Positions 1 to 64,000 of a DNA stretch of 64,000 nt are shown piece by piece. Both the position numbers and the translations under genes were made by a program. How positions within the stretch are numbered: the first letter of the stretch is position 1; each line of letters begins with the position of its first letter. Under the pieces are notes generated by a model that ran no database searches, was not told the origin of the DNA, and saw only the letters and a program-made list of their open reading frames with translations. The DNA is from Paludibacteraceae bacterium (lineage in GTDB: Bacteria; Bacteroidota; Bacteroidia; Bacteroidales; Paludibacteraceae). The stretch spans positions 38,268 through 102,267 of the forward strand of contig JAFOYE010000007.1 of NCBI GenBank assembly GCA_017391525.1, read 5' to 3'.

Positions 1-86
1 AAGATTCGGCACAGTTGTATCATCAAAGTCCTCGCTATGTATTTGCTTTTCTTGAAAGTGAATTGAGAACAGGAAAAGTGGAGTAA
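1..86 (+). CDS. 3' end of an unidentified gene (partial)
   Basis: A reading frame enters from the left edge and ends at TAA (84-86). Only 27 residues are visible, ending in SPRYVFAFLESELRTGK followed by two residues. The composition looks like a real globular or helical C-terminus, but it is too short for me to assign a family. The next gene begins 113 bases downstream. I see no terminator or consensus promoter between them, so read-through into the secreted-protein cluster is possible. Confidence 0.5.
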   Translation, partial: DSAQLYHQSPRYVFAFLESELRTGKVE

Positions 87-199
87 CCAAGATAACGATT
101 TTACACACACGTCAACCCCGCTGATACACAACGCGCCAATAGCGCATACAACGCTCACCCACGAGCAAACAACGTGAAACACAAAACACTGCATATACC

Positions 200-3100
200 A
201 TGAAAAAATATTTACTTCTCGTTTTATTAGTCACTCTATCTTTTTCTAGCGCTTTTGCGGCTGATCCAAATCCGTATGCATACAACTTAAAAAAGATAAG
301 TTATGATGACAATAGCAAAACCTTGGTGATAGGTTACTCTCTGAATGCGCCTGCGGATTCGATATTTGTTTACGCAGAGGATGCGGGTGGTAGAAAATAT
401 CAGCTTTGTCATATTGGCGCAAAAGGTGCAGGTGATCATACTGAAAGTCTTCAATTGTTATATGCAGACGATGTCGACATTTTGCCTCGAAACGAGCAGT
501 TAACATGGGGTATCGCTGCTAAGGGTAAAAAATATAGTACCCATCAAACTTGTGGCAGAAAGATTGATTCGCACACGCCATTTTCTATAGCTATTGATAG
601 AAATCCTAATAGCGACTATTTTGGTCGAATCATCACTTCGCAGACCAATAATAACTCTTCTGTAGGTCTCTATGCATATGATGCCGGTTTCCGTGGAGGA
701 TACTATTGCATGGACCCCGATGTATATTTGGGAAATAATCAAAATTGGTATGATGATACCTTTCTTACTCCATATCGTGTTCGAATAATTCAAGATGGTT
801 CAGGAAGAGTGCTCGTATCTTCTGCTGCCGTAGGACAGCCTACCTATCTCTGGTGGGTTAACCCCGACAATCTTAATGATTGGAGAGAGTTAATTCAATC
901 ACACATCATGAAAGAATATGCTCCTGTAGGACTTAATAATCCAACGGATGATTCTATGGGTAATATCGATTTTGATTTAAAGATAGATGGAGATAAATTA
1001 GATATTTTACTTTTTGGTTCGTCATTGACAGGAACGACGGTAGAATTAGCCCTAACAGAAAAGGATAAAGCATTGCATAGTGGTATCTATAGTTGCAATT
1101 TATCTGATTTGCAAGGTGGTAATTATCGTGCGTTGACTGAAGATGATCGTAAAGGGGGTAATCCTCATCCTTTGGTAACGAATTCTAATTATTGTTCGCT
1201 TGCATCTGCACAAACGGCATATGATAAGTATGGGGGTGTTTGGTTCTGTGGTTACCATTTAACAGAATCAGGTTTTCCAGAAGATCCTTCTTTGTATCAT
1301 CTTATCAATGGTAATGCGGCTTTGGCGCAATCTTATAGCGATGGTGATTATCTGCGTCGCAAAAATGTAGGATCTGCAGCAATCTGCTATAACAAAACAT
1401 TTGACCGTTTCGCTATTTCACAGGGTAACTTAGCGAACGAGGCTAGAATATACAATGTGTCTCAAGCTGAAGGTGCTCACCCAGTTTTATCAAATGGTTC
1501 TAGTGTAGATATGACTAGTAACACTACTGCAAGAAAATTAATCGCAGATATGTGCTGGGATTATGCTGACAACTTGTATCTATGTGTTCGCAATCGAGAT
1601 GATGCGTTACAAGGTGTTTGGGTAATCGCTGCGGCATTGAATGGCGATACAACTTCTACACCTGCTCCAATCAATAAAGGAAATGAGTTTACAATGACTT
1701 GTAGAGATGTTCAGCATCGAGTTACAGCAACTAGCATACAGGTATCTTGTAAAATACAAAATGAAGATGGAACTGATTTTGTGGATGGTTTGTATGATGA
1801 GTGCTCTAAAATCACGCTAAAGGCTATAGCCGCAAACGGATACAAATTCTTAGGTTGGAAAAAGGATGGCAACCTTGTAAGTACCGATTTGACTTATTCG
1901 TTTTATGTGACACAGGAAACGAATATTATGGCGATGTTCGAGTATGCGGTGTATAATGTAGAGTGGTACGGCTTATTCCAAGATCCCCAAGATATAACGG
2001 ACTACATTACTAATCCTAATAGTAGTATGGATGGAAAAACAAACTCAAGGTTATGGAGATTATTTCAAGTCGCTTTCAATGAAGCACTTAAAGAGAAATA
2101 TCCATCAGGTACATTACGTAGCGACCAACAAAATATTTCTCCAAACGGCATTGCACACTCACACTATCAAGTTGCCACATTTATCGCCGGCAATAATGCA
2201 AATGCAATTTTACTTGATTTTATAGGGTTAACAAATAACACTACAGGTCTTTCGAAACGCCCTTTTAAATGGCTTGCGCCATATATTAAAGATGCTCTAA
2301 AACGACAAGGTATAACTTCTACCTCAACTGATTTATCGTATTGGAAAGGAACGCTATATCGTTTCTTTAATAGGTCAAACAAGGCATACACATTAACGAA
2401 TGGTAATGTTGTAGCCTACAATTTTGGTGAAGGTGATTTTACAGAGTATGGAAAGCCTACATACTGGCGTATAGGGTGGGCAGATATTGCTTGTGGATTG
2501 GAACCAATAATGAGTTATGCTGATGATATGCCAGTAGAATGGGATTGGTCTTATACTCCGACAACATCCATAATAGCAGTTGATAAAAGCACTTTAACTC
2601 CTGGAAATTGGTACAAATGGAATAACCAAGAAGCAAATCCTGGCAAACTCCTTGCTTGGTATTACGATGATAAGAATAATCCTACTTGGCCAGCAAACCC
2701 TACGATTGTTCGCAATGTGTATAAGGATGGTGCTCTTTTCGCCACCTGGGTAGATAAGTCTATTTCTGAGGATGAAGACAAACAACAAAAGAACTCCGAT
2801 GTGATTTATCTCCTCAACCACCACAATGGTACGCACAATATTGAAGTGGATAGAACATTGCAAGCCAATATGTACAACACCTTCTGTTTGCCATTTGGTG
2901 TCAATGCCAAATCTCAACTCCCTTCTGAATTGCAAGATGCTACTTTTGTGAAATTCGATGGAATAGAGAATTTGTACGAGACTTCTGGCGACGAGGTGGC
3001 AGTGTTGAACTTCTCTGAAGTGACATTCTCAGGAGCTGATACCCTTGAAGCTGGTAAACCATACTTAGTTTTGCCTAAAACAGATATTTCTACCAGCAAA

Positions 3101-3535
3101 GTGTATACCAATATCAAAACCGATTACAAGAATGGCGATAAGAACAATCCTACTGTAGTTGAAAGAGCCAAAACTGTTACCCAGGAAACCGCTAATGGTG
3201 GTCATGTTTCATTCTGTGGAACGATTAATTCAGTTAGTATTCCAGAGCAAACAGTTATTCTTGTAGCAGATAGTCGTTTGGCCAAAACAACTGAGGTTGG
3301 TAACATGTTGGGACTTCGTGGTTATTTTATAGTGGATGATCCATACATTCAAAGTCTTGCAGATGAAGGCAAACTCTACCTCTCCATGAAGAAACCTGTG
3401 ACTACCTCTATCCCAGTTGCACCAGAAGCAGAGCAACAAACCAAACCAGAAGTACGCAAGATCATGCATGACGGCAATATCTACATCCTCCGCGGAGAGG
3501 AGGTCTATACCATCACAGGCAATCGCGTCAAATAA
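200..3535 (+). CDS. Giant secreted propeller/InlB-repeat protein, paralogue 1
   Basis: 1,111 residues. Residues 1-20 form a signal peptide ending AFA. An N-terminal beta domain opens with NPYAYNL, and a region to about residue 490 looks like a beta-propeller (repeated DxxGRhhVSS-type turns and an ALVIDRNPNS-like blade). Residues 497-583 form a divergent InlB B-repeat (GYKFLGW). Residues 583-770 are a Trp-rich module with RLWRLF, FKWLAPYI, LYRFFN and YGKPTYWR. A beta region carries NMYNTFCLPFG near residue 890. The protein ends with the tail motif DGNIYILRGEEVYTITG. It probably acts at the cell surface. Binding partner unknown; no catalytic site seen. It is followed after 31 bases by a second paralogue, so the two are probably co-transcribed. 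ATG at 200 is chosen because the signal peptide starts there. Confidence 0.85.
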   Translation: MKKYLLLVLLVTLSFSSAFAADPNPYAYNLKKISYDDNSKTLVIGYSLNAPADSIFVYAEDAGGRKYQLCHIGAKGAGDHTESLQLLYADDVDILPRNEQLTWGIAAKGKKYSTHQTCGRKIDSHTPFSIAIDRNPNSDYFGRIITSQTNNNSSVGLYAYDAGFRGGYYCMDPDVYLGNNQNWYDDTFLTPYRVRIIQDGSGRVLVSSAAVGQPTYLWWVNPDNLNDWRELIQSHIMKEYAPVGLNNPTDDSMGNIDFDLKIDGDKLDILLFGSSLTGTTVELALTEKDKALHSGIYSCNLSDLQGGNYRALTEDDRKGGNPHPLVTNSNYCSLASAQTAYDKYGGVWFCGYHLTESGFPEDPSLYHLINGNAALAQSYSDGDYLRRKNVGSAAICYNKTFDRFAISQGNLANEARIYNVSQAEGAHPVLSNGSSVDMTSNTTARKLIADMCWDYADNLYLCVRNRDDALQGVWVIAAALNGDTTSTPAPINKGNEFTMTCRDVQHRVTATSIQVSCKIQNEDGTDFVDGLYDECSKITLKAIAANGYKFLGWKKDGNLVSTDLTYSFYVTQETNIMAMFEYAVYNVEWYGLFQDPQDITDYITNPNSSMDGKTNSRLWRLFQVAFNEALKEKYPSGTLRSDQQNISPNGIAHSHYQVATFIAGNNANAILLDFIGLTNNTTGLSKRPFKWLAPYIKDALKRQGITSTSTDLSYWKGTLYRFFNRSNKAYTLTNGNVVAYNFGEGDFTEYGKPTYWRIGWADIACGLEPIMSYADDMPVEWDWSYTPTTSIIAVDKSTLTPGNWYKWNNQEANPGKLLAWYYDDKNNPTWPANPTIVRNVYKDGALFATWVDKSISEDEDKQQKNSDVIYLLNHHNGTHNIEVDRTLQANMYNTFCLPFGVNAKSQLPSELQDATFVKFDGIENLYETSGDEVAVLNFSEVTFSGADTLEAGKPYLVLPKTDISTSKVYTNIKTDYKNGDKNNPTVVERAKTVTQETANGGHVSFCGTINSVSIPEQTVILVADSRLAKTTEVGNMLGLRGYFIVDDPYIQSLADEGKLYLSMKKPVTTSIPVAPEAEQQTKPEVRKIMHDGNIYILRGEEVYTITGNRVK

Positions 3536-3566
3536 TAAATAAAGTAAACAAATCACTCGCTATACC

Positions 3567-6500
3567 ATGAAGAAAATTTTACTATTTATAATTTGCGCAT
3601 TTGTTGCAATGTTGTCACATGCAGCTTCTACTTCTCCAGTTAATATATATGCAACACGTTTATCGTTACCTAATAATGGTGTCGTAGATGGGAATCGTCA
3701 GACTTCCTTTAAGTTTTACGTAATGGCAGAAACCGATGAGTGGTGGATATATCTTGATAAAAACAGTGATGGAGAATTTACGGACTCTGAACAAATTTAT
3801 CACAGTACAGATAATATAGCAGTGAATAGTTATCAAACTGTCACTTGCTCTATCCCAGATGATATTCCAGCGGGCGAATATCAATGGGCTGTCAAAGTGA
3901 GAGCTGTAGCGCAAGGACGTACTACTCCTCTGTTAGGACGAAATTACGAAAATAGCGACAAACGATATTTATTCCGATCAGCGATGGGTGTCGCTGTTGA
4001 TTGTAGTTATGAAAGTGAGTATCTTGGATATTCCTATGTGACAGAAAACGAAGGTGGAACAACGACAAGTGTTACTGGCACTGGCTCGCGCACAACAAAG
4101 GATGGTATCTATATTTTTGGTCCTGCGATGGGTGTTGGTAATGACGGTAATGCTTACACAGGAGGTGTTAGTTGGAATCCTACGTCAGATTACCGCGAGA
4201 GAGGTCCTTTCCGTGTATGCACAGATGACGAAGGATATGTATATGTCTGTGAGAACAGACCTGCAGCTGAAAGTACGGATGTACATGGTGGAGCATTAGT
4301 GTGGAGAATGCACCCTAGTGATTACTCCAAATCCATGCAAGTGGTATTAAAGCAAAGTGATCTTAGTGATCTAAATAAGCGTATACACTCTATTGCTGTC
4401 ACTCGAGATGCAAATGGCAATAAGGTATTATATGGAATCTTTGGTGGAACAAGCGATGGCGCATTAACTAGTGGTCAATTAGGAAGTTTTATTATTAATG
4501 ATAGCGGAAATAGCATTACAATAACGCAACAGAGCAAAATAGTCAATCTATATGCGGATCACAAATTAATCAGCATTTATACGTCTATCGTTCCAGGTAA
4601 GCACGGAGATTTATGGATATTCCAGCATCGTGGAGAATCGTCGAGCACTTATCCGACTGTTATACACCTTGATAATACGATGACAGTAGATAAAAAGATT
4701 TATGCAAACGAACTACTCAATTTACGTGGTTCGGGAGCATTAAGTCACGATGGCTCTGTGCTGGCAGTCAATGGTAACGTGGAGTCGGATAAGAATGTAT
4801 ATGTACATTTCTACAATATTACTTATAAAGCGTCTAACAAATCTCAAATACAATCCATCAGCAGAAATACCTCTTTCAATATTGCTACCCCACGCATAAA
4901 TGGATATACAGGAACTGAATTTGCAGAAGGTATGGCTTTTGATGTTGCAGACAACCTATATATCCTTTCTGGAAACAATAGCAATGCTAATGTGGATCGT
5001 CTGTATGTATATTCGTATCCCAAAGGGAATAACAACGAGCATCTCACACCAGCGAGAAGCGCGTTAACGATTAAGATTTCCAGTTCGGAACATATCTGTT
5101 GGCACCCATACCCAGAAGGATATCAAGTTGCCAACGAAGATTTGTTTGAAATGTTTAAAGTGGGTTACAAAGCATACACTGGAAAAGAACTTCTCTACAC
5201 AGAGAATGATGGGAAAATCGCTATCTCAAGTAATCCTGTGCCAGCTCTTGTCGAATTTATGACTAACGAGAATTCTCCTTGGAAATGGTTAGGCGATTAT
5301 ATCATTCAGTGTGGTGCACAAAGACAACAAGTCAAAACATCTCCTTGGGCTACAAATAATGATTTATGGGTGGATTTTAAGAAAGATTACAAAAGTATAA
5401 CTGGCGTCAATCCCACTGATCAACCTATTACTTATGCTGTAGATTTTCTTGGAAATACATCGAGGACTCGTCAAGTTCTGAATGATGCAAAATACAAATG
5501 GTTAGACAACTATATCGAACAGCTGATTGATGAACAATCTGTTGCAAGAACTAATATTGATTCATATTGGCCTTGGGTGCTTGCAGGTTTCTTTAGGCAA
5601 GATAATAAAACGACTAGCAAGAAAGATGGAAGTAAGTGGACGCATGGAATTGACTTCTCTACCGCCGGTAAACCAGAAAATTGGATACCTTACTACTTAA
5701 ATAGCACAATACATAACGAAGCAATTGATATAGATCATGAGTGGCGGGTATGCCTAAATAATTTCTTCAATATTAGCAAAGAAAAAACGGATAGTGACCA
5801 TCCATTCATTGTAGATTATACCACTGCTGGCAAACCATCCGAATGGAATGACGAATGGCTAGCATCATTCCCTACTACACCTAGTAAAGTAAAGGCGAGA
5901 GGTGCACTGCCTTATTTGGTTCGAAAAGGTTATGTTTTTGCAGGATGGTACTTTGGTAATGATCATACAAGTGCGGCTGGTCCTGGTTATAACAAGAACG
6001 CATTGGTGACTGTACAAAATATTGCTTCTGCTTGTATTTACGGACGATGGTTAGAAGAAACGCTATACGAGGGATACGTAGCAAAAGATCCGCTTGATTT
6101 GTTCTCAACAGACTATATTAACAACAATATTGAACTCATCAACGCCACTAGCGGTAGCGAATATTCATTTACAATTAATCGTAGATTGCAAGGTGGCATG
6201 TACAATACTCTGTGTTTCCCATTCCCTGTAACAAAAGAAGACATATCTAATGTTTATTATGTTGATACAGAAGAAAAGCCATTGGAACGTACTGGAACGG
6301 AATATTCATTCTCTATTGTGCAATACGATAATACCGAAATAGTCGATAACAAGATTGTTCTTAATTTCTCGGAAGTAGACGAAGATGAAGTGATAGCTGC
6401 GAATATGCCATTCCTTATCAAAACAAATGTAGATATTGCAAGGCCATTTAAGTTTAGTTCCCCAAAAATGATTGTAAGGATGGACCATATTGCTCCTGCT

Positions 6501-6881
6501 GATGATGGGGAAGCAGAATCAACTAACTATGGCGACAATTATGGACATACCATTGATAATGGAGACTTTGCGTACACTGGAGTCTTAGCACCGACTATGA
6601 TTCCTGCTAATAGTTGCATTCTTGTAACATACAATCAACTCGCAACTACTCAAGAAAGTGGCGAAATGCTTGGAATGAGAGGATTTTTTACTCTTGATGA
6701 GTCTGTACAAGAAATGCCAGCCACTATAAAGATTGTTGATAAAGATAAGACTGCTACATCGGTTGAGGACATTCAGGACAATGAGCCCCAAGTACGCAAA
6801 ATCCTTCACAACAGCCAAATCTACATCCTTCGTGGCGACGAGGTGTATGACTTGAATGGACGCTTGCTCCGCAAGCAATAG
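3567..6881 (+). CDS. Giant secreted propeller/InlB-repeat protein, paralogue 2
   Basis: 1,104 residues with a signal peptide at 1-19 (ending SHA). It is the most divergent of the four paralogues. It lacks the NPFAY opening and has an acidic stretch DKNSDGEFTDSEQ that looks like a calcium-binding loop. A propeller-like region follows. The Trp-rich module occurs in tandem form (about residues 512-765): WKWLGDYI, then YKWLDNYI with GFFRQ and DFSTAGKPENW, then NNFFN with TTAGKPSEW. An InlB-like strand (GYVFAGWY) lies near residue 790 and GGMYNTLCFPF near 877. The tail is NSQIYILRGDEVYDLNG. It lies 31 bases downstream of paralogue 1 and is followed by a good terminator. Role inferred only as an exported surface or adhesive protein. 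Confidence 0.85.
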   Translation: MKKILLFIICAFVAMLSHAASTSPVNIYATRLSLPNNGVVDGNRQTSFKFYVMAETDEWWIYLDKNSDGEFTDSEQIYHSTDNIAVNSYQTVTCSIPDDIPAGEYQWAVKVRAVAQGRTTPLLGRNYENSDKRYLFRSAMGVAVDCSYESEYLGYSYVTENEGGTTTSVTGTGSRTTKDGIYIFGPAMGVGNDGNAYTGGVSWNPTSDYRERGPFRVCTDDEGYVYVCENRPAAESTDVHGGALVWRMHPSDYSKSMQVVLKQSDLSDLNKRIHSIAVTRDANGNKVLYGIFGGTSDGALTSGQLGSFIINDSGNSITITQQSKIVNLYADHKLISIYTSIVPGKHGDLWIFQHRGESSSTYPTVIHLDNTMTVDKKIYANELLNLRGSGALSHDGSVLAVNGNVESDKNVYVHFYNITYKASNKSQIQSISRNTSFNIATPRINGYTGTEFAEGMAFDVADNLYILSGNNSNANVDRLYVYSYPKGNNNEHLTPARSALTIKISSSEHICWHPYPEGYQVANEDLFEMFKVGYKAYTGKELLYTENDGKIAISSNPVPALVEFMTNENSPWKWLGDYIIQCGAQRQQVKTSPWATNNDLWVDFKKDYKSITGVNPTDQPITYAVDFLGNTSRTRQVLNDAKYKWLDNYIEQLIDEQSVARTNIDSYWPWVLAGFFRQDNKTTSKKDGSKWTHGIDFSTAGKPENWIPYYLNSTIHNEAIDIDHEWRVCLNNFFNISKEKTDSDHPFIVDYTTAGKPSEWNDEWLASFPTTPSKVKARGALPYLVRKGYVFAGWYFGNDHTSAAGPGYNKNALVTVQNIASACIYGRWLEETLYEGYVAKDPLDLFSTDYINNNIELINATSGSEYSFTINRRLQGGMYNTLCFPFPVTKEDISNVYYVDTEEKPLERTGTEYSFSIVQYDNTEIVDNKIVLNFSEVDEDEVIAANMPFLIKTNVDIARPFKFSSPKMIVRMDHIAPADDGEAESTNYGDNYGHTIDNGDFAYTGVLAPTMIPANSCILVTYNQLATTQESGEMLGMRGFFTLDESVQEMPATIKIVDKDKTATSVEDIQDNEPQVRKILHNSQIYILRGDEVYDLNGRLLRKQ

Positions 6882-6903
6882 GATGCTGTTTGATTTTAGG
6901 CAA

Positions 6904-6945
6904 TTGGCTATAGGACGCTTCGCTATAGGCTATAGGTTATAGGCG
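6904..6945. repeat. Low-complexity CTATAGG microrepeat
   Basis: Degenerate tandem copies of GGCTATAGG or GCTATAGG lie just after the stop of paralogue 2. The element resembles the GGCGATGAGG/GGCTATTGG strings found inside recG (25450), the FecCD permease gene (44482) and ddl (38755). Confidence 0.7.
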
Positions 6946-6954
6946 AGAATAAGT

Positions 6955-6990
6955 CAGCAAACTTCCAATGGAGGTTTGCTGATTTTAATA
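6955..6990 (+). terminator. Rho-independent terminator after paralogue 2
   Basis: The arms CAGCAAACTTCC (6955-6966) and GGAGGTTTGCTG (6970-6981) pair over 12 positions with one G-U, around an AAT loop. ATTTTAAT follows. This closes the two-gene unit 200-6881. Confidence 0.8.
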
Positions 6991-6997
6991 TTTGAGT

Positions 6998-7096
6998 GAG
7001 ACTGCTATGCATCAAAGCAGTAAATCTGTAAAACTCACGCGGGCGCGTGCGTGAATTTTTAAGAAACATCGCTTTGTTGCATAGTGTGTAAGTCTC
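6998..7096. repeat. Nested imperfect palindrome, about 99 bases
   Basis: Outer arms GAGACT (6998-7003) and AGTCTC (7091-7096). Middle arms CTATGCATCAAAGC (7005-7018) and GCTTTGTTGCATAG (7071-7084) pair at 13 of 14 positions. An inner GC-rich stem TCACGC/GCGTGA encloses the centre. It could fold as one long hairpin in DNA or RNA. Possible identities are a MITE-like remnant, a REP-like element or a structured RNA. Confidence 0.6.
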
Positions 7097-7111
7097 CTAA
7101 TTTCTTCGCTC

Positions 7112-7213
7112 CATTCGTCTCATTCGCCGTTAGTGTTGTTACTTGTAACGGCTAATTAAGCTAATTATGCTAATTAACGTATGATTTGTTTAATTCGTCT
7201 TATTCGCCGTTTA
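7112..7213. repeat. ATTCGTCT/ATTCGCCGTT and GCTAATTA microrepeats
   Basis: ATTCGTCTCATTCGCCGTTA near 7113 recurs as AATTCGTCTTATTCGCCGTT near 7192. Between them sit three copies of GCTAATTA or TTAATTA-like units (7151-7179). No coding potential is evident. Same style as the other low-complexity strings in the window. Confidence 0.6.
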
Positions 7214-7223
7214 GAATAAATCA

Positions 7224-7276
7224 TTTTGTTGTGGGTTGCCAATGCGCTTAAGCGCATTCTTCCAACCCAAACAAAA
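7224..7276. repeat. Long hairpin around a perfect 18-base palindrome
   Basis: The centre AATGCGCTTAAGCGCATT (7241-7258) is a perfect palindrome. It is enclosed by GGGTTG (7233-7238) against CAACCC (7263-7268) and TTTTGTT against AACAAAA. The total stem is about 22 base pairs with small bulges. No T-run of terminator type follows. Function unknown. Confidence 0.65.
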
Positions 7277-7353
7277 CACATTCTCGAATTGTCTTTAAAA
7301 GTTTATCCCTGTGTTGCTATCGAAAAAGTAGACACTTAAGGTAGAAAAAAAAC

Positions 7354-7421
7354 AGAAATTTGGAACAAAAATGGCGTAAAATTTGGAATGAAAATCCAAA
7401 AAAAAGCGTAATATTTGGAAT
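7354..7421 (+). repeat. Three direct repeats of the TTTGGAA type upstream of the ATPase promoter
   Basis: Copies lie at 7354-7366 (AGAAATTTGGAAC), 7374-7389 (GCGTAAAATTTGGAAT) and 7406-7421 (GCGTAATATTTGGAAT). The TTTGGAA cores are 23 and 32 bases apart. A related copy, GCGCAAAATTTAGAAC, lies just after the gene at 8758-8773. The arrangement suggests binding sites for a regulator or for the ATPase itself. Confidence 0.6.
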
Positions 7422-7435
7422 TATTCTATAAAAAA

Positions 7436-7467
7436 CTTGCACAAATAAAAAAAAAGCACTATCTTTG
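7436..7467 (+). promoter_or_regulatory. Bacteroidetes-type promoter of the first orphan ATPase
   Basis: CTTG at 7436-7439 as the -33 element, 20 bases, then TATCTTTG (7460-7467) as the -7 element. The expected start site lies around 7474, inside or next to the palindrome that abuts the start codon. Confidence 0.8.
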
Positions 7468-7473
7468 CACTCG

Positions 7474-7490
7474 AAATAATAGTATTATTT
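7474..7490 (+). promoter_or_regulatory. Perfect palindrome abutting the ATPase start codon
   Basis: AAATAATA (7474-7481), one G, TATTATTT (7483-7490). The ATG begins at 7491. The palindrome covers the expected transcription start and the whole short leader, a place suited to a repressor operator or a translational block. Confidence 0.6.
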
Positions 7491-8744
7491 ATGAGTAAGA
7501 ATAGGCAAATAGAACAAATGGTTCGCTCTGTCAAAGACAAACGCCATGCAAGAATTATTGTTTTTACGGGGGCAAGACAAGTGGGTAAAACCACTATGGT
7601 TAAACAGGTTTTGCCGGAGTACGAATATCTAAGTATAGAGGATCCGATTTTGCGAAATTCATATTCAAGATTAACGGCTTCGCAGTGGCATTCGCAATTT
7701 CCTAAAGCCATTTTGGACGAGGTTCAGAAAGAGCCGAAACTCATTGAGAGTATCAAGGCTGCGTATGACTCCTATGATGATGTTCGTTATGTTTTGTTAG
7801 GGTCAAGTCAATTGCTCTTGCTGGAAAAGGTGCGAGAATCCTTGGCAGGTCGATGCCTAATCTATGAACTTTATCCGCTTACGCTTCCTGAAATTGCCAC
7901 GACAGATTGGACTGATACTATCCATTTGTCGATTTGGCAAAATATCATCACTAAGATAATAGAGCCCAAAGATGTGTTACCTTCTTTCTTAATGGACAAA
8001 AGACTATCGCAAAAGACTCAAGCTTGGCAACACTATCTGCGTTTGGGAGGTTATCCTGCCTTAGTGGCAGAAGATTTGACGGAGGATGATTGTTATATGT
8101 GGTTGAAAAATTATGTGCAGACATATTTGGAACGAGATGTGCGCGACTTGGCTTCTTTTAGAGATTTGGAACCATTTATCAAACTTCAACGCGCAGTGGC
8201 GTTATATACAGGAGCTCTGTTTAACGCATCTAACTTTGCAAGAGATATTGGAGTTACAAGCAAAACGGTTCAGCGATATTTGGAGTATTTGCGCTTAAGC
8301 TATCAGGTCATTATACTCCCCGCTTGGGAACGCAATTCTGTTAAACGATTAGTAAAGGCACCGAAGATACATTTTATGGATAATGGTGTGCTACAAGCCG
8401 TTTTACAAAAACGCGGAGGACTGACAGGCAATGAGTTCGAAAGTCTAATTGTGGCTGAGATTTATAAGCAGGTAAAGAATATGTTTGTTGATGCTTCGTT
8501 TCATCATCTTCGCACACAAGATGGCAAAGAAATAGACTTATTAGTTGAAGTGCAAGATGGATACTATGCTTTCGAAATCAAAATGGCTGAACATGTGCAA
8601 CAAATAGATGCTCGACATCTAATGAATATAGAGCAAATTTTGGATAAACCTTTACTTCATGGATTTGTTATCTCAAATGACACAGAAACCCAGCATTTTT
8701 CAGATAAGGTTACTGCGTTACATGTAGCTATGTTTCTAGGTTAA
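7491..8744 (+). CDS. Orphan AAA ATPase with C-terminal DUF4143
   Basis: 417 residues. Walker A is GARQVGKTT (residues 27-35) and the Walker B-like segment is KAILDEVQK. Sensor-like VLLGSSQLLLL follows. The C-terminal third has the DUF4143 pattern, ending in a PD-(D/E)xK-like arrangement: KEIDLLVEV, then YYAFEIKM. The family (COG1373-type) is widespread in Bacteroidetes and of unproven function. Predicted cytosolic, with no signal or membrane segment. It is monocistronic, with its own promoter, upstream iterons and downstream terminator. It interrupts the secreted-protein cluster, which suggests separate acquisition. A second member is at 39827. Whether the nuclease-like fold is active is unknown. 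Confidence 0.9.
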   Translation: MSKNRQIEQMVRSVKDKRHARIIVFTGARQVGKTTMVKQVLPEYEYLSIEDPILRNSYSRLTASQWHSQFPKAILDEVQKEPKLIESIKAAYDSYDDVRYVLLGSSQLLLLEKVRESLAGRCLIYELYPLTLPEIATTDWTDTIHLSIWQNIITKIIEPKDVLPSFLMDKRLSQKTQAWQHYLRLGGYPALVAEDLTEDDCYMWLKNYVQTYLERDVRDLASFRDLEPFIKLQRAVALYTGALFNASNFARDIGVTSKTVQRYLEYLRLSYQVIILPAWERNSVKRLVKAPKIHFMDNGVLQAVLQKRGGLTGNEFESLIVAEIYKQVKNMFVDASFHHLRTQDGKEIDLLVEVQDGYYAFEIKMAEHVQQIDARHLMNIEQILDKPLLHGFVISNDTETQHFSDKVTALHVAMFLG

Positions 8745-8798
8745 GTACTACTTTTTTGCGCAAAATTTAGAACATTATTAGTTTATTGATACCATATT

Positions 8799-8831
8799 AG
8801 AGCATCTGCCTTACAAGCAGATGCTCTTTTC
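8799..8831 (+). terminator. Rho-independent terminator of the first ATPase
   Basis: AGAGCATCTGC (8799-8809) pairs perfectly with GCAGATGCTCT (8817-8827) around a 7-base loop. TTTTC follows. Confidence 0.85.
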
Positions 8832-8876
8832 TACCTTATATACTATCTCGCGTGTGATAAACAGCAAGATATAAAT

Positions 8877-9034
8877 AGTGTCTACTTTTGAAAATTAAAA
8901 ACGTCAAAAAATAGCGTCAGTGTCCACTTTTGAAAATATGAAAAAATTAAAAGTATCACTACTGTCTAGTTTTGAAAACGAAAAATAGAATTAATTATTA
9001 AAACTAACGAAAAAAAATTTTTTTGTCTACTTTT
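8877..9034 (+). repeat. Four direct GTCTACTTTTGAAAA repeats, helically phased
   Basis: Copies begin near 8877 (AGTGTCTACTTTTGAAAA), 8919 (AGTGTCCACTTTTGAAAA), 8961 (ACTGTCTAGTTTTGAAAA) and 9022 (TTTGTCTACTTTTAAG). The GTC cores are 42, 42 and 61 bases apart. An inverted copy, AAAAGTAGACACT, lies at 7324-7336, so the ATPase gene sits between inverted 13-base matches. No gene is visible here. The first copy matches the operator of the second ATPase (39774-39794) at 18 of 21 positions. Confidence 0.65.
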
Positions 9035-9064
9035 AAGATCTGGTACACCCTGTTTTTTACATTC

Positions 9065-9153
9065 CCACAAATTACCGAACGAAACCTCCACAAATTACCG
9101 AATAATACCATGATTTCGCCAAACTCGGTAGTGAAATTCCGCCAAATTCGGTA
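9065..9153. repeat. Paired inverted ACCGAA repeats with 23-base spacing
   Basis: CCACAAATTACCGAA occurs twice exactly (9065-9079 and 9088-9102; offset 23). Two related copies in the opposite orientation follow: TTCGCCAAACTCGGTA (9115-9130) and TTCCGCCAAATTCGGTA (9137-9153), also offset 23. An open frame crosses them on the minus strand, but the repeat structure argues against coding. Confidence 0.65.
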
Positions 9154-9300
9154 AAAATGCACATAAGTGCTTGAAAATGTGAAAAATAAGTTATTCTATA
9201 ATTTGTCTTTTTTGGGGCAGAATAATCCCTAATGTGTAACAGTGTAACACTTATTTCATCAAGTTCACCCGCGCGTACGTGTATCTTAGAAAATAGATGC

Positions 9301-9322
9301 ATCAATGCATCGTTGCATTGAT
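9301..9322. repeat. Hairpin ATCAATGCA/TGCATTGAT
   Basis: A perfect 9-base inverted repeat with a 4-base loop at the left edge of the duplicated upstream region of paralogue 3. The right arm lies inside the duplicated block. Confidence 0.5.
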
Positions 9323-9421
9323 TAAATGCTTTTCTTTCTCTTTTAATTATCGAACATATATGCTGTATAACATATAATGGGGTAATTGTTTGCATATCTG
9401 AAAAAAAAGTGTTATCTTTGC
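9315..9421 (+). promoter_or_regulatory. 107-base upstream element, copy A (paralogue 3)
   Basis: This block and 13151-13257 are the same length and differ at about 10 of 107 positions. Each begins with the small palindrome GCATTGATTAAATGC and ends at the -7 promoter element. Here TTTG (9389-9392), 20 bases, TATCTTTG (9413-9420) form the promoter of the gene at 9503. The long shared region upstream of -33 suggests a common regulator for paralogues 3 and 4. Confidence 0.8.
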
Positions 9422-9502
9422 GGCTGTTTTCGCGCGCGCAGCGCGTGTGAGCATTCATCTTTTAATTAGACAACGAATAATAAAAACAAAACACTCCATA
9501 TC

Positions 9503-12500
9503 ATGAAAAAACTTCTACTATCTATTGTCTTCGCATTGGTAACTTTTACAACCTCCTTGGCTGTAGATCTTAATCCATTTGCATATAATCTATACACTTC
9601 AAAAGAGGCTAGTGGGCATACCAAATTGCATTTCTATTTGAATGCACCAGCCAATAGAGTGCGAGTGATTATTATAAATGGAGCCGAAGAATATATATTG
9701 CGAGATTATACCAATGTAGCATATCATCCTAATGGATATGGAACTGTTATTTCAGATAATGATATCAATAATCTAAATCTTCAACCGGGTATCAATTATA
9801 GTTGGAAGGTTGTAGTGTTTGGTACCTCACAAACATCACCTAAACTGACAACTCAAGCGATTCCTTTCTATTGTCCTCATGCGTTAGCGATAGATAATAA
9901 TCCTAATTCAAAGCATTTTGGCCGCGTATTAGTCGCAGAGTCTAGGCACGGAGCTTCTAGTAGTGGTTGTATCTCCTCGGTTAATGGAACTATTAAAGGT
10001 GGTATTTATGCTTTTCGACCAGAGTTAGAGTATACCGATGGTGGTACGGTGTATACCTCATGGTATGACCCAAACAACCATGTTTTTACGGGCGGTAAGG
10101 ATTTTACAAGGCAAATCGTTAAAGATGGTGTATTGCATTTAGACAATAACTCTGGACTCCAACCTTATATGGTGCGAATATCCGACGATGGACGTATCTT
10201 TGTGTCTTCAGGTGATGCTCGTGCTGATGGTTGTGTGGTGTGGGAACTTGACCCTGATAACCTCAATACCTGGACTGATTTAATAAAGGGTAATCTAAAA
10301 CCATACCAAGGCGAAGACCTTACCCCGCCTGCGAGCAACGGAATCTATCAGGTATTTGATGCAAATGGTAATTTCGTGGCGGGTCTTAATTGTAGTATGG
10401 ATGTTAAGGGTAGTGGCGAGAATTTAAAACTAGCTTTGTATTCTACAGATAAACGTGGTATGACTAAATTTGTTGTAGAAAACTTCCGCCTGCATGAATA
10501 TGCTATCGGTAATAGCAAGACGTTTACTGGTACTCCTACACATATTCCACACTTTGGAAAAACACGTTATGGACATATCAATAGTCATGCAAAACTCTTC
10601 TATGATGGAGATAATGGTTTCTGGTTTGGCGGTTATAATAGCGAAGGAGATGATGATATCATTTTTGCACATGCACGGAAAAGTGGTAACGATTATATAC
10701 GCAAGAGCTGGGGAGATAACTCCAATACCTACTTCGGAGGAGCTGGTGTTAAAACCCATGTTTTGCACAATGGCGAAGAAATTCTTTTCAAAGGTGTTAA
10801 TAATAACAAATTGTTATTCTATAAGGTGGATCGATCAACTGGAATTCCTGTCTTAACATCTAAAAGTTGGGGATTCTCATTGTCAAATCTAGTTCATGCT
10901 CGTTGTAATGACTTCGTTGTGGATTACGCGGACAACTTATATCTTGTTGATAACAACAACGAGCAACTTATGACAGTCGCCCTTCCTTATTCAGGAATAG
11001 TTTCTACACCAGCTGCTTCTAATTACAACTTTGAAATCAGCTGTAATCCTGGTACATACTATACTGTTAATACTCATTGCTATCCAGCAGAAGGTGGTAG
11101 TGTAACCTGTACAATGGCTGGAAATACAAGAGCGGCAGGAGTGCTAAACGTTGAATCATGTACAAAGTTGACTTTAACTGCGACCCCCGGTGATAACTAC
11201 AAGTTTACCAAATGGACTAACGCAAATGGAGATGTTATCTCTAATAACCCAGAATATACTTTCTATGTTACCCAAGATGTAACTCTAACGGCTAACTTTG
11301 AATATGCAAACTATACGGGTGTGACATGGTGGAATTTATTTAAAAATGGCGAGGATATTGCGGATAGAACACCAGGTTATCATGAGAATGTAAATGAAAG
11401 ATTGTGGAGGTTATTACAAGTTGGCTTAAATAGTGTAACAGGAAATGTAGGAGATAAAGGAGTTATTCCAATTTCTACTACTAAAAGCTATGAGCATTTA
11501 ATGACAGCAACGTGTATAAGTGGAAAAACTTCGAAGTTAATAAATTATATGGATACTTCACAATTGTTTTCGTGGATGTTAGACTATATGGAGGAACATG
11601 GTATTCCAAAAACCCGTAAAGTTAATGTTTGGACCTATGCTCCTCACTTACTTATTAATAGAACCGATTCTACTTATAACAATCCATCTACTGGTACATA
11701 TGGGCTTATGAACTGTATGGCGAGTGGTGTATATGATGAAAGTGGTAGCTGGAATAATAAAATTACATGGGAATCTTTCATTACATATGGTAAACCAGAA
11801 CATTGGCGTCCTTATTGGACGGAAGCTGTATGTCATTTGCCACGTTCTATGAAATATAGTGATGAAATGCCAATATTCTCTACTTGGGTTACAAATAGAC
11901 CAAACTGTCCAAGTGGTTCAATAGCAGGAGCAACTCCAAGCGACTGGTTCCAATGGAATGATCCACCTGCAGATACTAAAATTAATAAACATATTCTTGC
12001 ATGGCGCGATGGTTCTACTACAGGCCCAATTGTTCATCATGTAAACAAAAATAACATGAAGCTATTTGCTGGTTATGTAAAGAAGAATATCGAAGAGAAT
12101 GATACCATCAATCCTTCGCTCTATGAAGCAAGCAATGATGATGTTATCCAACTTATGGCTAACAAGCGATTTGGAAATGTTCCTACGCATGACCTTACTG
12201 TAACTCGATATCTTGTGGCAAATATGTATAATACTATTTGTCTACCATTTGGCGTGGATTTGACAGGTTTAATGGAAGATCATCCGTTGAAATACAAGGC
12301 TAATGGAACAGGTGCTACAGTTCTTGAATTTACAGGTGTGACTCGTACAAAAAATGATGCGGGTGAAGACGTTACTATTTTGAATTTCCAACAAGTTACA
12401 AGCACGCAGGCAGGCAAACCTTATCTGGTTAAACTTCGTAATGGAGCAACCGATCTAACCGAAGATATGTTGTTTACCACAGTAACATCATATCCAGATT

Positions 12501-12862
12501 TGCATCCGGTAACATATAATGGTATTACCTTCCATCCAACGATTAATGCTACAACCGTTCCAGCGGAGGCGCTTATCCTCGTTGCAAACGACCGTTTGGC
12601 TCAAACTACCGAAGAAGGAGAGATGCTTGGTTTGCGTGGATACTTTACCATTGACCCTATGTGGTTATCCGATATCTCCGCCCAAGCTGCAGATGGACGA
12701 GTATATCTCTCCATGAAGAAACCAGTCACCACCTCTATCCCTGTCGCTCCAGAAGCAGAACAACAACTCAAACCAGAAGTACGCAAAGTGATGTATGACG
12801 GTAAGATATACATCCTTCGTGGTGACGAGGTATATACTATCACAGGACATAGAGTGAAGTAA
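9503..12862 (+). CDS. Giant secreted propeller/InlB-repeat protein, paralogue 3
   Basis: 1,119 residues. Signal peptide 1-20, then NPFAYNL (24-30) opening an Ig-like domain. A propeller-like region follows with HALAIDNNPNSKHFGR, MVRISDDGRIFVSS and VVDYADNLYLVD. A divergent InlB repeat covers about 511-603 (YKFTKW). The Trp-rich module covers about 606-776 (VTWWNLFKNGEDIA, RLWRLLQVGL, FSWMLDYM, YGKPEHWR). ANMYNTICLPFGV lies near 907. The tail is DGKIYILRGDEVYTITG. The first 13 residues and the last 50 or so are nearly identical to paralogue 4, including at DNA level, while the middle is much less similar. Own promoter (9389-9420) and a GC-rich leader. Exported; surface role inferred. Confidence 0.87.
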   Translation: MKKLLLSIVFALVTFTTSLAVDLNPFAYNLYTSKEASGHTKLHFYLNAPANRVRVIIINGAEEYILRDYTNVAYHPNGYGTVISDNDINNLNLQPGINYSWKVVVFGTSQTSPKLTTQAIPFYCPHALAIDNNPNSKHFGRVLVAESRHGASSSGCISSVNGTIKGGIYAFRPELEYTDGGTVYTSWYDPNNHVFTGGKDFTRQIVKDGVLHLDNNSGLQPYMVRISDDGRIFVSSGDARADGCVVWELDPDNLNTWTDLIKGNLKPYQGEDLTPPASNGIYQVFDANGNFVAGLNCSMDVKGSGENLKLALYSTDKRGMTKFVVENFRLHEYAIGNSKTFTGTPTHIPHFGKTRYGHINSHAKLFYDGDNGFWFGGYNSEGDDDIIFAHARKSGNDYIRKSWGDNSNTYFGGAGVKTHVLHNGEEILFKGVNNNKLLFYKVDRSTGIPVLTSKSWGFSLSNLVHARCNDFVVDYADNLYLVDNNNEQLMTVALPYSGIVSTPAASNYNFEISCNPGTYYTVNTHCYPAEGGSVTCTMAGNTRAAGVLNVESCTKLTLTATPGDNYKFTKWTNANGDVISNNPEYTFYVTQDVTLTANFEYANYTGVTWWNLFKNGEDIADRTPGYHENVNERLWRLLQVGLNSVTGNVGDKGVIPISTTKSYEHLMTATCISGKTSKLINYMDTSQLFSWMLDYMEEHGIPKTRKVNVWTYAPHLLINRTDSTYNNPSTGTYGLMNCMASGVYDESGSWNNKITWESFITYGKPEHWRPYWTEAVCHLPRSMKYSDEMPIFSTWVTNRPNCPSGSIAGATPSDWFQWNDPPADTKINKHILAWRDGSTTGPIVHHVNKNNMKLFAGYVKKNIEENDTINPSLYEASNDDVIQLMANKRFGNVPTHDLTVTRYLVANMYNTICLPFGVDLTGLMEDHPLKYKANGTGATVLEFTGVTRTKNDAGEDVTILNFQQVTSTQAGKPYLVKLRNGATDLTEDMLFTTVTSYPDLHPVTYNGITFHPTINATTVPAEALILVANDRLAQTTEEGEMLGLRGYFTIDPMWLSDISAQAADGRVYLSMKKPVTTSIPVAPEAEQQLKPEVRKVMYDGKIYILRGDEVYTITGHRVK

Positions 12863-13031
12863 CTCTTAGATGGCTTTAACTTGAATGTTAATTATAAAAC
12901 AATTTAATACATTTAAAACACAGAGTTTTGTTATATAAAATAGTGTTACATTTGTGCAATAAGTGGGCGATTGGTATGTGTTAAGATATGTTAAAATTAT
13001 CTTCTTTTTTTGTGCTGCAAGGCTTACTTAT

Positions 13032-13045
13032 CCCTTCGGCAAGGG
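13032..13045. repeat. CCCTTCGGCAAGGG hairpin motif
   Basis: Small hairpin in the gap between paralogues 3 and 4. A 14-base stretch overlapping it (TATCCCTTCGGCAA, 13030-13043) recurs in reverse complement upstream of clpB near 41141, so it is a dispersed motif. Too short, and without a T-run, to call a terminator. Confidence 0.45.
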
Positions 13046-13063
13046 TAGCGTAGGGGTTAACAA

Positions 13064-13130
13064 ATGACAGGTCGAAGACAGGGTGGGATTTGTTAAATAA
13101 TTTTAATAGTTTTGGTATGTCTTCTGTCAT
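13064..13130. repeat. Stem-loop ATGACAG..GAAGACA / TGTCTTCTGTCAT
   Basis: ATGACAG (13064-13070) plus GAAGACA (13074-13080) are complementary to TGTCTTCTGTCAT (13118-13130), leaving a 3-base bulge and a 37-base AT-rich loop. It lies in the 490-base gap before paralogue 4. The rest of 12863-13150 shows no gene and no clear terminator. Confidence 0.45.
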
Positions 13131-13150
13131 ATATGGGTATCAAATCACAC

Positions 13151-13257
13151 GCATTGATTAAATGCTTTTCTTTCTCTTTTAATCATCGAACTTATATGTT
13201 TGACAACATATAATGGGGTAATTGTTTGCATATACGAAAAAAAAGTATTAACTTTGC
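13151..13257 (+). promoter_or_regulatory. 107-base upstream element, copy B (paralogue 4)
   Basis: Near-copy of 9315-9421. The promoter is TTTG (13225-13228), 20 bases, TAACTTTG (13249-13256). The leader that follows includes an uninterrupted 25-base alternating purine-pyrimidine tract (13282-13306). Confidence 0.8.
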
Positions 13258-13354
13258 CACGATTATGCGCGCGAGCGTGGGATACACACACGCATACATG
13301 CACGCAAACAAGTAACTAACCCACAATAAACGAACAAATAATTCCACATATACC

Positions 13355-16300
13355 ATGAAGAAACTTCTACTATCTATTGTCTTCGCATTGATAACTTCAG
13401 TAACAGTCTTCGCTGCACAACTCAATCCATTTGCATATGGGTTGTCGTCTGAATTATCTGATGATCAAACAATGTTAACGATAACATATTCTCTCAATGC
13501 TCCAGCTACATCAGTAAAAGTAGTAATTACTGACGGCGCTGATTTTATTAAAGAGTATGATTGTTCTTCGCTTGGGTTAGCGAAAGGAGAGGACTATGTA
13601 TTGCCTATATCAACATCAGATTTTCCTCGCTCTACTACGCTTACTTGGCGAATTGATGTGACAGGAAATGCTGTTAATACTCCAACGCGAATAGATAAGG
13701 AGTATTATATGTATCATCCTCGCTCTATTGATATTGATAATAATCCAGAAAGTCCTAATTTTGGTAAAGTGTTTGTCATAGAGGGCTTGCATGATATAAC
13801 AGCCAAGTCAAGTTCTTCTGTTGGTTCTAATGCAAGTGGGGTTACTTTTGGAAATTATTTAAGTTGGGGTGCAGGTGCTGGTTTGTATGTTTTCAACGCC
13901 GCGTTTGATAATTTGCCAGCATCCCAAGGAAGTGTAGGATATAATGGAGGATTAACATATACTGCTGCAGAAAAAATAGCGGTAAGTGGAAGTGAATACA
14001 ATGTTTATGCGCCCAATAGAGTAAAGGTATCAGATGATGGTCGTGTGTTTATTACTTTGTGTGCTCCTGTGAATAGAGGTGTACTACTTGAAGCAGATAA
14101 GTATATCTTTAGTAATGCTGAAGATAGACCTGCCAATTGGTCTGCGACTGGCTGGAAGAAAGTACTTGTAGGAACGCGCGATGCTAATACGGAAGAGTTA
14201 GAAGATGCTAATGGGAAATTTATGGCTGCTTTAAACTGTGATATTGATACGAAAGGTAGTGGAGAAAATTTACAAATTATGTTGTTGTCAGGAACAAAAA
14301 ATGCCCTTATTGCAGATGCAAGTGAATATACGTTTTCGGAGTATCTATTAGGCGAGAATGAAACTTGGAATAAGATACCAACAAAGTCTTGGGAATTATC
14401 CAATACTGTGGTGGCATATAATGTAGCGCAGATAGAGTATGACAATGAAGGTGGTTATTGGTTGTGTCAGGATAGATCAAATTCTAATGAAAAAACTTAT
14501 CCAACCTTATTGCATGTTAATGCTCAAGGGACGATTGATTTAAAAGAGCATTTACTTAATCGTGGAGGTGCGGGTATACGATTTAACAATGATTTTACAA
14601 AGGTGATAATATCTGGAAAATCTCCAAACGCCACAATTTCTGGTGTTTCAACTGCTACAAAATATACACAAGGGACGTTAGGCTGGGCTACGGTGTACCG
14701 AGTTACAAAAGAAAATGGAGCTCCAAAGTTAACTAAAATATATGAGATAGATATGTCACGCCTTGGTAATCGTTTGCCTGATTTTGCGTGGGATCATGCT
14801 AATAATATATATGCCTGTAGTTATTCTAAAGAAACTTTAACAGCGTGGGCGATGCCTCATGGGGCGAATGAGGTGGTTTCGACACCTGCTGCAACAAGAT
14901 ATGGGTTTACCATAGATTGTATAGAAGGAGATTTATATGATGTTGCTGTGCAGACAAGCAATATTAATCATGGAACTGTTGAGGGAGGAGGAGTTGATAT
15001 TGCTTCGTGTGAAGAAGTAACGGCATTTGCTCACTCTAAAGAAGGTTATAAGTTTGTTTGTTGGAAAGATGGAGATAATATTTTGTCAACAGATAATCCT
15101 TATACTTTCCTTGCTACAAAAAATCTTAATCTAGTAGCATACTTTGAAGAAGGTGATTATAGTGTGACGTGGTGGAATCTATTCAAAAATCAAGAGGATA
15201 TTGCAAAAGAGAGCACAGATTATCCTCACACAAATGAACGTGTGTGGAGATTGTTGCAATTGTTTTACAATAATTATGCTAAGAACGAAGATAGAGCGGA
15301 TAAGGGAACGGTGCCAATATCAGAAACAAAATCGTATCTCCATTTTTCATGTGCTAATTCTCTTGCAAGGACAAAATATGATTTTAAAAATTATATGATG
15401 GATGAAAACAGCTATTTTTATTGGTTGACGAAATATTTTAAAGATCATAAATTAGATGTTACACTCCCTGCTGGTCAAGGATGGCTGTATTTTCCTGGTT
15501 TATTCATTAATCGTTCCGACTCAACATATAATTCATCAAATGGCTTGAGTAACTATATGGCAAATGGTAATTATTACAATAATGGTGGTACGCATTTATG
15601 GGCAAATACCATAACATGGGATTCATTTATAAAGTATGGAAAACCAGAATATTGGCGTCCCTACTATACGGAATCTTTAGGGTTGAGTAAAATGATGAGC
15701 AGTACTACTGCTATGCCAGTTGCATGGACACAAAGCGATTGTCCTTCTGGAACTGTACAAGGATTATCTGAGAGTGTTGAAAATACTCCTAGTATGTGGC
15801 ATGTTTGGAATGATGCTCCTGATAATGAATCGTATAACCAATCTGAGTATCTACTTGCATGGCGTGATGGTAGTATAGGTGGACCGATTGTTCATCATGT
15901 CTATCGCGATAACATGAAACTTTATGCTTCCTATGTAAATAAAGCTTTTCAAGAGAATGATCCTGAGCCCACAAATGAATATGACGCGAAAAATGACGAT
16001 GTACTTAGATTGTTGGCAAATGATGCGTATAATACTATTACTCATGACGTGACATTAGATCGTAAGTTTGTAGGTGGCATGTACAATACCATATGCTTGC
16101 CATTTGATGTTGTGAATATAGGGACCGATTTGCCAGATGAGTTGAAGGGTTCAGAAGTCTTGAAATTTACAGGTGTAGAAACTACATATGATGAGAGTGG
16201 GGATCCTGTAGCTATTATTAATTTTACTCCATTAGCTTCTGACGGTTATATGGCAACAGGTATACCGTATTTGATTAAACCGGAAAATGATGTTAATGTT

Positions 16301-16726
16301 TCTCCGTTGATCTTTAAGAATGTGATGGGGTGGAAATTCTTTGACCAAGACAAACGAGGAAAGGGACCTTTAACAACGGATACTTATAATGGAATAACAT
16401 TTTACGGAGTATGGGACCCAGTGACGCTTCCTGAACATTCTTATATATTAGTCGCTGATAACCGTATAGCCAAAGTTACAGATACAAGTGATAAGATTCT
16501 AGGCTATCGTGGCTATTTCGTAATCAACGATATTATGCTTCGCACTTTGGCAGATCAAGGTAATGTTTACTTCTCTTTCAAGAAACCTGTCACTACCTCT
16601 ATCCCTGTCGCACCAGAGGCTGAGCAACAGACCAAACCAGAAGTGCGCAAGGTGATGTACGATGGTAAGATATACATCCTTCGTGGTGACGAAGTGTACA
16701 CCATCACAGGTCATCGAGTAAAATAA
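13355..16726 (+). CDS. Giant secreted propeller/InlB-repeat protein, paralogue 4
   Basis: 1,123 residues. Signal peptide ending VFAA, then Gln as a likely mature N-terminus (QLNPFAYGL). Ig-like domain, then a propeller-like region with DIDNNPESPNFGK, VKVSDDGRVFIT and RFNNDFTKVIISG. That last motif is shared with the amidase fusion at 16781. InlB repeat about 529-602 (GYKFVCW), Trp-rich module about 603-774 (VTWWNLFKNQEDIA, FYWLTKYF, YGKPEYWR), and GGMYNTICLPFDV near 909. The tail is identical to paralogue 3 over the last 30 residues. Codon use in the middle is AT-rich, while the ends resemble the other paralogues, consistent with exchange of termini by gene conversion. The amidase fusion follows after 54 bases without a terminator. 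Confidence 0.87.
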   Translation: MKKLLLSIVFALITSVTVFAAQLNPFAYGLSSELSDDQTMLTITYSLNAPATSVKVVITDGADFIKEYDCSSLGLAKGEDYVLPISTSDFPRSTTLTWRIDVTGNAVNTPTRIDKEYYMYHPRSIDIDNNPESPNFGKVFVIEGLHDITAKSSSSVGSNASGVTFGNYLSWGAGAGLYVFNAAFDNLPASQGSVGYNGGLTYTAAEKIAVSGSEYNVYAPNRVKVSDDGRVFITLCAPVNRGVLLEADKYIFSNAEDRPANWSATGWKKVLVGTRDANTEELEDANGKFMAALNCDIDTKGSGENLQIMLLSGTKNALIADASEYTFSEYLLGENETWNKIPTKSWELSNTVVAYNVAQIEYDNEGGYWLCQDRSNSNEKTYPTLLHVNAQGTIDLKEHLLNRGGAGIRFNNDFTKVIISGKSPNATISGVSTATKYTQGTLGWATVYRVTKENGAPKLTKIYEIDMSRLGNRLPDFAWDHANNIYACSYSKETLTAWAMPHGANEVVSTPAATRYGFTIDCIEGDLYDVAVQTSNINHGTVEGGGVDIASCEEVTAFAHSKEGYKFVCWKDGDNILSTDNPYTFLATKNLNLVAYFEEGDYSVTWWNLFKNQEDIAKESTDYPHTNERVWRLLQLFYNNYAKNEDRADKGTVPISETKSYLHFSCANSLARTKYDFKNYMMDENSYFYWLTKYFKDHKLDVTLPAGQGWLYFPGLFINRSDSTYNSSNGLSNYMANGNYYNNGGTHLWANTITWDSFIKYGKPEYWRPYYTESLGLSKMMSSTTAMPVAWTQSDCPSGTVQGLSESVENTPSMWHVWNDAPDNESYNQSEYLLAWRDGSIGGPIVHHVYRDNMKLYASYVNKAFQENDPEPTNEYDAKNDDVLRLLANDAYNTITHDVTLDRKFVGGMYNTICLPFDVVNIGTDLPDELKGSEVLKFTGVETTYDESGDPVAIINFTPLASDGYMATGIPYLIKPENDVNVSPLIFKNVMGWKFFDQDKRGKGPLTTDTYNGITFYGVWDPVTLPEHSYILVADNRIAKVTDTSDKILGYRGYFVINDIMLRTLADQGNVYFSFKKPVTTSIPVAPEAEQQTKPEVRKVMYDGKIYILRGDEVYTITGHRVK

Positions 16727-16780
16727 AAACTTCCCATTTTGTGCACTGAAAACTTGTAAAAATTATAAAACAAACATATC

Positions 16781-19700
16781 ATGAAACGACCTTTATTACT
16801 TATCTTTGCACTCTTTGTAGCCGCATCGGCGTTTGCACTCAAAGTGTATATCAACCCTGGTCATGGTAGTTGGGGTCCTAATGACCGTCCTATGCCTACC
16901 GTGTCATGTCCTAATCTTTCTTCTACCGGAAGACCCGACACCATCGGTTTCTATGAGTCCAATACCAACCTCTGGAAAGGATTTGCCCTAGAGGAGAAAC
17001 TTCTAGCAGCAGGTTTTGGCGTAAAGATGTCACGTCGCGCTAGCGGTCCTTATCCATACACTAGTGCCAACGAAACATATAACAAAGCGCTGACTACCAT
17101 CTGTAGCGAGGCAGAGAACTATGGTGCAGACTACTTCATCTCTATCCACTCTAACGCCGGTCCTGAAGGCGAATTAGGCGGTGCCAGTGGTAAGTTTGCT
17201 AACTACCCTGTGATCCTCTGGCGTGGTTATACCGCTACCCCAGGTGTGACCAATAGTGATAAGATGGCCAAAGCATGTGCCGCTCGCCTATACGAGATAT
17301 TCTGGGCAACCCCTAAAACGCCTAGCGGCGGCGGTGGTCCAGAACCAACCACTTACTATTCCCCCAGTAACCCACGTATCTTAGGTGACTTGGATTTCTA
17401 TAACACAACTTCTACCTATGGTTACCTCGGCGCATTGAAGCACAATATCCCTGGTTATTTGTCTGAAGGTTATTTCCATACCTATAGTCCAGCACGCCAC
17501 CGTGCACTTAACCCTGACTGGTGCCGTCAAGAGGGTGTGCGTTACTACCGCGGAATCATGGATTACTACGGCAAAGCAGGTGAGAAAGTGGGATACATCA
17601 TGGGATACATCCGCTCTAAAACAGAGACATTTTCACATGCCAACTACATCCCTTACACCGGTTCCAACGACGAGTACAAACCTATCAATGGCGCACAAGT
17701 ATACCTCAAGAACGCTAGTGGCGACACCATCATGACTGATTGCTACCACTATGTGAAGCGTAAACGAACCAACCAGAAATACTACCTCACTGACAATAAC
17801 TACAATGGCGTATTCGTATACGACAACCTAACTCCAGGAACCTACACCATTAGCATCAAAGCAAATGGTTACCAGGAATATAATGGAACCCTAACCGTAA
17901 CCGCGGACAAGACTATCTATCCTGAGATCTTCCTCACACCAGGTTCGGGATCAACCGACCCTGACCCAGATCCAACTCCAGACCCAGATCCAAGTTTGCC
18001 AGCTGCGGCATCAGGATTGAACCCTTATGCCTATGGTTTGAGTGCGGAATTGGCAGAAGATAGTTCCACCATCAAAGTGAAATTCAACATCAACGCACTC
18101 GCTAGCACCGTCAAGGTAATCTTCAACGATGGTAAGAAAGACTATATAGCACGCAGTTACACCAACGTAAAAGCCGGTGGTTATAGCTCGGTGATCGCTA
18201 TCGACACTATGCCTAAGGGCAAGACTATGTCTTGGCGTGTGGATGTGACAGGAGCAGGATTCACTACTGCTACTAAAATAGGAACCGAGTACTACTTCTA
18301 CCACCCAACATCCGTGGATGTAGACCATAGTCCAGAGAGTCCACACTTTGGACGCATCTTGTGTAACGAAGCATACCACGAGATCAAAGGTAAGACTGGC
18401 ACCGGTTCGGCTGGCGACTACACTACCTATAAGAGCCAAGCACTGGGTGCAGGTATCTACGAGTTTAACCCTAAATTTGAATATGTAGGAGCTTACAACG
18501 GTGGCAATACATTTGCTACCTATCGCCTAGATAAAACCTCAAGCAAAGCCTTAGCTCCTCACCGTATCCGTATAGCCGATGATGGACGTATCTTTGTGAC
18601 ATCCTTCAACGGTGGTGCGTCTTGGGGCGGTAAGATCATGTGGGAGGTGAATCAAGACAACCTCAATACATGGAATCCAACCTTTGGATATAGCAAGGTG
18701 AGCAGCACATCAGAGTTGCAAACTTCATCTAGCGAGTATATAGCAGCACCTAACATAGGTTTTGATGTGCAAGGCGGTGGCGACAACCTGAAACTGCTGA
18801 TGATGTCGGCTACGAGCGATTGCTACGACTACGTAGAGGGCGCTTTCCGCTGCTATGAGTACGCATGGGGAAAGAAGACCACATGGAACACCGCTGTACA
18901 AAAGAAATGGTTTGACGGCAATAAGTCTAACAACTGCAATGGCACCTTCAAAGTAATTAACTATACCGGAGCCAATGTGCAATTTGATAACCATGGCGGT
19001 ATCTGGGTTTGCCAATACCGTGCAAGTGCAACGGATACTTATCCATCGCTCATCTACTACGACAAGAACGGTGTATATCGTTTCCACGAAGTGATGAACA
19101 ACCGTGGTGGCGGTGGTATGCGATTTAATAAAGATTTCACCAAAGTGATTATCTCTGGCGGTAATGGTTCAACTGGCGAGGCAACCGTTTATAGCATCAG
19201 CAATGATGCCAATGGTTATCCTACTAAATTGACCAAATTATACACCATCGCTATGAACCTCGGAACTAGTATGTGCGACTACGCATGGGACTATGCAGAT
19301 AACGTATATGCTGTCAGCTACACCAAAGAGAAACTGGTGGCTTACGCTACACCTCACGATGCAGACAAGGTAGTTTCAACTCCTGCGATGAGTAAATACG
19401 GCTTTACCCTCACAGAAAAATACACCGTTACCGCTAGTGCCAACGACGCAACCATGGGTACTGTGAGTGGTGCTGGTGTATATGTGAAAGGTGCTAAGGC
19501 TACTTTAACCGCAACCGCGAACGAAGGATACCAGTTTGTTAACTGGACCATTAATGGCGAGACCATAACAACTAACCCAACCACCATAACCGTCAATAGC
19601 GATGTGAACGCTGTTGCTAATTTTGCAGTTATCCAACATACTGTTACCGCAACCGTTAATGACCCAGCCATGGGTAGTGTAGCAGGTGCAGGCGTATATA

Positions 19701-21271
19701 ACTATGGTACAACCGCTACTTTGACTGCAACTGCTAACGAAGGTTATGAGTTTGTTGGTTGGACAGTTAACGGCGAAACTTTGCTAGAAAACCCATTGAC
19801 TTTGATTGTTACAAGTGATGTGACCGTAGTGGCAAACTTTAAAGCAATTGAGCATACCGTTACCGCAACTGTTAATGACCCAGCCATGGGTAGTGTAGCA
19901 GGTGCAGGTGTATATAACTATGGTGCAACTGCTACCTTGACCGCTACTGCGAGCGAGGGTTATGAGTTTGTGGGTTGGACAGTCAATGACGAGACCTTAA
20001 CAGACAACCCATTATTGTTGACCGTCACAAGCGATGTGACTGTAGTGGCTACCTTCAAAGCAATTGAGCACACTATTACCGCAACCGTTAATGACCCAGC
20101 AATGGGAAGTGTAGAGGGCGCTGGTGTATATAACTATGGTGCAACTGCTACCTTGACCGCTACTGCGAGCGAGGGTTATGAGTTTGTATCTTGGACTATA
20201 GGCGAAAATACTGTAATAGACAACCCATTGACCTTGACTGTTACCGGTGATGTAACCGTAGTGGCTACCTTCAAAGCAATCGAGCACACCATTACCGCAA
20301 CCGTTAATGACCCAGCAATGGGAAGTGTAGAGGGCGCCGGTGTATACAACTATGGTGCAACCGCTACCTTGACCGCTACCGCTAACGAGGGTTATGAGTT
20401 TGTTGGATGGACCGTGGGCGAAAATACTGTAACAGACAACCCATTGACATTGACTGTTACAAGCGATGTAGCCGTAGTGGCTACCTTCAAAGCGATTGAG
20501 CATACCATTACCGCAACAGTTAATGATCCAACAATGGGTTCTGTAGAAGGCGCTGGTGTATATACCTATGGCGCAAGTGCCACTTTGACTGCAATCGCTC
20601 ACGAAGGTTATGAGTTTGTTGGTTGGACAGTCAATGACGAAACCTTAACAGACAACCCATTGACCTTGACTATTACAAGCGATGTAACCGTAGTAGCAAA
20701 CTTCAAAGCAATTGAGCACACCATTACCGCAACTGTGAATGATCCAACAATGGGTTCTGTAGAAGGCGCTGGTGTATATACCTATGGCGCAAGTGCCACT
20801 TTGACTGCAATCGCGAACGAAGGTTACGAGTTTGTAGGTTGGACAGTTGGCGAAAATACATTGACCGATAACCCATTGACCTTAACCGTCACAAGCGATG
20901 TGACTGTAGTGGCGAATTTCAAGGCGATTAACTATAATGTACTTGTAACCATCAACGACTCTACTATGGGTACTGTAGAAGGTGTAGGTGAATATGAACA
21001 AGGCGCTACAGCAACCTTGATCGCTAAGCCATATGTAGGCTATGAGTTGGTAAATTGGGAACTTGCTGGCGAAACATACATGATTAATCCACTTAGCTTC
21101 GTTGTAACGAGTGACATGACTGTCATGTTGACCTTCAAGTCTACGGTTGTTACAGACGTAGATAATGTAGTTACGAATGGAGTGAAGATAGAAAAACTCT
21201 TCCAAAACGGACAACTATATATTCGCCGTGATAAGGACGTGTTTACGGTGAGCGGTGCAAAATTGGAATAA
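16781..21271 (+). CDS. Secreted N-acetylmuramoyl-L-alanine amidase fused to propeller and eight InlB-type repeats
   Basis: 1,496 residues. Signal peptide 1-19. The Amidase_3-type zinc domain covers about 20-265, with ligands H28 (NPGHG), E59 (FYESN) and H123 (SIHSN), and catalytic E229 (SEGYFH). It should cleave the amide bond between MurNAc and L-Ala in peptidoglycan. A carboxypeptidase-regulatory-like beta domain lies near 300-385, then an Asp-Pro linker (393-405). Next comes the same LNPYAYGL-propeller unit found in the neighbouring paralogues (410-870). Eight 72-residue repeats follow (881-1456), then the shared tail (QNGQLYIRRDKDVFTVSG). Codon use is more GC-rich and uniform than in paralogue 4, suggesting high expression. 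The fusion links the propeller family to the cell wall or envelope. Confidence 0.88.
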   Translation: MKRPLLLIFALFVAASAFALKVYINPGHGSWGPNDRPMPTVSCPNLSSTGRPDTIGFYESNTNLWKGFALEEKLLAAGFGVKMSRRASGPYPYTSANETYNKALTTICSEAENYGADYFISIHSNAGPEGELGGASGKFANYPVILWRGYTATPGVTNSDKMAKACAARLYEIFWATPKTPSGGGGPEPTTYYSPSNPRILGDLDFYNTTSTYGYLGALKHNIPGYLSEGYFHTYSPARHRALNPDWCRQEGVRYYRGIMDYYGKAGEKVGYIMGYIRSKTETFSHANYIPYTGSNDEYKPINGAQVYLKNASGDTIMTDCYHYVKRKRTNQKYYLTDNNYNGVFVYDNLTPGTYTISIKANGYQEYNGTLTVTADKTIYPEIFLTPGSGSTDPDPDPTPDPDPSLPAAASGLNPYAYGLSAELAEDSSTIKVKFNINALASTVKVIFNDGKKDYIARSYTNVKAGGYSSVIAIDTMPKGKTMSWRVDVTGAGFTTATKIGTEYYFYHPTSVDVDHSPESPHFGRILCNEAYHEIKGKTGTGSAGDYTTYKSQALGAGIYEFNPKFEYVGAYNGGNTFATYRLDKTSSKALAPHRIRIADDGRIFVTSFNGGASWGGKIMWEVNQDNLNTWNPTFGYSKVSSTSELQTSSSEYIAAPNIGFDVQGGGDNLKLLMMSATSDCYDYVEGAFRCYEYAWGKKTTWNTAVQKKWFDGNKSNNCNGTFKVINYTGANVQFDNHGGIWVCQYRASATDTYPSLIYYDKNGVYRFHEVMNNRGGGGMRFNKDFTKVIISGGNGSTGEATVYSISNDANGYPTKLTKLYTIAMNLGTSMCDYAWDYADNVYAVSYTKEKLVAYATPHDADKVVSTPAMSKYGFTLTEKYTVTASANDATMGTVSGAGVYVKGAKATLTATANEGYQFVNWTINGETITTNPTTITVNSDVNAVANFAVIQHTVTATVNDPAMGSVAGAGVYNYGTTATLTATANEGYEFVGWTVNGETLLENPLTLIVTSDVTVVANFKAIEHTVTATVNDPAMGSVAGAGVYNYGATATLTATASEGYEFVGWTVNDETLTDNPLLLTVTSDVTVVATFKAIEHTITATVNDPAMGSVEGAGVYNYGATATLTATASEGYEFVSWTIGENTVIDNPLTLTVTGDVTVVATFKAIEHTITATVNDPAMGSVEGAGVYNYGATATLTATANEGYEFVGWTVGENTVTDNPLTLTVTSDVAVVATFKAIEHTITATVNDPTMGSVEGAGVYTYGASATLTAIAHEGYEFVGWTVNDETLTDNPLTLTITSDVTVVANFKAIEHTITATVNDPTMGSVEGAGVYTYGASATLTAIANEGYEFVGWTVGENTLTDNPLTLTVTSDVTVVANFKAINYNVLVTINDSTMGTVEGVGEYEQGATATLIAKPYVGYELVNWELAGETYMINPLSFVVTSDMTVMLTFKSTVVTDVDNVVTNGVKIEKLFQNGQLYIRRDKDVFTVSGAKLE
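19421..21148 (+). repeat. Eight tandem 216-base repeats coding InlB-type (PF18998-like) units
   Basis: Unit borders fall every 216 bases exactly (19421, 19637, 19853 and so on), each coding 72 residues with the pattern GAGVY, ATLTA, EGYEFVGW, DNPLTLTV. Units 2-7 are close to identical. Units 1 and 8 are diverged, as expected for array ends. The segment after GW alternates between NDETLTDN-like and GENTVTDN-like versions, indicating shuffling among units. Confidence 0.95.
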
Positions 21272-21288
21272 AAAATACGTATATGAAC

Positions 21289-21334
21289 AACACAAGGCGC
21301 GAACCATCTTTAAGGTAACGCCTTGTGTTTTTTG
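21289..21334 (+). terminator. Rho-independent terminator after the amidase fusion
   Basis: AACACAAGGCG (21289-21299) pairs perfectly with CGCCTTGTGTT (21319-21329), followed by TTTT. The loop is 19 bases. Confidence 0.85.
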
Positions 21335-21347
21335 GCATAGTTTTTGT

Positions 21348-21367
21348 ATAATACATTTATGTATTAT
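21348..21367 (+). promoter_or_regulatory. Perfect palindrome upstream of the OMP gene
   Basis: ATAATACAT (21348-21356), TT, ATGTATTAT (21359-21367), about 45 bases before the start codon at 21413. It may be an operator. No clear TTTG-N20-TAnnTTTG promoter was found for this gene. Confidence 0.5.
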
Positions 21368-21412
21368 GTCGCCCCTATAAGAGATTTGTAGAGGCCGTTA
21401 TGTCGTTAGGAT

Positions 21413-24304
21413 ATGAAAAAAATCACATTGATATTAACATTACTTGTCATGACACTGACTGTCATGGCACAAAAATCACTATTCGGTGTCGTAGTTTCTA
21501 AGACAAATGCTAGTCCTGTAGAATTGGCTACTATTCGTCTGTTTACTTATAGTGGCGCAGATTCTACTTTGGTGCAAGGAACACAGGCAGACTTAGATGG
21601 CAATTTTATTGTTAATAAATTGCATGAGGGTAAGTATAAGCTGATTGTATCTGCAGTGGGTTTTTCTGATCATATACAATGGGTTGAAATGAAAGACCAA
21701 GACATAAATCTTCGCCCAATAAGAATGGTAGAGTATGTACATAATCTGGCCGAAGTAAGTGTACAAGGTCGTGCGGCAGAGATGACCGTCAAAGGAGATA
21801 CAATCGAATATAATACCTCTGCGTATCAAGTGGCAGAGACTGCTACAGTGGAAGATCTCCTCAAAAAAATGAACGGCGTAGAGGTAGATAAAGAAGGCAA
21901 AGTGACTATCAATGGTGAGGAAATCAAAGGTGTTCGTATTGATGGCAAGAAGTTTTTTGGAGATGACGTACAGACTGCTACTAAGAATATTCCTGCAGAG
22001 ATGATTGATAAGATTCAAGTCATTGATGAGAAAAGTGATATGGCCAAACTGACTGGGTTTGATGATGACGAAGGCGAACGAATCATCAATCTTAGCCTTA
22101 AGAAGGATCGCAAGAAAGGCCTCTTTGGGAACTACTCTGGCGCAGTGGGTGCAGATATCATTACCGACGATGGCGGAGCTTTTGACTATGGCAACCCTGC
22201 CTATGGCAATACAGCTGCCGAGCAAACAGCCCACTTCTTTGGCAACGACTTCCGCTACAACGCCAACCTATTCACCAACCTATTGCTAGGCGAGAGCCAA
22301 ACCACCATCCTTGCTGGTGCTAATAACACCAATGAGATTCGCTCTGGCCGTGGACGTGGATGGTTCGGAGGACAGAATGCGGGTGTGACGGCTTCGGAAA
22401 ACATAGGTGTTAATACAAATATCGATTTTAATAACAAGATCAACAAGAAGGACGATAAGACATCACTACTCCTTGGTGGAGATGCGACTATCAACCACTC
22501 CAATAACGACACCCGCACACTCTCCAATAAAGAGAGTTATAGTGATGAAGCAACCTATCTTGATCGTGATTCTACTGTCAAGTTAACCAATTCTTGGGAC
22601 GCTCAATTGCGTTTGGAAATGGAGTATCAAATTGACTCTATGAATAAACTGATCCTCCGTCCACAAATCAGTTACACCAATTCACATTCTAATCAAACCA
22701 ACGACTATATCTACGACCGCGATACGGTACGTATTAATGATGGTTATCAGTTGCAAGAAAGCCAAAGTGAAGAAATTAAAGCTTCTATGCGGGCTATCTA
22801 CAACCACAAGTTTGCGAAGCCAGGCCGTACTATTACTATGCGAGCTAATCTCAGCTTTACGAATACTAAGGGGAATACCGATACTTACGCATGGGATAAT
22901 TTGCAGTCCATCGCATTGGTAGATCAATATACTTTGTCACACAACAATGCATTGAGCTACTCACTGCGTACATCCTATGTTGAGCCTATCTATGGGAAAA
23001 ATCACTTCCTGGAAATGGTGCTTTCGCTCTCAGGTAATAATCGTAACTCAGTGAAAGATCAGTATACGATGGATAACTTAATAGGAGACTATGCCTACGA
23101 CTACGACTTCTCTAACTCACTAATCAATAATATGTATACTGAGCAAGTCGAAATGAATTATCGCTGGGTAAGCGAGAAGATTGATCTGACTGCAGGTGCA
23201 CGTGTATTGGCTACTCAAACCCACTCGAAAACTTTCTATGGTGGTGTCCTCGCGCGCGATACATTATATAATAGATTCAATTGGTCACCTAATGTGCGCT
23301 TCCGTTATCAGTTTGGAAAGAAGGAGTTTGCTCGTATCATCTATCGTGGTAATGTGAATCAACCTACCATCCAACAGATGGAACCTGTGCGCAACAACTC
23401 TGATGCTATGAACGAAACAGTGGGTAACCTTGGCCTAAACCCTGCTTTTAGACATAATATTTTTGCGATGTACTCTCGTTTCAATCAAGAGAAATTCTCT
23501 AGCATAATGGTGGGTATGAATGCCAACCTCACACAAGATGCGCTGACCAATAATACCATCTATGATAAGACTGGTAAGCGCTACCTGCAAACTGTCAATG
23601 CGGAGATGATTCCGTGGTATGTCGGGGCGCATTTTATGAGCAATACGCCATTCTGCAATAAGATGTTCCAGTTCCATTCACGCACCGCTGTAAGCTATAA
23701 CCAACGTGTTGCATACGTACTTCGTGAGCAAGATGCAGACCATATCGCACAAATGATCGAGGCGAACACTTTGCCTCTAGGCGAGGCGTCAAAGACGGGT
23801 AACTTCCGCATGAGTAGCGACCTCACGCTCCGCTTTACTCATAAGATAGTGGACATAGGTGTGAAGAATACGAATATCTATTCGCTAACACATAACTCGC
23901 TCAATAAGAAGAATCTCAGCCATATTGGCGATTGGATTATCTCTGGTGACGTGACGTTCCACCTGCCAAAATCATGGAATATTGCTACGGATGTGAGTTA
24001 TACCTCGCGTCATGGATACCAAGGTCTGACCGATGTAAACGAACTGATATGGAACGTCTCATTGGATAAGACATGGGCTAATTCGACCTTGACCCTCAAG
24101 GTGTACGACCTCTTGAACGACAAAAAGAACATCGTACAAACGGTTAACGAGACCAGCGTTAGTTACCAGAAATTCAATACCCTGCCTACGTACTTTATGC
24201 TTACCTACACCTACAAACTCAACCGTATGGGCGGTTTGCAAGCCAAAGGGCATGCGGCATGGCAACAGCAGATGTACGAGAACGGTGGACGTCCACGTAT
24301 GTGA
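21413..24304 (+). CDS. Outer-membrane beta-barrel protein, TonB-receptor-like (OMP_b-brl_3 type)
   Basis: 963 residues. Signal peptide ending TVMA, with Gln next. A CarboxypepD_reg-like beta domain (about 21-105) is followed by a plug-like region (about 110-210) with DTIEYN, VEDLLKKMNGVEVDKEGKV and a KVQVIDEKSD-type strand. The remainder is an amphipathic beta-barrel rich in aromatic-ended strands. The architecture matches Bacteroidetes outer-membrane proteins of the CarboxypepD_reg/OMP_b-brl_3 class, thought to move substrates across the outer membrane. No SusD partner is adjacent, so the ligand is unknown. It stands alone between a terminator and the convergent recG gene. The tonB-like gene at 26567 could power it. 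Confidence 0.85.
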   Translation: MKKITLILTLLVMTLTVMAQKSLFGVVVSKTNASPVELATIRLFTYSGADSTLVQGTQADLDGNFIVNKLHEGKYKLIVSAVGFSDHIQWVEMKDQDINLRPIRMVEYVHNLAEVSVQGRAAEMTVKGDTIEYNTSAYQVAETATVEDLLKKMNGVEVDKEGKVTINGEEIKGVRIDGKKFFGDDVQTATKNIPAEMIDKIQVIDEKSDMAKLTGFDDDEGERIINLSLKKDRKKGLFGNYSGAVGADIITDDGGAFDYGNPAYGNTAAEQTAHFFGNDFRYNANLFTNLLLGESQTTILAGANNTNEIRSGRGRGWFGGQNAGVTASENIGVNTNIDFNNKINKKDDKTSLLLGGDATINHSNNDTRTLSNKESYSDEATYLDRDSTVKLTNSWDAQLRLEMEYQIDSMNKLILRPQISYTNSHSNQTNDYIYDRDTVRINDGYQLQESQSEEIKASMRAIYNHKFAKPGRTITMRANLSFTNTKGNTDTYAWDNLQSIALVDQYTLSHNNALSYSLRTSYVEPIYGKNHFLEMVLSLSGNNRNSVKDQYTMDNLIGDYAYDYDFSNSLINNMYTEQVEMNYRWVSEKIDLTAGARVLATQTHSKTFYGGVLARDTLYNRFNWSPNVRFRYQFGKKEFARIIYRGNVNQPTIQQMEPVRNNSDAMNETVGNLGLNPAFRHNIFAMYSRFNQEKFSSIMVGMNANLTQDALTNNTIYDKTGKRYLQTVNAEMIPWYVGAHFMSNTPFCNKMFQFHSRTAVSYNQRVAYVLREQDADHIAQMIEANTLPLGEASKTGNFRMSSDLTLRFTHKIVDIGVKNTNIYSLTHNSLNKKNLSHIGDWIISGDVTFHLPKSWNIATDVSYTSRHGYQGLTDVNELIWNVSLDKTWANSTLTLKVYDLLNDKKNIVQTVNETSVSYQKFNTLPTYFMLTYTYKLNRMGGLQAKGHAAWQQQMYENGGRPRM

Positions 24305-24329
24305 CCTTTATCTCATAGGTAAACTATAG

Positions 24330-24394
24330 GAATAGTGCGCTTATTGTGCGTGTATTGTGCGTGAATAGTGCGTGAATAGTGCGTAATTTTTAAG
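24330..24394. repeat. GAATAGTGCGT microrepeat
   Basis: Five degenerate copies of (A/T)(A/T)TAGTGCGTG or TATTGTGCGTG lie between the OMP gene and recG, ending at the recG stop. The same string, shorter, occurs at 41256-41302 before clpB, ending in AATTTACAAGAG against AATTTTTAAGAG here. Confidence 0.7.
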
Positions 24395-26510
24395 AGATTT
24401 CTCCCCAATTACCAGCAGCGATTCGAAGATAGTCGAGTCGCTGTTTGTATATACGGTTGTGCATCTCCTCTAATAGTGGATCTGCATCTAATATATCTAG
24501 GGCTGCTTGACGTGCCAATTCTAGCAATTGGCTATCAGTGGATAAACTTGCAATATGCAATTCAAATGGTAATCCTGATTGTTGTGTGCCTTCTAAATCT
24601 CCAGGACCACGTAACTGCAAGTCTGCTTCTGCAATGCGGAAACCATCATTGGTAGCTACCATGATATCCATGCGCTTGCGGGTGTCTTTGCTCTGCTCCA
24701 CATTGGTAAGCAAAATACAATAGCTTTGTTCCGCACCACGACCTACGCGACCACGCAATTGATGCAACTGACTCAAACCAAAACGTTCTGCATTCTCTAT
24801 GATCATCACACTCGCATTGGGCACATTCACACCTACTTCTATTACCGTTGTGGCTACTAGTATCTGTGTCTCACCGCTAGCAAAACGACGCATCTGCTCG
24901 TCCTTGTCCTTGGCACGCATCTGACCATGTACCATGGATATGCGATAATTGGGGAAGGTTTGACAGAGTTGATTGTAGCCATTCTGCAAATCTTGTAGCT
25001 CCATCTTCTCGTTCTCTTTGATCAATGGATATACTACATACACCTGTCGGCCTAACCCTATCTGTTGCTCGATAAACTGATTGATCGATGTTCTTCTGGT
25101 ATTCACATAGTGCAATGTCTGCACGGGTTTTCTACCTGGGGGTAATTCGTCTATAATACTCACCTGCAAGTCACCGTACACTGTCATCGCTAGTGTACGT
25201 GGAATAGGTGTAGCTGTCATAACAAGGATATGGGGTGGACGACTATTCTTGTTCCATAGTTTGGCACGCTGTGCGACACCAAAACGATGTTGCTCGTCAA
25301 TGATACAAAGGCCTAGATTAGCAAACTGTACAGAGTCTTCTATCAAAGCGTGGGTGCCGATAAGAAGATTAATCTCACCATTTAGAAGTTGCTCATGGAG
25401 CGGTTGGCGCTGTTTGGCTGTTGTAGAACCGGTGAGTAGGGCTACTTTGGGCGATGAGGCGATGAGGCTATTAGGCGATGAGGCGAGAGGCGATAGCATC
25501 TTGCAGATACTATCATAGTGCTGGTTGGCCAAGATCTCCGTTGGAGCCATGATGCACACTTGGTAGCCGTTGTCAATAGCCAAGAGAGCCGTGAGTAAGG
25601 CTACCATCGTTTTACCACTACCTACATCTCCTTGTAGAAGACGGTTCATCTGTTTGCCAGACTTGATATCCGCTTGTATCTCACGCACAACACGTTTTTG
25701 CGCATTAGTGAGGTCAAATGGTAGGCAAGTCTTGTAGAAAGTGTTAAAATATTTGCCTACAATTGGCATTGTGAATCCCTCGTTTTGTTCGCGGCGCTTC
25801 ATTTGACGCAGAATCTGCATCTGGATATAGAATAACTCCTCAAACTTCAAACGCTCTCTTGCACGCTGCATAGCGGTAGAGTCTATGGGGAAATGAATAT
25901 TGATAAGTGCCTCGTTTAAACCCATGAGATGGTATCTCTCCACAATATCCATTCCTAGCGTGTCTGGTAAACTCTGCTGGCGGAGATGAGGTATGAGCTG
26001 TGCGACAATAGTACGTATAGCTTTGGAGTTCATACCCGCACGTTTCATACCTTCTGTGGTATTATAGTGCGGTTCTAATCCCTTGGTCATTTCTGGCTGC
26101 ACTTTGCTCATAGGGGTGAGCTCTGGGTGCACGAAGTTGTATTGATGGTTGAAGCGTGATGGCTTGCCAAAGAGCAGGTACTTCACATTCCGCTCTAGCT
26201 TAACATACTTAATACCCTTGAACCATACAAGCTCAACGGTATGTCTGCCGTCAGTAAAAGTAGCGCAAAGTCGTTGCGCTGCACCGGCTCCAACTGTGTG
26301 CCACTCGGTGATATGACCGATAATCTGCACATAGGTATCCTCATCCTCAATCTCGTGGATATAGTAGAAGCGGCTGCGGTCTATATACTTGTACGGAAAC
26401 TGGTACAACATATCTAGAGCCGACTTTACGCCTAGCTCTTTACGAAGAATGTCGGCACGCTTTGTGCCGACACCCTTACAGTATTCTATATTTTGAATGG
26501 ATAGATCCAT
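24390..26510 (-). CDS. recG: ATP-dependent DNA helicase RecG
   Basis: 706 residues, usual length for RecG. The N-terminal wedge/OB domain (about 60-160) binds branched DNA. The SF2 helicase core carries Walker A GDVGSGKT, the DEQH box (IIDEQHRFG), MTATPIPRTLAMTVYGDL, and motif VI-like QLRGRVGR with the RecG C-terminal segment (DLQLRGPGDLEGTQQSG). It reverses stalled replication forks and migrates Holliday junctions. Residues 339-353 (SPLASSPNSLIASSP region) are extra compared with E. coli RecG as I recall it. They are encoded by a low-complexity repeat at 25450-25496, and the frame stays open. It is transcribed towards the OMP gene. A microrepeat hairpin separates it from tonB. Confidence 0.95.
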   Translation of the reverse strand: MDLSIQNIEYCKGVGTKRADILRKELGVKSALDMLYQFPYKYIDRSRFYYIHEIEDEDTYVQIIGHITEWHTVGAGAAQRLCATFTDGRHTVELVWFKGIKYVKLERNVKYLLFGKPSRFNHQYNFVHPELTPMSKVQPEMTKGLEPHYNTTEGMKRAGMNSKAIRTIVAQLIPHLRQQSLPDTLGMDIVERYHLMGLNEALINIHFPIDSTAMQRARERLKFEELFYIQMQILRQMKRREQNEGFTMPIVGKYFNTFYKTCLPFDLTNAQKRVVREIQADIKSGKQMNRLLQGDVGSGKTMVALLTALLAIDNGYQVCIMAPTEILANQHYDSICKMLSPLASSPNSLIASSPKVALLTGSTTAKQRQPLHEQLLNGEINLLIGTHALIEDSVQFANLGLCIIDEQHRFGVAQRAKLWNKNSRPPHILVMTATPIPRTLAMTVYGDLQVSIIDELPPGRKPVQTLHYVNTRRTSINQFIEQQIGLGRQVYVVYPLIKENEKMELQDLQNGYNQLCQTFPNYRISMVHGQMRAKDKDEQMRRFASGETQILVATTVIEVGVNVPNASVMIIENAERFGLSQLHQLRGRVGRGAEQSYCILLTNVEQSKDTRKRMDIMVATNDGFRIAEADLQLRGPGDLEGTQQSGLPFELHIASLSTDSQLLELARQAALDILDADPLLEEMHNRIYKQRLDYLRIAAGNWGEIS
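25450..25496. repeat. In-frame GGCGATGAGG microrepeat inside recG
   Basis: Four to five degenerate units of GGCGATGAG or GGCTATTAG. They encode Ala-Ser-Ser-Pro-rich residues between two conserved helicase segments. The unit resembles repeats at 6904, 38338 and 44482. Confidence 0.8.
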
Positions 26511-26514
26511 TTTT

Positions 26515-26563
26515 GCTTCGCGTTTTAGACTAATGGCGTTTGGGCGATTAGACTAAAAGCGAG
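26515..26563. repeat. Imperfect inverted microrepeat between tonB and recG
   Basis: TTTTAGACTAATGGCG and GGCGATTAGACTAAAA form an imperfect hairpin just after the tonB stop. It may weakly terminate or stabilise the tonB message. Same low-complexity style as the other microrepeats. Confidence 0.55.
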
Positions 26564-26566
26564 TGA

Positions 26567-27265
26567 TTATTGAAGACGGAAGGCCACTGGGAGAGTGAAC
26601 GTTACGCGTACAGGTTTTCCCTGTTGCATTCCTGGTTTCCACTTAGGCATACTACTAATTACACGTACAGCCTCTTTATCCAAGGAATCATCGCCTGATG
26701 AACGAACAACTTTAATGTTGCTAGGTTTACCATCTTTCTCTACAACGAACTGACAAACTACACGACCTTGAACTCCGTTTTCTTGAGCAATTACAGGATA
26801 CTTGATATTCTCTGCAACGTATCTCAGCATGGCTTGTTGACCACCAGGGAACTCTGGGTTCTTTTCTACTATAGTGAAGATTTGCTCCTCTTCTTCTTCC
26901 TCAACTTCTACCTCTGCTGGTTTTTCTACGATGAGCTCAATCTCTTCATCTTGTGTTTGGAGGTCAATCTCTTGTGTCTCAACATCATCGTCAACGACAA
27001 CAAGTTCATCAATGTTTTGTTGAATCTCTTCAATTACCTCTTCAATAATTTCTTCTTCAGGTGGTAATTCTTCTTCTTGAACAGTTTGTTGCACGATTTC
27101 TTCCTCGTAACCGTCATCGGCATCGTTGTTGTCTACGTAAACGGTAGGCTTTGCTGTCCATTCAAAAGCTACGAAACAAATGCTCAATACTAGAACAAAA
27201 CCCATCAATGTATAAACGAGTTTCTTGTCCTCTAAGCTTGCTTTAAGTGATTTTTTTAGTTGCAT
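26567..27265 (-). CDS. tonB: TonB-family energy transducer
   Basis: 232 residues. A short cytosolic start is followed by a single membrane segment (LMGFVLVLSICFVAFEW). A periplasmic linker, about residues 45-135, is dominated by Glu, Asp and Val instead of the Pro/Lys linker of E. coli TonB. The C-terminal TonB_C domain follows (NPEFPGGQQAMLRYV, KYPVIAQENGVQGRV, KWKPGMQQGKPVRV, FTLPVAFRL). It should couple the proton gradient to outer-membrane receptors. No ExbB/ExbD is nearby. The promoter (27354-27385) is divergent from the flippase promoter. Confidence 0.92.
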   Translation of the reverse strand: MQLKKSLKASLEDKKLVYTLMGFVLVLSICFVAFEWTAKPTVYVDNNDADDGYEEEIVQQTVQEEELPPEEEIIEEVIEEIQQNIDELVVVDDDVETQEIDLQTQDEEIELIVEKPAEVEVEEEEEEQIFTIVEKNPEFPGGQQAMLRYVAENIKYPVIAQENGVQGRVVCQFVVEKDGKPSNIKVVRSSGDDSLDKEAVRVISSMPKWKPGMQQGKPVRVTFTLPVAFRLQ

Positions 27266-27353
27266 ATTATTATTTTTTTTATTCTATTCTCTAGGTTGTG
27301 TCTCCATGGTTGATGTCCCAATGGGGTTTGGGGAGGTATACCATTTCAGTCTG

Positions 27354-27385
27354 CAAATTTACTGCTTTTTTTTTATTCGTGCAAA
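27354..27385 (-). promoter_or_regulatory. Promoter of tonB
   Basis: On the minus strand, TTTG (27385-27382), 20 bases, TAAATTTG (27361-27354). The leader is about 85 bases. It is divergent from the flippase promoter 35 bases away. Confidence 0.8.
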
Positions 27386-27420
27386 TATATTAACGATTTT
27401 TGCGAAAATTAATGTTTTTT

Positions 27421-27452
27421 TTTGTTTTTTTGCTGGAAAATTACTACTTTTG
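27421..27452 (+). promoter_or_regulatory. Promoter of the flippase gene
   Basis: TTTG (27421-27424), 20 bases, TACTTTTG (27445-27452). The first in-frame ATG of the conserved protein is only 9 bases beyond the -7 element, so the message may be almost leaderless. Confidence 0.75.
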
Positions 27453-27461
27453 CAGTCGAAA

Positions 27462-28748
27462 ATGAGTCTTTTATCGTTGATAAAATCTTCTAATATGCGC
27501 AATTTTTCGAAATTGCTCACTTCTAATGTGGTGGCACAAGTCATCGGTTTGCTCGTATACCCTATATTGACGCGCATATATGCGCCTGAAGATTTTGGAC
27601 TTTTAAACTTATTTCTAAGTATAGGTGGTGTACTAGTAATTATATCAGTGGCAGAATATTACTATGCTATCGTTCTTCCAAAAGAAGACAAGGACGCTGA
27701 TGCAGTTTTAGGGGTAGGTTTTGTGTGTTTGATAATGGTATCTGTATTAATAGCAATTAGTTCCCTCTTTTCTGATTATATAGCAGCTATTTTTAAAACT
27801 CCTAGTTTGGCTTCGTATTATTGGTTAATGCCATTTTATGTGTTTGCTTTGGGTGCGTGGAATTTGTTGAATTACTGGCATATACGACAAAAAGAATATA
27901 GTCCAATTAGTAGATATCAAATCTCTCAAAACGTATTGTCTTCGGGTGGCAAATTAGCTTTTGGATATGGAGGAATACTGCATGGTGGAATGATTTATTC
28001 GGTAGTTATAGCCCCAATGCTTTCGCTGCTAACGAGTGTATTGGGATGCAGAAAAAAACTGCAAAAGATGGTGCGTGAAGTATCTTGGAATGATATCAAA
28101 AAACAAGCTGTAGTATACCGCAATTTTCCATGTTTTGTATTGCCTCGTAGTTTTGTGAATATATTAGCAGGACAAATGCCAGTACTATTGTTGACTCCAT
28201 TTTTTGGGGCAAAGGTTGTGGGCTTTTTGAGCCTTGCTATTCTATTAGGATATACACCGATAGGTACTATAACACGAGCTATATATCAGGTGATGTACCA
28301 ACACACAATGGATCGTGTGCACTCTTCACAACCTATAGGTGGAATTTTCAAGCGTTTTCTGTTGCTTGCATCGATTGTTGTAATTCCAGCATTTGCTATT
28401 CTATGGTTTTTCTTACCAGATCTTACCTCTTGGTTGCTAGGCTCTGAATGGTGGATTTCTGGCGAGTATATCCGTTGGATGTTGCCATGGTTGTATGTCT
28501 CATTGTTATCATGTAGTATCAATTTCCTTTTTGATGTGTTTATGAAACAACAATGGGGACTCTTTTTTGAGATTGTACTGGCCGTGATGCGTGTAGGTGG
28601 TTTGCTAATAGGAATAATGGCAAACGATTTTACGCTTGCCATTATATGTTATTCATTTGGTACGATGTTGGCACTAGTGATGCAAATAGTATGGATGTTA
28701 GTGCAAGTGCATCGCTATGATTGTTCTCTCGATAATGCTAAGGATTAG
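27462..28748 (+). CDS. Polysaccharide/lipopolysaccharide flippase (Wzx-like, MOP superfamily)
   Basis: 428 residues from the ATG at 27462. About 12 hydrophobic segments. The N-terminus has the family pattern SNVVAQVIGLLVYPILTRIYAPEDFG. It should move lipid-linked sugar units across the inner membrane. The open frame extends further upstream, but those codons run through the promoter and are rich in Phe and Cys, so they are rejected as coding. ATG 27495 (MRNFSKLL) is an alternative start that would leave a normal leader. The last 4 bases overlap the convergent gene at 28745. No Wzy or other polymer gene lies next to it; the polymer genes at 47.7-52.6 kb are distant. Confidence 0.85.
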   Translation: MSLLSLIKSSNMRNFSKLLTSNVVAQVIGLLVYPILTRIYAPEDFGLLNLFLSIGGVLVIISVAEYYYAIVLPKEDKDADAVLGVGFVCLIMVSVLIAISSLFSDYIAAIFKTPSLASYYWLMPFYVFALGAWNLLNYWHIRQKEYSPISRYQISQNVLSSGGKLAFGYGGILHGGMIYSVVIAPMLSLLTSVLGCRKKLQKMVREVSWNDIKKQAVVYRNFPCFVLPRSFVNILAGQMPVLLLTPFFGAKVVGFLSLAILLGYTPIGTITRAIYQVMYQHTMDRVHSSQPIGGIFKRFLLLASIVVIPAFAILWFFLPDLTSWLLGSEWWISGEYIRWMLPWLYVSLLSCSINFLFDVFMKQQWGLFFEIVLAVMRVGGLLIGIMANDFTLAIICYSFGTMLALVMQIVWMLVQVHRYDCSLDNAKD

Positions 28749-29701
28749 CGCGTTAGGCGCTGTTTGAGATAATAGTATAGATTGGCCAAACGGAACCACC
28801 ATTTGTAGTATTTTTCAACGCTATAGTAGGTGGTGGCTGTGCTGCCGAATTGCTTATAGTGGTTTGCTATTCCGCTTACCATACTGCCTTCGAAATCAAA
28901 GGTTACTTCTTTCTCTCGAGCAAATTTGATGGATTCTAGTACTAGCAGTGCGCTGGCGCCAGAGTCTTTGTATAAACTGCTGTAGCATGGGATTAAATAA
29001 TACATAGATCGGTTGTCCCAAACTAAGAACGCTGCTGCGAGTAAGACGTTGTCAGCATTACGGATGGCAATGAATTGACTACGTTTGTGACGATTGCTCT
29101 TTCGTTCAAGAACCAATAAGAATTCACGCGTATAACTGATGGTCTTTCCCTGCTCTTTCATACATTGGACATGAAAACGGTAAAACTCCTCTGCAGTTAA
29201 CAAGTAATCTACGTGTAGCGACAATGCTTTTTGCAATTGTCGTTTTTTGTTTTTGGAGAATGACGCGATAACTCCATCCAAATCGCTTAGATCTTCAATA
29301 CGATATGTTATACGCTCCTTCGTTTTGAAACCTAATTGTTTGAAGGCTTCGACAGCTGGAGATCCCAAAGGGAAATGTTGGTAGTAATACGCTAGTTTGA
29401 GCGATTGTAGTTGAGAGGAAAACTCTTGACAGATTAGTTGTACTTGGTCTTGTGGTACATCTTTTCTAATCCATAATCCGCCTATTTGTGTCATCTGAGG
29501 CATGATGATATATCGTGACCATGCTCGTTTGCGGAGCAAATATGGTAACGCGGCTTGTATTTTTCCGCTGGCATCGTGACTGAGGAGTACATCCCATTGT
29601 TTGCCTGCACACACGGCGTCCATCCACCAATCGTTCATACAAATAGGTAGGTTTTTTTCAGACTTGCAGAAAGTGCGGTATTGTTCTTTATTTGTTGTCA
29701 T
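28745..29701 (-). CDS. FemAB/GNAT-fold acyltransferase-like protein
   Basis: 318 residues from ATG 29701 (MTTNKEQYRTFC). The start is placed there because the preceding 10 in-frame codons add nothing conserved-looking. The pattern fits the Acetyltransf_6/FemAB-like group: PLLRKRAW-type strand, KKRQLQKAL basic helix, AIRNADNVLLAAAFLVWDNRSMYYL acceptor strand, and YDFEGS-like FDFEGSMVSGIANHYKQFG near the C-terminus, which is typical of proteins that add groups to cell-envelope polymers. Its place next to a flippase fits an envelope role. Substrate unknown. Convergent with the flippase, overlapping by 4 bases. Confidence 0.75.
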   Translation of the reverse strand: MTTNKEQYRTFCKSEKNLPICMNDWWMDAVCAGKQWDVLLSHDASGKIQAALPYLLRKRAWSRYIIMPQMTQIGGLWIRKDVPQDQVQLICQEFSSQLQSLKLAYYYQHFPLGSPAVEAFKQLGFKTKERITYRIEDLSDLDGVIASFSKNKKRQLQKALSLHVDYLLTAEEFYRFHVQCMKEQGKTISYTREFLLVLERKSNRHKRSQFIAIRNADNVLLAAAFLVWDNRSMYYLIPCYSSLYKDSGASALLVLESIKFAREKEVTFDFEGSMVSGIANHYKQFGSTATTYYSVEKYYKWWFRLANLYYYLKQRLTR

Positions 29702-29847
29702 AGTAAAAACATTTTGAATGCGTGTATACAAAAACTATGCAAAACCAATTGGAAAAACATAAGTTGGTGCAAAATTACAACATTTTTCTTACACTCACAA
29801 TAGTGATGGAGGTTTTTGTGCCTTTTTTTCAAATAATTATTGGAGTG

Positions 29848-29879
29848 TTTGTGTATGTCAAAAAAAAGTATTACCTTTG
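29848..29879 (+). promoter_or_regulatory. Promoter of prs
   Basis: TTTG (29848-29851), 20 bases, TACCTTTG (29872-29879). The leader to the ATG at 29919 is about 33 bases. Confidence 0.85.
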
Positions 29880-29918
29880 CAAATCAAATTAAAAAACAAC
29901 TATAAAAATCAGTTTGTC

Positions 29919-30881
29919 ATGATAGTAGAAACAAGTCCCTACAAAGTGTTTGCAGGTTCTCAAGGAGGTGAGCTTGCTAAGCGTATTTGTGAGTATTTAG
30001 GATGTTCATTGGGTAATATCCAAGTTGCTCGTTTTTCTGACGGCGAGTTTGCCGTGAGTTTTGAAGAGTCTGTTCGTGGTCAATCCGTGTACATTGTACA
30101 GTCAACTTGTCCAACGAGCGATAATATCATGGAGTTGTTGCTTGCTATCGATGCCGCTAAACGTGCTAGTGCGTATAAGGTAATCGCTGTGATTCCTTAT
30201 TTCGGTTGGGCTCGTCAGGACCGCAAGGATAAACCACGTGTGTCAATCGGTGCTAAGGTGTGTGCGAATATGATTCAAGGTGCAGGTGCTGATCGCGTGA
30301 TTACAGTGGACTTGCATGCCGATCAAATCCAAGGATTCTTTGATATTCCAGTAGACCATCTCTATGGCGCAAACGTATTGGCAGATTATGTGCAGGCTCT
30401 TAACTTGGATAACCTAATCGTAGCTTCTCCTGACGTGGGTGGTACCAAACGTGCATCAGTGTTTGCTAAAAAACTAACTGCTCTTACCAAACAAGATGTA
30501 CCTATGGTAATTTGCTACAAACATCGTCCTAATGCAAACCAAATCGGTGAGATGCGTGTGTTGGGTGATGTAAAAGATAAGAACGTGGTGATTATTGACG
30601 ATATTGCAGATACAGCTGGTACACTATGTAAGGCCGCTGAGGTGATGAAAGAGGCGGGCGCTAAGTCTGTGCGTGCTTTGGTTTCTCACGGATTGATGTC
30701 AGGTCCTGCTTGTGAGCGTGTGGCAAACTCTGCATTGGAGGAGTTGGTATTTACTGATTCTATTCCATTTGACCAAGCTCGTTGTGCAAAAGTGAGCATA
30801 GCATCTATGGCTAAGCCAATTGCGCAAACTATTTTAGCGATCCAAAATCATCGCTCTGTAAGTGAGTTGAATATTCACTAA
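29919..30881 (+). CDS. prs: Ribose-phosphate pyrophosphokinase
   Basis: 320 residues, the usual size. Makes PRPP from ribose 5-phosphate and ATP for nucleotide, His and Trp synthesis. Visible motifs: FSDGE (ATP/flexible loop), YFGWARQDRK, DLHADQIQGFF (metal and ribose site) and the PRPP loop VVIIDDIADTAGT. ATG 29919 (MIVETSPYKVFAGS) is chosen. An upstream in-frame start would lie inside the promoter. First gene of a likely unit prs - M28 lipoprotein - sufC - sufD with gaps of 21, -13 and 21 bases. Confidence 0.96.
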   Translation: MIVETSPYKVFAGSQGGELAKRICEYLGCSLGNIQVARFSDGEFAVSFEESVRGQSVYIVQSTCPTSDNIMELLLAIDAAKRASAYKVIAVIPYFGWARQDRKDKPRVSIGAKVCANMIQGAGADRVITVDLHADQIQGFFDIPVDHLYGANVLADYVQALNLDNLIVASPDVGGTKRASVFAKKLTALTKQDVPMVICYKHRPNANQIGEMRVLGDVKDKNVVIIDDIADTAGTLCKAAEVMKEAGAKSVRALVSHGLMSGPACERVANSALEELVFTDSIPFDQARCAKVSIASMAKPIAQTILAIQNHRSVSELNIH

Positions 30882-30902
30882 TATCTTATAATTGTTAAGG
30901 CA

Positions 30903-31916
30903 ATGAGGGTGTGGATTTTAAGTTGTGTGTGCCTGTTTCTAGCCGGTTGTGGAACAACGCCGACCGAGGCTAGTCCTGAATCGAAGTCCGTGGAGAAAAT
31001 ACGCCCAGTATTCTCTGCGGACTCTGCATATGCCTATATAGAGCGTCAGGTGGCTTTCGGGCCTCGTGTGCCTGGTACAATCTCGCATGTGGACTGTGGA
31101 GATTGGTTGGTAAATGAGTTACACAGACATGGTTTGTATGTCGAGGTGCAAAAGGGTACTATGCTAAATTATGCTGGAGAAGACCAAGAGATATCTAATA
31201 TAGTAGGTTTCTTCGAGGGGTCTATTGCTAAGACAGTATTATTATGTGCGCATTGGGACACTCGTCCGTGGTCAGATGAGGAGGAAAACTATGATCAGCG
31301 ATTTCAGCCTGTATTAGGAGCTAATGATGGCGCTAGTGGTGTGGGGGTTGTGCTGGAGATTGTGAGACAATTAGCTCTTCTTAAGTCTCAAGGCGAATTA
31401 GTACCTTCGATACAAGTTGTATTCTTTGATTGTGAAGATATGGGTACTCCTACTCATTTTACAGGCCAAGAACGTCAAGACACTTGGTGCTTAGGTAGCC
31501 AATTGTGGGCCAAGGAGTATAAGAAGGCAATATCTAGTTCCTCTGAATCACAACGTAAAATACAATATGGTGTATTATTGGATATGGTAGGTGATGCTGC
31601 TGCCACTTTCCCACGTGAATACTTTTCTGTCAAGTATGCAGGTGGATATGTTGAGCAGTTATGGCGCAAAGCCTATGATCTAGGTTATAGTCGTTATTTT
31701 ACTCAAGGGCAAACTTATTATCCGATTACCGATGATCATTACTACGTGAATACCTTGGCAGGAATACCTTGTCTAGATATCATAGATTATAGAACTAACT
31801 CTAGGACTGGATTTCCTCAATGGTGGCATACGCAGCAAGATGATATGCGAAATATTAACAAACAAACTTTACAAGCAGTCGGAGAGACTGTGTTAGCAAC
31901 AATATGCTTGAAATAA
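30903..31916 (+). CDS. M28-family lipoprotein, glutaminyl-peptide cyclotransferase-like
   Basis: 337 residues. Lipoprotein signal with lipobox LAGC (Cys near residue 16). The M28 zinc site is visible in order: [29 protein letters not shown] and WWHTQQDD. These spacings and the single-zinc-like AHWDTR/DCED pattern resemble animal-type (type II) glutaminyl cyclase, which converts N-terminal Gln to pyroglutamate. An aminopeptidase is the alternative. Periplasmic or outer-membrane anchored. Several predicted exported proteins in this window start with Gln after the signal peptide, fitting the cyclase reading. It overlaps sufC by 13 bases. Confidence 0.8.
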
Positions 31917-32644
31917 AAAATCTTCATGCCTCTATTGCGGGCAAAGAAATATTGAAAGGACTGAATTTGACAGTTCGTGAGGGAGAGGTACACGCTATTA
32001 TGGGTCCTAATGGTGCTGGAAAATCAACATTATCTAACGTGTTGACAGGTCATCCTGCATATACAGTAACGGAGGGAGAAATATGGTTTAGAGGCAAAAA
32101 TTTATTAGAGATGTCTCCTGAAGTCCGTGCACGCGAAGGTATTTTTCTTTCATTTCAATATCCGGTAGAGATACCAGGTGTTTCGATGGTTAATTTTATG
32201 CGTACAGCTGTTAATGAGAAGCGTCAACACGAAGGTAAAGATGCTTTGAAAGCAACAGACTTTTTGAAATTGATGCGTGAGAAAAAATCATTAGTTGGTA
32301 TCGATAACAAGTTGACAAATCGCTCTGTAAATGAAGGATTCTCTGGCGGAGAAAAGAAACGTAATGAGATTTTTCAAATGGCTATGTTAGAGCCATGTCT
32401 ATCTATATTGGATGAAACAGATTCTGGCTTGGATATAGATGCCTTGCGTGTGGTCGCAGAAGGTGTTAATGCTCTCAAGACACCGAAGACAGCTTCGATA
32501 GTTATTACTCATTATCAAAGATTGTTGGATTATATTGTGCCAGATTTTGTACATGTACTAGCAGATGGTAAGATTGTACGTACAGAGGGTAAGGAGTTGG
32601 CTCTGGAATTAGAGGAGAAAGGCTATGCTTTTCTAAATGAGTAA
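31904..32644 (+). CDS. sufC: Fe-S cluster assembly ATPase SufC
   Basis: 246 residues, full length. ABC ATPase with Walker [10 protein letters not shown], the SufC-type Q-loop [11 protein letters not shown], signature [11 protein letters not shown], Walker [13 protein letters not shown] and the switch His in [12 protein letters not shown]. It powers the SufBCD scaffold that builds Fe-S clusters. The start ATG lies inside the end of the M28 gene (13-base overlap). The usual upstream sufB is absent from this window, and sufD follows after 21 bases. Confidence 0.96.
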
Positions 32645-32665
32645 CAGTAAAACGATAGGTTCGAA

Positions 32666-33316
32666 GTGAAAGTAGATTATAAAATACCTGCTGGTGAAAC
32701 TCGTGACTTGGTTTTTGTGAATGAGACCAATTTAGATTGGCATATTATTCAAGAGGAAAAATCGGTCCTACGTATTCATGTGTTGTGTCTGTCACAGGAT
32801 GACAAAGATGCAAAATGGCAGTCTTCGTTGACTGTTGAACAAAATGGTACAGGTTGCCGTACAGAACTCTATGGTATGGGATTGTTGCATACTTCTCAAC
32901 AATCTTTTGTACATACGCGCGTAATACATAATGTGGGTGGTGGTTATTCTTCACAAGTTTTTAAGTTTGTATTGGATGATGTTGCCAAAGGAAGTTTTCA
33001 AGGAGAATTGAAGATACAACCAGATGCCCAACAAACAGAAGCGTATCAAACGAATAGGAATATTTTGTTATCTCGTGGAGCAGAGATGATCACTGAACCT
33101 CAGTTGGAAATCTATGCCGACGATGTGAAAGCTAGTCATGGTGCTACTACTGGCCAATTGGATGAGTCAGCCTTGTTCTATATGCAACAACGATGCATTG
33201 ATCGTGAAACGGCTTCAAAATTACTTTTACAAGCGTTTTTTGACGAGGTGGTTAGTACATTAACCGATGATGACCAGAGAGAAGATATCACACAAAGAAT
33301 TCAAGATATATTGTAA
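32666..33316 (+). CDS. sufD: Core-only SufD-like protein
   Basis: 216 residues from a GTG start; no in-frame ATG lies between the upstream stop (32648) and it. The visible part corresponds to the SufBD beta-helix core and C-terminal helix. It ends with the hallmark YADDVKASHGATTGQLDESALFY, in which the His is the conserved SufD residue, and RCIDRETASKLLLQAFF. SufD proteins usually carry a further N-terminal region and run to about 400 residues, so this one is short. No remnant of the missing part is seen between sufC and this gene. It could partner SufC with a SufB encoded elsewhere. A 16-base-pair terminator follows at once. Confidence 0.85.
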   Translation: MKVDYKIPAGETRDLVFVNETNLDWHIIQEEKSVLRIHVLCLSQDDKDAKWQSSLTVEQNGTGCRTELYGMGLLHTSQQSFVHTRVIHNVGGGYSSQVFKFVLDDVAKGSFQGELKIQPDAQQTEAYQTNRNILLSRGAEMITEPQLEIYADDVKASHGATTGQLDESALFYMQQRCIDRETASKLLLQAFFDEVVSTLTDDDQREDITQRIQDIL

Positions 33317-33348
33317 TAAAAAAGACAGCGATGCTGTCTTTTTTATTA
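33314..33348. terminator. Bidirectional terminator between sufD and the polyprenyl synthase
   Basis: TAATAAAAAAGACAGC (33314-33329) pairs perfectly with GCTGTCTTTTTTATTA (33333-33348) around GAT. A-run and T-run on both sides make it work in both directions. It overlaps the sufD stop and lies 3 bases from the convergent gene. Confidence 0.92.
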
Positions 33349-33351
33349 TAA

Positions 33352-34335
33352 TCATTTCATACGATTTATAGAATAATCTAGAAGCTCAATAAGACTTTCT
33401 TTGTATTTGTTGTTCGGAAATATAGATAAAGCGTCAAGAGCTTTTTTGCGGTGCTTTTCCATTTCTTGTTGTGCGTAACGAATACCGTCATATCGAAGCA
33501 CAAACGACTTGATGTCTTGTTCCGTCTCAAAAATATTGATGTGCGGTGATTTGTTGGCTAAGGCCTCTGCTTTTTCGCGGATGGTTGCTGCTTCTTCTTT
33601 GCTAGCGCGTTGCAATGATATGAGCAGTGGCAATGTCGCTTTTCCGTCTTGAATGTCGTTCATCGTTGGTTTCCCGATGTCGTCAACGTCAGAGTAGTCT
33701 AGTATATCATCCTTGATTTGGAAGCACATACCTAGATGTAAACCATACGTGCGCATTGCTGTTGCTTGACGAGAAGTGGCTCCTGTGCTAACCGCTCCTG
33801 CTTCGCTGCATGCTGCGAATAAACGAGCCGTTTTTTGTTCTATAATCTGATTATACTGTTTTTCGCTAATCCACATCGAATCCCCTGCATGTAGTTGCAA
33901 TAATTCGCCTTGAGTTAGAGAACTACTCATAGAGGAGATAATGTTGAGAATATTAGCATTGCGTATATCTGCTAACAAACTAATAACTTTTGCCAACATA
34001 TAGTCACCTGTGAGAACGGCAATCTTGTTACTCCATTGTTGATGTACAGAGTTACATCCTCTTCGGGTGGGTGAGTTATCAATTACATCGTCGTGAACGA
34101 GGGATGCTGTGTGAGTGAGTTCTAGAATAACGGCAGTTTGGATAGTCTTAGTTGTTATGCCTCGACAAATAGCAGCAGAAAGCAATGCTAAGGTAGGGCG
34201 CAACTGTTTGCCGCGTTGAGAGTGAATGAAATTCAAAACCTCAGATAATAGTGGATGTTCACTACTCAAGGCCTCAGAAAAAGCATCTTCAAATTGTATG
34301 AATTCGTTTTGTATATGTCTTTGGAAGTTCTTCAT
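33352..34335 (-). CDS. Long-chain polyprenyl diphosphate synthase
   Basis: 327 residues. Trans-isoprenyl synthase fold with first Asp-rich motif LVHDDVIDNSPTRRG and second motif KDDILDYSDVDDIGKP. The residues before the first motif (ELTHTASLVHDD) are small, fitting a long product such as an octaprenyl or related chain for menaquinone. It starts 6 bases after the stop of the DUF6242 lipoprotein and is probably co-transcribed with it from 35712. A second, short-chain-like synthase is at 37228. Confidence 0.92.
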   Translation of the reverse strand: MKNFQRHIQNEFIQFEDAFSEALSSEHPLLSEVLNFIHSQRGKQLRPTLALLSAAICRGITTKTIQTAVILELTHTASLVHDDVIDNSPTRRGCNSVHQQWSNKIAVLTGDYMLAKVISLLADIRNANILNIISSMSSSLTQGELLQLHAGDSMWISEKQYNQIIEQKTARLFAACSEAGAVSTGATSRQATAMRTYGLHLGMCFQIKDDILDYSDVDDIGKPTMNDIQDGKATLPLLISLQRASKEEAATIREKAEALANKSPHINIFETEQDIKSFVLRYDGIRYAQQEMEKHRKKALDALSIFPNNKYKESLIELLDYSINRMK

Positions 34336-34341
34336 TGAGTC

Positions 34342-35694
34342 TTATTGGAGTGAATTAAGTCGTCCACGATACACATCTCCAAATGAGTTGTTGTTTGATT
34401 GTCCTCCGATTATGTATATACTCTTTTGATTAACAATGACAGATTGGTTTTGACGACTCTGATATTCTTCTGGTAATTTGTTGGCAGTGGCGTTTGGTGC
34501 GTACCAGTGCATACCTTCGTCATCTGAATAAAGTATGTCGCTATTCCAATCCTGATCGTTATCTATGCCTCCGAACATAATAAGCTTGCCGCCATATTGT
34601 ATAATAGAGGCGCCTGTGAGTGTGTGGAACGTAGGCTGTGAAATAGTGAAATCTTTCAGTCTATATTTATCGCTAGTGATCAAACGTTCCAGATTCCATC
34701 TTGTGTTAATAGAATTACCATTGGTACTACGACCACCTACTATCATTGCGCGTGGTCGCTCACTACTGCTCTTAAATTCCGTTGCTGCGAAATCACTAAT
34801 AGGGAATTCGTTTGGCAAATAACCATCGATTAGACCATCAATGTTTGTCATTGGAACAATCTGATCGTGCTGAATTGTCGCGAGTTGTAGTCCTCCAGTA
34901 CTACGTTCCTGGATGATACACCATGCGTGGTTGTCATATGCTAGCAGCATATTGATAGGTTCAAAAGATGCTGTGCTATAATCCACTATAGTCCAGTCGT
35001 GTAAATTGGTGGATTTGTATAATTGCTCTTTAGCGATGTAGTATAGTGTATTGCCTTGTTGTACAATATCTCTAACGTTACATGGGGTAGGTAGGTTGGT
35101 TTGAATATTGGATTTAGACCATGTTTGGGCGTCTTTAGATGTGTATATTTGAGTAGAAAGACCATTGTTTACATAGAGAACAAATTGATTGTTTATGTAG
35201 AATGCCTTGGTTTCGCAATTTTGTGGTGGAAAAATGTTGTCAACTAACTTCTCCCAAACATACAAATCAGGGTCGATTTTATGTGCATTGATGTCAATAC
35301 GATACCATCTTTCGCTTGTCATATCCGAAGCTATAACCTGTAGATATACCGGTTTCTGGGTGAGATCAATCGTGTCGTAGCCGGTACTAACAATCGTGTC
35401 ATTTGGCAAATAGAAGGTTGCTGAACCAGGTGTAGCCTTATAGGTGATATATGGAACTACACTATCTAGGCGCGTACCAAAGCGTAGTGAATCTTTATTG
35501 TAAATAAATCCTGTATCGGGATAGTTACGGTGTTCAATCTTGTATGTAGCTTCTGTGAGTCCTGGGTTAACTGTGTCTTCAGTGAAAGTAAAGGTATGTA
35601 CTCTATTCTCATCTGAAGTTTCTACAGGTTCGTTTTGGGTACATCCTACAAAGTATGTAGTTAAAATAAATAATATGAATATAGAATACCGCAT
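34342..35694 (-). CDS. DUF6242-type lipoprotein with Kelch-like propeller
   Basis: 450 residues. Lipobox FVGC (Cys near 18) predicts an acylated envelope protein. The first part is a beta domain with paired strand motifs (TYKATPGSATFYLPND, WYRIDINAHKIDPDLYVW), typical of DUF6242 proteins of Bacteroidetes. The rest has Kelch/propeller strands such as IIQYGGKLIMFGGID and SIYIIGGQSNNNS. Function unknown. It has its own promoter and leads into the polyprenyl synthase gene. Confidence 0.82.
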   Translation of the reverse strand: MRYSIFILFILTTYFVGCTQNEPVETSDENRVHTFTFTEDTVNPGLTEATYKIEHRNYPDTGFIYNKDSLRFGTRLDSVVPYITYKATPGSATFYLPNDTIVSTGYDTIDLTQKPVYLQVIASDMTSERWYRIDINAHKIDPDLYVWEKLVDNIFPPQNCETKAFYINNQFVLYVNNGLSTQIYTSKDAQTWSKSNIQTNLPTPCNVRDIVQQGNTLYYIAKEQLYKSTNLHDWTIVDYSTASFEPINMLLAYDNHAWCIIQERSTGGLQLATIQHDQIVPMTNIDGLIDGYLPNEFPISDFAATEFKSSSERPRAMIVGGRSTNGNSINTRWNLERLITSDKYRLKDFTISQPTFHTLTGASIIQYGGKLIMFGGIDNDQDWNSDILYSDDEGMHWYAPNATANKLPEEYQSRQNQSVIVNQKSIYIIGGQSNNNSFGDVYRGRLNSLQ

Positions 35695-35711
35695 GGTTAC
35701 AAAATTTCTTG

Positions 35712-35743
35712 CAAAGTTACTGCTTTTTTTTTAATTATACAAA
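35712..35743 (-). promoter_or_regulatory. Promoter of the DUF6242 lipoprotein unit
   Basis: Minus strand: TTTG (35743-35740), 20 bases, TAACTTTG (35719-35712). It starts 18 bases before the ATG at 35694. Confidence 0.8.
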
Positions 35744-35809
35744 TATATTCAAAATATTTTTGTAACTGCTATATTCTCGCTTTGTTAGGAAGCTTAGCTA
35801 TAGTCAATA

Positions 35810-35841
35810 TTTGCATAAATGAAAAAATAATTGTAACTTTG
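35810..35841 (+). promoter_or_regulatory. Promoter of the 5-formyl-THF cyclo-ligase gene
   Basis: TTTG (35810-35813), 20 bases, TAACTTTG (35834-35841). The ATG at 35866 follows 24 bases later. Confidence 0.8.
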
Positions 35842-35865
35842 CACACGATTTCATATTTAGTAGTT

Positions 35866-36468
35866 ATGCTTTTTGAAAGTAATATAAAACAACTCTTGGA
35901 CTTGTTGCCTAGCAAACGATTGAGTCGAGAAAAAAATAAGATACGTGAATTGTTGGTGCAAAAGCGTCGCATAATGTCTGCGGAAGAGCGTGCAGAGCAG
36001 TCAGAACTGGTATTGAGCCAGCTTGAGAATATGCGATGTTTTCAAGAAGCGAAGACGATTTTACTTTACTATCCTGTGCAGAATGAAGTCAATGTGTTGC
36101 CTTTGGTGAAACGTCACAAAAAAGAAAAGACCATACTTTTCCCTGTTAGTCATCGTCATGGAATGACGGTTCATCCATATGCGGGTAACGAAATGATGCA
36201 TCGTGGCAAATTTGGTATACCCGAGCCTACAACGCCTGCTTATGAGGGTAAAATAGATTTGATAATAGTTCCTGCAGTTGCCTTTGATGAAAAGGGAAGA
36301 AGACTAGGACGTGGTGGTGGGTACTATGATCGATTCCTTAAAAAACAAACCCACGCTACTTTGATAGGCGTGGGCTATGATTTTCAGTTGGTAGAATCAG
36401 TACCTACTGGTCGTCATGATCAATTAGTACATCGCATTATTCTTCCGTCTCAGACCATTCTAGTTTAG
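35866..36468 (+). CDS. 5-formyltetrahydrofolate cyclo-ligase
   Basis: 200 residues from ATG 35866. Converts 5-formyl-THF to 5,10-methenyl-THF using ATP. Motifs: REKNKIRELLVQKRR basic start, ILLYYPVQNEVNV, FGIPEP, DLIIVPAVAFDEKGRRLGRGGGYYDRFL, the family signature GRGGGYYDRF and VPTGRHDQ near the end. The in-frame start at 35782 would precede the promoter and is rejected. The 3' end overlaps the convergent gene at 36437 by 32 bases. Confidence 0.92.
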   Translation: MLFESNIKQLLDLLPSKRLSREKNKIRELLVQKRRIMSAEERAEQSELVLSQLENMRCFQEAKTILLYYPVQNEVNVLPLVKRHKKEKTILFPVSHRHGMTVHPYAGNEMMHRGKFGIPEPTTPAYEGKIDLIIVPAVAFDEKGRRLGRGGGYYDRFLKKQTHATLIGVGYDFQLVESVPTGRHDQLVHRIILPSQTILV

Positions 36469-37207
36469 TCTGCTTGGCGCGGTCGTTGATGATTTGTTGG
36501 TCACCTTCTGGAGTCAATTTAGCTTCACCTTTGCGATAATAATATATCATACCATATGCTTGGCATTTTTGAAGTTTGGCATATGGCAATTCGTCTTTGT
36601 AAAAATTCTCTACCTGATCCCACATGTCTAGTATGATTGTGTCTACTTTTGCGCGCATATCCTCTATGTTTTCATAAGAACGGTTATGCGTTTTTTTGTG
36701 CAATTTGTGAGTGGTGTAGTGCTCTTTGAATATATTGTAGTGTACTTGAACCTTGTTGATGGCAGGGTTGTAGATTGGAAAACCTCCTTGACTAGTACGT
36801 GCTTGTTCGCCTTCAATAATATTCTTACCCCATTCGAGTAATTTTTCTTCGGTACTCAAATCAGGCAGTGTGTGACTACTAGGGTCTAAATGATAGAGCT
36901 CCTTTTGCGCTTTCTTGATTTCCCCTCGGATAGCCGCTAAGTTGAGTACTTGGATGAAGTGCGAAATGTACATACGTGCGTTGCGCACTTTGTGTCGGTA
37001 TTGTTTGTTGTCCGATACTTTGCTGTCAAAATTAGCTTGGTATTGGGCGACTTGATTCTCAAAAAGCATTAAAAATCGTTGTGCTTCATTGATAGCACGA
37101 TAGTTAATGGCTTGATGTTTGAAGTCTACCTCTCCTGAGCGAAAGATAGCTTGTTTGAGAGCTCTTAATCGTGCTTGATCTGTTTTAGGTAGTCGACGAT
37201 ATGGCAT
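36437..37207 (-). CDS. Conserved-looking hypothetical protein
   Basis: 256 residues starting MPYRRLPKTDQARLRALKQAI. No signal peptide or membrane segment. It is mostly helical, rich in Gln, Lys and Tyr, with a middle stretch YNPAINKVQVHYNIFKEHY and an acidic-basic C-terminus. It ends in KLEWSETEE. I recognise it as the sort of protein found next to housekeeping genes in Bacteroidales, but know no function. It is the last gene of the ddl - polyprenyl synthase - this gene unit (gaps 22 and 20 bases) and its tail overlaps the cyclo-ligase gene. Confidence 0.75.
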   Translation of the reverse strand: MPYRRLPKTDQARLRALKQAIFRSGEVDFKHQAINYRAINEAQRFLMLFENQVAQYQANFDSKVSDNKQYRHKVRNARMYISHFIQVLNLAAIRGEIKKAQKELYHLDPSSHTLPDLSTEEKLLEWGKNIIEGEQARTSQGGFPIYNPAINKVQVHYNIFKEHYTTHKLHKKTHNRSYENIEDMRAKVDTIILDMWDQVENFYKDELPYAKLQKCQAYGMIYYYRKGEAKLTPEGDQQIINDRAKQTKLEWSETEE

Positions 37208-37227
37208 AGGATATAAATTAAAGTAGT

Positions 37228-38175
37228 TTACGAATTTCTAGTGTTAAGTTTATTGGCTAGTTGGCGCAAATGCTCTGTTGCCTGATTTTGTGGTAACAGC
37301 TTGAGTAGATGTAGTGCTTGGGTGGTGTGTTGCTCTACAGCTTCTTCGCATTTAGTGCGAGTGCCAACTTGCTCGTATAAAACTTTGACTGCAGCTATTT
37401 TTTCGGTGTTGTCTAATAGTGTTTGTGAGAACCATTGTTCTAACTCCTTGCGGGTAGCAGAGTCAGCCAATTGCATAGCTGTGAGTGCAACGAAAGTCTT
37501 TTTGTTGCAAGATATATCTCCTCCCACTGCCTTACCGAAAGTTTCTGGATTACCCCAAACATCAAGGATGTCGTCTTGGATTTGGAAGGCTAGTCCAATA
37601 TGGATACCAAACTCATATAGCATGTCTTGTTGCTCGGCGCTAGCATCTGCGATATAAGATCCCATCTTTAGTGCTGTAGCCAATAGTACCGCAGTTTTGA
37701 GGCGAATCATCTTGAGGTATTCCTCAATAGTAACATGCGCTTGGCTCTCAAAATCAACGTCGTATTGCTGCCCCTCGCAAATCTCGGTAGCCATCTTGTT
37801 GAAGAGTTGCAAGATGGTTGGCAGCTTGTCTGCTGGAACACCTGAAAGTAGTTTGTATGCTTCTATCAACATTTGATCCCCAGAGAGGATAGCGGTATTC
37901 TCATTCCATTTGACATGAACTGTTGGACGACCGCGGCGCACTTCGGCGTGATCCATCACATCGTCGTGAAGAAGTGTGAAGTTATGAAATACTTCCAATG
38001 CCATAGCTGCAGGGGCAATTTCCTCAGCTTTGCCGCCAAAGAGTTCGCAAGCAATCATTGCTAGTTGTGGGCGCACGCGTTTGCCTCCTGCCGCCAGGGT
38101 GTATTCAATAGGCTCGTACAAACCATATGGCTCACGCTTCCAATTGAGTTGTAATATCTCGCTATTAATATCCAT
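37228..38175 (-). CDS. Polyprenyl synthetase, probably short chain (farnesyl/geranylgeranyl type)
   Basis: 315 residues. First Asp-rich motif LLHDDVMDHAEVRRG, preceded by the bulky residues VFHNFT (Phe five residues before the motif), and second motif QDDILDVWG. The bulky residues and LAAGGKRVRPQL resemble farnesyl or geranylgeranyl diphosphate synthases. It probably supplies precursors to the long-chain synthase at 33352. Middle gene of the ddl unit. Confidence 0.9.
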   Translation of the reverse strand: MDINSEILQLNWKREPYGLYEPIEYTLAAGGKRVRPQLAMIACELFGGKAEEIAPAAMALEVFHNFTLLHDDVMDHAEVRRGRPTVHVKWNENTAILSGDQMLIEAYKLLSGVPADKLPTILQLFNKMATEICEGQQYDVDFESQAHVTIEEYLKMIRLKTAVLLATALKMGSYIADASAEQQDMLYEFGIHIGLAFQIQDDILDVWGNPETFGKAVGGDISCNKKTFVALTAMQLADSATRKELEQWFSQTLLDNTEKIAAVKVLYEQVGTRTKCEEAVEQHTTQALHLLKLLPQNQATEHLRQLANKLNTRNS

Positions 38176-38183
38176 ATCTGTAT

Positions 38184-38217
38184 GGTAGTTCAGGAGTTTA
38201 GTAGTTCAGGAGTTGAT
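38184..38217. repeat. AGTTCAGGAGTTTAGT microrepeat at the ddl stop
   Basis: Two copies of GTAGTTCAGGAGTT. On the coding strand they supply the last codons of ddl (the DQLLNY end) and its TAA stop. Confidence 0.75.
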
Positions 38218-39229
38218 CTTCAATGATTTCACTCAGCACCTGACCAATATTCAATCCTGCGGCACGCACTTGTTGTGGGATAAAGGATGTGGCGGTCATA
38301 CCCGGTGTGGTATTCACCTCTAGGAGGTTGATCTCTAGCCTTTCGCCTTTCGCCTCATCGCCTGTCAATATATAATCTACACGGATGATGCCCTTGCAGC
38401 CCAAGATGTCGTATATCTTCAATGTCATGGCTTGCACTGCATCGCGTACTTCGTCGGGGATACGGGCAGGGGTAATCTCGTCCACCTGACCATTGTACTT
38501 GGCGTCGTAATCAAAGAACTCGTTGCTTGTCACTACTTCGGTAATAGGGAAAGCGACAGCTTTGTTTTTGGTCTTGTAGGCACCGCAAGTGATCTCAATA
38601 CCCTTCATAAATGCCTCGCAAATCACCTCATCGCCTTCGGCGAATGCTTTCTTGATGGCGGGTTCCACTTCCTCCAATGTCTTCACCTTAGTCACTCCAA
38701 AAGAGGAACCGCCTACGTTGGTTTTGATAAAACATGGTAATCCCACTATATTGAGGATATCGGATATTGGATGTTGGCTATTGGATTTGCGCAGCAAAAC
38801 GCTCTCCGCCACTTTGACGCCAAAGCCTTTCAGGTAGTGATTGCAAGTGTACTTGTTGAAAGTCATGGCAGCTGCCAATACGCCGCAACAAGAGTATGGG
38901 AGACCAATCATGTCTAGGTAGCCTTGCAACACACCGTTCTCGCCGGGTGTACCGTGAATAGTGATGTACGCGAAGTCAAAACTGTGTTTAACGCCGTTGT
39001 AGGTGTACGAAAAGTCATTCTTATCGATCTTTGCCCACTCATCTTGATTCTTGGCTCCTGGTTCTTGGTTCTTTATCTGGGCTTTCCAGTCGTTACCTCG
39101 TAGGAGAACGATGGTAGTGGTGTATTGTTTTTGGTCGGCTAAGAAAGACTCTATGCCCGCTGCGCTACGCAGCGATACCTCGTATTCGGAGCTATCTCCT
39201 CCTGCTATGATGGCTATATTTCGTTTCAT
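38198..39229 (-). CDS. ddl: D-alanine--D-alanine ligase
   Basis: 343 residues from ATG 39229 (MKRNIAIIAGGDSSEYEVS). ATP-grasp enzyme joining two D-Ala for peptidoglycan. Motifs: AGGDSSEYEVS, HGTPGENG, NKYTCNHYL, IKTNVGGSSFGV, CEAFMKG, IIRVDYIL and LLEVNTTPGMT. Three in-frame low-complexity strings lie in variable loops: residues 51-63 (KNQEPGAKNQ), 147-158 (KSNSQHPISDI) and 289-297 (GDEAKGERL). Its own promoter precedes it (39256-39287). A microrepeat encodes the C-terminus. Confidence 0.95.
   Translation of the reverse strand: MKRNIAIIAGGDSSEYEVSLRSAAGIESFLADQKQYTTTIVLLRGNDWKAQIKNQEPGAKNQDEWAKIDKNDFSYTYNGVKHSFDFAYITIHGTPGENGVLQGYLDMIGLPYSCCGVLAAAMTFNKYTCNHYLKGFGVKVAESVLLRKSNSQHPISDILNIVGLPCFIKTNVGGSSFGVTKVKTLEEVEPAIKKAFAEGDEVICEAFMKGIEITCGAYKTKNKAVAFPITEVVTSNEFFDYDAKYNGQVDEITPARIPDEVRDAVQAMTLKIYDILGCKGIIRVDYILTGDEAKGERLEINLLEVNTTPGMTATSFIPQQVRAAGLNIGQVLSEIIEDQLLNY
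38338..38364. repeat. In-frame GGCGAAA/GGCGATGA microrepeat in ddl
   Basis: Coding-strand units GGCGATGAGGCGAAAGGCG encode DEAKGER between a conserved strand and the EVNTTPG motif. Same unit type as in recG. Confidence 0.7.
38755..38791. repeat. In-frame GGATATTGG/GGCTATTGG microrepeat in ddl
   Basis: Plus-strand copies GGATATCGG, GGATATTGG, GGATGTTGG and GGCTATTGG encode the SNSQHPISDI segment in a loop before GLPCFIKTN. Confidence 0.75.
39042..39080. repeat. In-frame TCTTGGTTCTTGG microrepeat in ddl
   Basis: Plus-strand copies CTTGATT, CTTGGCTC, CTGGTT, CTTGGTT encode KNQEPGAKNQ, a hydrophilic insert after the first Rossmann-like strands. Confidence 0.75.
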
Positions 39230-39255
39230 GTTGATGTCGTTGAACAATTTTGCTG

Positions 39256-39287
39256 CAAAGTTACAACAAAAAATGCACATATGCAAG
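39256..39287 (-). promoter_or_regulatory. Promoter of the ddl unit
   Basis: Minus strand: CTTG (39287-39284), 20 bases, TAACTTTG (39263-39256). The ATG at 39229 follows 26 bases later. Confidence 0.8.
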
Positions 39288-39297
39288 CGAAGCGAGA

Positions 39298-39422
39298 AAA
39301 TATTATAAGAAAAAATAGATTTTATCTATTTGTACTGATATTATCTCACTACGGGAGCTTGCTCATGATAGTGAGATTGATAGCAAGTACAAGCAGGCGT
39401 AGCCAATTTTCTTATAATATTT
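39298..39422. repeat. Large nested palindrome, 125 bases
   Basis: Outer arms AAATATTATAAGAAAA (39298-39313) and TTTTCTTATAATATTT (39407-39422) are perfect 16-base inverted repeats. Inside are TTGTACT against AGTACAA, then ATCTCACTA against TAGTGAGAT, then GAGC against GCTC at the centre. It could fold into one long rod-like hairpin. MITE-like element or structured RNA; no open frame. The remainder, 39423-39699, shows two small hairpins (near 39544 and 39559) and no supported gene. Confidence 0.7.
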
Positions 39423-39699
39423 CGAGCGTGCTGTAATATGGGCTGCATGATGCGAAAGTAATTACGAGGGAATGCGAAGCAGGCAGATGTTCGAAGTTAC
39501 AACCAAAACATATATGCAAGTGTTGTGCGTATTATTTTCAAAAAAGATAGATGAAGCTATCTTATGTCCTACATGGTACATAAGAGAAGAGGCTGTGTGT
39601 CGTTGTCAGAGGATAGTGAGTGATGATAATTCTGAACTATCAAAAGTTGTGTTTTTTTTGCATAAAAAACGACTTTTCACGTTTTTTTTTTCAAAAATA

Positions 39700-39731
39700 T
39701 TTGCTCTATTGAAAGTTTTTTTGTACTTTTG
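39700..39731 (+). promoter_or_regulatory. Promoter of the second orphan ATPase
   Basis: TTTG (39700-39703), 20 bases, TACTTTTG (39724-39731), directly upstream of the three operator-like motifs. Confidence 0.8.
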
Positions 39732-39741
39732 CGGCAAAATT

Positions 39742-39823
39742 AACTTTCAAAAGTAAAATATTGCACTAAAAATTTACTTTTCAAAGTTAAAAACATTGCA
39801 TATTATTGATATTGAAAAGTAAA
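39742..39823 (+). promoter_or_regulatory. Three AAAAGTAAA operator-like motifs before the second ATPase
   Basis: AACTTTCAAAAGTAAA (39742-39757) and TTTACTTTTCAAAGTT (39773-39788) form an inverted repeat with one mismatch. TTGAAAAGTAAA (39812-39823) is a third copy touching the start codon region. They lie between the promoter and the ATG, as expected of an autoregulatory operator. Confidence 0.65.
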
Positions 39824-39826
39824 AAC

Positions 39827-41026
39827 ATGGAACAATTAATCACTTATTTCCACAGATTGCTGAAGCAGTATTCGCAATTTGGTCAGATGCGTTATTTGTA
39901 TGATGAGATCAATTGGGCTAATCGTTTGATTTTAATTCGTGGTCCTAAAGGGTCAGGAAAAACAACTATGATTATGCAGCATATTCAGCGAACATTTCCT
40001 GATAAAAGTAAAGTTCTATATTGTTCAGTTGATCATATGTGGTTTGCTTCCAATACTTTGCTTGATTTAGCTGAGTATGCCTACACACACGGAATAAGTC
40101 ATTTGTTCCTTGATGAGATCCATAGGTATAATAATTGGGCACAAGAGTTGAAAAACATTTACGATTCATACCCAGATATTTATGTTGTTGTAACAGGTAG
40201 TAATGCTTTGGACATTATTCGTCAGGTGTATGATCTATCTCGCCGTTGTCGAGTATATACAATGCACGGATTAAGTTTTCGCGAGTATCTTAAACTGGAA
40301 GGAGTGGCTGATTTGCCAAGCTACTCATTAGAAGATATTATAACTCGTCATTTGGAGATATGTCGCGATATTACTATTCAACAGGATATCAAAGTACTGC
40401 TTCATTTTGAGAAATATATTAAGGAGGGTTATTATCCTTTTTATCGCGACGACACCACGAATTATAACGATCGACTGAGTCAAGTGATTGATACTATCAT
40501 CTTTAATGAGATTCCCGCTGTTTCCAATTTGGAATATGAGTCGGTATATAAGGTAAAACCACTACTTGCCATTTTAGCGCAACAAAATCCATATACTTTA
40601 AATATTTCATCGCTCTGTAAATCGCTTAATGTATCGCGTAATGTGCTACTCAAATTGATCGATTTGTTAGACAAAGCTGCGCTGATACGCCGCTTGTATG
40701 CAGAATCTGAGAGTTGGGGGCAGATTAATAAACCAGAGAAGATATTGTTTGAAAATACAAACTTGATGTATGCGCTATCGCCAAACGCTGATGTGGGTAC
40801 ATTGCGTGAAACATTCTGCGCTTCCATGTTAGTCAAAGGGTATAAGATATCCATGCCACAAAAGGGAGATATTCTTGTAGATAACCACTATCTATTTGAG
40901 GTAGGCGGTAAGAATAAGAATCACAAGCAAATTGCTAATATCCCTAATAGTTATGTTGTAGCAGACAATATTGATATTGGTTTTGAAAATAAGATTCCTC
41001 TTTGGCTATTTGGCTTTTTGTATTAA
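39827..41026 (+). CDS. Second orphan AAA ATPase (DUF4143-like family)
   Basis: 399 residues from ATG 39827. A TTG seven codons upstream is the only other candidate. Walker A is GPKGSGKTT (39-47), with the Walker B-like LFLDEIHRYNNW, sensor VVTGSNALDI and YTMHGLSFREYL, the usual order in this family. A winged-helix-like region contains LNVSRNVLLKLIDLLDKAALI. The C-terminal nuclease-like segment is weak (GDILVDNHYLFEVGGKNK). It is only distantly related to the copy at 7491. Monocistronic, with a repeated operator. Function of the family unproven. Confidence 0.88.
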   Translation: MEQLITYFHRLLKQYSQFGQMRYLYDEINWANRLILIRGPKGSGKTTMIMQHIQRTFPDKSKVLYCSVDHMWFASNTLLDLAEYAYTHGISHLFLDEIHRYNNWAQELKNIYDSYPDIYVVVTGSNALDIIRQVYDLSRRCRVYTMHGLSFREYLKLEGVADLPSYSLEDIITRHLEICRDITIQQDIKVLLHFEKYIKEGYYPFYRDDTTNYNDRLSQVIDTIIFNEIPAVSNLEYESVYKVKPLLAILAQQNPYTLNISSLCKSLNVSRNVLLKLIDLLDKAALIRRLYAESESWGQINKPEKILFENTNLMYALSPNADVGTLRETFCASMLVKGYKISMPQKGDILVDNHYLFEVGGKNKNHKQIANIPNSYVVADNIDIGFENKIPLWLFGFLY

Positions 41027-41079
41027 TGCCAGATATTCTACAAAGTTCCCTGCGGGTTTCGGGAGCATCATAGGAGATC

Positions 41080-41103
41080 TGTGGGAGATCTATGGGCTTT
41101 CGG
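41080..41103. repeat. GGAGATCT direct repeat
   Basis: GGAGATCTGTG and GGAGATCTATG in tandem, 12 bases apart, in the gap between the ATPase and clpB. A degenerate inverted CCCTT/AAGGG motif near 41141-41170 shares 14 bases with 13030-13043. Confidence 0.5.
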
Positions 41104-41255
41104 TGGTTATTAGGTTTCTAGTTTTCAGTTTTTGTTTTTGCCGAAGGGATACCGAACCCTTGCCGAAGAGGCGCTTGAATACGAGCATTTCAACCTTCAC
41201 CTAACAGGAGGGAATCCTTGTCAAACCAATACAAAGCAATGATTATATTTATGGA

Positions 41256-41302
41256 GATATAGTGCGCTTATTGTCCGTGAATAGTGCGTAATTTACAAGA
41301 GA
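41256..41302. repeat. ATAGTGCGC/ATAGTGCGT microrepeat before clpB
   Basis: A shorter relative of the string at 24330-24394, with the same order of units and the same AATTT..AAGAG end. The two copies lie beside unrelated genes. Confidence 0.65.
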
Positions 41303-41344
41303 AAAGCAGGTGATTTGTCTAAATTAGACTAGAAACATAATGAG

Positions 41345-41363
41345 GACTGCCAAAATGTCAGTC
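41345..41363 (+). promoter_or_regulatory. Inverted repeat GACTGCCA-AAA-TGTCAGTC upstream of clpB
   Basis: Two 8-base arms around 3 A, one mismatch. It lies about 95 bases before the clpB start and is a candidate heat-shock operator. It does not match CIRCE. The ClpB context is the only support for that role. No TTTG-N20-TAnnTTTG promoter was found here. Confidence 0.45.
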
Positions 41364-41401
41364 TACGGGGTTTGGTATGAGATTTGTCTATCACCTAATA
41401 A

Positions 41402-41441
41402 CGACCTTAAAGTCCTTAATGACCTTAATGTCCTTAACTTT
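41402..41441. repeat. CCTTAATGA/CCTTAATGT microrepeat in the clpB leader
   Basis: Four units ACCTTAAAGT, CCTTAATG, ACCTTAATGT, CCTTAAC just before the clpB start codon. Another low-complexity string at a gene boundary. Confidence 0.65.
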
Positions 41442-41457
41442 CAAAAAAACAACCACT

Positions 41458-43581
41458 ATGAATACAATGAACAACAAAACCGAAAACCTACAAAAGTTCG
41501 CTATCAACCTTTGCGAACGTGCCCAACAGGGCAAACTCGACCCTGTGATTGGTCGTGACGACGAGATTCGTCGCGTGCTACAAATCCTCTCACGTCGTAC
41601 CAAAAACAACCCTATCCTCATCGGCGAGCCTGGTGTGGGTAAGACCGCTATTGTGGAGGGTTTGGCGCATCGTATTATTCGTGGCGATGTGCCTGAGAAC
41701 CTCAAAAAGAAACAAATCTACTCCCTTGATATGGGTGCGCTGATTGCTGGTGCAAAGTACCAAGGTGAGTTTGAGGAGCGCCTCAAGGGTGTCATCACGG
41801 AGGTGACTAGTGCGGCGGGCGAGATTATCCTATTTATAGATGAGATACACACGCTTGTGGGCGCGGGTAAGAGTAGCGGTGCGATGGATGCGGCTAATAT
41901 CCTGAAACCTGCTTTGGCACGTGGCGAGTTGCGTGCCGTGGGTGCGACCACCTTGGATGAGTATCAGAAATACTTCGAGACGGACAAAGCCCTTGAGCGT
42001 CGTTTTCAGATGGTGATGGTGGATGAGCCCGATGAGGCAGCAACCATCTCTATTCTGCGTGGACTGAAAGAGCGCTACGAGACCCACCACAAAGTGCGTA
42101 TCAAAGACGATGCGCTCATTGCTGCGGTGACGTTATCAACTCGCTATATATCGGATCGTTTCTTGCCGGATAAGGCCATTGACCTGGTGGACGAGGCAGC
42201 GGCTAAACTGCGCCTAGAGGTGGACTCTAAGCCCGAAGAACTGGATAACCTCAACCGCCAGATCATGCAATTGCAGATTGAGCGCGAGGCCATCAAGAAA
42301 GAGCATGACAAAGCTAAACTTGCTACCATCGAGGAGCAACTAAGTCAGCTGCAAACCGCAGCGAAGGAAATGAATGCTCGTTGGGAGCAGGAGAAAGGCT
42401 ATGTGGCTACTATTCAAAACGAGAAAGCGCGCATCGAACAGATGAAACACGAAGCAGAGGTTGCAGAACGAGAAGGCAACTACGGCAAAGTGGCAGAACT
42501 CCGCTACGGCAAGATACAACAGGCTGAGGACAATATCAAAGCGGCGCAAGAAGCTTTGCATGCAATGCAAGGTGAGAGCCTGATCAAGGAGGAAGTGGAC
42601 GAGGATGATATTGCCGAGATTGTGGCTCGTTGGACGGGTATCCCTGTAACGAAAATGATGCAGTCCGAGCGAGATAAACTCTTGCATCTAGAGGAGGAAC
42701 TGCACAAGCGTGTTGTGGGGCAAGATGAGGCTATTCAGGCAGTTAGTGATGCTATTCGTCGTTCTCGTGCGGGTTTGCAAGACCCTAAACGTCCTATCGG
42801 TTCGTTTATATTCTTAGGAACTACGGGCGTAGGTAAAACGGAGTTGGCGAAAGCCTTGGCGGAGTATCTCTTCGATGACGAGAATATGATGACCCGCATT
42901 GATATGTCGGAGTATCAGGAGAAGTTCGCTGCCACCCGATTGATTGGTGCGCCTCCAGGATATGTAGGTTATGATGAGGGTGGACAATTGACCGAAGCTA
43001 TCCGCCGCAAGCCTTATAGCGTGGTGCTGTTTGATGAGATTGAGAAGGCACACCCCGATGTGTTCAATGTGCTTTTGCAAGTGTTGGATGATGGTCGCTT
43101 GACTGACAATAAGGGTCGCACGGTGAACTTCAAGAACACCCTAATCATCTTCACCTCGAACCTCGGCAGCCAACTCATCCGTGAGAATGAGGAGCAAGGC
43201 ATTGATCACGAGAAGACTAGTCAGCAGGTGATGGAACTGTTGAAGCAGACGATTCGCCCTGAGTTCCTCAATCGCATTGATGAGACGATAATGTTCACTC
43301 CGCTCAATGAGAAGCAGATTCGTGATATTGTTGGTTTGCAAATAGAGAGCGTACATAAGATGCTCTTGCAGAGTGGGGTAGATCTGCGTATTACGGACGA
43401 TGCGATTGACTATATCGCTCATGAGGGCTACGATCCTCAGTTCGGCGCTCGCCCTGTGAAGCGTGCGTTGCAGCGATTGGTACTCAACGAACTCAGCAAA
43501 GCTATCATTGCGGGCAAGGTGGACCACCAAAAGCCTGTGATAGTGATGCTTAGAAATGGAGAATTAAAATTTGAAAATTAA
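41458..43581 (+). CDS. clpB: ClpB-type disaggregase lacking the N-terminal domain
   Basis: 707 residues from ATG 41458. NBD1 has Walker [10 protein letters not shown] and Walker [11 protein letters not shown] long coiled-coil middle domain follows (about 250-390, with the ClpB-type Glu/Lys/Gln-rich helices). NBD2 has [24 protein letters not shown] and the SNLGS sensor, then the D2-small domain. The usual ClpB is about 850-870 residues, with a double Clp_N domain of about 145 residues. Here the first conserved residues belong to the NBD1 linker ([13 protein letters not shown]). The resulting size resembles the internally initiated short ClpB of E. coli. It should refold aggregates with DnaK. 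Upstream 41027-41457 is noncoding repeats, with no Clp_N remnant seen. Confidence 0.93.
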
Positions 43582-43630
43582 GGTGCTGATATTAATCTAA
43601 AGTTGCGATATCCAAAAGGAAGATAAAATG

Positions 43631-43672
43631 GCAATCCTAGCGTAAACCTAGCGCTAGGGTTGCTATTTTTTT
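43631..43672 (+). terminator. Terminator after clpB
   Basis: GCAATCCTAGCG (43631-43642) pairs with CGCTAGGGTTGC (43652-43663, one G-U), followed by TATTTTTTT. It touches the 3' end of the convergent permease gene. Confidence 0.88.
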
Positions 43673-44655
43673 AGTACAATCCACAGGATGATAGGAGCGC
43701 CAAATAAGGCACTCATCGTGGAGATAGGAAGCGCATATGTGCTGAGGTTGCAGAGAATGTCGCAGATAAGTAAGATATTGGCTCCGATGAGTGCAGAAGC
43801 AGGAATAGTTAGGCGATGGTTGCTAGTGGTAAGAATACCTCGTGCGATATGTGGTACGGCTACGCCGATGAAGGCAATAGGTCCGCAGAATGCTGTCACA
43901 CTACCAGCCAAAAGACAGGATGCCAACACCAGCATCCAACGGGTGCGTTCTACATTAATTCCCAAACCACGGGCATAGTCCTCTCCCAAGAGCAGACCAT
44001 TGAGTGGTTTGATGAGCATAAGTACGAGGATTGCGGCTATCGCAATACCGATGATGAGCGTAGGTAGTTCGTCCCAACTGACACTGTTGAGCGATCCTAA
44101 TGTCCAGACAATAAAAAGTTTAAGTGAATCTGGATTGGCGAAGTTTTGAATCATATTCACCAATGCGCCAGCTATATTGCCCACCATCATACCTACGATT
44201 AGCAGTGTGATATTGCTGCGGATACGCTTGGCAATGAGCATAACTAGAAGCATTGTTATGAGACAACCAATTATCGCAGAACCACTGATGAGTCCGCTAC
44301 TACTGATTGCTACACCACACATTGTGAGTAGTGCAACTCCTAGGCTTGCACCCGAAGATACACCTAAGATGTAGGGACCGGCTAGAGGATTGCGAAAGAG
44401 CGTTTGCATCATCAATCCCGCTACCGAAAGTGAAGCTCCTGCTAGTATTGCCGTCAGCATCTTTGGTAAACGGATGTGGATGAGGATATTGGCTATTGGC
44501 GATGGGCTATCGGCGATGCTCGAAAGGTCCTCGGAAAACAAGGCGAAGAGACTATCGGGCAAAATCCAATAGGCCGAACCACAGCAGAGATCCAACAGAG
44601 CCACGACCACTAGTAAGAGAGTGAGTCCAACGAATATAAAGGTGTTCTTTTGCAT
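43663..44655 (-). CDS. FecCD/BtuC-type ABC transporter permease
   Basis: 330 residues, about 9-10 membrane segments. Signature IRLPKMLTAILAGASLSVAGLMMQTLFRNPLAGPYILGVSSGASLG, VWTLGSLNSVSWDEL and the C-terminal CGPIAFIGVAVPHIARG, all typical of siderophore, haem or cobalamin importers. The matching ATPase and binding protein are not adjacent. Residues 46-57 (SIADSPSPIANI) are encoded by a low-complexity repeat (44482-44520), just before the conserved IRLP motif. The -7 element lies only 8 bases from the ATG, so the message could be leaderless. Confidence 0.9.
   Translation of the reverse strand: MQKNTFIFVGLTLLLVVVALLDLCCGSAYWILPDSLFALFSEDLSSIADSPSPIANILIHIRLPKMLTAILAGASLSVAGLMMQTLFRNPLAGPYILGVSSGASLGVALLTMCGVAISSSGLISGSAIIGCLITMLLVMLIAKRIRSNITLLIVGMMVGNIAGALVNMIQNFANPDSLKLFIVWTLGSLNSVSWDELPTLIIGIAIAAILVLMLIKPLNGLLLGEDYARGLGINVERTRWMLVLASCLLAGSVTAFCGPIAFIGVAVPHIARGILTTSNHRLTIPASALIGANILLICDILCNLSTYALPISTMSALFGAPIILWIVLKK
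44482..44520. repeat. In-frame GGCTATTGGCGATGG microrepeat in the permease gene
   Basis: Plus-strand units GGATATTGG, GGCTATTGG, GGCGATGG, GGCTATCGG, GGCGATG encode ADSPSPIA-like residues in a periplasmic or N-terminal loop. Unit type shared with recG and ddl. Confidence 0.8.
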
Positions 44656-44663
44656 TTAGAGCG

Positions 44664-44695
44664 CAAAAGTACATAAATTTTTGGATATATGCAAA
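44664..44695 (-). promoter_or_regulatory. Promoter of the FecCD-type permease
   Basis: Minus strand: TTTG (44695-44692), 20 bases, TACTTTTG (44671-44664). Confidence 0.75.
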
Positions 44696-44759
44696 AAAAA
44701 CAGAAAAAGATAGTTGGAAACATGCTATTCTGGCAAAACAATGAAAATATACCAATAAA

Positions 44760-44791
44760 TTTGCTTATGTCATGATTTTTCCTTATCTTTG
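44760..44791 (+). promoter_or_regulatory. Promoter of the transglutaminase-like gene
   Basis: TTTG (44760-44763), 20 bases, TATCTTTG (44784-44791). The leader to ATG 44920 is about 120 bases. A GTG at 44872 is an alternative start. Confidence 0.75.
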
Positions 44792-44919
44792 CAGCGGTTA
44801 TCGGTGTTTGATGATGCTTCGATTAACTGCCAACAACCACAATTGTACTCCAATATAGGTTTGGGTGTAGCGTGGCTGATTCACCCTTGACAAAATCAAC
44901 AAGAATTACGATAAAGTTT

Positions 44920-45903
44920 ATGTTACACAGTTTAAGGCGCTTGTGCCATATAAGTAGAGTATGGATCTTGTTGTTAGTGATCGCCATACCATATGGTGTT
45001 GAAGCGAATGTGTATATCTCTCCTACAGAGTATGACTACTCCGTTTTGGCTAATCAAATAACAGTAGGTGCGAGTACGAAAAAAGAGAAGGTTAAGGCCA
45101 TCTATGATTGGATATGTGCGAATATTGACTATGATACAAGTTATAGCATCCACACGGCAGACGAGTGCTATGAGACTAGGAAAGGTGTGTGTCAAGCCTA
45201 TTGTGAGTTGTTCTACTACTTGTGTGATGCCGTGGATGTCGATTGTGATATAGTGCCGGGAGTGACCAAGGATAGATCTGGGGAGATACAAGATTCTGGG
45301 CATGCATGGGTGTGCGTGAAAATCGAAAATAGCAGACCGATGTTGATAGACCCTACTTGGGGAGCTGGAAGTGTGTCCGAAGGCATCTTTACCCGAAGGA
45401 GTGACCATTCCGTATGGTTTGACGTGGATCCGTATTGGTTAATTATGACACATTTTCCAGATGATGAAGCATATCAGTTGCTAGAGGAGTCCATTGATGA
45501 AAATACGTTTGCCGAATTACCCGCTTTGCATCCGGATTGTCAATATTTAGGATTGAATCCTAGAATATTATTTCGTCGTGTGGTAAGTGGAAAGAAAATA
45601 ATATTCCCGCAGTTTTATACGATAGAAGCAGATAAGACGTTAATACTCAGGAATATACCAATAAATAAAACGTTGTCCACTAATGTTACGTATCGTTTTG
45701 AAGTGGATAACCCTTATGGCCTTGATTTTGCATTGATCCTCAATGACACTTGGTACCCGTCCTCCGAATGGCAGCGAATAGGTTCTCGTTACCGATTGGA
45801 TTTGCAGCCAACGGCTGCAGGTGTGTTGACCCTAGTCGTGAAAGGTAATACGGATAGATATAATGCCTTAGTTGAGTATGAGGTAATAGACACAAATAAA
45901 TAA
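44920..45903 (+). CDS. Secreted transglutaminase-like protein
   Basis: 327 residues from ATG 44920. Hydrophobic signal segment VWILLLVIAIPYGVEA. The transglutaminase core has the Cys in TRKGVCQAYCELF, the His in DSGHAWVCVKI and the Asp in MLIDPTWGAG, the Cys-His-Asp triad in order. A C-terminal beta domain follows. Bacterial members are mostly thought to be proteases or amide-bond enzymes rather than cross-linkers. Substrate unknown. It precedes the TPR protein but has a separate promoter. GTG 44872 would add 16 residues in front of the signal peptide. Confidence 0.85.
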   Translation: MLHSLRRLCHISRVWILLLVIAIPYGVEANVYISPTEYDYSVLANQITVGASTKKEKVKAIYDWICANIDYDTSYSIHTADECYETRKGVCQAYCELFYYLCDAVDVDCDIVPGVTKDRSGEIQDSGHAWVCVKIENSRPMLIDPTWGAGSVSEGIFTRRSDHSVWFDVDPYWLIMTHFPDDEAYQLLEESIDENTFAELPALHPDCQYLGLNPRILFRRVVSGKKIIFPQFYTIEADKTLILRNIPINKTLSTNVTYRFEVDNPYGLDFALILNDTWYPSSEWQRIGSRYRLDLQPTAAGVLTLVVKGNTDRYNALVEYEVIDTNK

Positions 45904-45950
45904 GTGTGATATGAAAAATTCATAGCCTAAAAAAATAAATGTTTCTAGAA

Positions 45951-45982
45951 TTTGTATATTTCGATAAATTATATTAATTTTG
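45951..45982 (+). promoter_or_regulatory. Promoter of the TPR protein gene
   Basis: TTTG (45951-45954), 20 bases, TAATTTTG (45975-45982). The ATG at 46025 is 42 bases on. Confidence 0.8.
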
Positions 45983-46024
45983 CAGTCCTAACTAAGTGTT
46001 TGAATAAAAAATATAGTAAGTATC

Positions 46025-47710
46025 ATGAAAAAGTTCCTATTTATGTTCGTTGCAGTATTGGTAGCTGCAACATCGTATGCCCAAGAAGTTCCACAAGATT
46101 CCATTTCCGATTATGAATTAGGAATAGATCTTATATCCGATGCAAGATATGAAGAGGGTATAGATTGTCTGAATAAAGAAGTGCGAAAAGACCCTACCAA
46201 TGGCAATGCTATTCTTTGGATAGCTTATGCTAGATATGAACTAGATCAGTATGACAAAGCTTTGATAGCAGCAGATAATGCTATTCGATTTATCTCCAAG
46301 AAGGAGGTAGAAACAAAGGCTTATGCCCATTCTTTACGTGCGAAAATCTATATGGGTTTGGGAGACACAAAAGCAACGTTGAAGGATTATACTGCCGCGA
46401 TTAAATTGTCAGAGGATCCTACCTATTTTTGTCAACGAGGCGAGTTCTATTACCTATTACAGGATCTCAACAACTCTACAAAAGATTATCTATGTGCGAT
46501 GGCACTCGATACGGAGAATAGAGTTCCTTATATGGGATTAGGTAGAAATTTTCTCTTTACAGAAGATTATGACATGGCATTGGATATGTTCTCACGTGTT
46601 GTGGAAAAATTTCCTTCTTATTCGGAGGCTTACGTTTTTCGAGCAAAGACATTCATAGCTCTAGATAAGTATGAGGAAGCTCTTGATGATATTTTGAAGG
46701 CCATAGATATAGATAATAACTACAAAGCAATCGACTTATTGGCAGAGCACTATGTGGAAAATGAAAACATGGATATGTTGTTTTCTAAAATTCAACTCTT
46801 GCAAGAGACTGAGTCTTATAATGCAAACTGGTTCTATCTCGCAGGCCTCCTGAAGGAAGAGAAGGAGATGTACGCTGAGGCTATAAGTGATTTTAAAAAT
46901 GCCGAGAAACTGGATCTTCAGAACCCTTCAATAGATGTTCAAATTGCAATCTGTTGTATGTCTTTGGGTGATTATGCAAATGCAATAAACTGTATAAATA
47001 AAGTAATGGCAGTGGATTCAACCCATTTATTTGACCATATCTTCCAACGCGCCATCTGTTATTCTCAATTAGGTGACTATGCTAATGCTATAGCAGATAT
47101 AGATAAATATATTGAAAAATATCCAGAATTCGCCAATGCATACTATCGCCGTGGCTTATATAAATTCTTCTCTGGTCAATATGAAGCTGCGGTTGAAGAT
47201 CATTCTACAGCTATAGCTTTGGAAGATAGCGTTGCAGCATATTATGACGGACGGGCTCGTGCTTACTTGGCTTTAGGAAAACAAGCAGAGGCACAAGCTG
47301 ATTGCGAGAAGATCTTGACGATTGACACTGAACCTGATGGCGGATCAGCAGCTATGTTTGCATATCATTTTTTGGGCAATGACTCACTAGCTATCGAATT
47401 TGCACTCGCTGACATGGCCATTAACCCCAAAGCATCCTACAATGTGGCTTGCACCTATGCGCTAGCTAATGACCTAGAGAATGCTATCCTCTATCTAAGA
47501 AAGGCATTTGAGGAAGGATTTGTTATGTTACATCATCTATCCGTAGATCAAGATATGGATAATATCCGCCATACTCCTGAGTTCCAAGCGTTGGTGGAAG
47601 AGTATACTCGCAAAATCCAAGAAAAGTGGCCAGTAAGCATCCTTAAGCAAGAGCCTACATTGCCTAATAGCACGAATGGATATCCAACTTGGGCAGAAAC
47701 TATTTTATAG
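46025..47710 (+). CDS. Exported TPR-repeat protein
   Basis: 561 residues. Signal peptide 1-19 (ATSYA) followed by Gln. About ten TPR-type helix pairs run through the protein, for example GNAILWIAYARYELDQYDKAL, AYVFRAKTFIALDKYEEAL and AYYRRGLYKFFSGQYEAAV, with the Trp/Gly/Tyr/Ala/Pro spacing of TPR units. It probably scaffolds protein contacts in the periplasm. No enzyme domain seen. The downstream kdsC start is 24 bases from the stop, so co-transcription is possible. Confidence 0.85.
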   Translation: MKKFLFMFVAVLVAATSYAQEVPQDSISDYELGIDLISDARYEEGIDCLNKEVRKDPTNGNAILWIAYARYELDQYDKALIAADNAIRFISKKEVETKAYAHSLRAKIYMGLGDTKATLKDYTAAIKLSEDPTYFCQRGEFYYLLQDLNNSTKDYLCAMALDTENRVPYMGLGRNFLFTEDYDMALDMFSRVVEKFPSYSEAYVFRAKTFIALDKYEEALDDILKAIDIDNNYKAIDLLAEHYVENENMDMLFSKIQLLQETESYNANWFYLAGLLKEEKEMYAEAISDFKNAEKLDLQNPSIDVQIAICCMSLGDYANAINCINKVMAVDSTHLFDHIFQRAICYSQLGDYANAIADIDKYIEKYPEFANAYYRRGLYKFFSGQYEAAVEDHSTAIALEDSVAAYYDGRARAYLALGKQAEAQADCEKILTIDTEPDGGSAAMFAYHFLGNDSLAIEFALADMAINPKASYNVACTYALANDLENAILYLRKAFEEGFVMLHHLSVDQDMDNIRHTPEFQALVEEYTRKIQEKWPVSILKQEPTLPNSTNGYPTWAETIL

Positions 47711-47734
47711 AACACTAGTTTGACTAAACGTAAT

Positions 47735-48238
47735 ATGAAACCAGTAAAAGTCTTTTTGACCGATGTGGACGGTTGTATGACCGATGGTGGTATGTACTAT
47801 ACCGAGAGTGGTGATGAGTTTAAGAAGTTTTGCGTGTATGATGGCATGGGCATCGTTTTGCTGCGTAAGGCCGGTATCCCTTGTGGAATTCTTACCAGTG
47901 AAAACACCAATATTGGTCTCAAACGTGCTAAGAAACTAGGTCTGGAATATGTCTATACTGGCGTCGGTCGTGTGGTGGATGGTGTGAAGATGACCAAGTT
48001 GGACGCTGCGAAACAGATCTGTCAGGAGCTAGGCATCACATTGGAGAATGTCTGCTTTGTGGGTGACGATGTGAACGATTTAGACTTACTGCAACATGCT
48101 GGCGTAGCCGCTTGTCCTGCTAATGCTGTGGATGTGGTAAAAGCCGTACCAGGTATTATCCATCTCACCAAAAAAGGTGGCGACGGCGCTATCCGTGAGA
48201 TAGCAGAGATGATACTGGCGGAGAGAGTTGAGAGTTGA
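47735..48238 (+). CDS. kdsC: KdsC-like HAD phosphatase (3-deoxy-D-manno-octulosonate-8-phosphatase type)
   Basis: 167 residues from ATG 47735 (MKPVKVFLTDVDGCMTDGG). Small C0-type HAD hydrolase: motif I TDVDGCMTDG, LTSENT (motif II), a Lys, and motif IV GDDVNDLDLL. Size and motifs fit KdsC, which releases Kdo from Kdo-8-phosphate. A role on another sugar phosphate in the following polymer cluster is also possible. The last codons (AERVES) and stop are inside a GAGAGTTGA-type microrepeat. Confidence 0.85.
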   Translation: MKPVKVFLTDVDGCMTDGGMYYTESGDEFKKFCVYDGMGIVLLRKAGIPCGILTSENTNIGLKRAKKLGLEYVYTGVGRVVDGVKMTKLDAAKQICQELGITLENVCFVGDDVNDLDLLQHAGVAACPANAVDVVKAVPGIIHLTKKGGDGAIREIAEMILAERVES

Positions 48239-48259
48239 AAGTCAAAAGTTGAAAGTCAA
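48221..48259. repeat. GAGAGTTGAAAGTC microrepeat at the kdsC/ispD-like boundary
   Basis: Units GAGAGTTGA, GAGTTGAAAGTCAA and AAGTTGAAAGTCAA. It encodes the kdsC C-terminus and stop and reaches the next start codon. Confidence 0.75.
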
Positions 48260-49020
48260 TGTACAACATCGCTGTCATATTAGCAGGAGGCATTGGAGCA
48301 CGCGTGGGAGGTAATACTCCTAAGCAACTGTTGCCGTTGCAAGATGGCAAGAGTGTGCTAGAGCACGCAGTAGATGCCTTCGAACAATCACCTCATATTC
48401 ACGAGATCTGCATTGTGATGCACCCCGACTATATCATGCATGCCGAGCAGATGCTTCTTGCCAACGCATGGCAAAAGGTCCGTCATATCATTCCTGGAGG
48501 AAAGGAGCGTTGGGAGTCGAGTGTACAGGCGATACGTGTGTATTACGGGTTGAACGTTGAAAGTTTAAAGTTTAAAGACGAGGAAAACAATTGCCAATTG
48601 CCAATTGTCAATTGCCCAAATACAATCAACCTGCTTTTGCACGACGCTGCGCGTCCGTTTGTGAGCCAAGAGATCATAGCTCGTGTATGTGAGGCATTAG
48701 AGGAACACGAGGCAGTGACGGTAGCTATCCCAAGCACCGACACCATCTATGAGATGGTGGATGGCAAGGTAGCGCGTATTCCACAACGCTCCACCATCAT
48801 GCGTGCCCAAACACCACAGGCTTTCCGCTTGGAGTTAATAGCGGAAGCATACGCCAAAGCCTTAGGCGTGGATAGTCTAACTGCAGAAGCATGCGCAGAG
48901 GCTCATCTCCCCGCCACGGATGATTGTGGTATTGTACATGAGCACATGCCAAATACCCCAATCTACATCGTTGAGGGCGAAGAACAAAACAAAAAGATAA
49001 CATTCAAAGAAGATATATGA
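48259..49020 (+). CDS. IspD/TarI-family cytidylyltransferase
   Basis: 253 residues. Nucleotidyltransferase with LAGGIGARVGGNTPKQLLPL at the N-terminus, IPGGKERWESSVQAI, LLHDAARPFVS, and RAQTPQAFRLELI near the C-terminus. It transfers CMP from CTP, either to methylerythritol phosphate (IspD, isoprenoids) or to ribitol phosphate (TarI). The HDAARPF form and the position directly before a TagD-like fusion and a CDP-glycerol transferase make a polymer role plausible. Residues about 97-120 are an insert encoded by microrepeats. It overlaps the next gene by ATGA. Confidence 0.85.
   Translation: MYNIAVILAGGIGARVGGNTPKQLLPLQDGKSVLEHAVDAFEQSPHIHEICIVMHPDYIMHAEQMLLANAWQKVRHIIPGGKERWESSVQAIRVYYGLNVESLKFKDEENNCQLPIVNCPNTINLLLHDAARPFVSQEIIARVCEALEEHEAVTVAIPSTDTIYEMVDGKVARIPQRSTIMRAQTPQAFRLELIAEAYAKALGVDSLTAEACAEAHLPATDDCGIVHEHMPNTPIYIVEGEEQNKKITFKEDI
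48549..48617. repeat. In-frame GTTTAAAGTTTAAAG and CAATTGC microrepeats in the ispD-like gene
   Basis: Two families in a row: TTGAACGTTGAAAGTTTAAA-type units, then four AATTGCC/AATTGTC units. They encode about 24 hydrophilic residues between GGKERWESSVQAI and LLLHDAARPF, two segments that are close together in the family. Confidence 0.85.
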
Positions 49021-50468
49021 TTAACAAGAATTTTTGCATGAGTTCCTATTTGGCTTTTCGCTATATTGAGCGCGAAGGCATGGATTTCTACCAGGGACTT
49101 CATCACGAAAATATACCTTTGGCTGATAGCAAGGATTTTACCTATGTTCGTACAGCCGCAGAGATCGACGATGCGATACAGAAAGTCTTTGACTCGCTCA
49201 AAGGCGAGAAGCTTGGTATCTGCCTTTCAGGTGGTATGGATTCTGCAATCTTGGCAGCCTACATGCCTGGATGTGATGCTTATACTTTTCGTTTTCTTGG
49301 TGGCGAATACCAAAAAGAAGAATTGGCTCGGGCAGAATACTACGCAAAGTACTACGGACTAAACCTCCACTACGTAGACATAGATTGGAATACAGTACAA
49401 AACTGTCTCGAGCCAGTAATGCGTTCAAAGAACGCTCCTGTTCACTCCATCGAGCCACAACTTTATCAGGCAGCCCTACAAGCCAAAGCAGATGGCGTTA
49501 CTCGCTTGATAGTAGGTGAAAGTAGCGACCTCATCTTCGGAGGTATGGATCAATTGCTCTCTAAGGATTGGAGCGTAGAGGATTTTGCGAAGCGCTATAC
49601 CTTCCTTGATCCTGCTCGCGTATTGAGAGAGCCAGTAGACATGTCGTATCTGTATGAACGTTATCGCCAAGGAGAGAAAATAGACTTCCTACAGTTTATG
49701 GACGATGTGTTCAGTCGCGAGTCATCCAGTTCCTACTACAATGCCTTCAAGGCTGCCGACATGCCATATACTGACCCATATGCTTTGCTTCGTATGGCAG
49801 ATCCTTTGGATTTGACTCGTGTACGCAATGGCGAATCCAAGTACCTGGTACGTGAATTGATGCAGATCAAGTATCCAGAGATTTCTGTGCCCAACAAGGT
49901 GCCAATGCCTCGTCCTGTGGATGCATATTTCAAGGACTGGTGTGGACCTAAACGCCCAGAGTTTCGTCGTGATATTGATATGAGCCAATTGACGGGCAAT
50001 CAGAAGTGGCAACTATACTGCCTTGAGCAGTTCCTCAATATGTACGAACCTATCACAATTGGCTATACCACCGGCGTATATGACCTCTTCCATATTGGTC
50101 ACTTGAACTTGCTTCGCAAAGCTAAAGCGCAATGCGACTATCTCATAGTGGGGGTATCAACGGATGAACTTGTGAGTTACAAGCACAAACATGCGGTTAT
50201 CCCATTCGAGGAACGCAAGGAGATTGTTGGCGCGATTAAGTATGTAGATGAGGTAGTCACCCAAGAGAATATGAACAAGATGGAAGCATGGGAGAAATAT
50301 CATTTTCAAGTTATGTTTGTGGGTGATGATTGGAAGGGAACCGACAAGTGGAACAAGATCGAGGCCGACCTCAATGCCGTAGGTGCAAAAGTAGTGTATT
50401 TCCCTTATACCAAAGGCACTTCATCTACCCTGATTAACGAAACATTGCACAAATTGCGTGGAGAATGA
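49017..50468 (+). CDS. Fusion of an asparagine-synthetase-like PP-loop domain and a glycerol-3-phosphate cytidylyltransferase-like domain
   Basis: 483 residues. The N-terminal part has the ATP pyrophosphatase loop LGICLSGGMDSAILAAY (near 62-78), RAEYYAKYYGLNLHYVDID and VGESSDLIFGGMDQ, as in asparagine-synthetase C-terminal domains. There is no glutaminase domain. The C-terminal part, from about residue 345, is a TagD/PCYT-type cytidylyltransferase: YTTGVYDLFHIGHLNLL (HxGH), GVSTDELVSYKHK, PFEERKEIV, VFVGDDWKGT-like FVGDDWKGT and YTKGTSSTLI. It should make CDP-glycerol or a similar CDP-alcohol. What the PP-loop half adenylates is unknown. ATGA overlaps on both sides indicate coupled translation. 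Confidence 0.88.
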   Translation: MINKNFCMSSYLAFRYIEREGMDFYQGLHHENIPLADSKDFTYVRTAAEIDDAIQKVFDSLKGEKLGICLSGGMDSAILAAYMPGCDAYTFRFLGGEYQKEELARAEYYAKYYGLNLHYVDIDWNTVQNCLEPVMRSKNAPVHSIEPQLYQAALQAKADGVTRLIVGESSDLIFGGMDQLLSKDWSVEDFAKRYTFLDPARVLREPVDMSYLYERYRQGEKIDFLQFMDDVFSRESSSSYYNAFKAADMPYTDPYALLRMADPLDLTRVRNGESKYLVRELMQIKYPEISVPNKVPMPRPVDAYFKDWCGPKRPEFRRDIDMSQLTGNQKWQLYCLEQFLNMYEPITIGYTTGVYDLFHIGHLNLLRKAKAQCDYLIVGVSTDELVSYKHKHAVIPFEERKEIVGAIKYVDEVVTQENMNKMEAWEKYHFQVMFVGDDWKGTDKWNKIEADLNAVGAKVVYFPYTKGTSSTLINETLHKLRGE

Positions 50469-51661
50469 AACAGTTCGCCAAATTCATAGCATACCTCTTG
50501 TGCTACATGGTTTACCCATTATCTTACCTTGTTCCTCGAACAAGTAAGATATTGGTCTTTGGCTCGTATAGAGGTGGATTCAATGATAACTCCAAATACC
50601 AGTTCATTTACGCCAATGAGCATATTAAGAATCGCAAGCTCGTATGGATTTCTACCAAAAAATCCACCGTCGCACATATCCGTAGTTTAGGCTATGAGGC
50701 ATACTTTGTGGCATCATTAAAAGGATTGTGGTATGCATTGAGAGCGAAATATTGGTTCGTCAATTCCTACTCATCTGATATTGCTTTCTGCCTGGCAGGT
50801 AGTGCTAAGATCGTCAATCTGTGGCACGGTGTACCCATGAAGGCCATCGAGTTTGGAATTACCAAAGGTGACTTGGCAAAACGCTATGTTGAGCGCGATA
50901 TTCGCGATACGTTCTTCCATCCTGCACCTTTCCGTCGTCCAGACTATATGGTATCTACCACGGATTTTTTTGATGGAGTATTCTCGCAATCCTTCCGTAT
51001 AAGCAAGGAACAATGTATTCAGACAGGCTGTCCGCGTAATATGCTTTTGAACAAGCCACTGGCACAAGTGGGAGCGTTTATCCAGAAATACGAATCTCAG
51101 GCTACTAAACAACTTGTTGCACATATCCAGCAGTATGATACCGTATTGGTGTATATGCCAACTTGGCGCGATTCACAGCGCGAGTGCTTTGCCAATGGCT
51201 TTGATCTGAATGCTCTCAATGCTTGCGCCGCTAATCAAAATGCGTGTGTGTTGATGAAACCACATGCCAACACGATTATCGACAAATCGGTACAATATAG
51301 CAACCTAATTTTTTTAGACGGCAATGTGGATATGTATTGCATCCTGCCATACACCCATGTGCTAATTACAGATTATTCGTCTATTTTGTATGACTATGTC
51401 TTGATGCCAGATAAGCATGTTATTCTCTTCCACTATGACTATGAGGAATATGTGAATAGTCGTGAGTTTATTTTTGATATTCAGGATAATATCGTGGGTA
51501 GAAAAGTATATACCTTTGATGAGCTTATCCAAGTGATTTCTACCAACGACTATACGATGGACGCAATCGCCCGCCAGAAGATATTGGATAAGTTCTGGGG
51601 TGAGACGAGTGGTAAGAATAGTTGTGAATTAGTTTTTGAGAAACTTCAATTGCTGGACTAA
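50465..51661 (+). CDS. CDP-glycerol glycerophosphotransferase (TagB/TagF-like)
   Basis: 398 residues. Motifs of PF04464: IVNLWHGVPMKAIEFG, DYMVSTTDFF, TGCPRN, VYMPTWRDS, MKPHAN and LITDYSSILYDYVLMPDKHVILF. It transfers glycerol phosphate (or ribitol phosphate) from a CDP-alcohol to a polymer or lipid at the inner membrane. Its gene overlaps the cytidylyltransferase fusion by ATGA, so donor synthesis and transfer are encoded together. A short hydrophobic N-terminus may bind the membrane. The 3' end overlaps the convergent GT2 gene by 4 bases. Confidence 0.92.
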   Translation: MKQFAKFIAYLLCYMVYPLSYLVPRTSKILVFGSYRGGFNDNSKYQFIYANEHIKNRKLVWISTKKSTVAHIRSLGYEAYFVASLKGLWYALRAKYWFVNSYSSDIAFCLAGSAKIVNLWHGVPMKAIEFGITKGDLAKRYVERDIRDTFFHPAPFRRPDYMVSTTDFFDGVFSQSFRISKEQCIQTGCPRNMLLNKPLAQVGAFIQKYESQATKQLVAHIQQYDTVLVYMPTWRDSQRECFANGFDLNALNACAANQNACVLMKPHANTIIDKSVQYSNLIFLDGNVDMYCILPYTHVLITDYSSILYDYVLMPDKHVILFHYDYEEYVNSREFIFDIQDNIVGRKVYTFDELIQVISTNDYTMDAIARQKILDKFWGETSGKNSCELVFEKLQLLD

Positions 51662-52560
51662 CTACCCAACAAACCCTTGGTTACATTCTTGCGGAAAAGG
51701 ACCAATTTCCAGCCCTTTTTAGGTGCGCCCTGCAAAGTATAAAGACACAGCAATGCCAATGTGCCGCACCATTTTACGCCTTCGGAGAGGAGGCGCTTGA
51801 AGTATTTACCCTTAGATATAGCGCGCGTGCGCATGCGTTCGCTACGACCTATCTGCAAGGTTAGGCGGTTGAAATAGTCTTCCTCTAACTTTGCCTGCGG
51901 AATGCAGTGGTGGAGGACTGGAGTAGGTAGATACAATACCTTCATCCCGAGTGCCTTCATCTTGTCGAAGATATCCTTCTCCTCGGATGCCAAAAGCAGA
52001 TTGCCTTTTCTGCCCAATTCCGTATTGAATAGCCCTACCTTATCAAATACCACTTTTCTGTACGCCGCGTTGCCTCCGCCAGGATAACGACCTTGGGGAT
52101 ACTCTCTTACTTTGTCGCCATAGTTCATCCATGCTGTCAGTAGCGCCTTGGTGTAAGGCGACATCCATGATGGCTCTTGTGTTTCGTATAAAGGTTCTAT
52201 AGGACCACCTGCAGCCATTGTGTCGGGATGAGACGCAAAATGCTCGGCGTAGATGCGGATATAATCGCTATCTATCAGCGCATCATCATCTACATAGATG
52301 ATAATATCACCTTTAGCTTCCTTGATACCCTTATTACGCGCTGCGGACAAGCCTTGTTCTGGCTCTACAACATAGTGGAGATTTATCTCGGGGTGATCTG
52401 TAGCAAACATCTCACATATTCCGCGGGTGTTGTCGGTGCAATTGTTGTCCACCAATACAATCTCGTAATCCGTGGTTGGATAGTCATTCTTAGCGATACT
52501 ATCCAACAGCGGACCGATATATTTCTCTCGATTGTATGTGCAAATAATCAGGGTAATCAT
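51658..52560 (-). CDS. Family 2 glycosyltransferase
   Basis: 300 residues. GT-A fold with ICTYNREKYI at the start, VLVDNNCTDNT, GLSAARNKGI and the metal-binding IIYVDDDALID. A later YPGGGNAAYRK and a catalytic-type SEEKDIF are also visible. Inverting transfer from a nucleotide sugar to a surface glycan is expected. Convergent with the glycerophosphotransferase gene, and placed 7 bases after the secreted protein gene at 52568. Confidence 0.9.
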   Translation of the reverse strand: MITLIICTYNREKYIGPLLDSIAKNDYPTTDYEIVLVDNNCTDNTRGICEMFATDHPEINLHYVVEPEQGLSAARNKGIKEAKGDIIIYVDDDALIDSDYIRIYAEHFASHPDTMAAGGPIEPLYETQEPSWMSPYTKALLTAWMNYGDKVREYPQGRYPGGGNAAYRKVVFDKVGLFNTELGRKGNLLLASEEKDIFDKMKALGMKVLYLPTPVLHHCIPQAKLEEDYFNRLTLQIGRSERMRTRAISKGKYFKRLLSEGVKWCGTLALLCLYTLQGAPKKGWKLVLFRKNVTKGLLGS

Positions 52561-52567
52561 TCTACGA

Positions 52568-54853
52568 TTATTTGATCTCCACTCCCATCATATTGTAGGT
52601 CTTACCATCACGACGGATTAGGATCTGACCATTATGTAGGAGTTTGTGGGTGTTGCTTTGTTGTTCTGTAGTGATTTCCTCTACATCCGTGCTAACCAGT
52701 TTGACTTCGATGGTGTTAGAATAGTTAGACGTATAGGTGTAGAAGTCTTTGGTGCGCTTTACCATTACATTATATGCGTAATCGGTAATGCCTTCAGGTA
52801 GATTGGTGAAGGTATAGGAGGTGTCGGTGACTTCGATGGTCTTATATGGAATCTCAACTAATGTACCGGCTTTAGGCACGATGAAGGATATCTTGATATC
52901 ATCCACATAATACTCGCCTTGCTCGCTCATAAAGGCCACATGCAATGGGGTATTACCAAAGTCCACACCCGATAATACGACCGAATCCGTGATATACCCA
53001 CTTGCTGTTGCACTAAAGGCTACTGGTATACCTATTTCCGCTTGTGCTGCTTCGTGGTTCTTGATGATCATCACCCAAAGGCGGTCGCCAGGCACCTTGT
53101 TGTAGGCTTTGAATGACACTTTAACAGCGTTGTTGCCAAACTTCATTTCAGGACCTACGACCAATCCTGCCTTGCCGCTGTAGTAGTTAGGACCTTGACT
53201 ACCTGCCATACCCACTACCCAACGAGGGTAGGTGAGCAACCAGTCGTGCTCGCTCTGACCATTTTCGCTTAGGCTATGTACCAAGTCCCATGAGAAACCT
53301 GGATTGTCAAATGTTCCATCTTTGATACCGCTGAAGTCTTCTTTGAGAATAACGACCTCTTCGTTGTCTCGTTTGGTTGTGGTAGTCTGTAGGATATTAA
53401 GTTTGTAACTGCCAGCATGGTAGTTCTGCTCCCAATTAGCGGTGAAACTATTCTCTGTTACATCCGATGCAGGTAATGCAACTGGTGTCACCCCTTGGAT
53501 ACCATCTACCCAGATGTCCTCGCTAGGTTCGGATATCATATCGCCCTCTTTGACCTTGACATGGTAGAAGTACTCTTTTGTTGGATTGATGTTGCTAACT
53601 ACGCAGAAGGTGTCTACCACTAGACTATCGGTGATCCATTGGACAGGTAAGGCTTGTGTTTGGTATTCCAATGTGATATCATCTATGGCAAAAGTAATGC
53701 CATACGACCCGACGCACTCCAATTTCACTTGAGTGACGTAATTGCCTATTTCATCTCCTTCAAAAGTGAGGTATCCGCCATTCTTTTCCATCCAATAATT
53801 AGGGAGATTAGCTATTGCTTCCCACTTGCCATCCATATTCTTGACGTGTACGCCCACCATGGAGTAGTTATATTCCTCTTCGGCCATACTGCTAGGCTTA
53901 ACCCAGAAACTAATCTTGTGGATAGGTGCAGGCGTCTCTGGTGTCAAGATATAATCGCCTTCTGCATCAAAATGGATGGCTTGTTTGCCCGATTTATAAT
54001 TGCCCTTGGTTGTACACATATCTTGGCTACCTTGGCTAGACACATCTATGCTCCAACCTTCTGGATATCCTGGATTATCGGTGTCAATAGTCTTTCCATC
54101 CGCTTTCACTTGGATGCTCTCAAAGTCGTAGGATAGTGTGCCGCTGATCTCTTCCTCAGGCATATCCTTATACCATACAGAAAACAAATATCCGTCAATG
54201 TCTGCCACTTGGCTGCGTTGCCAGTTGGCTATGAATTCGGTGGCAGAGTTATTTTTTGGCATGTTAGCCACTACGCCCGGTGTTCGGTTGCGCACGCGTG
54301 TAACCTTAATATCATCTAGTAAGATAGTTCCGCCTACGGTTGAGAACTGGAAGATGTTCTTATTGTTGAAGGTGCCTTTGTCACTGGTCCATGTGAAGTC
54401 TTGCCATTCGGTGGTGAGGTCAAACTCCACAGACTCCAAACGGCCAGAAGTATTATCGCACAAAGATAAGTCCAGTTTACCTGCAAGAGGAGTAGTACCA
54501 GCTCTGCGAGCACGAAAACTGATGGTCGCCTCGCCATATAGTTCAGCCTCTGGAGTAGAGATATGACCTCCGTATATGTAACCATAGTAGTCGTACTCGG
54601 ATACAGCTACACAACCACCAGCTTGGAAAACGTAATATCCAGACCAATGAGGTTGGTGTGTGTAAGCCGCATCTACTTCGTAGATGTAGTTAGTACCTGG
54701 TGCTATATTCTTGTTATCAGGTAGTTCGGGTGTGCCCGCTGTACAGAGCGAGAAATCCTCCTCCATGATCACTATTGGCTCGTATGTTGGGTTTTGTGCG
54801 TTAGCTACTAGCATGGTGCACAAAATAGTGCAGAGTGTTGCTATTATTCTCAT
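52568..54853 (-). CDS. Secreted protein with jelly-roll domains nested in Fn3 domains
   Basis: 761 residues. Signal peptide ending VANA with Gln next. Three jelly-roll-like modules, each beginning with an EDF or DFE motif (MEEDFSLC, SYDFESIQ, KEDFSGIKDG) and ending in LLDDIKV-, AIDDITL- or YVDDIKIS-type strands. Two Fn3 domains (SATEFIANWQ and NSFTANWEQ) are split: a jelly-roll sits between their early strands and the late strands (YFYHVKVKEGD and YAYNVMVKRTKD). The C-terminal tail HNGQILIRRDGKTYNMMG is shared with six other proteins here. Likely surface carbohydrate-binding or adhesive. No catalytic motif found. Confidence 0.83.
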   Translation of the reverse strand: MRIIATLCTILCTMLVANAQNPTYEPIVIMEEDFSLCTAGTPELPDNKNIAPGTNYIYEVDAAYTHQPHWSGYYVFQAGGCVAVSEYDYYGYIYGGHISTPEAELYGEATISFRARRAGTTPLAGKLDLSLCDNTSGRLESVEFDLTTEWQDFTWTSDKGTFNNKNIFQFSTVGGTILLDDIKVTRVRNRTPGVVANMPKNNSATEFIANWQRSQVADIDGYLFSVWYKDMPEEEISGTLSYDFESIQVKADGKTIDTDNPGYPEGWSIDVSSQGSQDMCTTKGNYKSGKQAIHFDAEGDYILTPETPAPIHKISFWVKPSSMAEEEYNYSMVGVHVKNMDGKWEAIANLPNYWMEKNGGYLTFEGDEIGNYVTQVKLECVGSYGITFAIDDITLEYQTQALPVQWITDSLVVDTFCVVSNINPTKEYFYHVKVKEGDMISEPSEDIWVDGIQGVTPVALPASDVTENSFTANWEQNYHAGSYKLNILQTTTTKRDNEEVVILKEDFSGIKDGTFDNPGFSWDLVHSLSENGQSEHDWLLTYPRWVVGMAGSQGPNYYSGKAGLVVGPEMKFGNNAVKVSFKAYNKVPGDRLWVMIIKNHEAAQAEIGIPVAFSATASGYITDSVVLSGVDFGNTPLHVAFMSEQGEYYVDDIKISFIVPKAGTLVEIPYKTIEVTDTSYTFTNLPEGITDYAYNVMVKRTKDFYTYTSNYSNTIEVKLVSTDVEEITTEQQSNTHKLLHNGQILIRRDGKTYNMMGVEIK

Positions 54854-54877
54854 GTCCGTTATACTATGTAATTGAAA

Positions 54878-57406
54878 TTAATTTTGTTTCTTGATTATTC
54901 TTCTCCACAAAGGATAAGTCAAGGCCCCTGCGCTGAGAACTAATGCAAGAATCAAGAATCCCATAGACCACTTGTCAGTCTTCAAGGCATGTGGCTCAAA
55001 CACCATACGTAAGGTGTGGGTACCTGCAGGTATCACAGCTCCGCGCAATGTGTAGTTAACACGTGCTAAAGGTATCTCTTCCATATTTCCATTGTCGTCT
55101 ACAAGATAGAGGTGCCAATCATGTGGGTAGTATATCTCAGAGAATACAGCCACTTTGTTTTGCTCGGTTTGTGCGCGGTACTCTAGGCAGTTGGGCGCAT
55201 AGGAAATCAATTCAATCTTATCCTCATGATAAGCCATTAATGGTGCAACTTCTGGTTTTTGCACATTTAGTATGTCTTTGAAGTTTTTGTCTGCAACAGC
55301 TTGAACATGTAAATCCAATGTCTTCAATGCTGCGCATTCTTCGTCAGGGGTATTTACAAATTGTACATCCTCTACAAACCAACAGTTACCCATGGCATAT
55401 GGGTTTAGGATGACAGAAGACTTACCTGTGATTAGATACTTGGTATTTAACATGTTGATCACAGGAGTATTAGTTCCTAATGATTGTAGTTCAATAATAC
55501 TTTCAATCTCAGGTGTAATATGTAGATCTATCAAATCTTGATAACGACGTAACTTAGCAGCTGAATAACCACCGATGGATTTCAGTCGATAACTTGTACG
55601 TGCATCTTTGTCGATGTCGCTGGCCAAATTCAATACTCGGTAATCCAATGTGGTATCCTTCAATATCTCCTCCTCATATGGTTGCATTGCGAAGGATTGT
55701 TCTGCCATTTTTTTGTTTACGAAGTTATCCTCACCGAAGAAACGTTTGTTAACAGGCACCATATCAAATAGTACTAAGGCTCCTAGACCAATGTATAGAG
55801 TAATGGGCCACACGATAGATTTGTCGTTCTTATCTAGCGTTTTCCATGCATACCAGTAGATTAATCCTCCTCCCAATAGGATGAAGATTAAGGAGCGCCA
55901 AGCATCAGCTTCAATCATGGCTACACGCTCAGCCATGATGGCTTCTCTCATCCAGTCATAGACTTGTCCAGTCCATTGAACATCATAACTGCAGGTAACA
56001 TCGAGGCTACTTGCAAATAAACTGAAGAACAAGCAGAGGCCTCCGGTAATACCACCTGCGATCCACATTTTTTTACGCAGAACGTTCCATTCTATCTGTT
56101 TGCTTACAATTCGTTGTAGAGCCAATATACCCAATAGCGGAATAGTAATTTCTGCTACCACAAGGATACTCTCTACTGCGCGGAACTTGTTGTACATTGG
56201 GAAGTAGTTGAAGAAGAATTCGGTCAACCACATCATATTCTTACCCCATGCCAATGCTAACGAACATAGTGTAGCAACTAGCAGAGCCCATTTGTATGGA
56301 CCAGGTACAATCAATAATCCCAATACAAATAAGAAGCATATGATAGCACCCACGTATACAGGACCACTCGTAAATGGCTTCTCTCCATGGTAAGTAGGCA
56401 CTTGCTCGCAGAAATCTTTGGCATACTGTTTAGGGAAACCATTATCTCTCAATGTTTGATAGAGTTCTGAATCTTCTCCTACCTTATAGCCGCTAGCACC
56501 TCCTTCCCAGTTAGGGATCATTAGTGTCATAGTTTCACCTATACCATAACTCCATTGGGTTGCATAGTCTAAATCTAAACCTGCTGGCTTAGATTTGTCA
56601 TCCCCTTCTCGGGTTAACTCACTATGTCCACCACGCATGGTTTCTTTAAGGTAGTTTTGGTTCATCTCCATCCAACTCAATTTGGTACCCAATACCAATA
56701 GTAGGCTTAATGCCAATACTCCTACGGATATGCCCAAGTCTTTCCAACGTTTCTCACGAATATGGATATAGAGTTCTGCTATACCCATCACACCGAGCAA
56801 TAGGAAGATGTAATAGGTCATCTGTGGGTGGAGTGTGAGACTTAATATGCCGTATAAGATTACCAATGGGGCACCTAACCAATATTGTTTGCGGAAGATT
56901 GCGTAGAAACCGCCTATCACTGGCGCTAGGAATCCTAAGGCCATTGCTTTGGTTACGTGTCCTGCTGGGATAATGAGGAAGAAATAGGTCGAGAAACCAA
57001 TCGCCAAACCACCAATGATGCTCAACCAAGGGTTCACCTTGAAGCAACGAAGCATTAAGAAGAAACCAAAGAAATAGGCAAAGATGATACCTATCATCTC
57101 CCAGCCTTCGTCAAATCCTAAATGGGCTAGACTAGCTATGTCGTTGCGGATTTCACCGGATGGTAAACTACCAGTGATTTGGTAGGTAGGCATACCTCCA
57201 AACATAGAGTTGGTCCACCAAGTACGTGTTCCTGTTTCTTCATAATATTCCATTGCTTCGTGTGCCGCACCTTTCCAATTGTTTACGTCACCTTGCATCA
57301 ATACTTTTCCTTGCAGTGCTGGGGTGCAGTACATCATAGCTAGTGCTACAAATACCACAATCCCTACTACATAAGGCAGAATTTTCTTCCAATCCAATTT
57401 CATCAT
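54878..57406 (-). CDS. YfhO-family membrane protein
   Basis: 842 residues. A polytopic membrane protein with many hydrophobic segments and long outer loops containing TWWTNSMFGGMPTYQ, HPQMTYYIFLLLG, LMIPNWEGGASG and a C-terminal soluble domain (PYAMGNCWFVEDVQFV, FSEIYYPHDWHLYL). This matches the Bacteroidetes YfhO proteins, related in layout to GT-C glycosyltransferases and thought to add sugars to envelope polymers. The first two codons are both Met; the second (MKLDWKK) is equally possible as the start. It lies between two secreted-protein genes (gaps 24 and 17 bases), so all three may be one operon. Confidence 0.9.
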   Translation of the reverse strand: MMKLDWKKILPYVVGIVVFVALAMMYCTPALQGKVLMQGDVNNWKGAAHEAMEYYEETGTRTWWTNSMFGGMPTYQITGSLPSGEIRNDIASLAHLGFDEGWEMIGIIFAYFFGFFLMLRCFKVNPWLSIIGGLAIGFSTYFFLIIPAGHVTKAMALGFLAPVIGGFYAIFRKQYWLGAPLVILYGILSLTLHPQMTYYIFLLLGVMGIAELYIHIREKRWKDLGISVGVLALSLLLVLGTKLSWMEMNQNYLKETMRGGHSELTREGDDKSKPAGLDLDYATQWSYGIGETMTLMIPNWEGGASGYKVGEDSELYQTLRDNGFPKQYAKDFCEQVPTYHGEKPFTSGPVYVGAIICFLFVLGLLIVPGPYKWALLVATLCSLALAWGKNMMWLTEFFFNYFPMYNKFRAVESILVVAEITIPLLGILALQRIVSKQIEWNVLRKKMWIAGGITGGLCLFFSLFASSLDVTCSYDVQWTGQVYDWMREAIMAERVAMIEADAWRSLIFILLGGGLIYWYAWKTLDKNDKSIVWPITLYIGLGALVLFDMVPVNKRFFGEDNFVNKKMAEQSFAMQPYEEEILKDTTLDYRVLNLASDIDKDARTSYRLKSIGGYSAAKLRRYQDLIDLHITPEIESIIELQSLGTNTPVINMLNTKYLITGKSSVILNPYAMGNCWFVEDVQFVNTPDEECAALKTLDLHVQAVADKNFKDILNVQKPEVAPLMAYHEDKIELISYAPNCLEYRAQTEQNKVAVFSEIYYPHDWHLYLVDDNGNMEEIPLARVNYTLRGAVIPAGTHTLRMVFEPHALKTDKWSMGFLILALVLSAGALTYPLWRRIIKKQN

Positions 57407-57423
57407 ATTTCGCTATTTTGTGA

Positions 57424-60400
57424 TTATTCTATGATATTACCAAAGATATCATAATATTTATTTCCTCGGTAGATTACTATTTTGCCATTTAGGATTAACT
57501 TGATGGCAGATGATGCTTCTCCCACGAGCAATTCTGTGTCGGTAGTAGTACCACCTACAGTATCCCATTTTGCATACAATGTACCGCTAGCACCTACTTC
57601 TAATTGTACAACAGGTGTACCAGAGAAGTCTGCCTCCCAGTACCAACCACCAAAAGTGTACCCCTCTTTGGTTGGTATAGGTAGAACATAGGTCTCGGTG
57701 ATAGTCTCGGGTAGTACGACAGCTGTACCATAAACTTGTTGGTATGCGGCACCCCATGCTTCTGGTTTACCAGCTGTAGAAAAATCCGCTGTTATTGGCC
57801 ATGAAGTGTGTTGGTTACAATTGAAGAAACTGTGTACATGCCAACGCCAAAGAGCTTCCATGCCGTCTGCGGATGGGTCATTACTTAATGTATATCCTTG
57901 CTCAGTTGCCACATCAGTAATATAGTTGCCTAACCATTGGTATTCAGACTCGGATTGAGTCATGATTTCGCACATTTTAGCAGGTGCAAATGTCGCTACA
58001 TTCTCAATCGTTTGATCCGCACGATTCAAGCCATAGAAAGTATTGTAATATGGTTTGAATGCTGTCCACAAAGAATCATTGCTAGGTACTTCTGCTGCTT
58101 TTGGCAATTCGCCACCATTCAACTCATAATATACGATTGCAGGAGGAGCAGGAGGGGTGTTATCTCCCGACAAACTTACAACGATATCTGATGCACCGGG
58201 TGATGAAATGCGCACTTGTGCCTTATGTTGGGTTTTGAGAGTGTTTGGAGTGTAGGTTACTGTAATGGTGGATTTTTTCTTCCAAACAGTACCATTTTTT
58301 ATTGTTGCAGTAAAGCAGCTAGCATCAGCGCCAGAGATAGTGATGGTTTGATCACCAAGTAGATAGTCTGAAGAAACAGTAAAAGATTGACTAACAGCAG
58401 AACCATCTGCAGATGACAATGCTAATGTAGTAGCACTAGCAGTTGAGGTTACTGAAGGCACTTTATATTTATATCCATTGACGATATCTGCAACGTACTC
58501 GAATACGTTATTTACGCGAGAGCCGCTTGCGCCATTGGCGATTTGAAGATACATGTTGGTTCTGCCCTTGCTACCTCTGCGCAATTTCCATCCTTCTGGT
58601 TCTCCATGAGACATATTGATGATAGCACTCTTCATCACAGGTTTGCGGTAGGACCAAGTATTTGTACGCCAGTTATAAGCATTGAGCATAACGATAGGGA
58701 TATTTTTACCATTGTCAGGTACAACGGTGTATCCGTCAAGTCCATTAGTGGTTCCTCCCATTCCTTCTGCAATGTAGAGATAATCACCATTGATGGTAAA
58801 TCCTTGGAATGGCCAGAACATAAATCCCTGATCTATGCTCTTGTAGGCATTGCTAGAAGAAGAATAAGCCTCTGTGAGCTTTTGTATTTTGATTGACTTG
58901 AGTTTAGTTGCATCACTAAGATTATTAAAGGCATCATCCAAGTCGTATATCACAAAATACATATAATTACTAGAACGCGAACACTCGCACAAGAGGCGAT
59001 TTTGCTTGTCAATAGATGGGTATTGATTGGTATGACCATTACCCGATGTCATCTTCTTGATAGTGTATGTCTTGTTGTTATATGTGAAGGATTCTTTTTG
59101 TAAGTTAGCAGTAGCACCACTAACGAATGGGAAGATACAGATTGCTTTTGAGGTGCTTTTGCTAGTTTCGCTATCACCTCCAGTGAATAGATATAACGTT
59201 CCATTGATGCGGCATACGGCTATATTACTACCATGAGCGGCATTACCTAAATACATGTATTGTTTCCCAGTTGAACCGTCAGATTTCTTGTAGTAACGGG
59301 TTACTGTTTGTGGTTCATAACCTGCAGCACCATTGTTAGGGTCAATTTGAAGGAAATACATATCATCTGTCTCCTCGTCAATGTCAAAACTTTGACAAAC
59401 ACGAGTAGATTTCATGCTTTGATTTTTAATGGTAGTACCACAAGGTGAATCAAAATAATCTGCGGTAGTACCCGCGCTACTAGCGAAGTTAAATTCGCCC
59501 ATACTGCTTGCGAATACGCGGCCAGCTATGCTCTCATCTGGTAAATATACTGTGCCTATACACAACTCGCTATTGTCAAACTCGTTGAATCGGCAATCAA
59601 CAACATAACCATTGCCGGTGTATTCATCATTACTATAGTATACGTAATTATAGTCTCTTGAAGAATGACATGGTTTATTCTTAAAGATGTTATAGTTCAT
59701 GTAGAGCTTTGTTTTTACCATTGGTACGATGGCATTGCTCTTATCTCCATTAAACAGGCGAATCAATGTGTACATTGAACTTTGTCCTTGGCATTTGTTG
59801 AACACATTGTTTTGGATGTATATGTTAGTTGTATTTGCGTTACCGCAGTAGCGCATAGCAATACAAAACTCACCATATACTGATCCATGTGACAAACGAG
59901 CAGTATCACCTACGCTAGTAAAACTATTGTTCTTAATATTGAAGGTTCCCTGTCCGTTATTCAGGTAGATACTTGTTCCTCCGTCTTTAAAAGTGTTGTC
60001 TGAGATTGTGGTAGTGCCATACGCACCACTTAAACTGACAAAGTTTGCTGTGTTGCTTGCGCTACCAGTAAAGGTGTTATGAGCAATGGTAAAATCCTTA
60101 TATCGTTGATACCATTGTGCATCGCTAGCTTCGGTATTACCTGCGTAATGTCCAAATTGTAATACGGCAATGTCGGTGCTTGTTTTAGCAACGGTAGATG
60201 CTTCTACTATGTTATATAGGAATTTAAATCCTGAAACGGGTTTACCACTTCTAGCATTCCATTCATACATCTTGCCATTACCGGTAATAGTAAAACCATT
60301 AAAGGTGATATTATTGGCTGCAATAGTAATGACATTTGTCAACTTACTTTCTTCCAAAGTTCTATTACTAGAGCGTTTCTCGCAATATGCGTTGTTACCC

Positions 60401-60657
60401 AAGAAAGTGAGTCCTGCTGTACTAATAGTCACAGCTTCCGCATACACACCTCCATCTACATGAACTGTTGAATTAGCAGTAGCTACTTTGAGCAACTCGG
60501 TAAACGATGCAAAAGCCGTACTATCTACGGTAAAGCTGTGTCCCTTGTATTCTAATGTTTCTCCTGTGGTTGTTGCCTTAGGCGAAATCAAATACTCTGC
60601 AGCAAAACTCATTGTTGCTACTGCAGTTACCAATGCTAGAGTAAGTAAACGTTTCAT
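57424..60657 (-). CDS. Secreted beta-helix/propeller protein with Trp-rich domain and InlB repeat
   Basis: 1,077 residues from ATG 60657, where the signal peptide MKRLLTLALVTAVATMSFA begins. Right-handed parallel beta-helix (about 25-400; ITFNGFTITGNG, FTIAHNTF, TTISDNTFKDGG). A propeller-like region follows (about 420-700), then an Ig/BACON-like domain (SVSQSFTVSSDYLLGDQTITISG type). A Listeria-Bacteroides repeat starts with YYELNGGELP, is interrupted by the Trp-rich module (YQWLGNYI, SFFNCNQHTSWP, DFSTAGKPEAW), and resumes with KEGYTFGGWYW and LYAKWDT. Tail: NGKIVIYRGNKYYDIFG. Beta-helices often bind or cleave glycans; no catalytic residues can be named. Confidence 0.87.
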   Translation of the reverse strand: MKRLLTLALVTAVATMSFAAEYLISPKATTTGETLEYKGHSFTVDSTAFASFTELLKVATANSTVHVDGGVYAEAVTISTAGLTFLGNNAYCEKRSSNRTLEESKLTNVITIAANNITFNGFTITGNGKMYEWNARSGKPVSGFKFLYNIVEASTVAKTSTDIAVLQFGHYAGNTEASDAQWYQRYKDFTIAHNTFTGSASNTANFVSLSGAYGTTTISDNTFKDGGTSIYLNNGQGTFNIKNNSFTSVGDTARLSHGSVYGEFCIAMRYCGNANTTNIYIQNNVFNKCQGQSSMYTLIRLFNGDKSNAIVPMVKTKLYMNYNIFKNKPCHSSRDYNYVYYSNDEYTGNGYVVDCRFNEFDNSELCIGTVYLPDESIAGRVFASSMGEFNFASSAGTTADYFDSPCGTTIKNQSMKSTRVCQSFDIDEETDDMYFLQIDPNNGAAGYEPQTVTRYYKKSDGSTGKQYMYLGNAAHGSNIAVCRINGTLYLFTGGDSETSKSTSKAICIFPFVSGATANLQKESFTYNNKTYTIKKMTSGNGHTNQYPSIDKQNRLLCECSRSSNYMYFVIYDLDDAFNNLSDATKLKSIKIQKLTEAYSSSSNAYKSIDQGFMFWPFQGFTINGDYLYIAEGMGGTTNGLDGYTVVPDNGKNIPIVMLNAYNWRTNTWSYRKPVMKSAIINMSHGEPEGWKLRRGSKGRTNMYLQIANGASGSRVNNVFEYVADIVNGYKYKVPSVTSTASATTLALSSADGSAVSQSFTVSSDYLLGDQTITISGADASCFTATIKNGTVWKKKSTITVTYTPNTLKTQHKAQVRISSPGASDIVVSLSGDNTPPAPPAIVYYELNGGELPKAAEVPSNDSLWTAFKPYYNTFYGLNRADQTIENVATFAPAKMCEIMTQSESEYQWLGNYITDVATEQGYTLSNDPSADGMEALWRWHVHSFFNCNQHTSWPITADFSTAGKPEAWGAAYQQVYGTAVVLPETITETYVLPIPTKEGYTFGGWYWEADFSGTPVVQLEVGASGTLYAKWDTVGGTTTDTELLVGEASSAIKLILNGKIVIYRGNKYYDIFGNIIE

Positions 60658-60727
60658 TGTATTGTGTTTTTCGGTTAATATTCTATTAATGCTGACTAAT
60701 AACACTGCGCGCTGAACCATTTAGGAC

Positions 60728-60740
60728 AACGCGCCGCGTT
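60728..60740. repeat. Perfect palindrome AACGCG-C-CGCGTT
   Basis: Six-base arms around one C, between the rnfA stop and the start of the beta-helix gene. No T-run. Its function, if any, is unknown. Confidence 0.35.
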
Positions 60741-60746
60741 AATTAT

Positions 60747-61340
60747 TTATACTACTCCGCTAAAGCCCATAAAGGCCATAGCCAAAAGACCAGCGGTCAA
60801 CAGAGCGATAGGAGTTCCTTGCATAGCTTTTGGTACTTTAGCCATAGCTAATTGCTCGCGCATACCTGCGAACAATACCAACGCCAAGGCAAATCCTAAT
60901 GCAGTTGCGACTGCAAAAAGCAATCCTATCAATAGACCTGGTTCTGCTCCTTCTGGCAATTTGTATGTGCCTTGAGCCACCATGATAGCCACACCGAGCA
61001 AACAGCAGTTGGTGGTGATCAGTGGCAAGAATACACCCAGCGCTTGATATAAGGATGGAGAAATCTTCTTTAAGATGATCTCAATCATTTGTACCAATGC
61101 TGCAATTACCAAAATGAACAAGATAGTTTGCAAAAACTCAAGTTCATATTTTACTAGCAACTGTTGTAAAAGATATGTTACGATGGTAGCCAATGTCATT
61201 ACGAATGTCACGGCGGCACCCATACCCAATGCTGTGTTAATCTTCTTACTTACTCCCAAAAAAGGACAAATACCCAAAAATTGGCTCAATACGATATTAT
61301 TAACGAATACCGCTGAGATAAATATCAAGAAATATACCAT
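60747..61340 (-). CDS. rnfA: Rnf complex subunit RnfA
   Basis: 197 residues, six membrane segments. VNNIVLSQFLGICPFLGVSKK at the N-terminus and TTNCCLLGVAI in the middle carry the conserved Cys residues that hold the intramembrane Fe-S centre. Part of the ion-pumping ferredoxin:NAD+ oxidoreductase. Last gene of the rnf unit here (C-D-G-E-A). A structured repeat of about 100 bases separates it from rnfE. Confidence 0.96.
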   Translation of the reverse strand: MVYFLIFISAVFVNNIVLSQFLGICPFLGVSKKINTALGMGAAVTFVMTLATIVTYLLQQLLVKYELEFLQTILFILVIAALVQMIEIILKKISPSLYQALGVFLPLITTNCCLLGVAIMVAQGTYKLPEGAEPGLLIGLLFAVATALGFALALVLFAGMREQLAMAKVPKAMQGTPIALLTAGLLAMAFMGFSGVV

Positions 61341-61372
61341 AATCTTTATTATTTTATTGCTTTGCGATTAAA

Positions 61373-61466
61373 TGAGTTCAAAATTGTTCAGTAGCGTTCC
61401 GCGCTGTTCAGTATTGTTTCCATGAAATACAATGTTGAACCATATTGAACTATATTGAACAAATTT
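61373..61466. repeat. GTTCAGTATTGTT hairpin repeat, copy 1 (rnfE/rnfA gap)
   Basis: TTGTTCAGTAGCG and GCGCTGTTCAGTATTGTTTC, then GAAATACAATGTTGAAC and TATTGAAC units. The two halves are partly complementary. Homologous to 62802-62910. Confidence 0.8.
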
Positions 61467-61484
61467 AGCCGCTCTGCGGTAATG

Positions 61485-62075
61485 TTATTTTTTAAGCAGT
61501 TTCTGTATCAAAGCCATCAAGTAGCCGAGTACGATAAACGCACCAGGAGCCAATACGAAGATAAGCATGCCATACTCCTCGCCGTAGACTCTTGAACCAA
61601 AGAGGCAACCACTACCAAGTAGCTCGCGTACTGCACCAATCAGGGTCAATGCTACACTAAAGCCCAAACCCATACCTAGACCGTCCAATGCAGACAAGCC
61701 TACAGAGTTCTTAGCTGCAAAAGCCTCAGCACGGCCAAGGACCACACAGTTTACCACAATCAGCGGAATAAACAAGCCTAACTCCTCATAAATAGGAGGC
61801 AGATAGGCTTGCATCAATAGTTGAACCATAGTTACAAAAGTAGCAATCACCACGATAAACGCAGGGATGCGCACTTTATCAGGAATCAAATTCTTCAAGA
61901 GTGAAATCACCACATTCGAGCAAATGAGCACAAAAGTGGTTGCCAAACCCATTGACATACCGTTGACAGCAGAAGTTGTTGTCGCTAGTGTAGGGCACAT
62001 ACCGAGTACTAGCACAAAAACTGGGTTCTCGCGCAAGATACCGTTTAATACTGTACTTAATGATTTATTTTTCAT
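61485..62075 (-). CDS. rnfE: Rnf complex subunit RnfE
   Basis: 196 residues from ATG 62075, six membrane segments. Conserved GMCPTLATTTSAVNG and NCVVLGRAEAFA resemble RnfA, its paralogue and partner. An in-frame start 10 codons upstream is rejected because ATG 62075 overlaps the rnfG stop as ATGA and has a GGAGG-type ribosome-binding site, rare in this genome window. Confidence 0.95.
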   Translation of the reverse strand: MKNKSLSTVLNGILRENPVFVLVLGMCPTLATTTSAVNGMSMGLATTFVLICSNVVISLLKNLIPDKVRIPAFIVVIATFVTMVQLLMQAYLPPIYEELGLFIPLIVVNCVVLGRAEAFAAKNSVGLSALDGLGMGLGFSVALTLIGAVRELLGSGCLFGSRVYGEEYGMLIFVLAPGAFIVLGYLMALIQKLLKK

Positions 62076-62785
62076 TGTTGACCTCCTTCCATTGCTTGTT
62101 GACAATATTTCTCAGCACATCCTCTGCCCGCACATTTCTCAGGATCATTGCCATTAGGGCATACAAACGTTGCTGATGTGCTCACTTCTGCTTCTTCAAT
62201 CAGCACAGGTTGCTGAGCAATAGCGTTGTATGCTTTTACCACTGCTTCAAGAAAAGCGCGAGAGGTGATTGTTGAAGCGGTGATGGCATCTACTTTTCCA
62301 CCATCCTTGCTTACTGTAAAGTCAGTTGTTGCAGGGCTTTTACCAATGATGTTTTGTCCTGGTTTATCAGCATTTTTGAACCATGTAGTCATTTGCGCTC
62401 CTAGACCTGGGGTCTCAGATTGTTCCAATACTTCATATTCTACTACATTGCCTTCATGATCAAAGCCTACCATTAACTTAAATTCACCACTAAAAGGCAT
62501 GTTCTTGTTACCTTTTGTGCTTGTTTCTACAGCGGTTCCTACCCACTTGTCGCCCACATAGGCTTTATGTAGAATCAAACCATCAATAGTATCAACCTCT
62601 GCAATTTTGATACCTTCTATTTGTGGTAATACTTTGGAGATGGCTGACTCTTGTTTTTCTTTTTTAGCATTGTCTATTGGCTCTTTGGTGAGAGAGTATA
62701 CACCTGCCAACGCTGCTGCTGCCACAACTGTAATACAAGTCAGTGAGAGCGCCATGTTCTTAAATGAACTTACTAATTTTGCCAT
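62072..62785 (-). CDS. rnfG: Rnf complex subunit RnfG
   Basis: 237 residues. N-terminal membrane anchor (LTCITVVAAAALAGVYSL), then the FMN-binding domain with ETPGLGAQMTTWF and the flavinylation site VDAITASTITSRAF, where a Thr carries covalent FMN in the family. The C-terminus has an unusual Cys cluster, CPNGNDPEKCAGRGCAEKYC, after the normal domain. Translation is coupled to rnfE by ATGA overlap. Confidence 0.95.
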   Translation of the reverse strand: MAKLVSSFKNMALSLTCITVVAAAALAGVYSLTKEPIDNAKKEKQESAISKVLPQIEGIKIAEVDTIDGLILHKAYVGDKWVGTAVETSTKGNKNMPFSGEFKLMVGFDHEGNVVEYEVLEQSETPGLGAQMTTWFKNADKPGQNIIGKSPATTDFTVSKDGGKVDAITASTITSRAFLEAVVKAYNAIAQQPVLIEEAEVSTSATFVCPNGNDPEKCAGRGCAEKYCQQAMEGGQQ

Positions 62786-62801
62786 AGTTGTATTCTATTA
62801 A

Positions 62802-62910
62802 ACGTTCAAAGTTGTTCAGTATTGTTCAGTAGCGCTTTGCGCTGTTCAGTGTTGTTTCTGGGAAATACAATGTTGAACTATTTAGAACCACATTGAACAA
62901 TGTTGAACTA
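62802..62910. repeat. GTTCAGTATTGTT hairpin repeat, copy 2 (rnfD/rnfG gap)
   Basis: Same order of units as 61373-61466: TTGTTCAGT, AGCGCTTTGCGCTGTTCAGT, GAAATACAATGTTGAAC, then ACATTGAACAATGTTGAAC. It contains GTTCAAC-type inverted arms. Confidence 0.8.
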
Positions 62911-62917
62911 CACTTTT

Positions 62918-63925
62918 TTATTTCTTCTTTTCGCCAAAGCGTTTTGGACGAATCAAGTTCAACAATGGAACGCATGCGTTCATAATTAGGATAGCAAACG
63001 ACATACCCTCTGGGTACGCACCCCATGTACGAATCACCATTACAATCACACCGATGCCTACACCGAATAGTAGCTTTCCGCAGTTGCTCATAGGTGAGGT
63101 TACGTAGTCGGTTGCCATAAACCATGCACCGAGCATCATACCACCTGTGCAGAGGGTAGTCAATACGTAACTGCTAGTGCATAGACCTTCTGGCAATGCA
63201 CCTGCCCAACCTGTTGCTGCAGCAAACAAGGCTACTGTCGCCATGATACTCACTGGAATATGCCAAGTGATGACGCGTGTAATGATCAAGAAGATACCAC
63301 CTGCTAATAGCAACAATGCACTCACTTCACCTAAACTACCACCCATCCATCCTAAGATCATGTCCCAGGTGTCGCTGGCGCTGATAGGCAAGGAACTTAC
63401 TGCTTCTGCATCGCCACCTAAAGCGGCTTTCAATGCTGCTAATGGAGTAGCAGCTGTGGTTGCGTCGACATATGCTGTGTCAAAACCATTAGGTTCTGGC
63501 CATGAGGTCATTTGGACTGGGAATGAGATAAGCAGGAATACACGGCCTACTAACGCAGGGTTGAATAGGTTTTGTCCTAGTCCTCCGAAACTCATCTTCG
63601 CTACTCCGATAGCTACCAACGCGCCGATTACTACTATCCACCAAGGCAAGTTACTTGGCAAGTTGAACGCGAGGAGTAAACCTGTCAGTACGGCTGAAAG
63701 GTCGCAGATGGTCGATTTTTGTTTTAAGATAAATTTCGCAATCAGCCACTCAAATAGCACGCAGGCTACTACACTGATTGCTGTGGTGATGAGTGCACCC
63801 ATACCGAATGCCAAGATACTTACTGCGTAAGCTGGTAGTAGGGCAATGATCACCAATAACATATTTTTCCGCACGCTATCACCGCTATGGAAGTGTGGTG
63901 CGGGAGATACTATAAATTGTTTCAT
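62918..63925 (-). CDS. rnfD: Rnf complex subunit RnfD
   Basis: 335 residues, about nine to ten membrane segments. Starts MKQFIVSPAPHFHSGDSV; FGGLGQNLFNPALVGRVFL and the FMN-attachment Thr in DATTAATPLAAL are visible, as is FMATDYVTSPMS near the C-terminus. It forms, with RnfE, RnfA and RnfG, the membrane arm of the ion-pumping complex. Preceded by rnfC across a short microrepeat. Confidence 0.96.
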   Translation of the reverse strand: MKQFIVSPAPHFHSGDSVRKNMLLVIIALLPAYAVSILAFGMGALITTAISVVACVLFEWLIAKFILKQKSTICDLSAVLTGLLLAFNLPSNLPWWIVVIGALVAIGVAKMSFGGLGQNLFNPALVGRVFLLISFPVQMTSWPEPNGFDTAYVDATTAATPLAALKAALGGDAEAVSSLPISASDTWDMILGWMGGSLGEVSALLLLAGGIFLIITRVITWHIPVSIMATVALFAAATGWAGALPEGLCTSSYVLTTLCTGGMMLGAWFMATDYVTSPMSNCGKLLFGVGIGVIVMVIRTWGAYPEGMSFAILIMNACVPLLNLIRPKRFGEKKK

Positions 63926-63931
63926 TTATTC

Positions 63932-63965
63932 TAGCCTTTAAACTTTAAACTCTAAACTTTCAACT
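63932..63965. repeat. CTTTAAACTTTAAACT microrepeat (rnfC/rnfD gap)
   Basis: Three to four units of CTTTAAA, CTCTAAA and CTTTCAA. It touches the rnfC stop. Related to the GTTTAAAG units in the ispD-like gene. Confidence 0.7.
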
Positions 63966-64000
63966 ACTTATTCGCTGCTTGACGAGCACGAATAAGTCCA
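63964..64000 (-). CDS. rnfC: Rnf complex subunit RnfC, C-terminal end (partial)
   Basis: Only the last residues, GLIRARQAANK and a TAG stop, lie inside the window. The sequence and the position before rnfD fit the RnfC C-terminus, where NADH-binding and Fe-S parts lie upstream, outside the window. Confidence 0.8.
   Translation of the reverse strand, partial: GLIRARQAANK

What the first reader, a model, noticed from the sequence alone, without database searches (positions are those of the whole stretch)
6904..63965. A class of short, self-similar low-complexity repeats scattered at gene boundaries and inside genes
About 15 strings of 25-110 bases are built of degenerate 7-14 base units. Families: GGCGATGAGG/GGCTATTGG; ATAGTGCGTG; TTGAAAGT/TTTAAAC; CAATTGCC; CCTTAATG; AGTTCAGGAG; GTTCAGTATTG. 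Related units recur in unlinked places (for example 24330 and 41256; 25450, 38338 and 44482; 48549 and 63932). They look like products of one generating process rather than random simple repeats. Rickettsia palindromic elements are a known parallel for repeats inside genes, but these are tandem, not one long palindrome.
Basis: partly seen in the sequence, partly recalled or inferred. Interest (0 to 1): 0.8.

Follow-up and report, generated by a model that had tools for sequence, protein, structure and literature searches.

The report
Swapped short tandem repeats in genes
A gut bacterium and its relatives carry many short, sloppy DNA repeats between and inside genes, and the same few spots hold different repeats in different species; repeats of this kind are known, but their exchange at fixed spots inside essential genes is unusual.

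Summary
In 464 kb of the window's genome (by its relatives a Paludibacteraceae MAG, Bacteroidales) there are 118 degenerate tandem arrays (units 5-24 nt; 7 and 11 nt commonest) against 1.3 expected. Most are intergenic, but some lie in frame in recG, ispD, ddl and a fecCD gene.

Within one genome, arrays of the same period share words (0.301 vs 0.171 between genomes; 0 of 1000 permutations). Arrays of different period do not, so "one generating process" is not shown.

Orthologous loops hold different families in different species: the ispD loop has arrays in 8 of 23 resolved genomes, of seven or eight kinds. Two genomes about 92% identical carry different arrays at several shared in-gene sites. 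In recG the swap comes with flanks that match another lineage, so short-tract recombination explains at least that one.

Best reading: replication-born minisatellites of the known heptamer class, copied within genomes, tolerated in loops and gaps, and exchanged as alleles between species. Tests for RVT_1, Y1 transposase and mutS1 loss gave no support to those causes. Novelty: new variant of a known kind.

The parts
6904..6944 (+). GGCAATT/GGCTATA heptamer array, intergenic; part of a composite element that recurs in the genome
7151..7177 (+). GCTAATTAA 9-mer array, intergenic
24330..24384 (+). ATAGTGCGTGA 11-mer array just beyond the recG stop; L015 has the same family here, L014, L016 and L021 other families
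25450..25494 (-). GGCGATGA 8-mer array in frame inside recG (loop SPLASSPNSLIASSP); other families at this loop in L016, L020, L045, L047
38187..38214 (-). AGTTCAGG 8/16-mer array overlapping the 3' end of ddl
38338..38360 (-). GGCGAAA heptamer array in frame in ddl, loop 3; AATGGAC in G002/G004, GGTTACC-like in G035
38755..38786 (-). GGATATT heptamer array in frame in ddl, loop 2; GGATATC in G025, GGCGAAA-like in G014 (the latter by eye, below the score cut)
39042..39073 (-). TCTTGGT heptamer array in frame in ddl, loop 1; no other array among 30 loci by the score cut
41256..41288 (+). ATAGTGCGTG 11-mer array, intergenic, same family as 24330
41399..41438 (+). CCTTAATGT 9-mer array at the start of a ClpA/B-like AAA ORF (possibly 5' of the true start)
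44482..44518 (-). GGCTATT/GGCGATG array in frame in a fecCD permease gene; G025 has a CCCTCCC..GGAGGGG element at the same loop
48223..48259 (+). TTGAAAGTC(AAA) 7/14-mer array across the junction of a HAD gene end and the ispD start
48549..48577 (+). GTTGAAA/GTTTAAA heptamer array in frame in ispD
48588..48616 (+). CAATTGC heptamer array in frame in the same ispD loop
61383..61460 (+). GTTCAGTATT / TTGAACCATA 10-mer arrays, intergenic
62812..62912 (+). GTTCAGTATT / TTGAACAATG 10-mer arrays, intergenic
63936..63965 (+). CTTTAAA heptamer array, intergenic, related to 48549

Best explanation
These are minisatellites with units mostly of 7 to 16 bases, of the class known from cyanobacteria, Xanthomonas, Beggiatoaceae and other bacteria as heptameric SSR / STRR / LSSR repeats. 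Inferred: units arise and grow by slipped or template-switching synthesis during replication or repair. Shown: each genome has its own set of related units; some array stretches have exact copies at separate places; arrays survive between genes and in a few loops of conserved proteins. Shown at one site (recG of L047) and only indicated at a second (the M28 peptidase gene): the near flanks of the new array are those of another lineage, so a short-tract recombination replaced one array by another. Inferred: the same slots are shared by the species of the genus, so recombination between relatives swaps arrays slot by slot while the site stays occupied. No molecular function is needed. Effects on the protein loop or the mRNA end are possible but not shown.
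For: Excess over Markov-5: 118 vs 1.3. Same-period words shared within a genome 0.301 vs 0.171 between genomes, 0 of 1000 permutations. Exact 32-nt copies at separate places (flanks). Growth in a close pair: L045 holds 40 bases more of the same 10-mer family than L019 at one site. Placement: 65 of 91 arrays mostly outside ORFs in a sample that is 90.7% ORF. The ispD loop: 8 of 23 resolved genomes have arrays, 0.00 expected by shuffling; recG loop: 6 of 37 loci, 0.08 expected. Genomes G065 and G066, about 92% identical in aligned parts, have different arrays at the same in-gene sites. The TTGAATT pattern has 23 hits in G065 and 190 in G066. In recG of L047, the two 30-nt windows covering -120 to -60 are 0.93 and 0.97 like L045 but 0.70 and 0.80 like L020, and the window +30 to +60 is 0.87 like L045 and 0.70 like L020, while windows further out are mostly 0.9-1.0 like L020. 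At nine swapped sites flank identity rises from 0.833 (5-25 bp) to 0.927 (200-400 bp); at eight kept sites it goes from 0.953 to 0.923. No RVT_1 match in G000, G014 or G011; no Y1_Tnp match in G014 or G011; mutS1 present in 30 of 31 genomes searched.
Against: In recG the window -60 to -30 is 0.93 like L020 as well as like L016, so the tract is not unbroken in the windows. At the M28 peptidase site of L047 the left flank is identical to L020 from about 75 to 15 bp before the array, so an exchange there was very short or confined to the array; four near SNPs agree with L016 but others do not. Five sites with an array only in G066 show the same dip of the near flank (0.848 at 5-25 bp, 0.929 at 200-400 bp), so weakly constrained loops, or alignment error next to arrays, may make much of it. 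No donor with both the right flank and the right array was seen. The start of a new family at a new slot was not observed. The swap counts are small, some were judged by eye, and part of the sites were chosen because G066 has TTGAATT there.
Confidence: 0.55

Rival explanations
1. Array-only overwriting: an existing array is itself the target. A stalled or broken end in an array switches template to any other array in the genome, copies some units and returns, so that the slot stays and its content changes.
For: Flanks hardly changed close to the array at the M28 site of L047 and at L227:1968; at the M28 site of L019 and L045, where L045 has a degenerate array by eye, the right flank is identical over the first 50 bases; exact copies of array stretches at separate loci; many more TTGAATT hits in G066 than in G065.
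Against: In recG the flank changed too, and swapped sites on average have less identical near flanks. Adjacent arrays are no commoner than random intergenic placement gives, though half-overwritten arrays would be expected.
Confidence: 0.25
2. Independent loss and gain: strong insertion pressure and few tolerated loops, so that different repeats hit the same loops by chance of tolerance; no exchange between alleles.
For: A second kind of element (CCCTCCC..GGGAGGG) sits in the same ispD, ddl and fecCD loops in other genomes. The more distant species mostly have short loops without arrays.
Against: In the few close-pair sites not chosen for content, intergenic arrays were kept in 7 of 11 cases and never swapped, in-gene ones kept in 1 of 6 (two of these calls by eye), so general turnover does not seem fast enough; recG shows an exchanged tract.
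Confidence: 0.15
3. Regulatory sites, for example protein- or RNA-binding repeats near gene ends, as proposed for TAACTGA repeats.
For: Intergenic arrays lie near gene ends more than random intergenic placement: within 20 bp of 3' ends 16 of 63 against 9.7%, of 5' ends 14 of 58 against 9.0%.
Against: Sequence at a site is often not conserved between species, arrays occur inside conserved enzyme genes, and no shared words link the periods.
Confidence: 0.04
4. Enzyme-driven spread by a reverse transcriptase (telomerase-like or DGR) or a REP-associated transposase.
For: Tandem, degenerate, genome-specific units would fit a templated synthesis. G018, also array-rich, has one RVT_1 and one Y1_Tnp match.
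Against: RVT_1: no match in G000, G014, G011. Y1_Tnp: none in G014 and G011, one in G000 just over the cut-off (25.6 bits, cut-off 23). G014 and G011 are 98% complete. The array-rich G025, G026, G035, G065 and G066 were not searched.
Confidence: 0.03

Closest known systems
Heptameric SSRs GGGNATC of Xanthomonas and Nostoc (Rehm et al. 2015, PMC4692102; start of the abstract and passages seen)
   Same: Degenerate heptamer arrays, few units, genome-wide, over-represented in non-coding DNA near gene ends; same gene gaps but length and sequence variation between related species.
   Different: There one G-rich family with G-quadruplex potential; here many families and periods, several inside conserved genes, different families at one slot.
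TAACTGA direct repeats of Beggiatoaceae, cyanobacteria and some Bacteroidetes (MacGregor 2015, PMC4679880; abstract and three sections seen)
   Same: Heptamer direct repeats, partly in Bacteroidetes, mostly intergenic, some within ORFs.
   Different: One exact unit, mostly just upstream of start codons; a regulatory role was proposed.
STRR of heterocystous cyanobacteria and LSSR of Mrazek et al. 2007 (known here only through the papers above and from recall)
   Same: 5-11 nt units, heptamers commonest, slippage proposed.
   Different: Slot swapping and allele exchange were not seen described in what was read.
Rickettsia palindromic elements (Ogata et al. 2000, seen through passages of Delihas 2007, PMC2229807)
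   Same: Short repeats in frame inside conserved protein genes, tolerated, also between genes.
   Different: RPEs are single 105-146 bp palindromes; these are tandem arrays of short units of many families.
Minisatellite within a MITE of Porphyromonas gingivalis (PMC4596501; search listing only)
   Same: Tandem repeats dispersed in a Bacteroidales genome.
   Different: Carried by a MITE; no inverted ends were looked for here.

Membership tests
Heptameric SSR / STRR / LSSR class | tandem units of about 5-11 nt with heptamers commonest | tested here: met
   G000: 29 of 91 arrays (periods 6-16) are 7-mers, 18 are 11-mers
Heptameric SSR / STRR / LSSR class | more than chance, dispersed over the genome, mostly non-coding | tested here: met
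Heptameric SSR / STRR / LSSR class | copy number changes by slippage | tested here: inconclusive
   one clear expansion L019 to L045 and unit-wise gaps in G065/G066; no strain-level data
Rickettsia palindromic elements | one long palindrome (105-146 bp) per insertion | tested here: not met
   arrays are direct tandem repeats
Rickettsia palindromic elements | in-frame insertions in conserved protein genes | tested here: met
   recG, ispD, ddl, fecCD
RT-templated repeats (DGR, telomerase-like) | a reverse transcriptase in the genome | tested here: not met
   no RVT_1 match in G000, G014, G011; one in G018
REP elements moved by RAYT | a Y1 (RAYT) transposase | tested here: not met
   none in G014, G011; one match just over the cut-off in G000
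MITE-borne minisatellite | terminal inverted repeats and target-site duplication | not tested
   no search for inverted ends was run

The most novel reading that the evidence does not exclude
A genus-wide, exchangeable repeat system: a fixed set of slots in the loops of essential proteins stays occupied, but the repeat in each slot is overwritten again and again, by alleles from other species or from other arrays in the genome, so that each genome drifts towards its own dialect. In-gene slots turn over faster than intergenic ones.
Probability: 0.35. Interest if true: 0.75.

Novelty: new variant of a known kind. Interest (0 to 1): 0.6.

Why it matters
Why heptamer-type repeats exist in bacteria is an old open question; Rehm et al. 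wrote in 2015 that no detailed literature on heptameric repeats was available (passage). Here is a genus with many sequenced species in which close pairs show different arrays at the same slots. That makes birth, growth, spread and replacement of such repeats directly testable, and gives a record of very short recombination tracts between gut species. It also suggests that enzymes such as RecG, IspD and Ddl tolerate quickly changing peptide inserts in defined loops.

Tried and rejected
A common 'head' motif (a G-K-Y-N-A start followed by a tail of variable length) that I thought I saw across periods was tested by 5-mer sharing between periods and not supported. An AGTT preference of heptamers over the Bacteroidota loci (24 of 85 deduplicated units, in 23 of 46 genomes, 5.1 expected) is inflated by related genomes and by the nature of repeat words; I do not build on it. 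Excess adjacency of arrays: 9, 8 and 6 adjacent pairs in G000, G065 and G066 against 7.5, 5.6 and 8.3 by random intergenic placement; no excess. Stop-free orientation of in-gene arrays (51 of 71 informative units) is partly true by construction, because an array with stops ends the ORF; not used. Loss of mismatch repair: mutS1 is present in 30 of 31 genomes, missing only in the 54% complete G018. RT and RAYT: see rivals. The reversed control for the TTGACAG pattern is invalid, because the reversed word is the same ring of letters.

Rows dropped or judged by eye; the sites were chosen by hand (nine swapped, eight kept, five only in G066). L228:1497 was called 'same' by the script, because a 7-mer and half of a 14-mer fell within the cut, and was counted by me as swapped; L308:5913 was called 'different' and counted by me as the same family; left out were L228:1551, L228:1686, L222:1542, L247:2141, L296:8019, L302:14128, L308:157, 746 and 5364, and the codon-period repeats. 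In-gene swap counts in the close pairs leave out codon-period repeats (L047:9436, and two in L019/L045) and take the query side only; the M28 site of L019/L045 is swapped by eye (the script saw no array in L045). Of the 30 TTGAATT loci, 17 had an aligned stretch in G065, several of them overlapping; ten were analysed. In one search arrays within 150 bp of a stretch end were left out (113 kept). The printed list was cut; its totals were not, and each site pair can count in both directions.

Literature: ten searches. None of the listed titles or abstract starts is about slot-wise swapping of such arrays; the library lacks most subscription papers. Short-patch double illegitimate recombination was considered from recall; in the search for it no listed paper holds the phrase.
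Full report
What was checked. A scan for degenerate tandem segments found period 7 commonest and at most 0.1 per period in Markov-3 controls. The window lies in a 1.9 Mb genome of 41 contigs. The RecG relatives of highest identity are Paludibacteraceae and other Bacteroidales MAGs, largely from herbivore guts; the window's own name is not told, so its family is inferred from them.

How common. I took 20 stretches of 20 kb in addition to the window, 464 kb in all. They hold 118 arrays of period 5-24 against 1.3 in a Markov-5 control; periods 7 (29), 11 (18) and 9 (12) lead. The pattern GGCGATGAGGCGATGAGG with up to 3 mismatches gives 84 hits and 0 reversed-control hits in the whole genome. Of 60 relatives only G014 (117), G025 (78) and G011 (37) are comparably rich in this word. 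Seven sampled genomes of the genus hold 13.5 to 34.0 arrays per 100 kb, with other words in front. More distant Bacteroidota loci hold 52 arrays in 832 kb, 6.3 per 100 kb.

Dialects. With 239 arrays of seven genomes, pairs of the same period share a 5-mer in 0.301 of cases within a genome and 0.171 between genomes (0 of 1000 label permutations as large). For different periods the values are 0.166 and 0.155 (114 of 1000). So the words of one period are related within a genome, but there is no sign of one grammar for all periods. Exact copies exist: a 32-nt 11-mer stretch at L098:11427 and L102:1949, on different contigs, and a 32-nt stretch of mixed heptamers at L106:21, L106:5247 and L107:16577, about 5 and 31 kb apart on one contig. 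In the printed flanks the first pair has no likeness outside, while the second belongs to a composite element that reaches some 20 bases further left. In a blastn comparison 36% of the intergenic bases of the G000 sample match another intergenic segment of the sample, 2.2% in the reversed control.

Placement. Of 91 arrays (periods 6-16) 65 lie mostly outside ORFs and 23 inside, with 90.7% of the sample in ORFs of a simple caller. Intergenic arrays lie within 20 bp of a 3' end in 16 of 63 cases (9.7% for random intergenic places) and of a 5' end in 14 of 58 (9.0%). Inside genes they sit in frame in conserved enzymes: RecG and D-Ala-D-Ala ligase, IspD and a FecCD permease.

Same slot, different repeat. 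In RecG the loop between LANQHY and LLTGST holds GCCTCATC arrays in the window, L014 and L015, CCAATCG in L016, CAACTGT in L020, AATTCAA in L047, CTACACAACT in L045, and none in most others (by the score cut 6 of 37 loci, the window not among the 37, 0.08 expected). In IspD, 8 of 23 resolved genomes have an array (7 of 30 unresolved), with the units CAATTGC (and GTTGAAA), CTTACAC, GGTTAGA, GGCGATGA, TCTTCAAA, CCAATCA/CCAATGA, GATGAGTATAG and GGTGAAA; shuffled loops give 0.00 (sequences). GGTTAGA and GGTGAAA may be counted as one broad kind. Ddl loop 3 has arrays in 4 of 30 loci, loop 2 in 2 of 30, loop 1 in 1 of 30. Over the RecG region, 727 ordered array/ortholog-site pairs gave 121 same family, 178 another array, 428 none; the 'another array' class includes codon-period proline repeats and some misjudged relatives. 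Above 82% identity the same family prevails (30 same, 10 another, 14 none), so ordinary inheritance is part of the picture.

Close genomes. L020 (genome G065) and L047 (genome G066) are 94.1% identical over 8.4 kb and 92.8% over recG. At the M28 peptidase gene L020 has TTGACAG and L047 TTGAATT; in RecG L020 has CAACTGT, the TTGACAG ring read on the other strand, and L047 has AATTCAA, the TTGAATT ring read on the other strand. L023, 85.5% identical to L020, has TTGACAG at the first site, so by parsimony the change fell on the L047 branch. Pattern hits for TTGAATT are 23 in G065 and 190 in G066; TTGACAG is common in both (81 and 118), so it was not wiped out. In stretches not chosen for a site, together with L047 and L019/L045, six in-gene arrays of non-codon period gave 3 swapped (one by eye), 1 kept, 2 in one genome only; eleven intergenic arrays gave 7 kept (one by eye, called different by the script), 0 swapped, 4 in one genome only. 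Ten loci were chosen because G066 has TTGAATT there. Eight of their central sites lie in ORFs: six have another array in G065 (CACCAGACTA, CAACTGT in recG again, TGTTGTGTAG, ACCAGGAGTCAAGA by eye, TCGGGAG, AGGCGATG) and two have none by the script; one central site outside ORFs has none, and one lay outside the aligned part. These are small numbers and the second set is biased by its choice.

How the swap happens. In RecG of L047 the windows from -120 to -60 bp are 0.93 and 0.97 like L045 (0.83 and 1.00 like L016) but 0.70 and 0.80 like L020; the window +30 to +60 is 0.87 like L045 and L019, 0.70 like L020; the window -60 to -30 does not tell them apart; windows further out are mostly 0.9-1.0 like L020. 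This fits a recombination tract of up to about 180 bp from another lineage. At the M28 site the left flank is identical to L020 from about 75 to 15 bp before the array; four near SNPs agree with L016 but others do not, so the tract is short or only the array changed. Over nine swapped sites flank identity rises from 0.833 to 0.927 with distance, against 0.953 to 0.923 at eight kept sites, but five sites with an array only in G066 show the same dip, 0.848 to 0.929 (sites chosen by hand). Weak constraint in loops or alignment error can thus make much of the dip.

What it is not, as far as tested. No RVT_1 reverse transcriptase match in G000, G014 or G011 and no Y1 transposase match in G014 or G011, one just over the cut-off in G000; G018 has one of each; G025, G026, G035, G065 and G066 were not searched. 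mutS1 is present. The arrays are not palindromic elements. A function at gene ends cannot be excluded, but sequence at a site is often not conserved.

Known work. Heptamers are the commonest longer SSRs in most genomes surveyed by Mrazek et al. 2007 and slippage has been proposed (as told in PMC4679880 and PMC4692102). Rehm et al. saw GGGNATC arrays in the same gaps with length and sequence variation between two Xanthomonas species. MacGregor saw TAACTGA repeats, some within ORFs, and suggested a role in rearrangement in some Bacteroidetes. RPEs are single palindromes in frame in conserved genes. I therefore file this as a new variant: many families, in-gene slots, and exchange between close species.

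Limits. The genomes of the genus are drafts, the named ones metagenome-assembled, one per species, so within-species change is not seen. ORFs come from a simple caller. Scores and cuts are mine. The step from a single well-supported exchange tract to a general rule is inference.

Noticed in passing
L157, L160, L190, L203, L208, L310 (loops of ispD, ddl, fecCD): A CCCTCCCT..GGGAGGG-like inverted-repeat element of about 30-40 nt sits in the same loops as the tandem arrays, in other species of the genus.
   Followed up: partly
window 19644-20913: 216-bp repeat, 5.9 copies, in the long ORF 16781-21271; looks like an ordinary protein-domain repeat, not of the array class.
   Followed up: no
window 39736-39828: 2.8 copies of a 32-35 bp repeat (AAAAGTAAAAACATTGCA) at the start of the AAA_14/DUF4143 ORF at 39806; looks like repeated operator or promoter sequence.
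   Followed up: no
window 41050-41125; L020 downstream of recG: An element of about 80 bp (GTTCCCT..GGAGATCTGTGG..GGCTTTCGGTGG) that recurs at an unrelated place in another species; parts of it also in L021 and L047.
   Followed up: no
window 6904-6944; L106:9, L106:5235, L107:16577: Composite element (CTATAGGACGC..TTCG..CTATAGG plus GGCTATA/GGCGAAA units); at the L106 and L107 places it stands before a hairpin that looks like a terminator.
   Followed up: partly
L096:18232, L098:10703, L098:11243, L099:17045, L099:17328, L100:1258, L112:11615: A 34-nt sequence with TACCTTTGCA (Bacteroidota promoter-like, recalled) repeated in two slightly different forms at several places in G000.
   Followed up: no
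period-7 units of all Bacteroidota loci: AGTT/AACT occurs in 24 of 85 deduplicated heptamer units, from 23 genomes, against 5.1 expected; partly due to related genomes.
   Followed up: partly
L018, L020, L021, L022, L023 recG loop: The VNCQLLTG codons are themselves nearly periodic by 7 (GTCAATT GCCAGCT.. in L018; GTCAACT GTCAACT ATTAACT in L021), so host codons may have seeded the CAACTGT array.
   Followed up: partly
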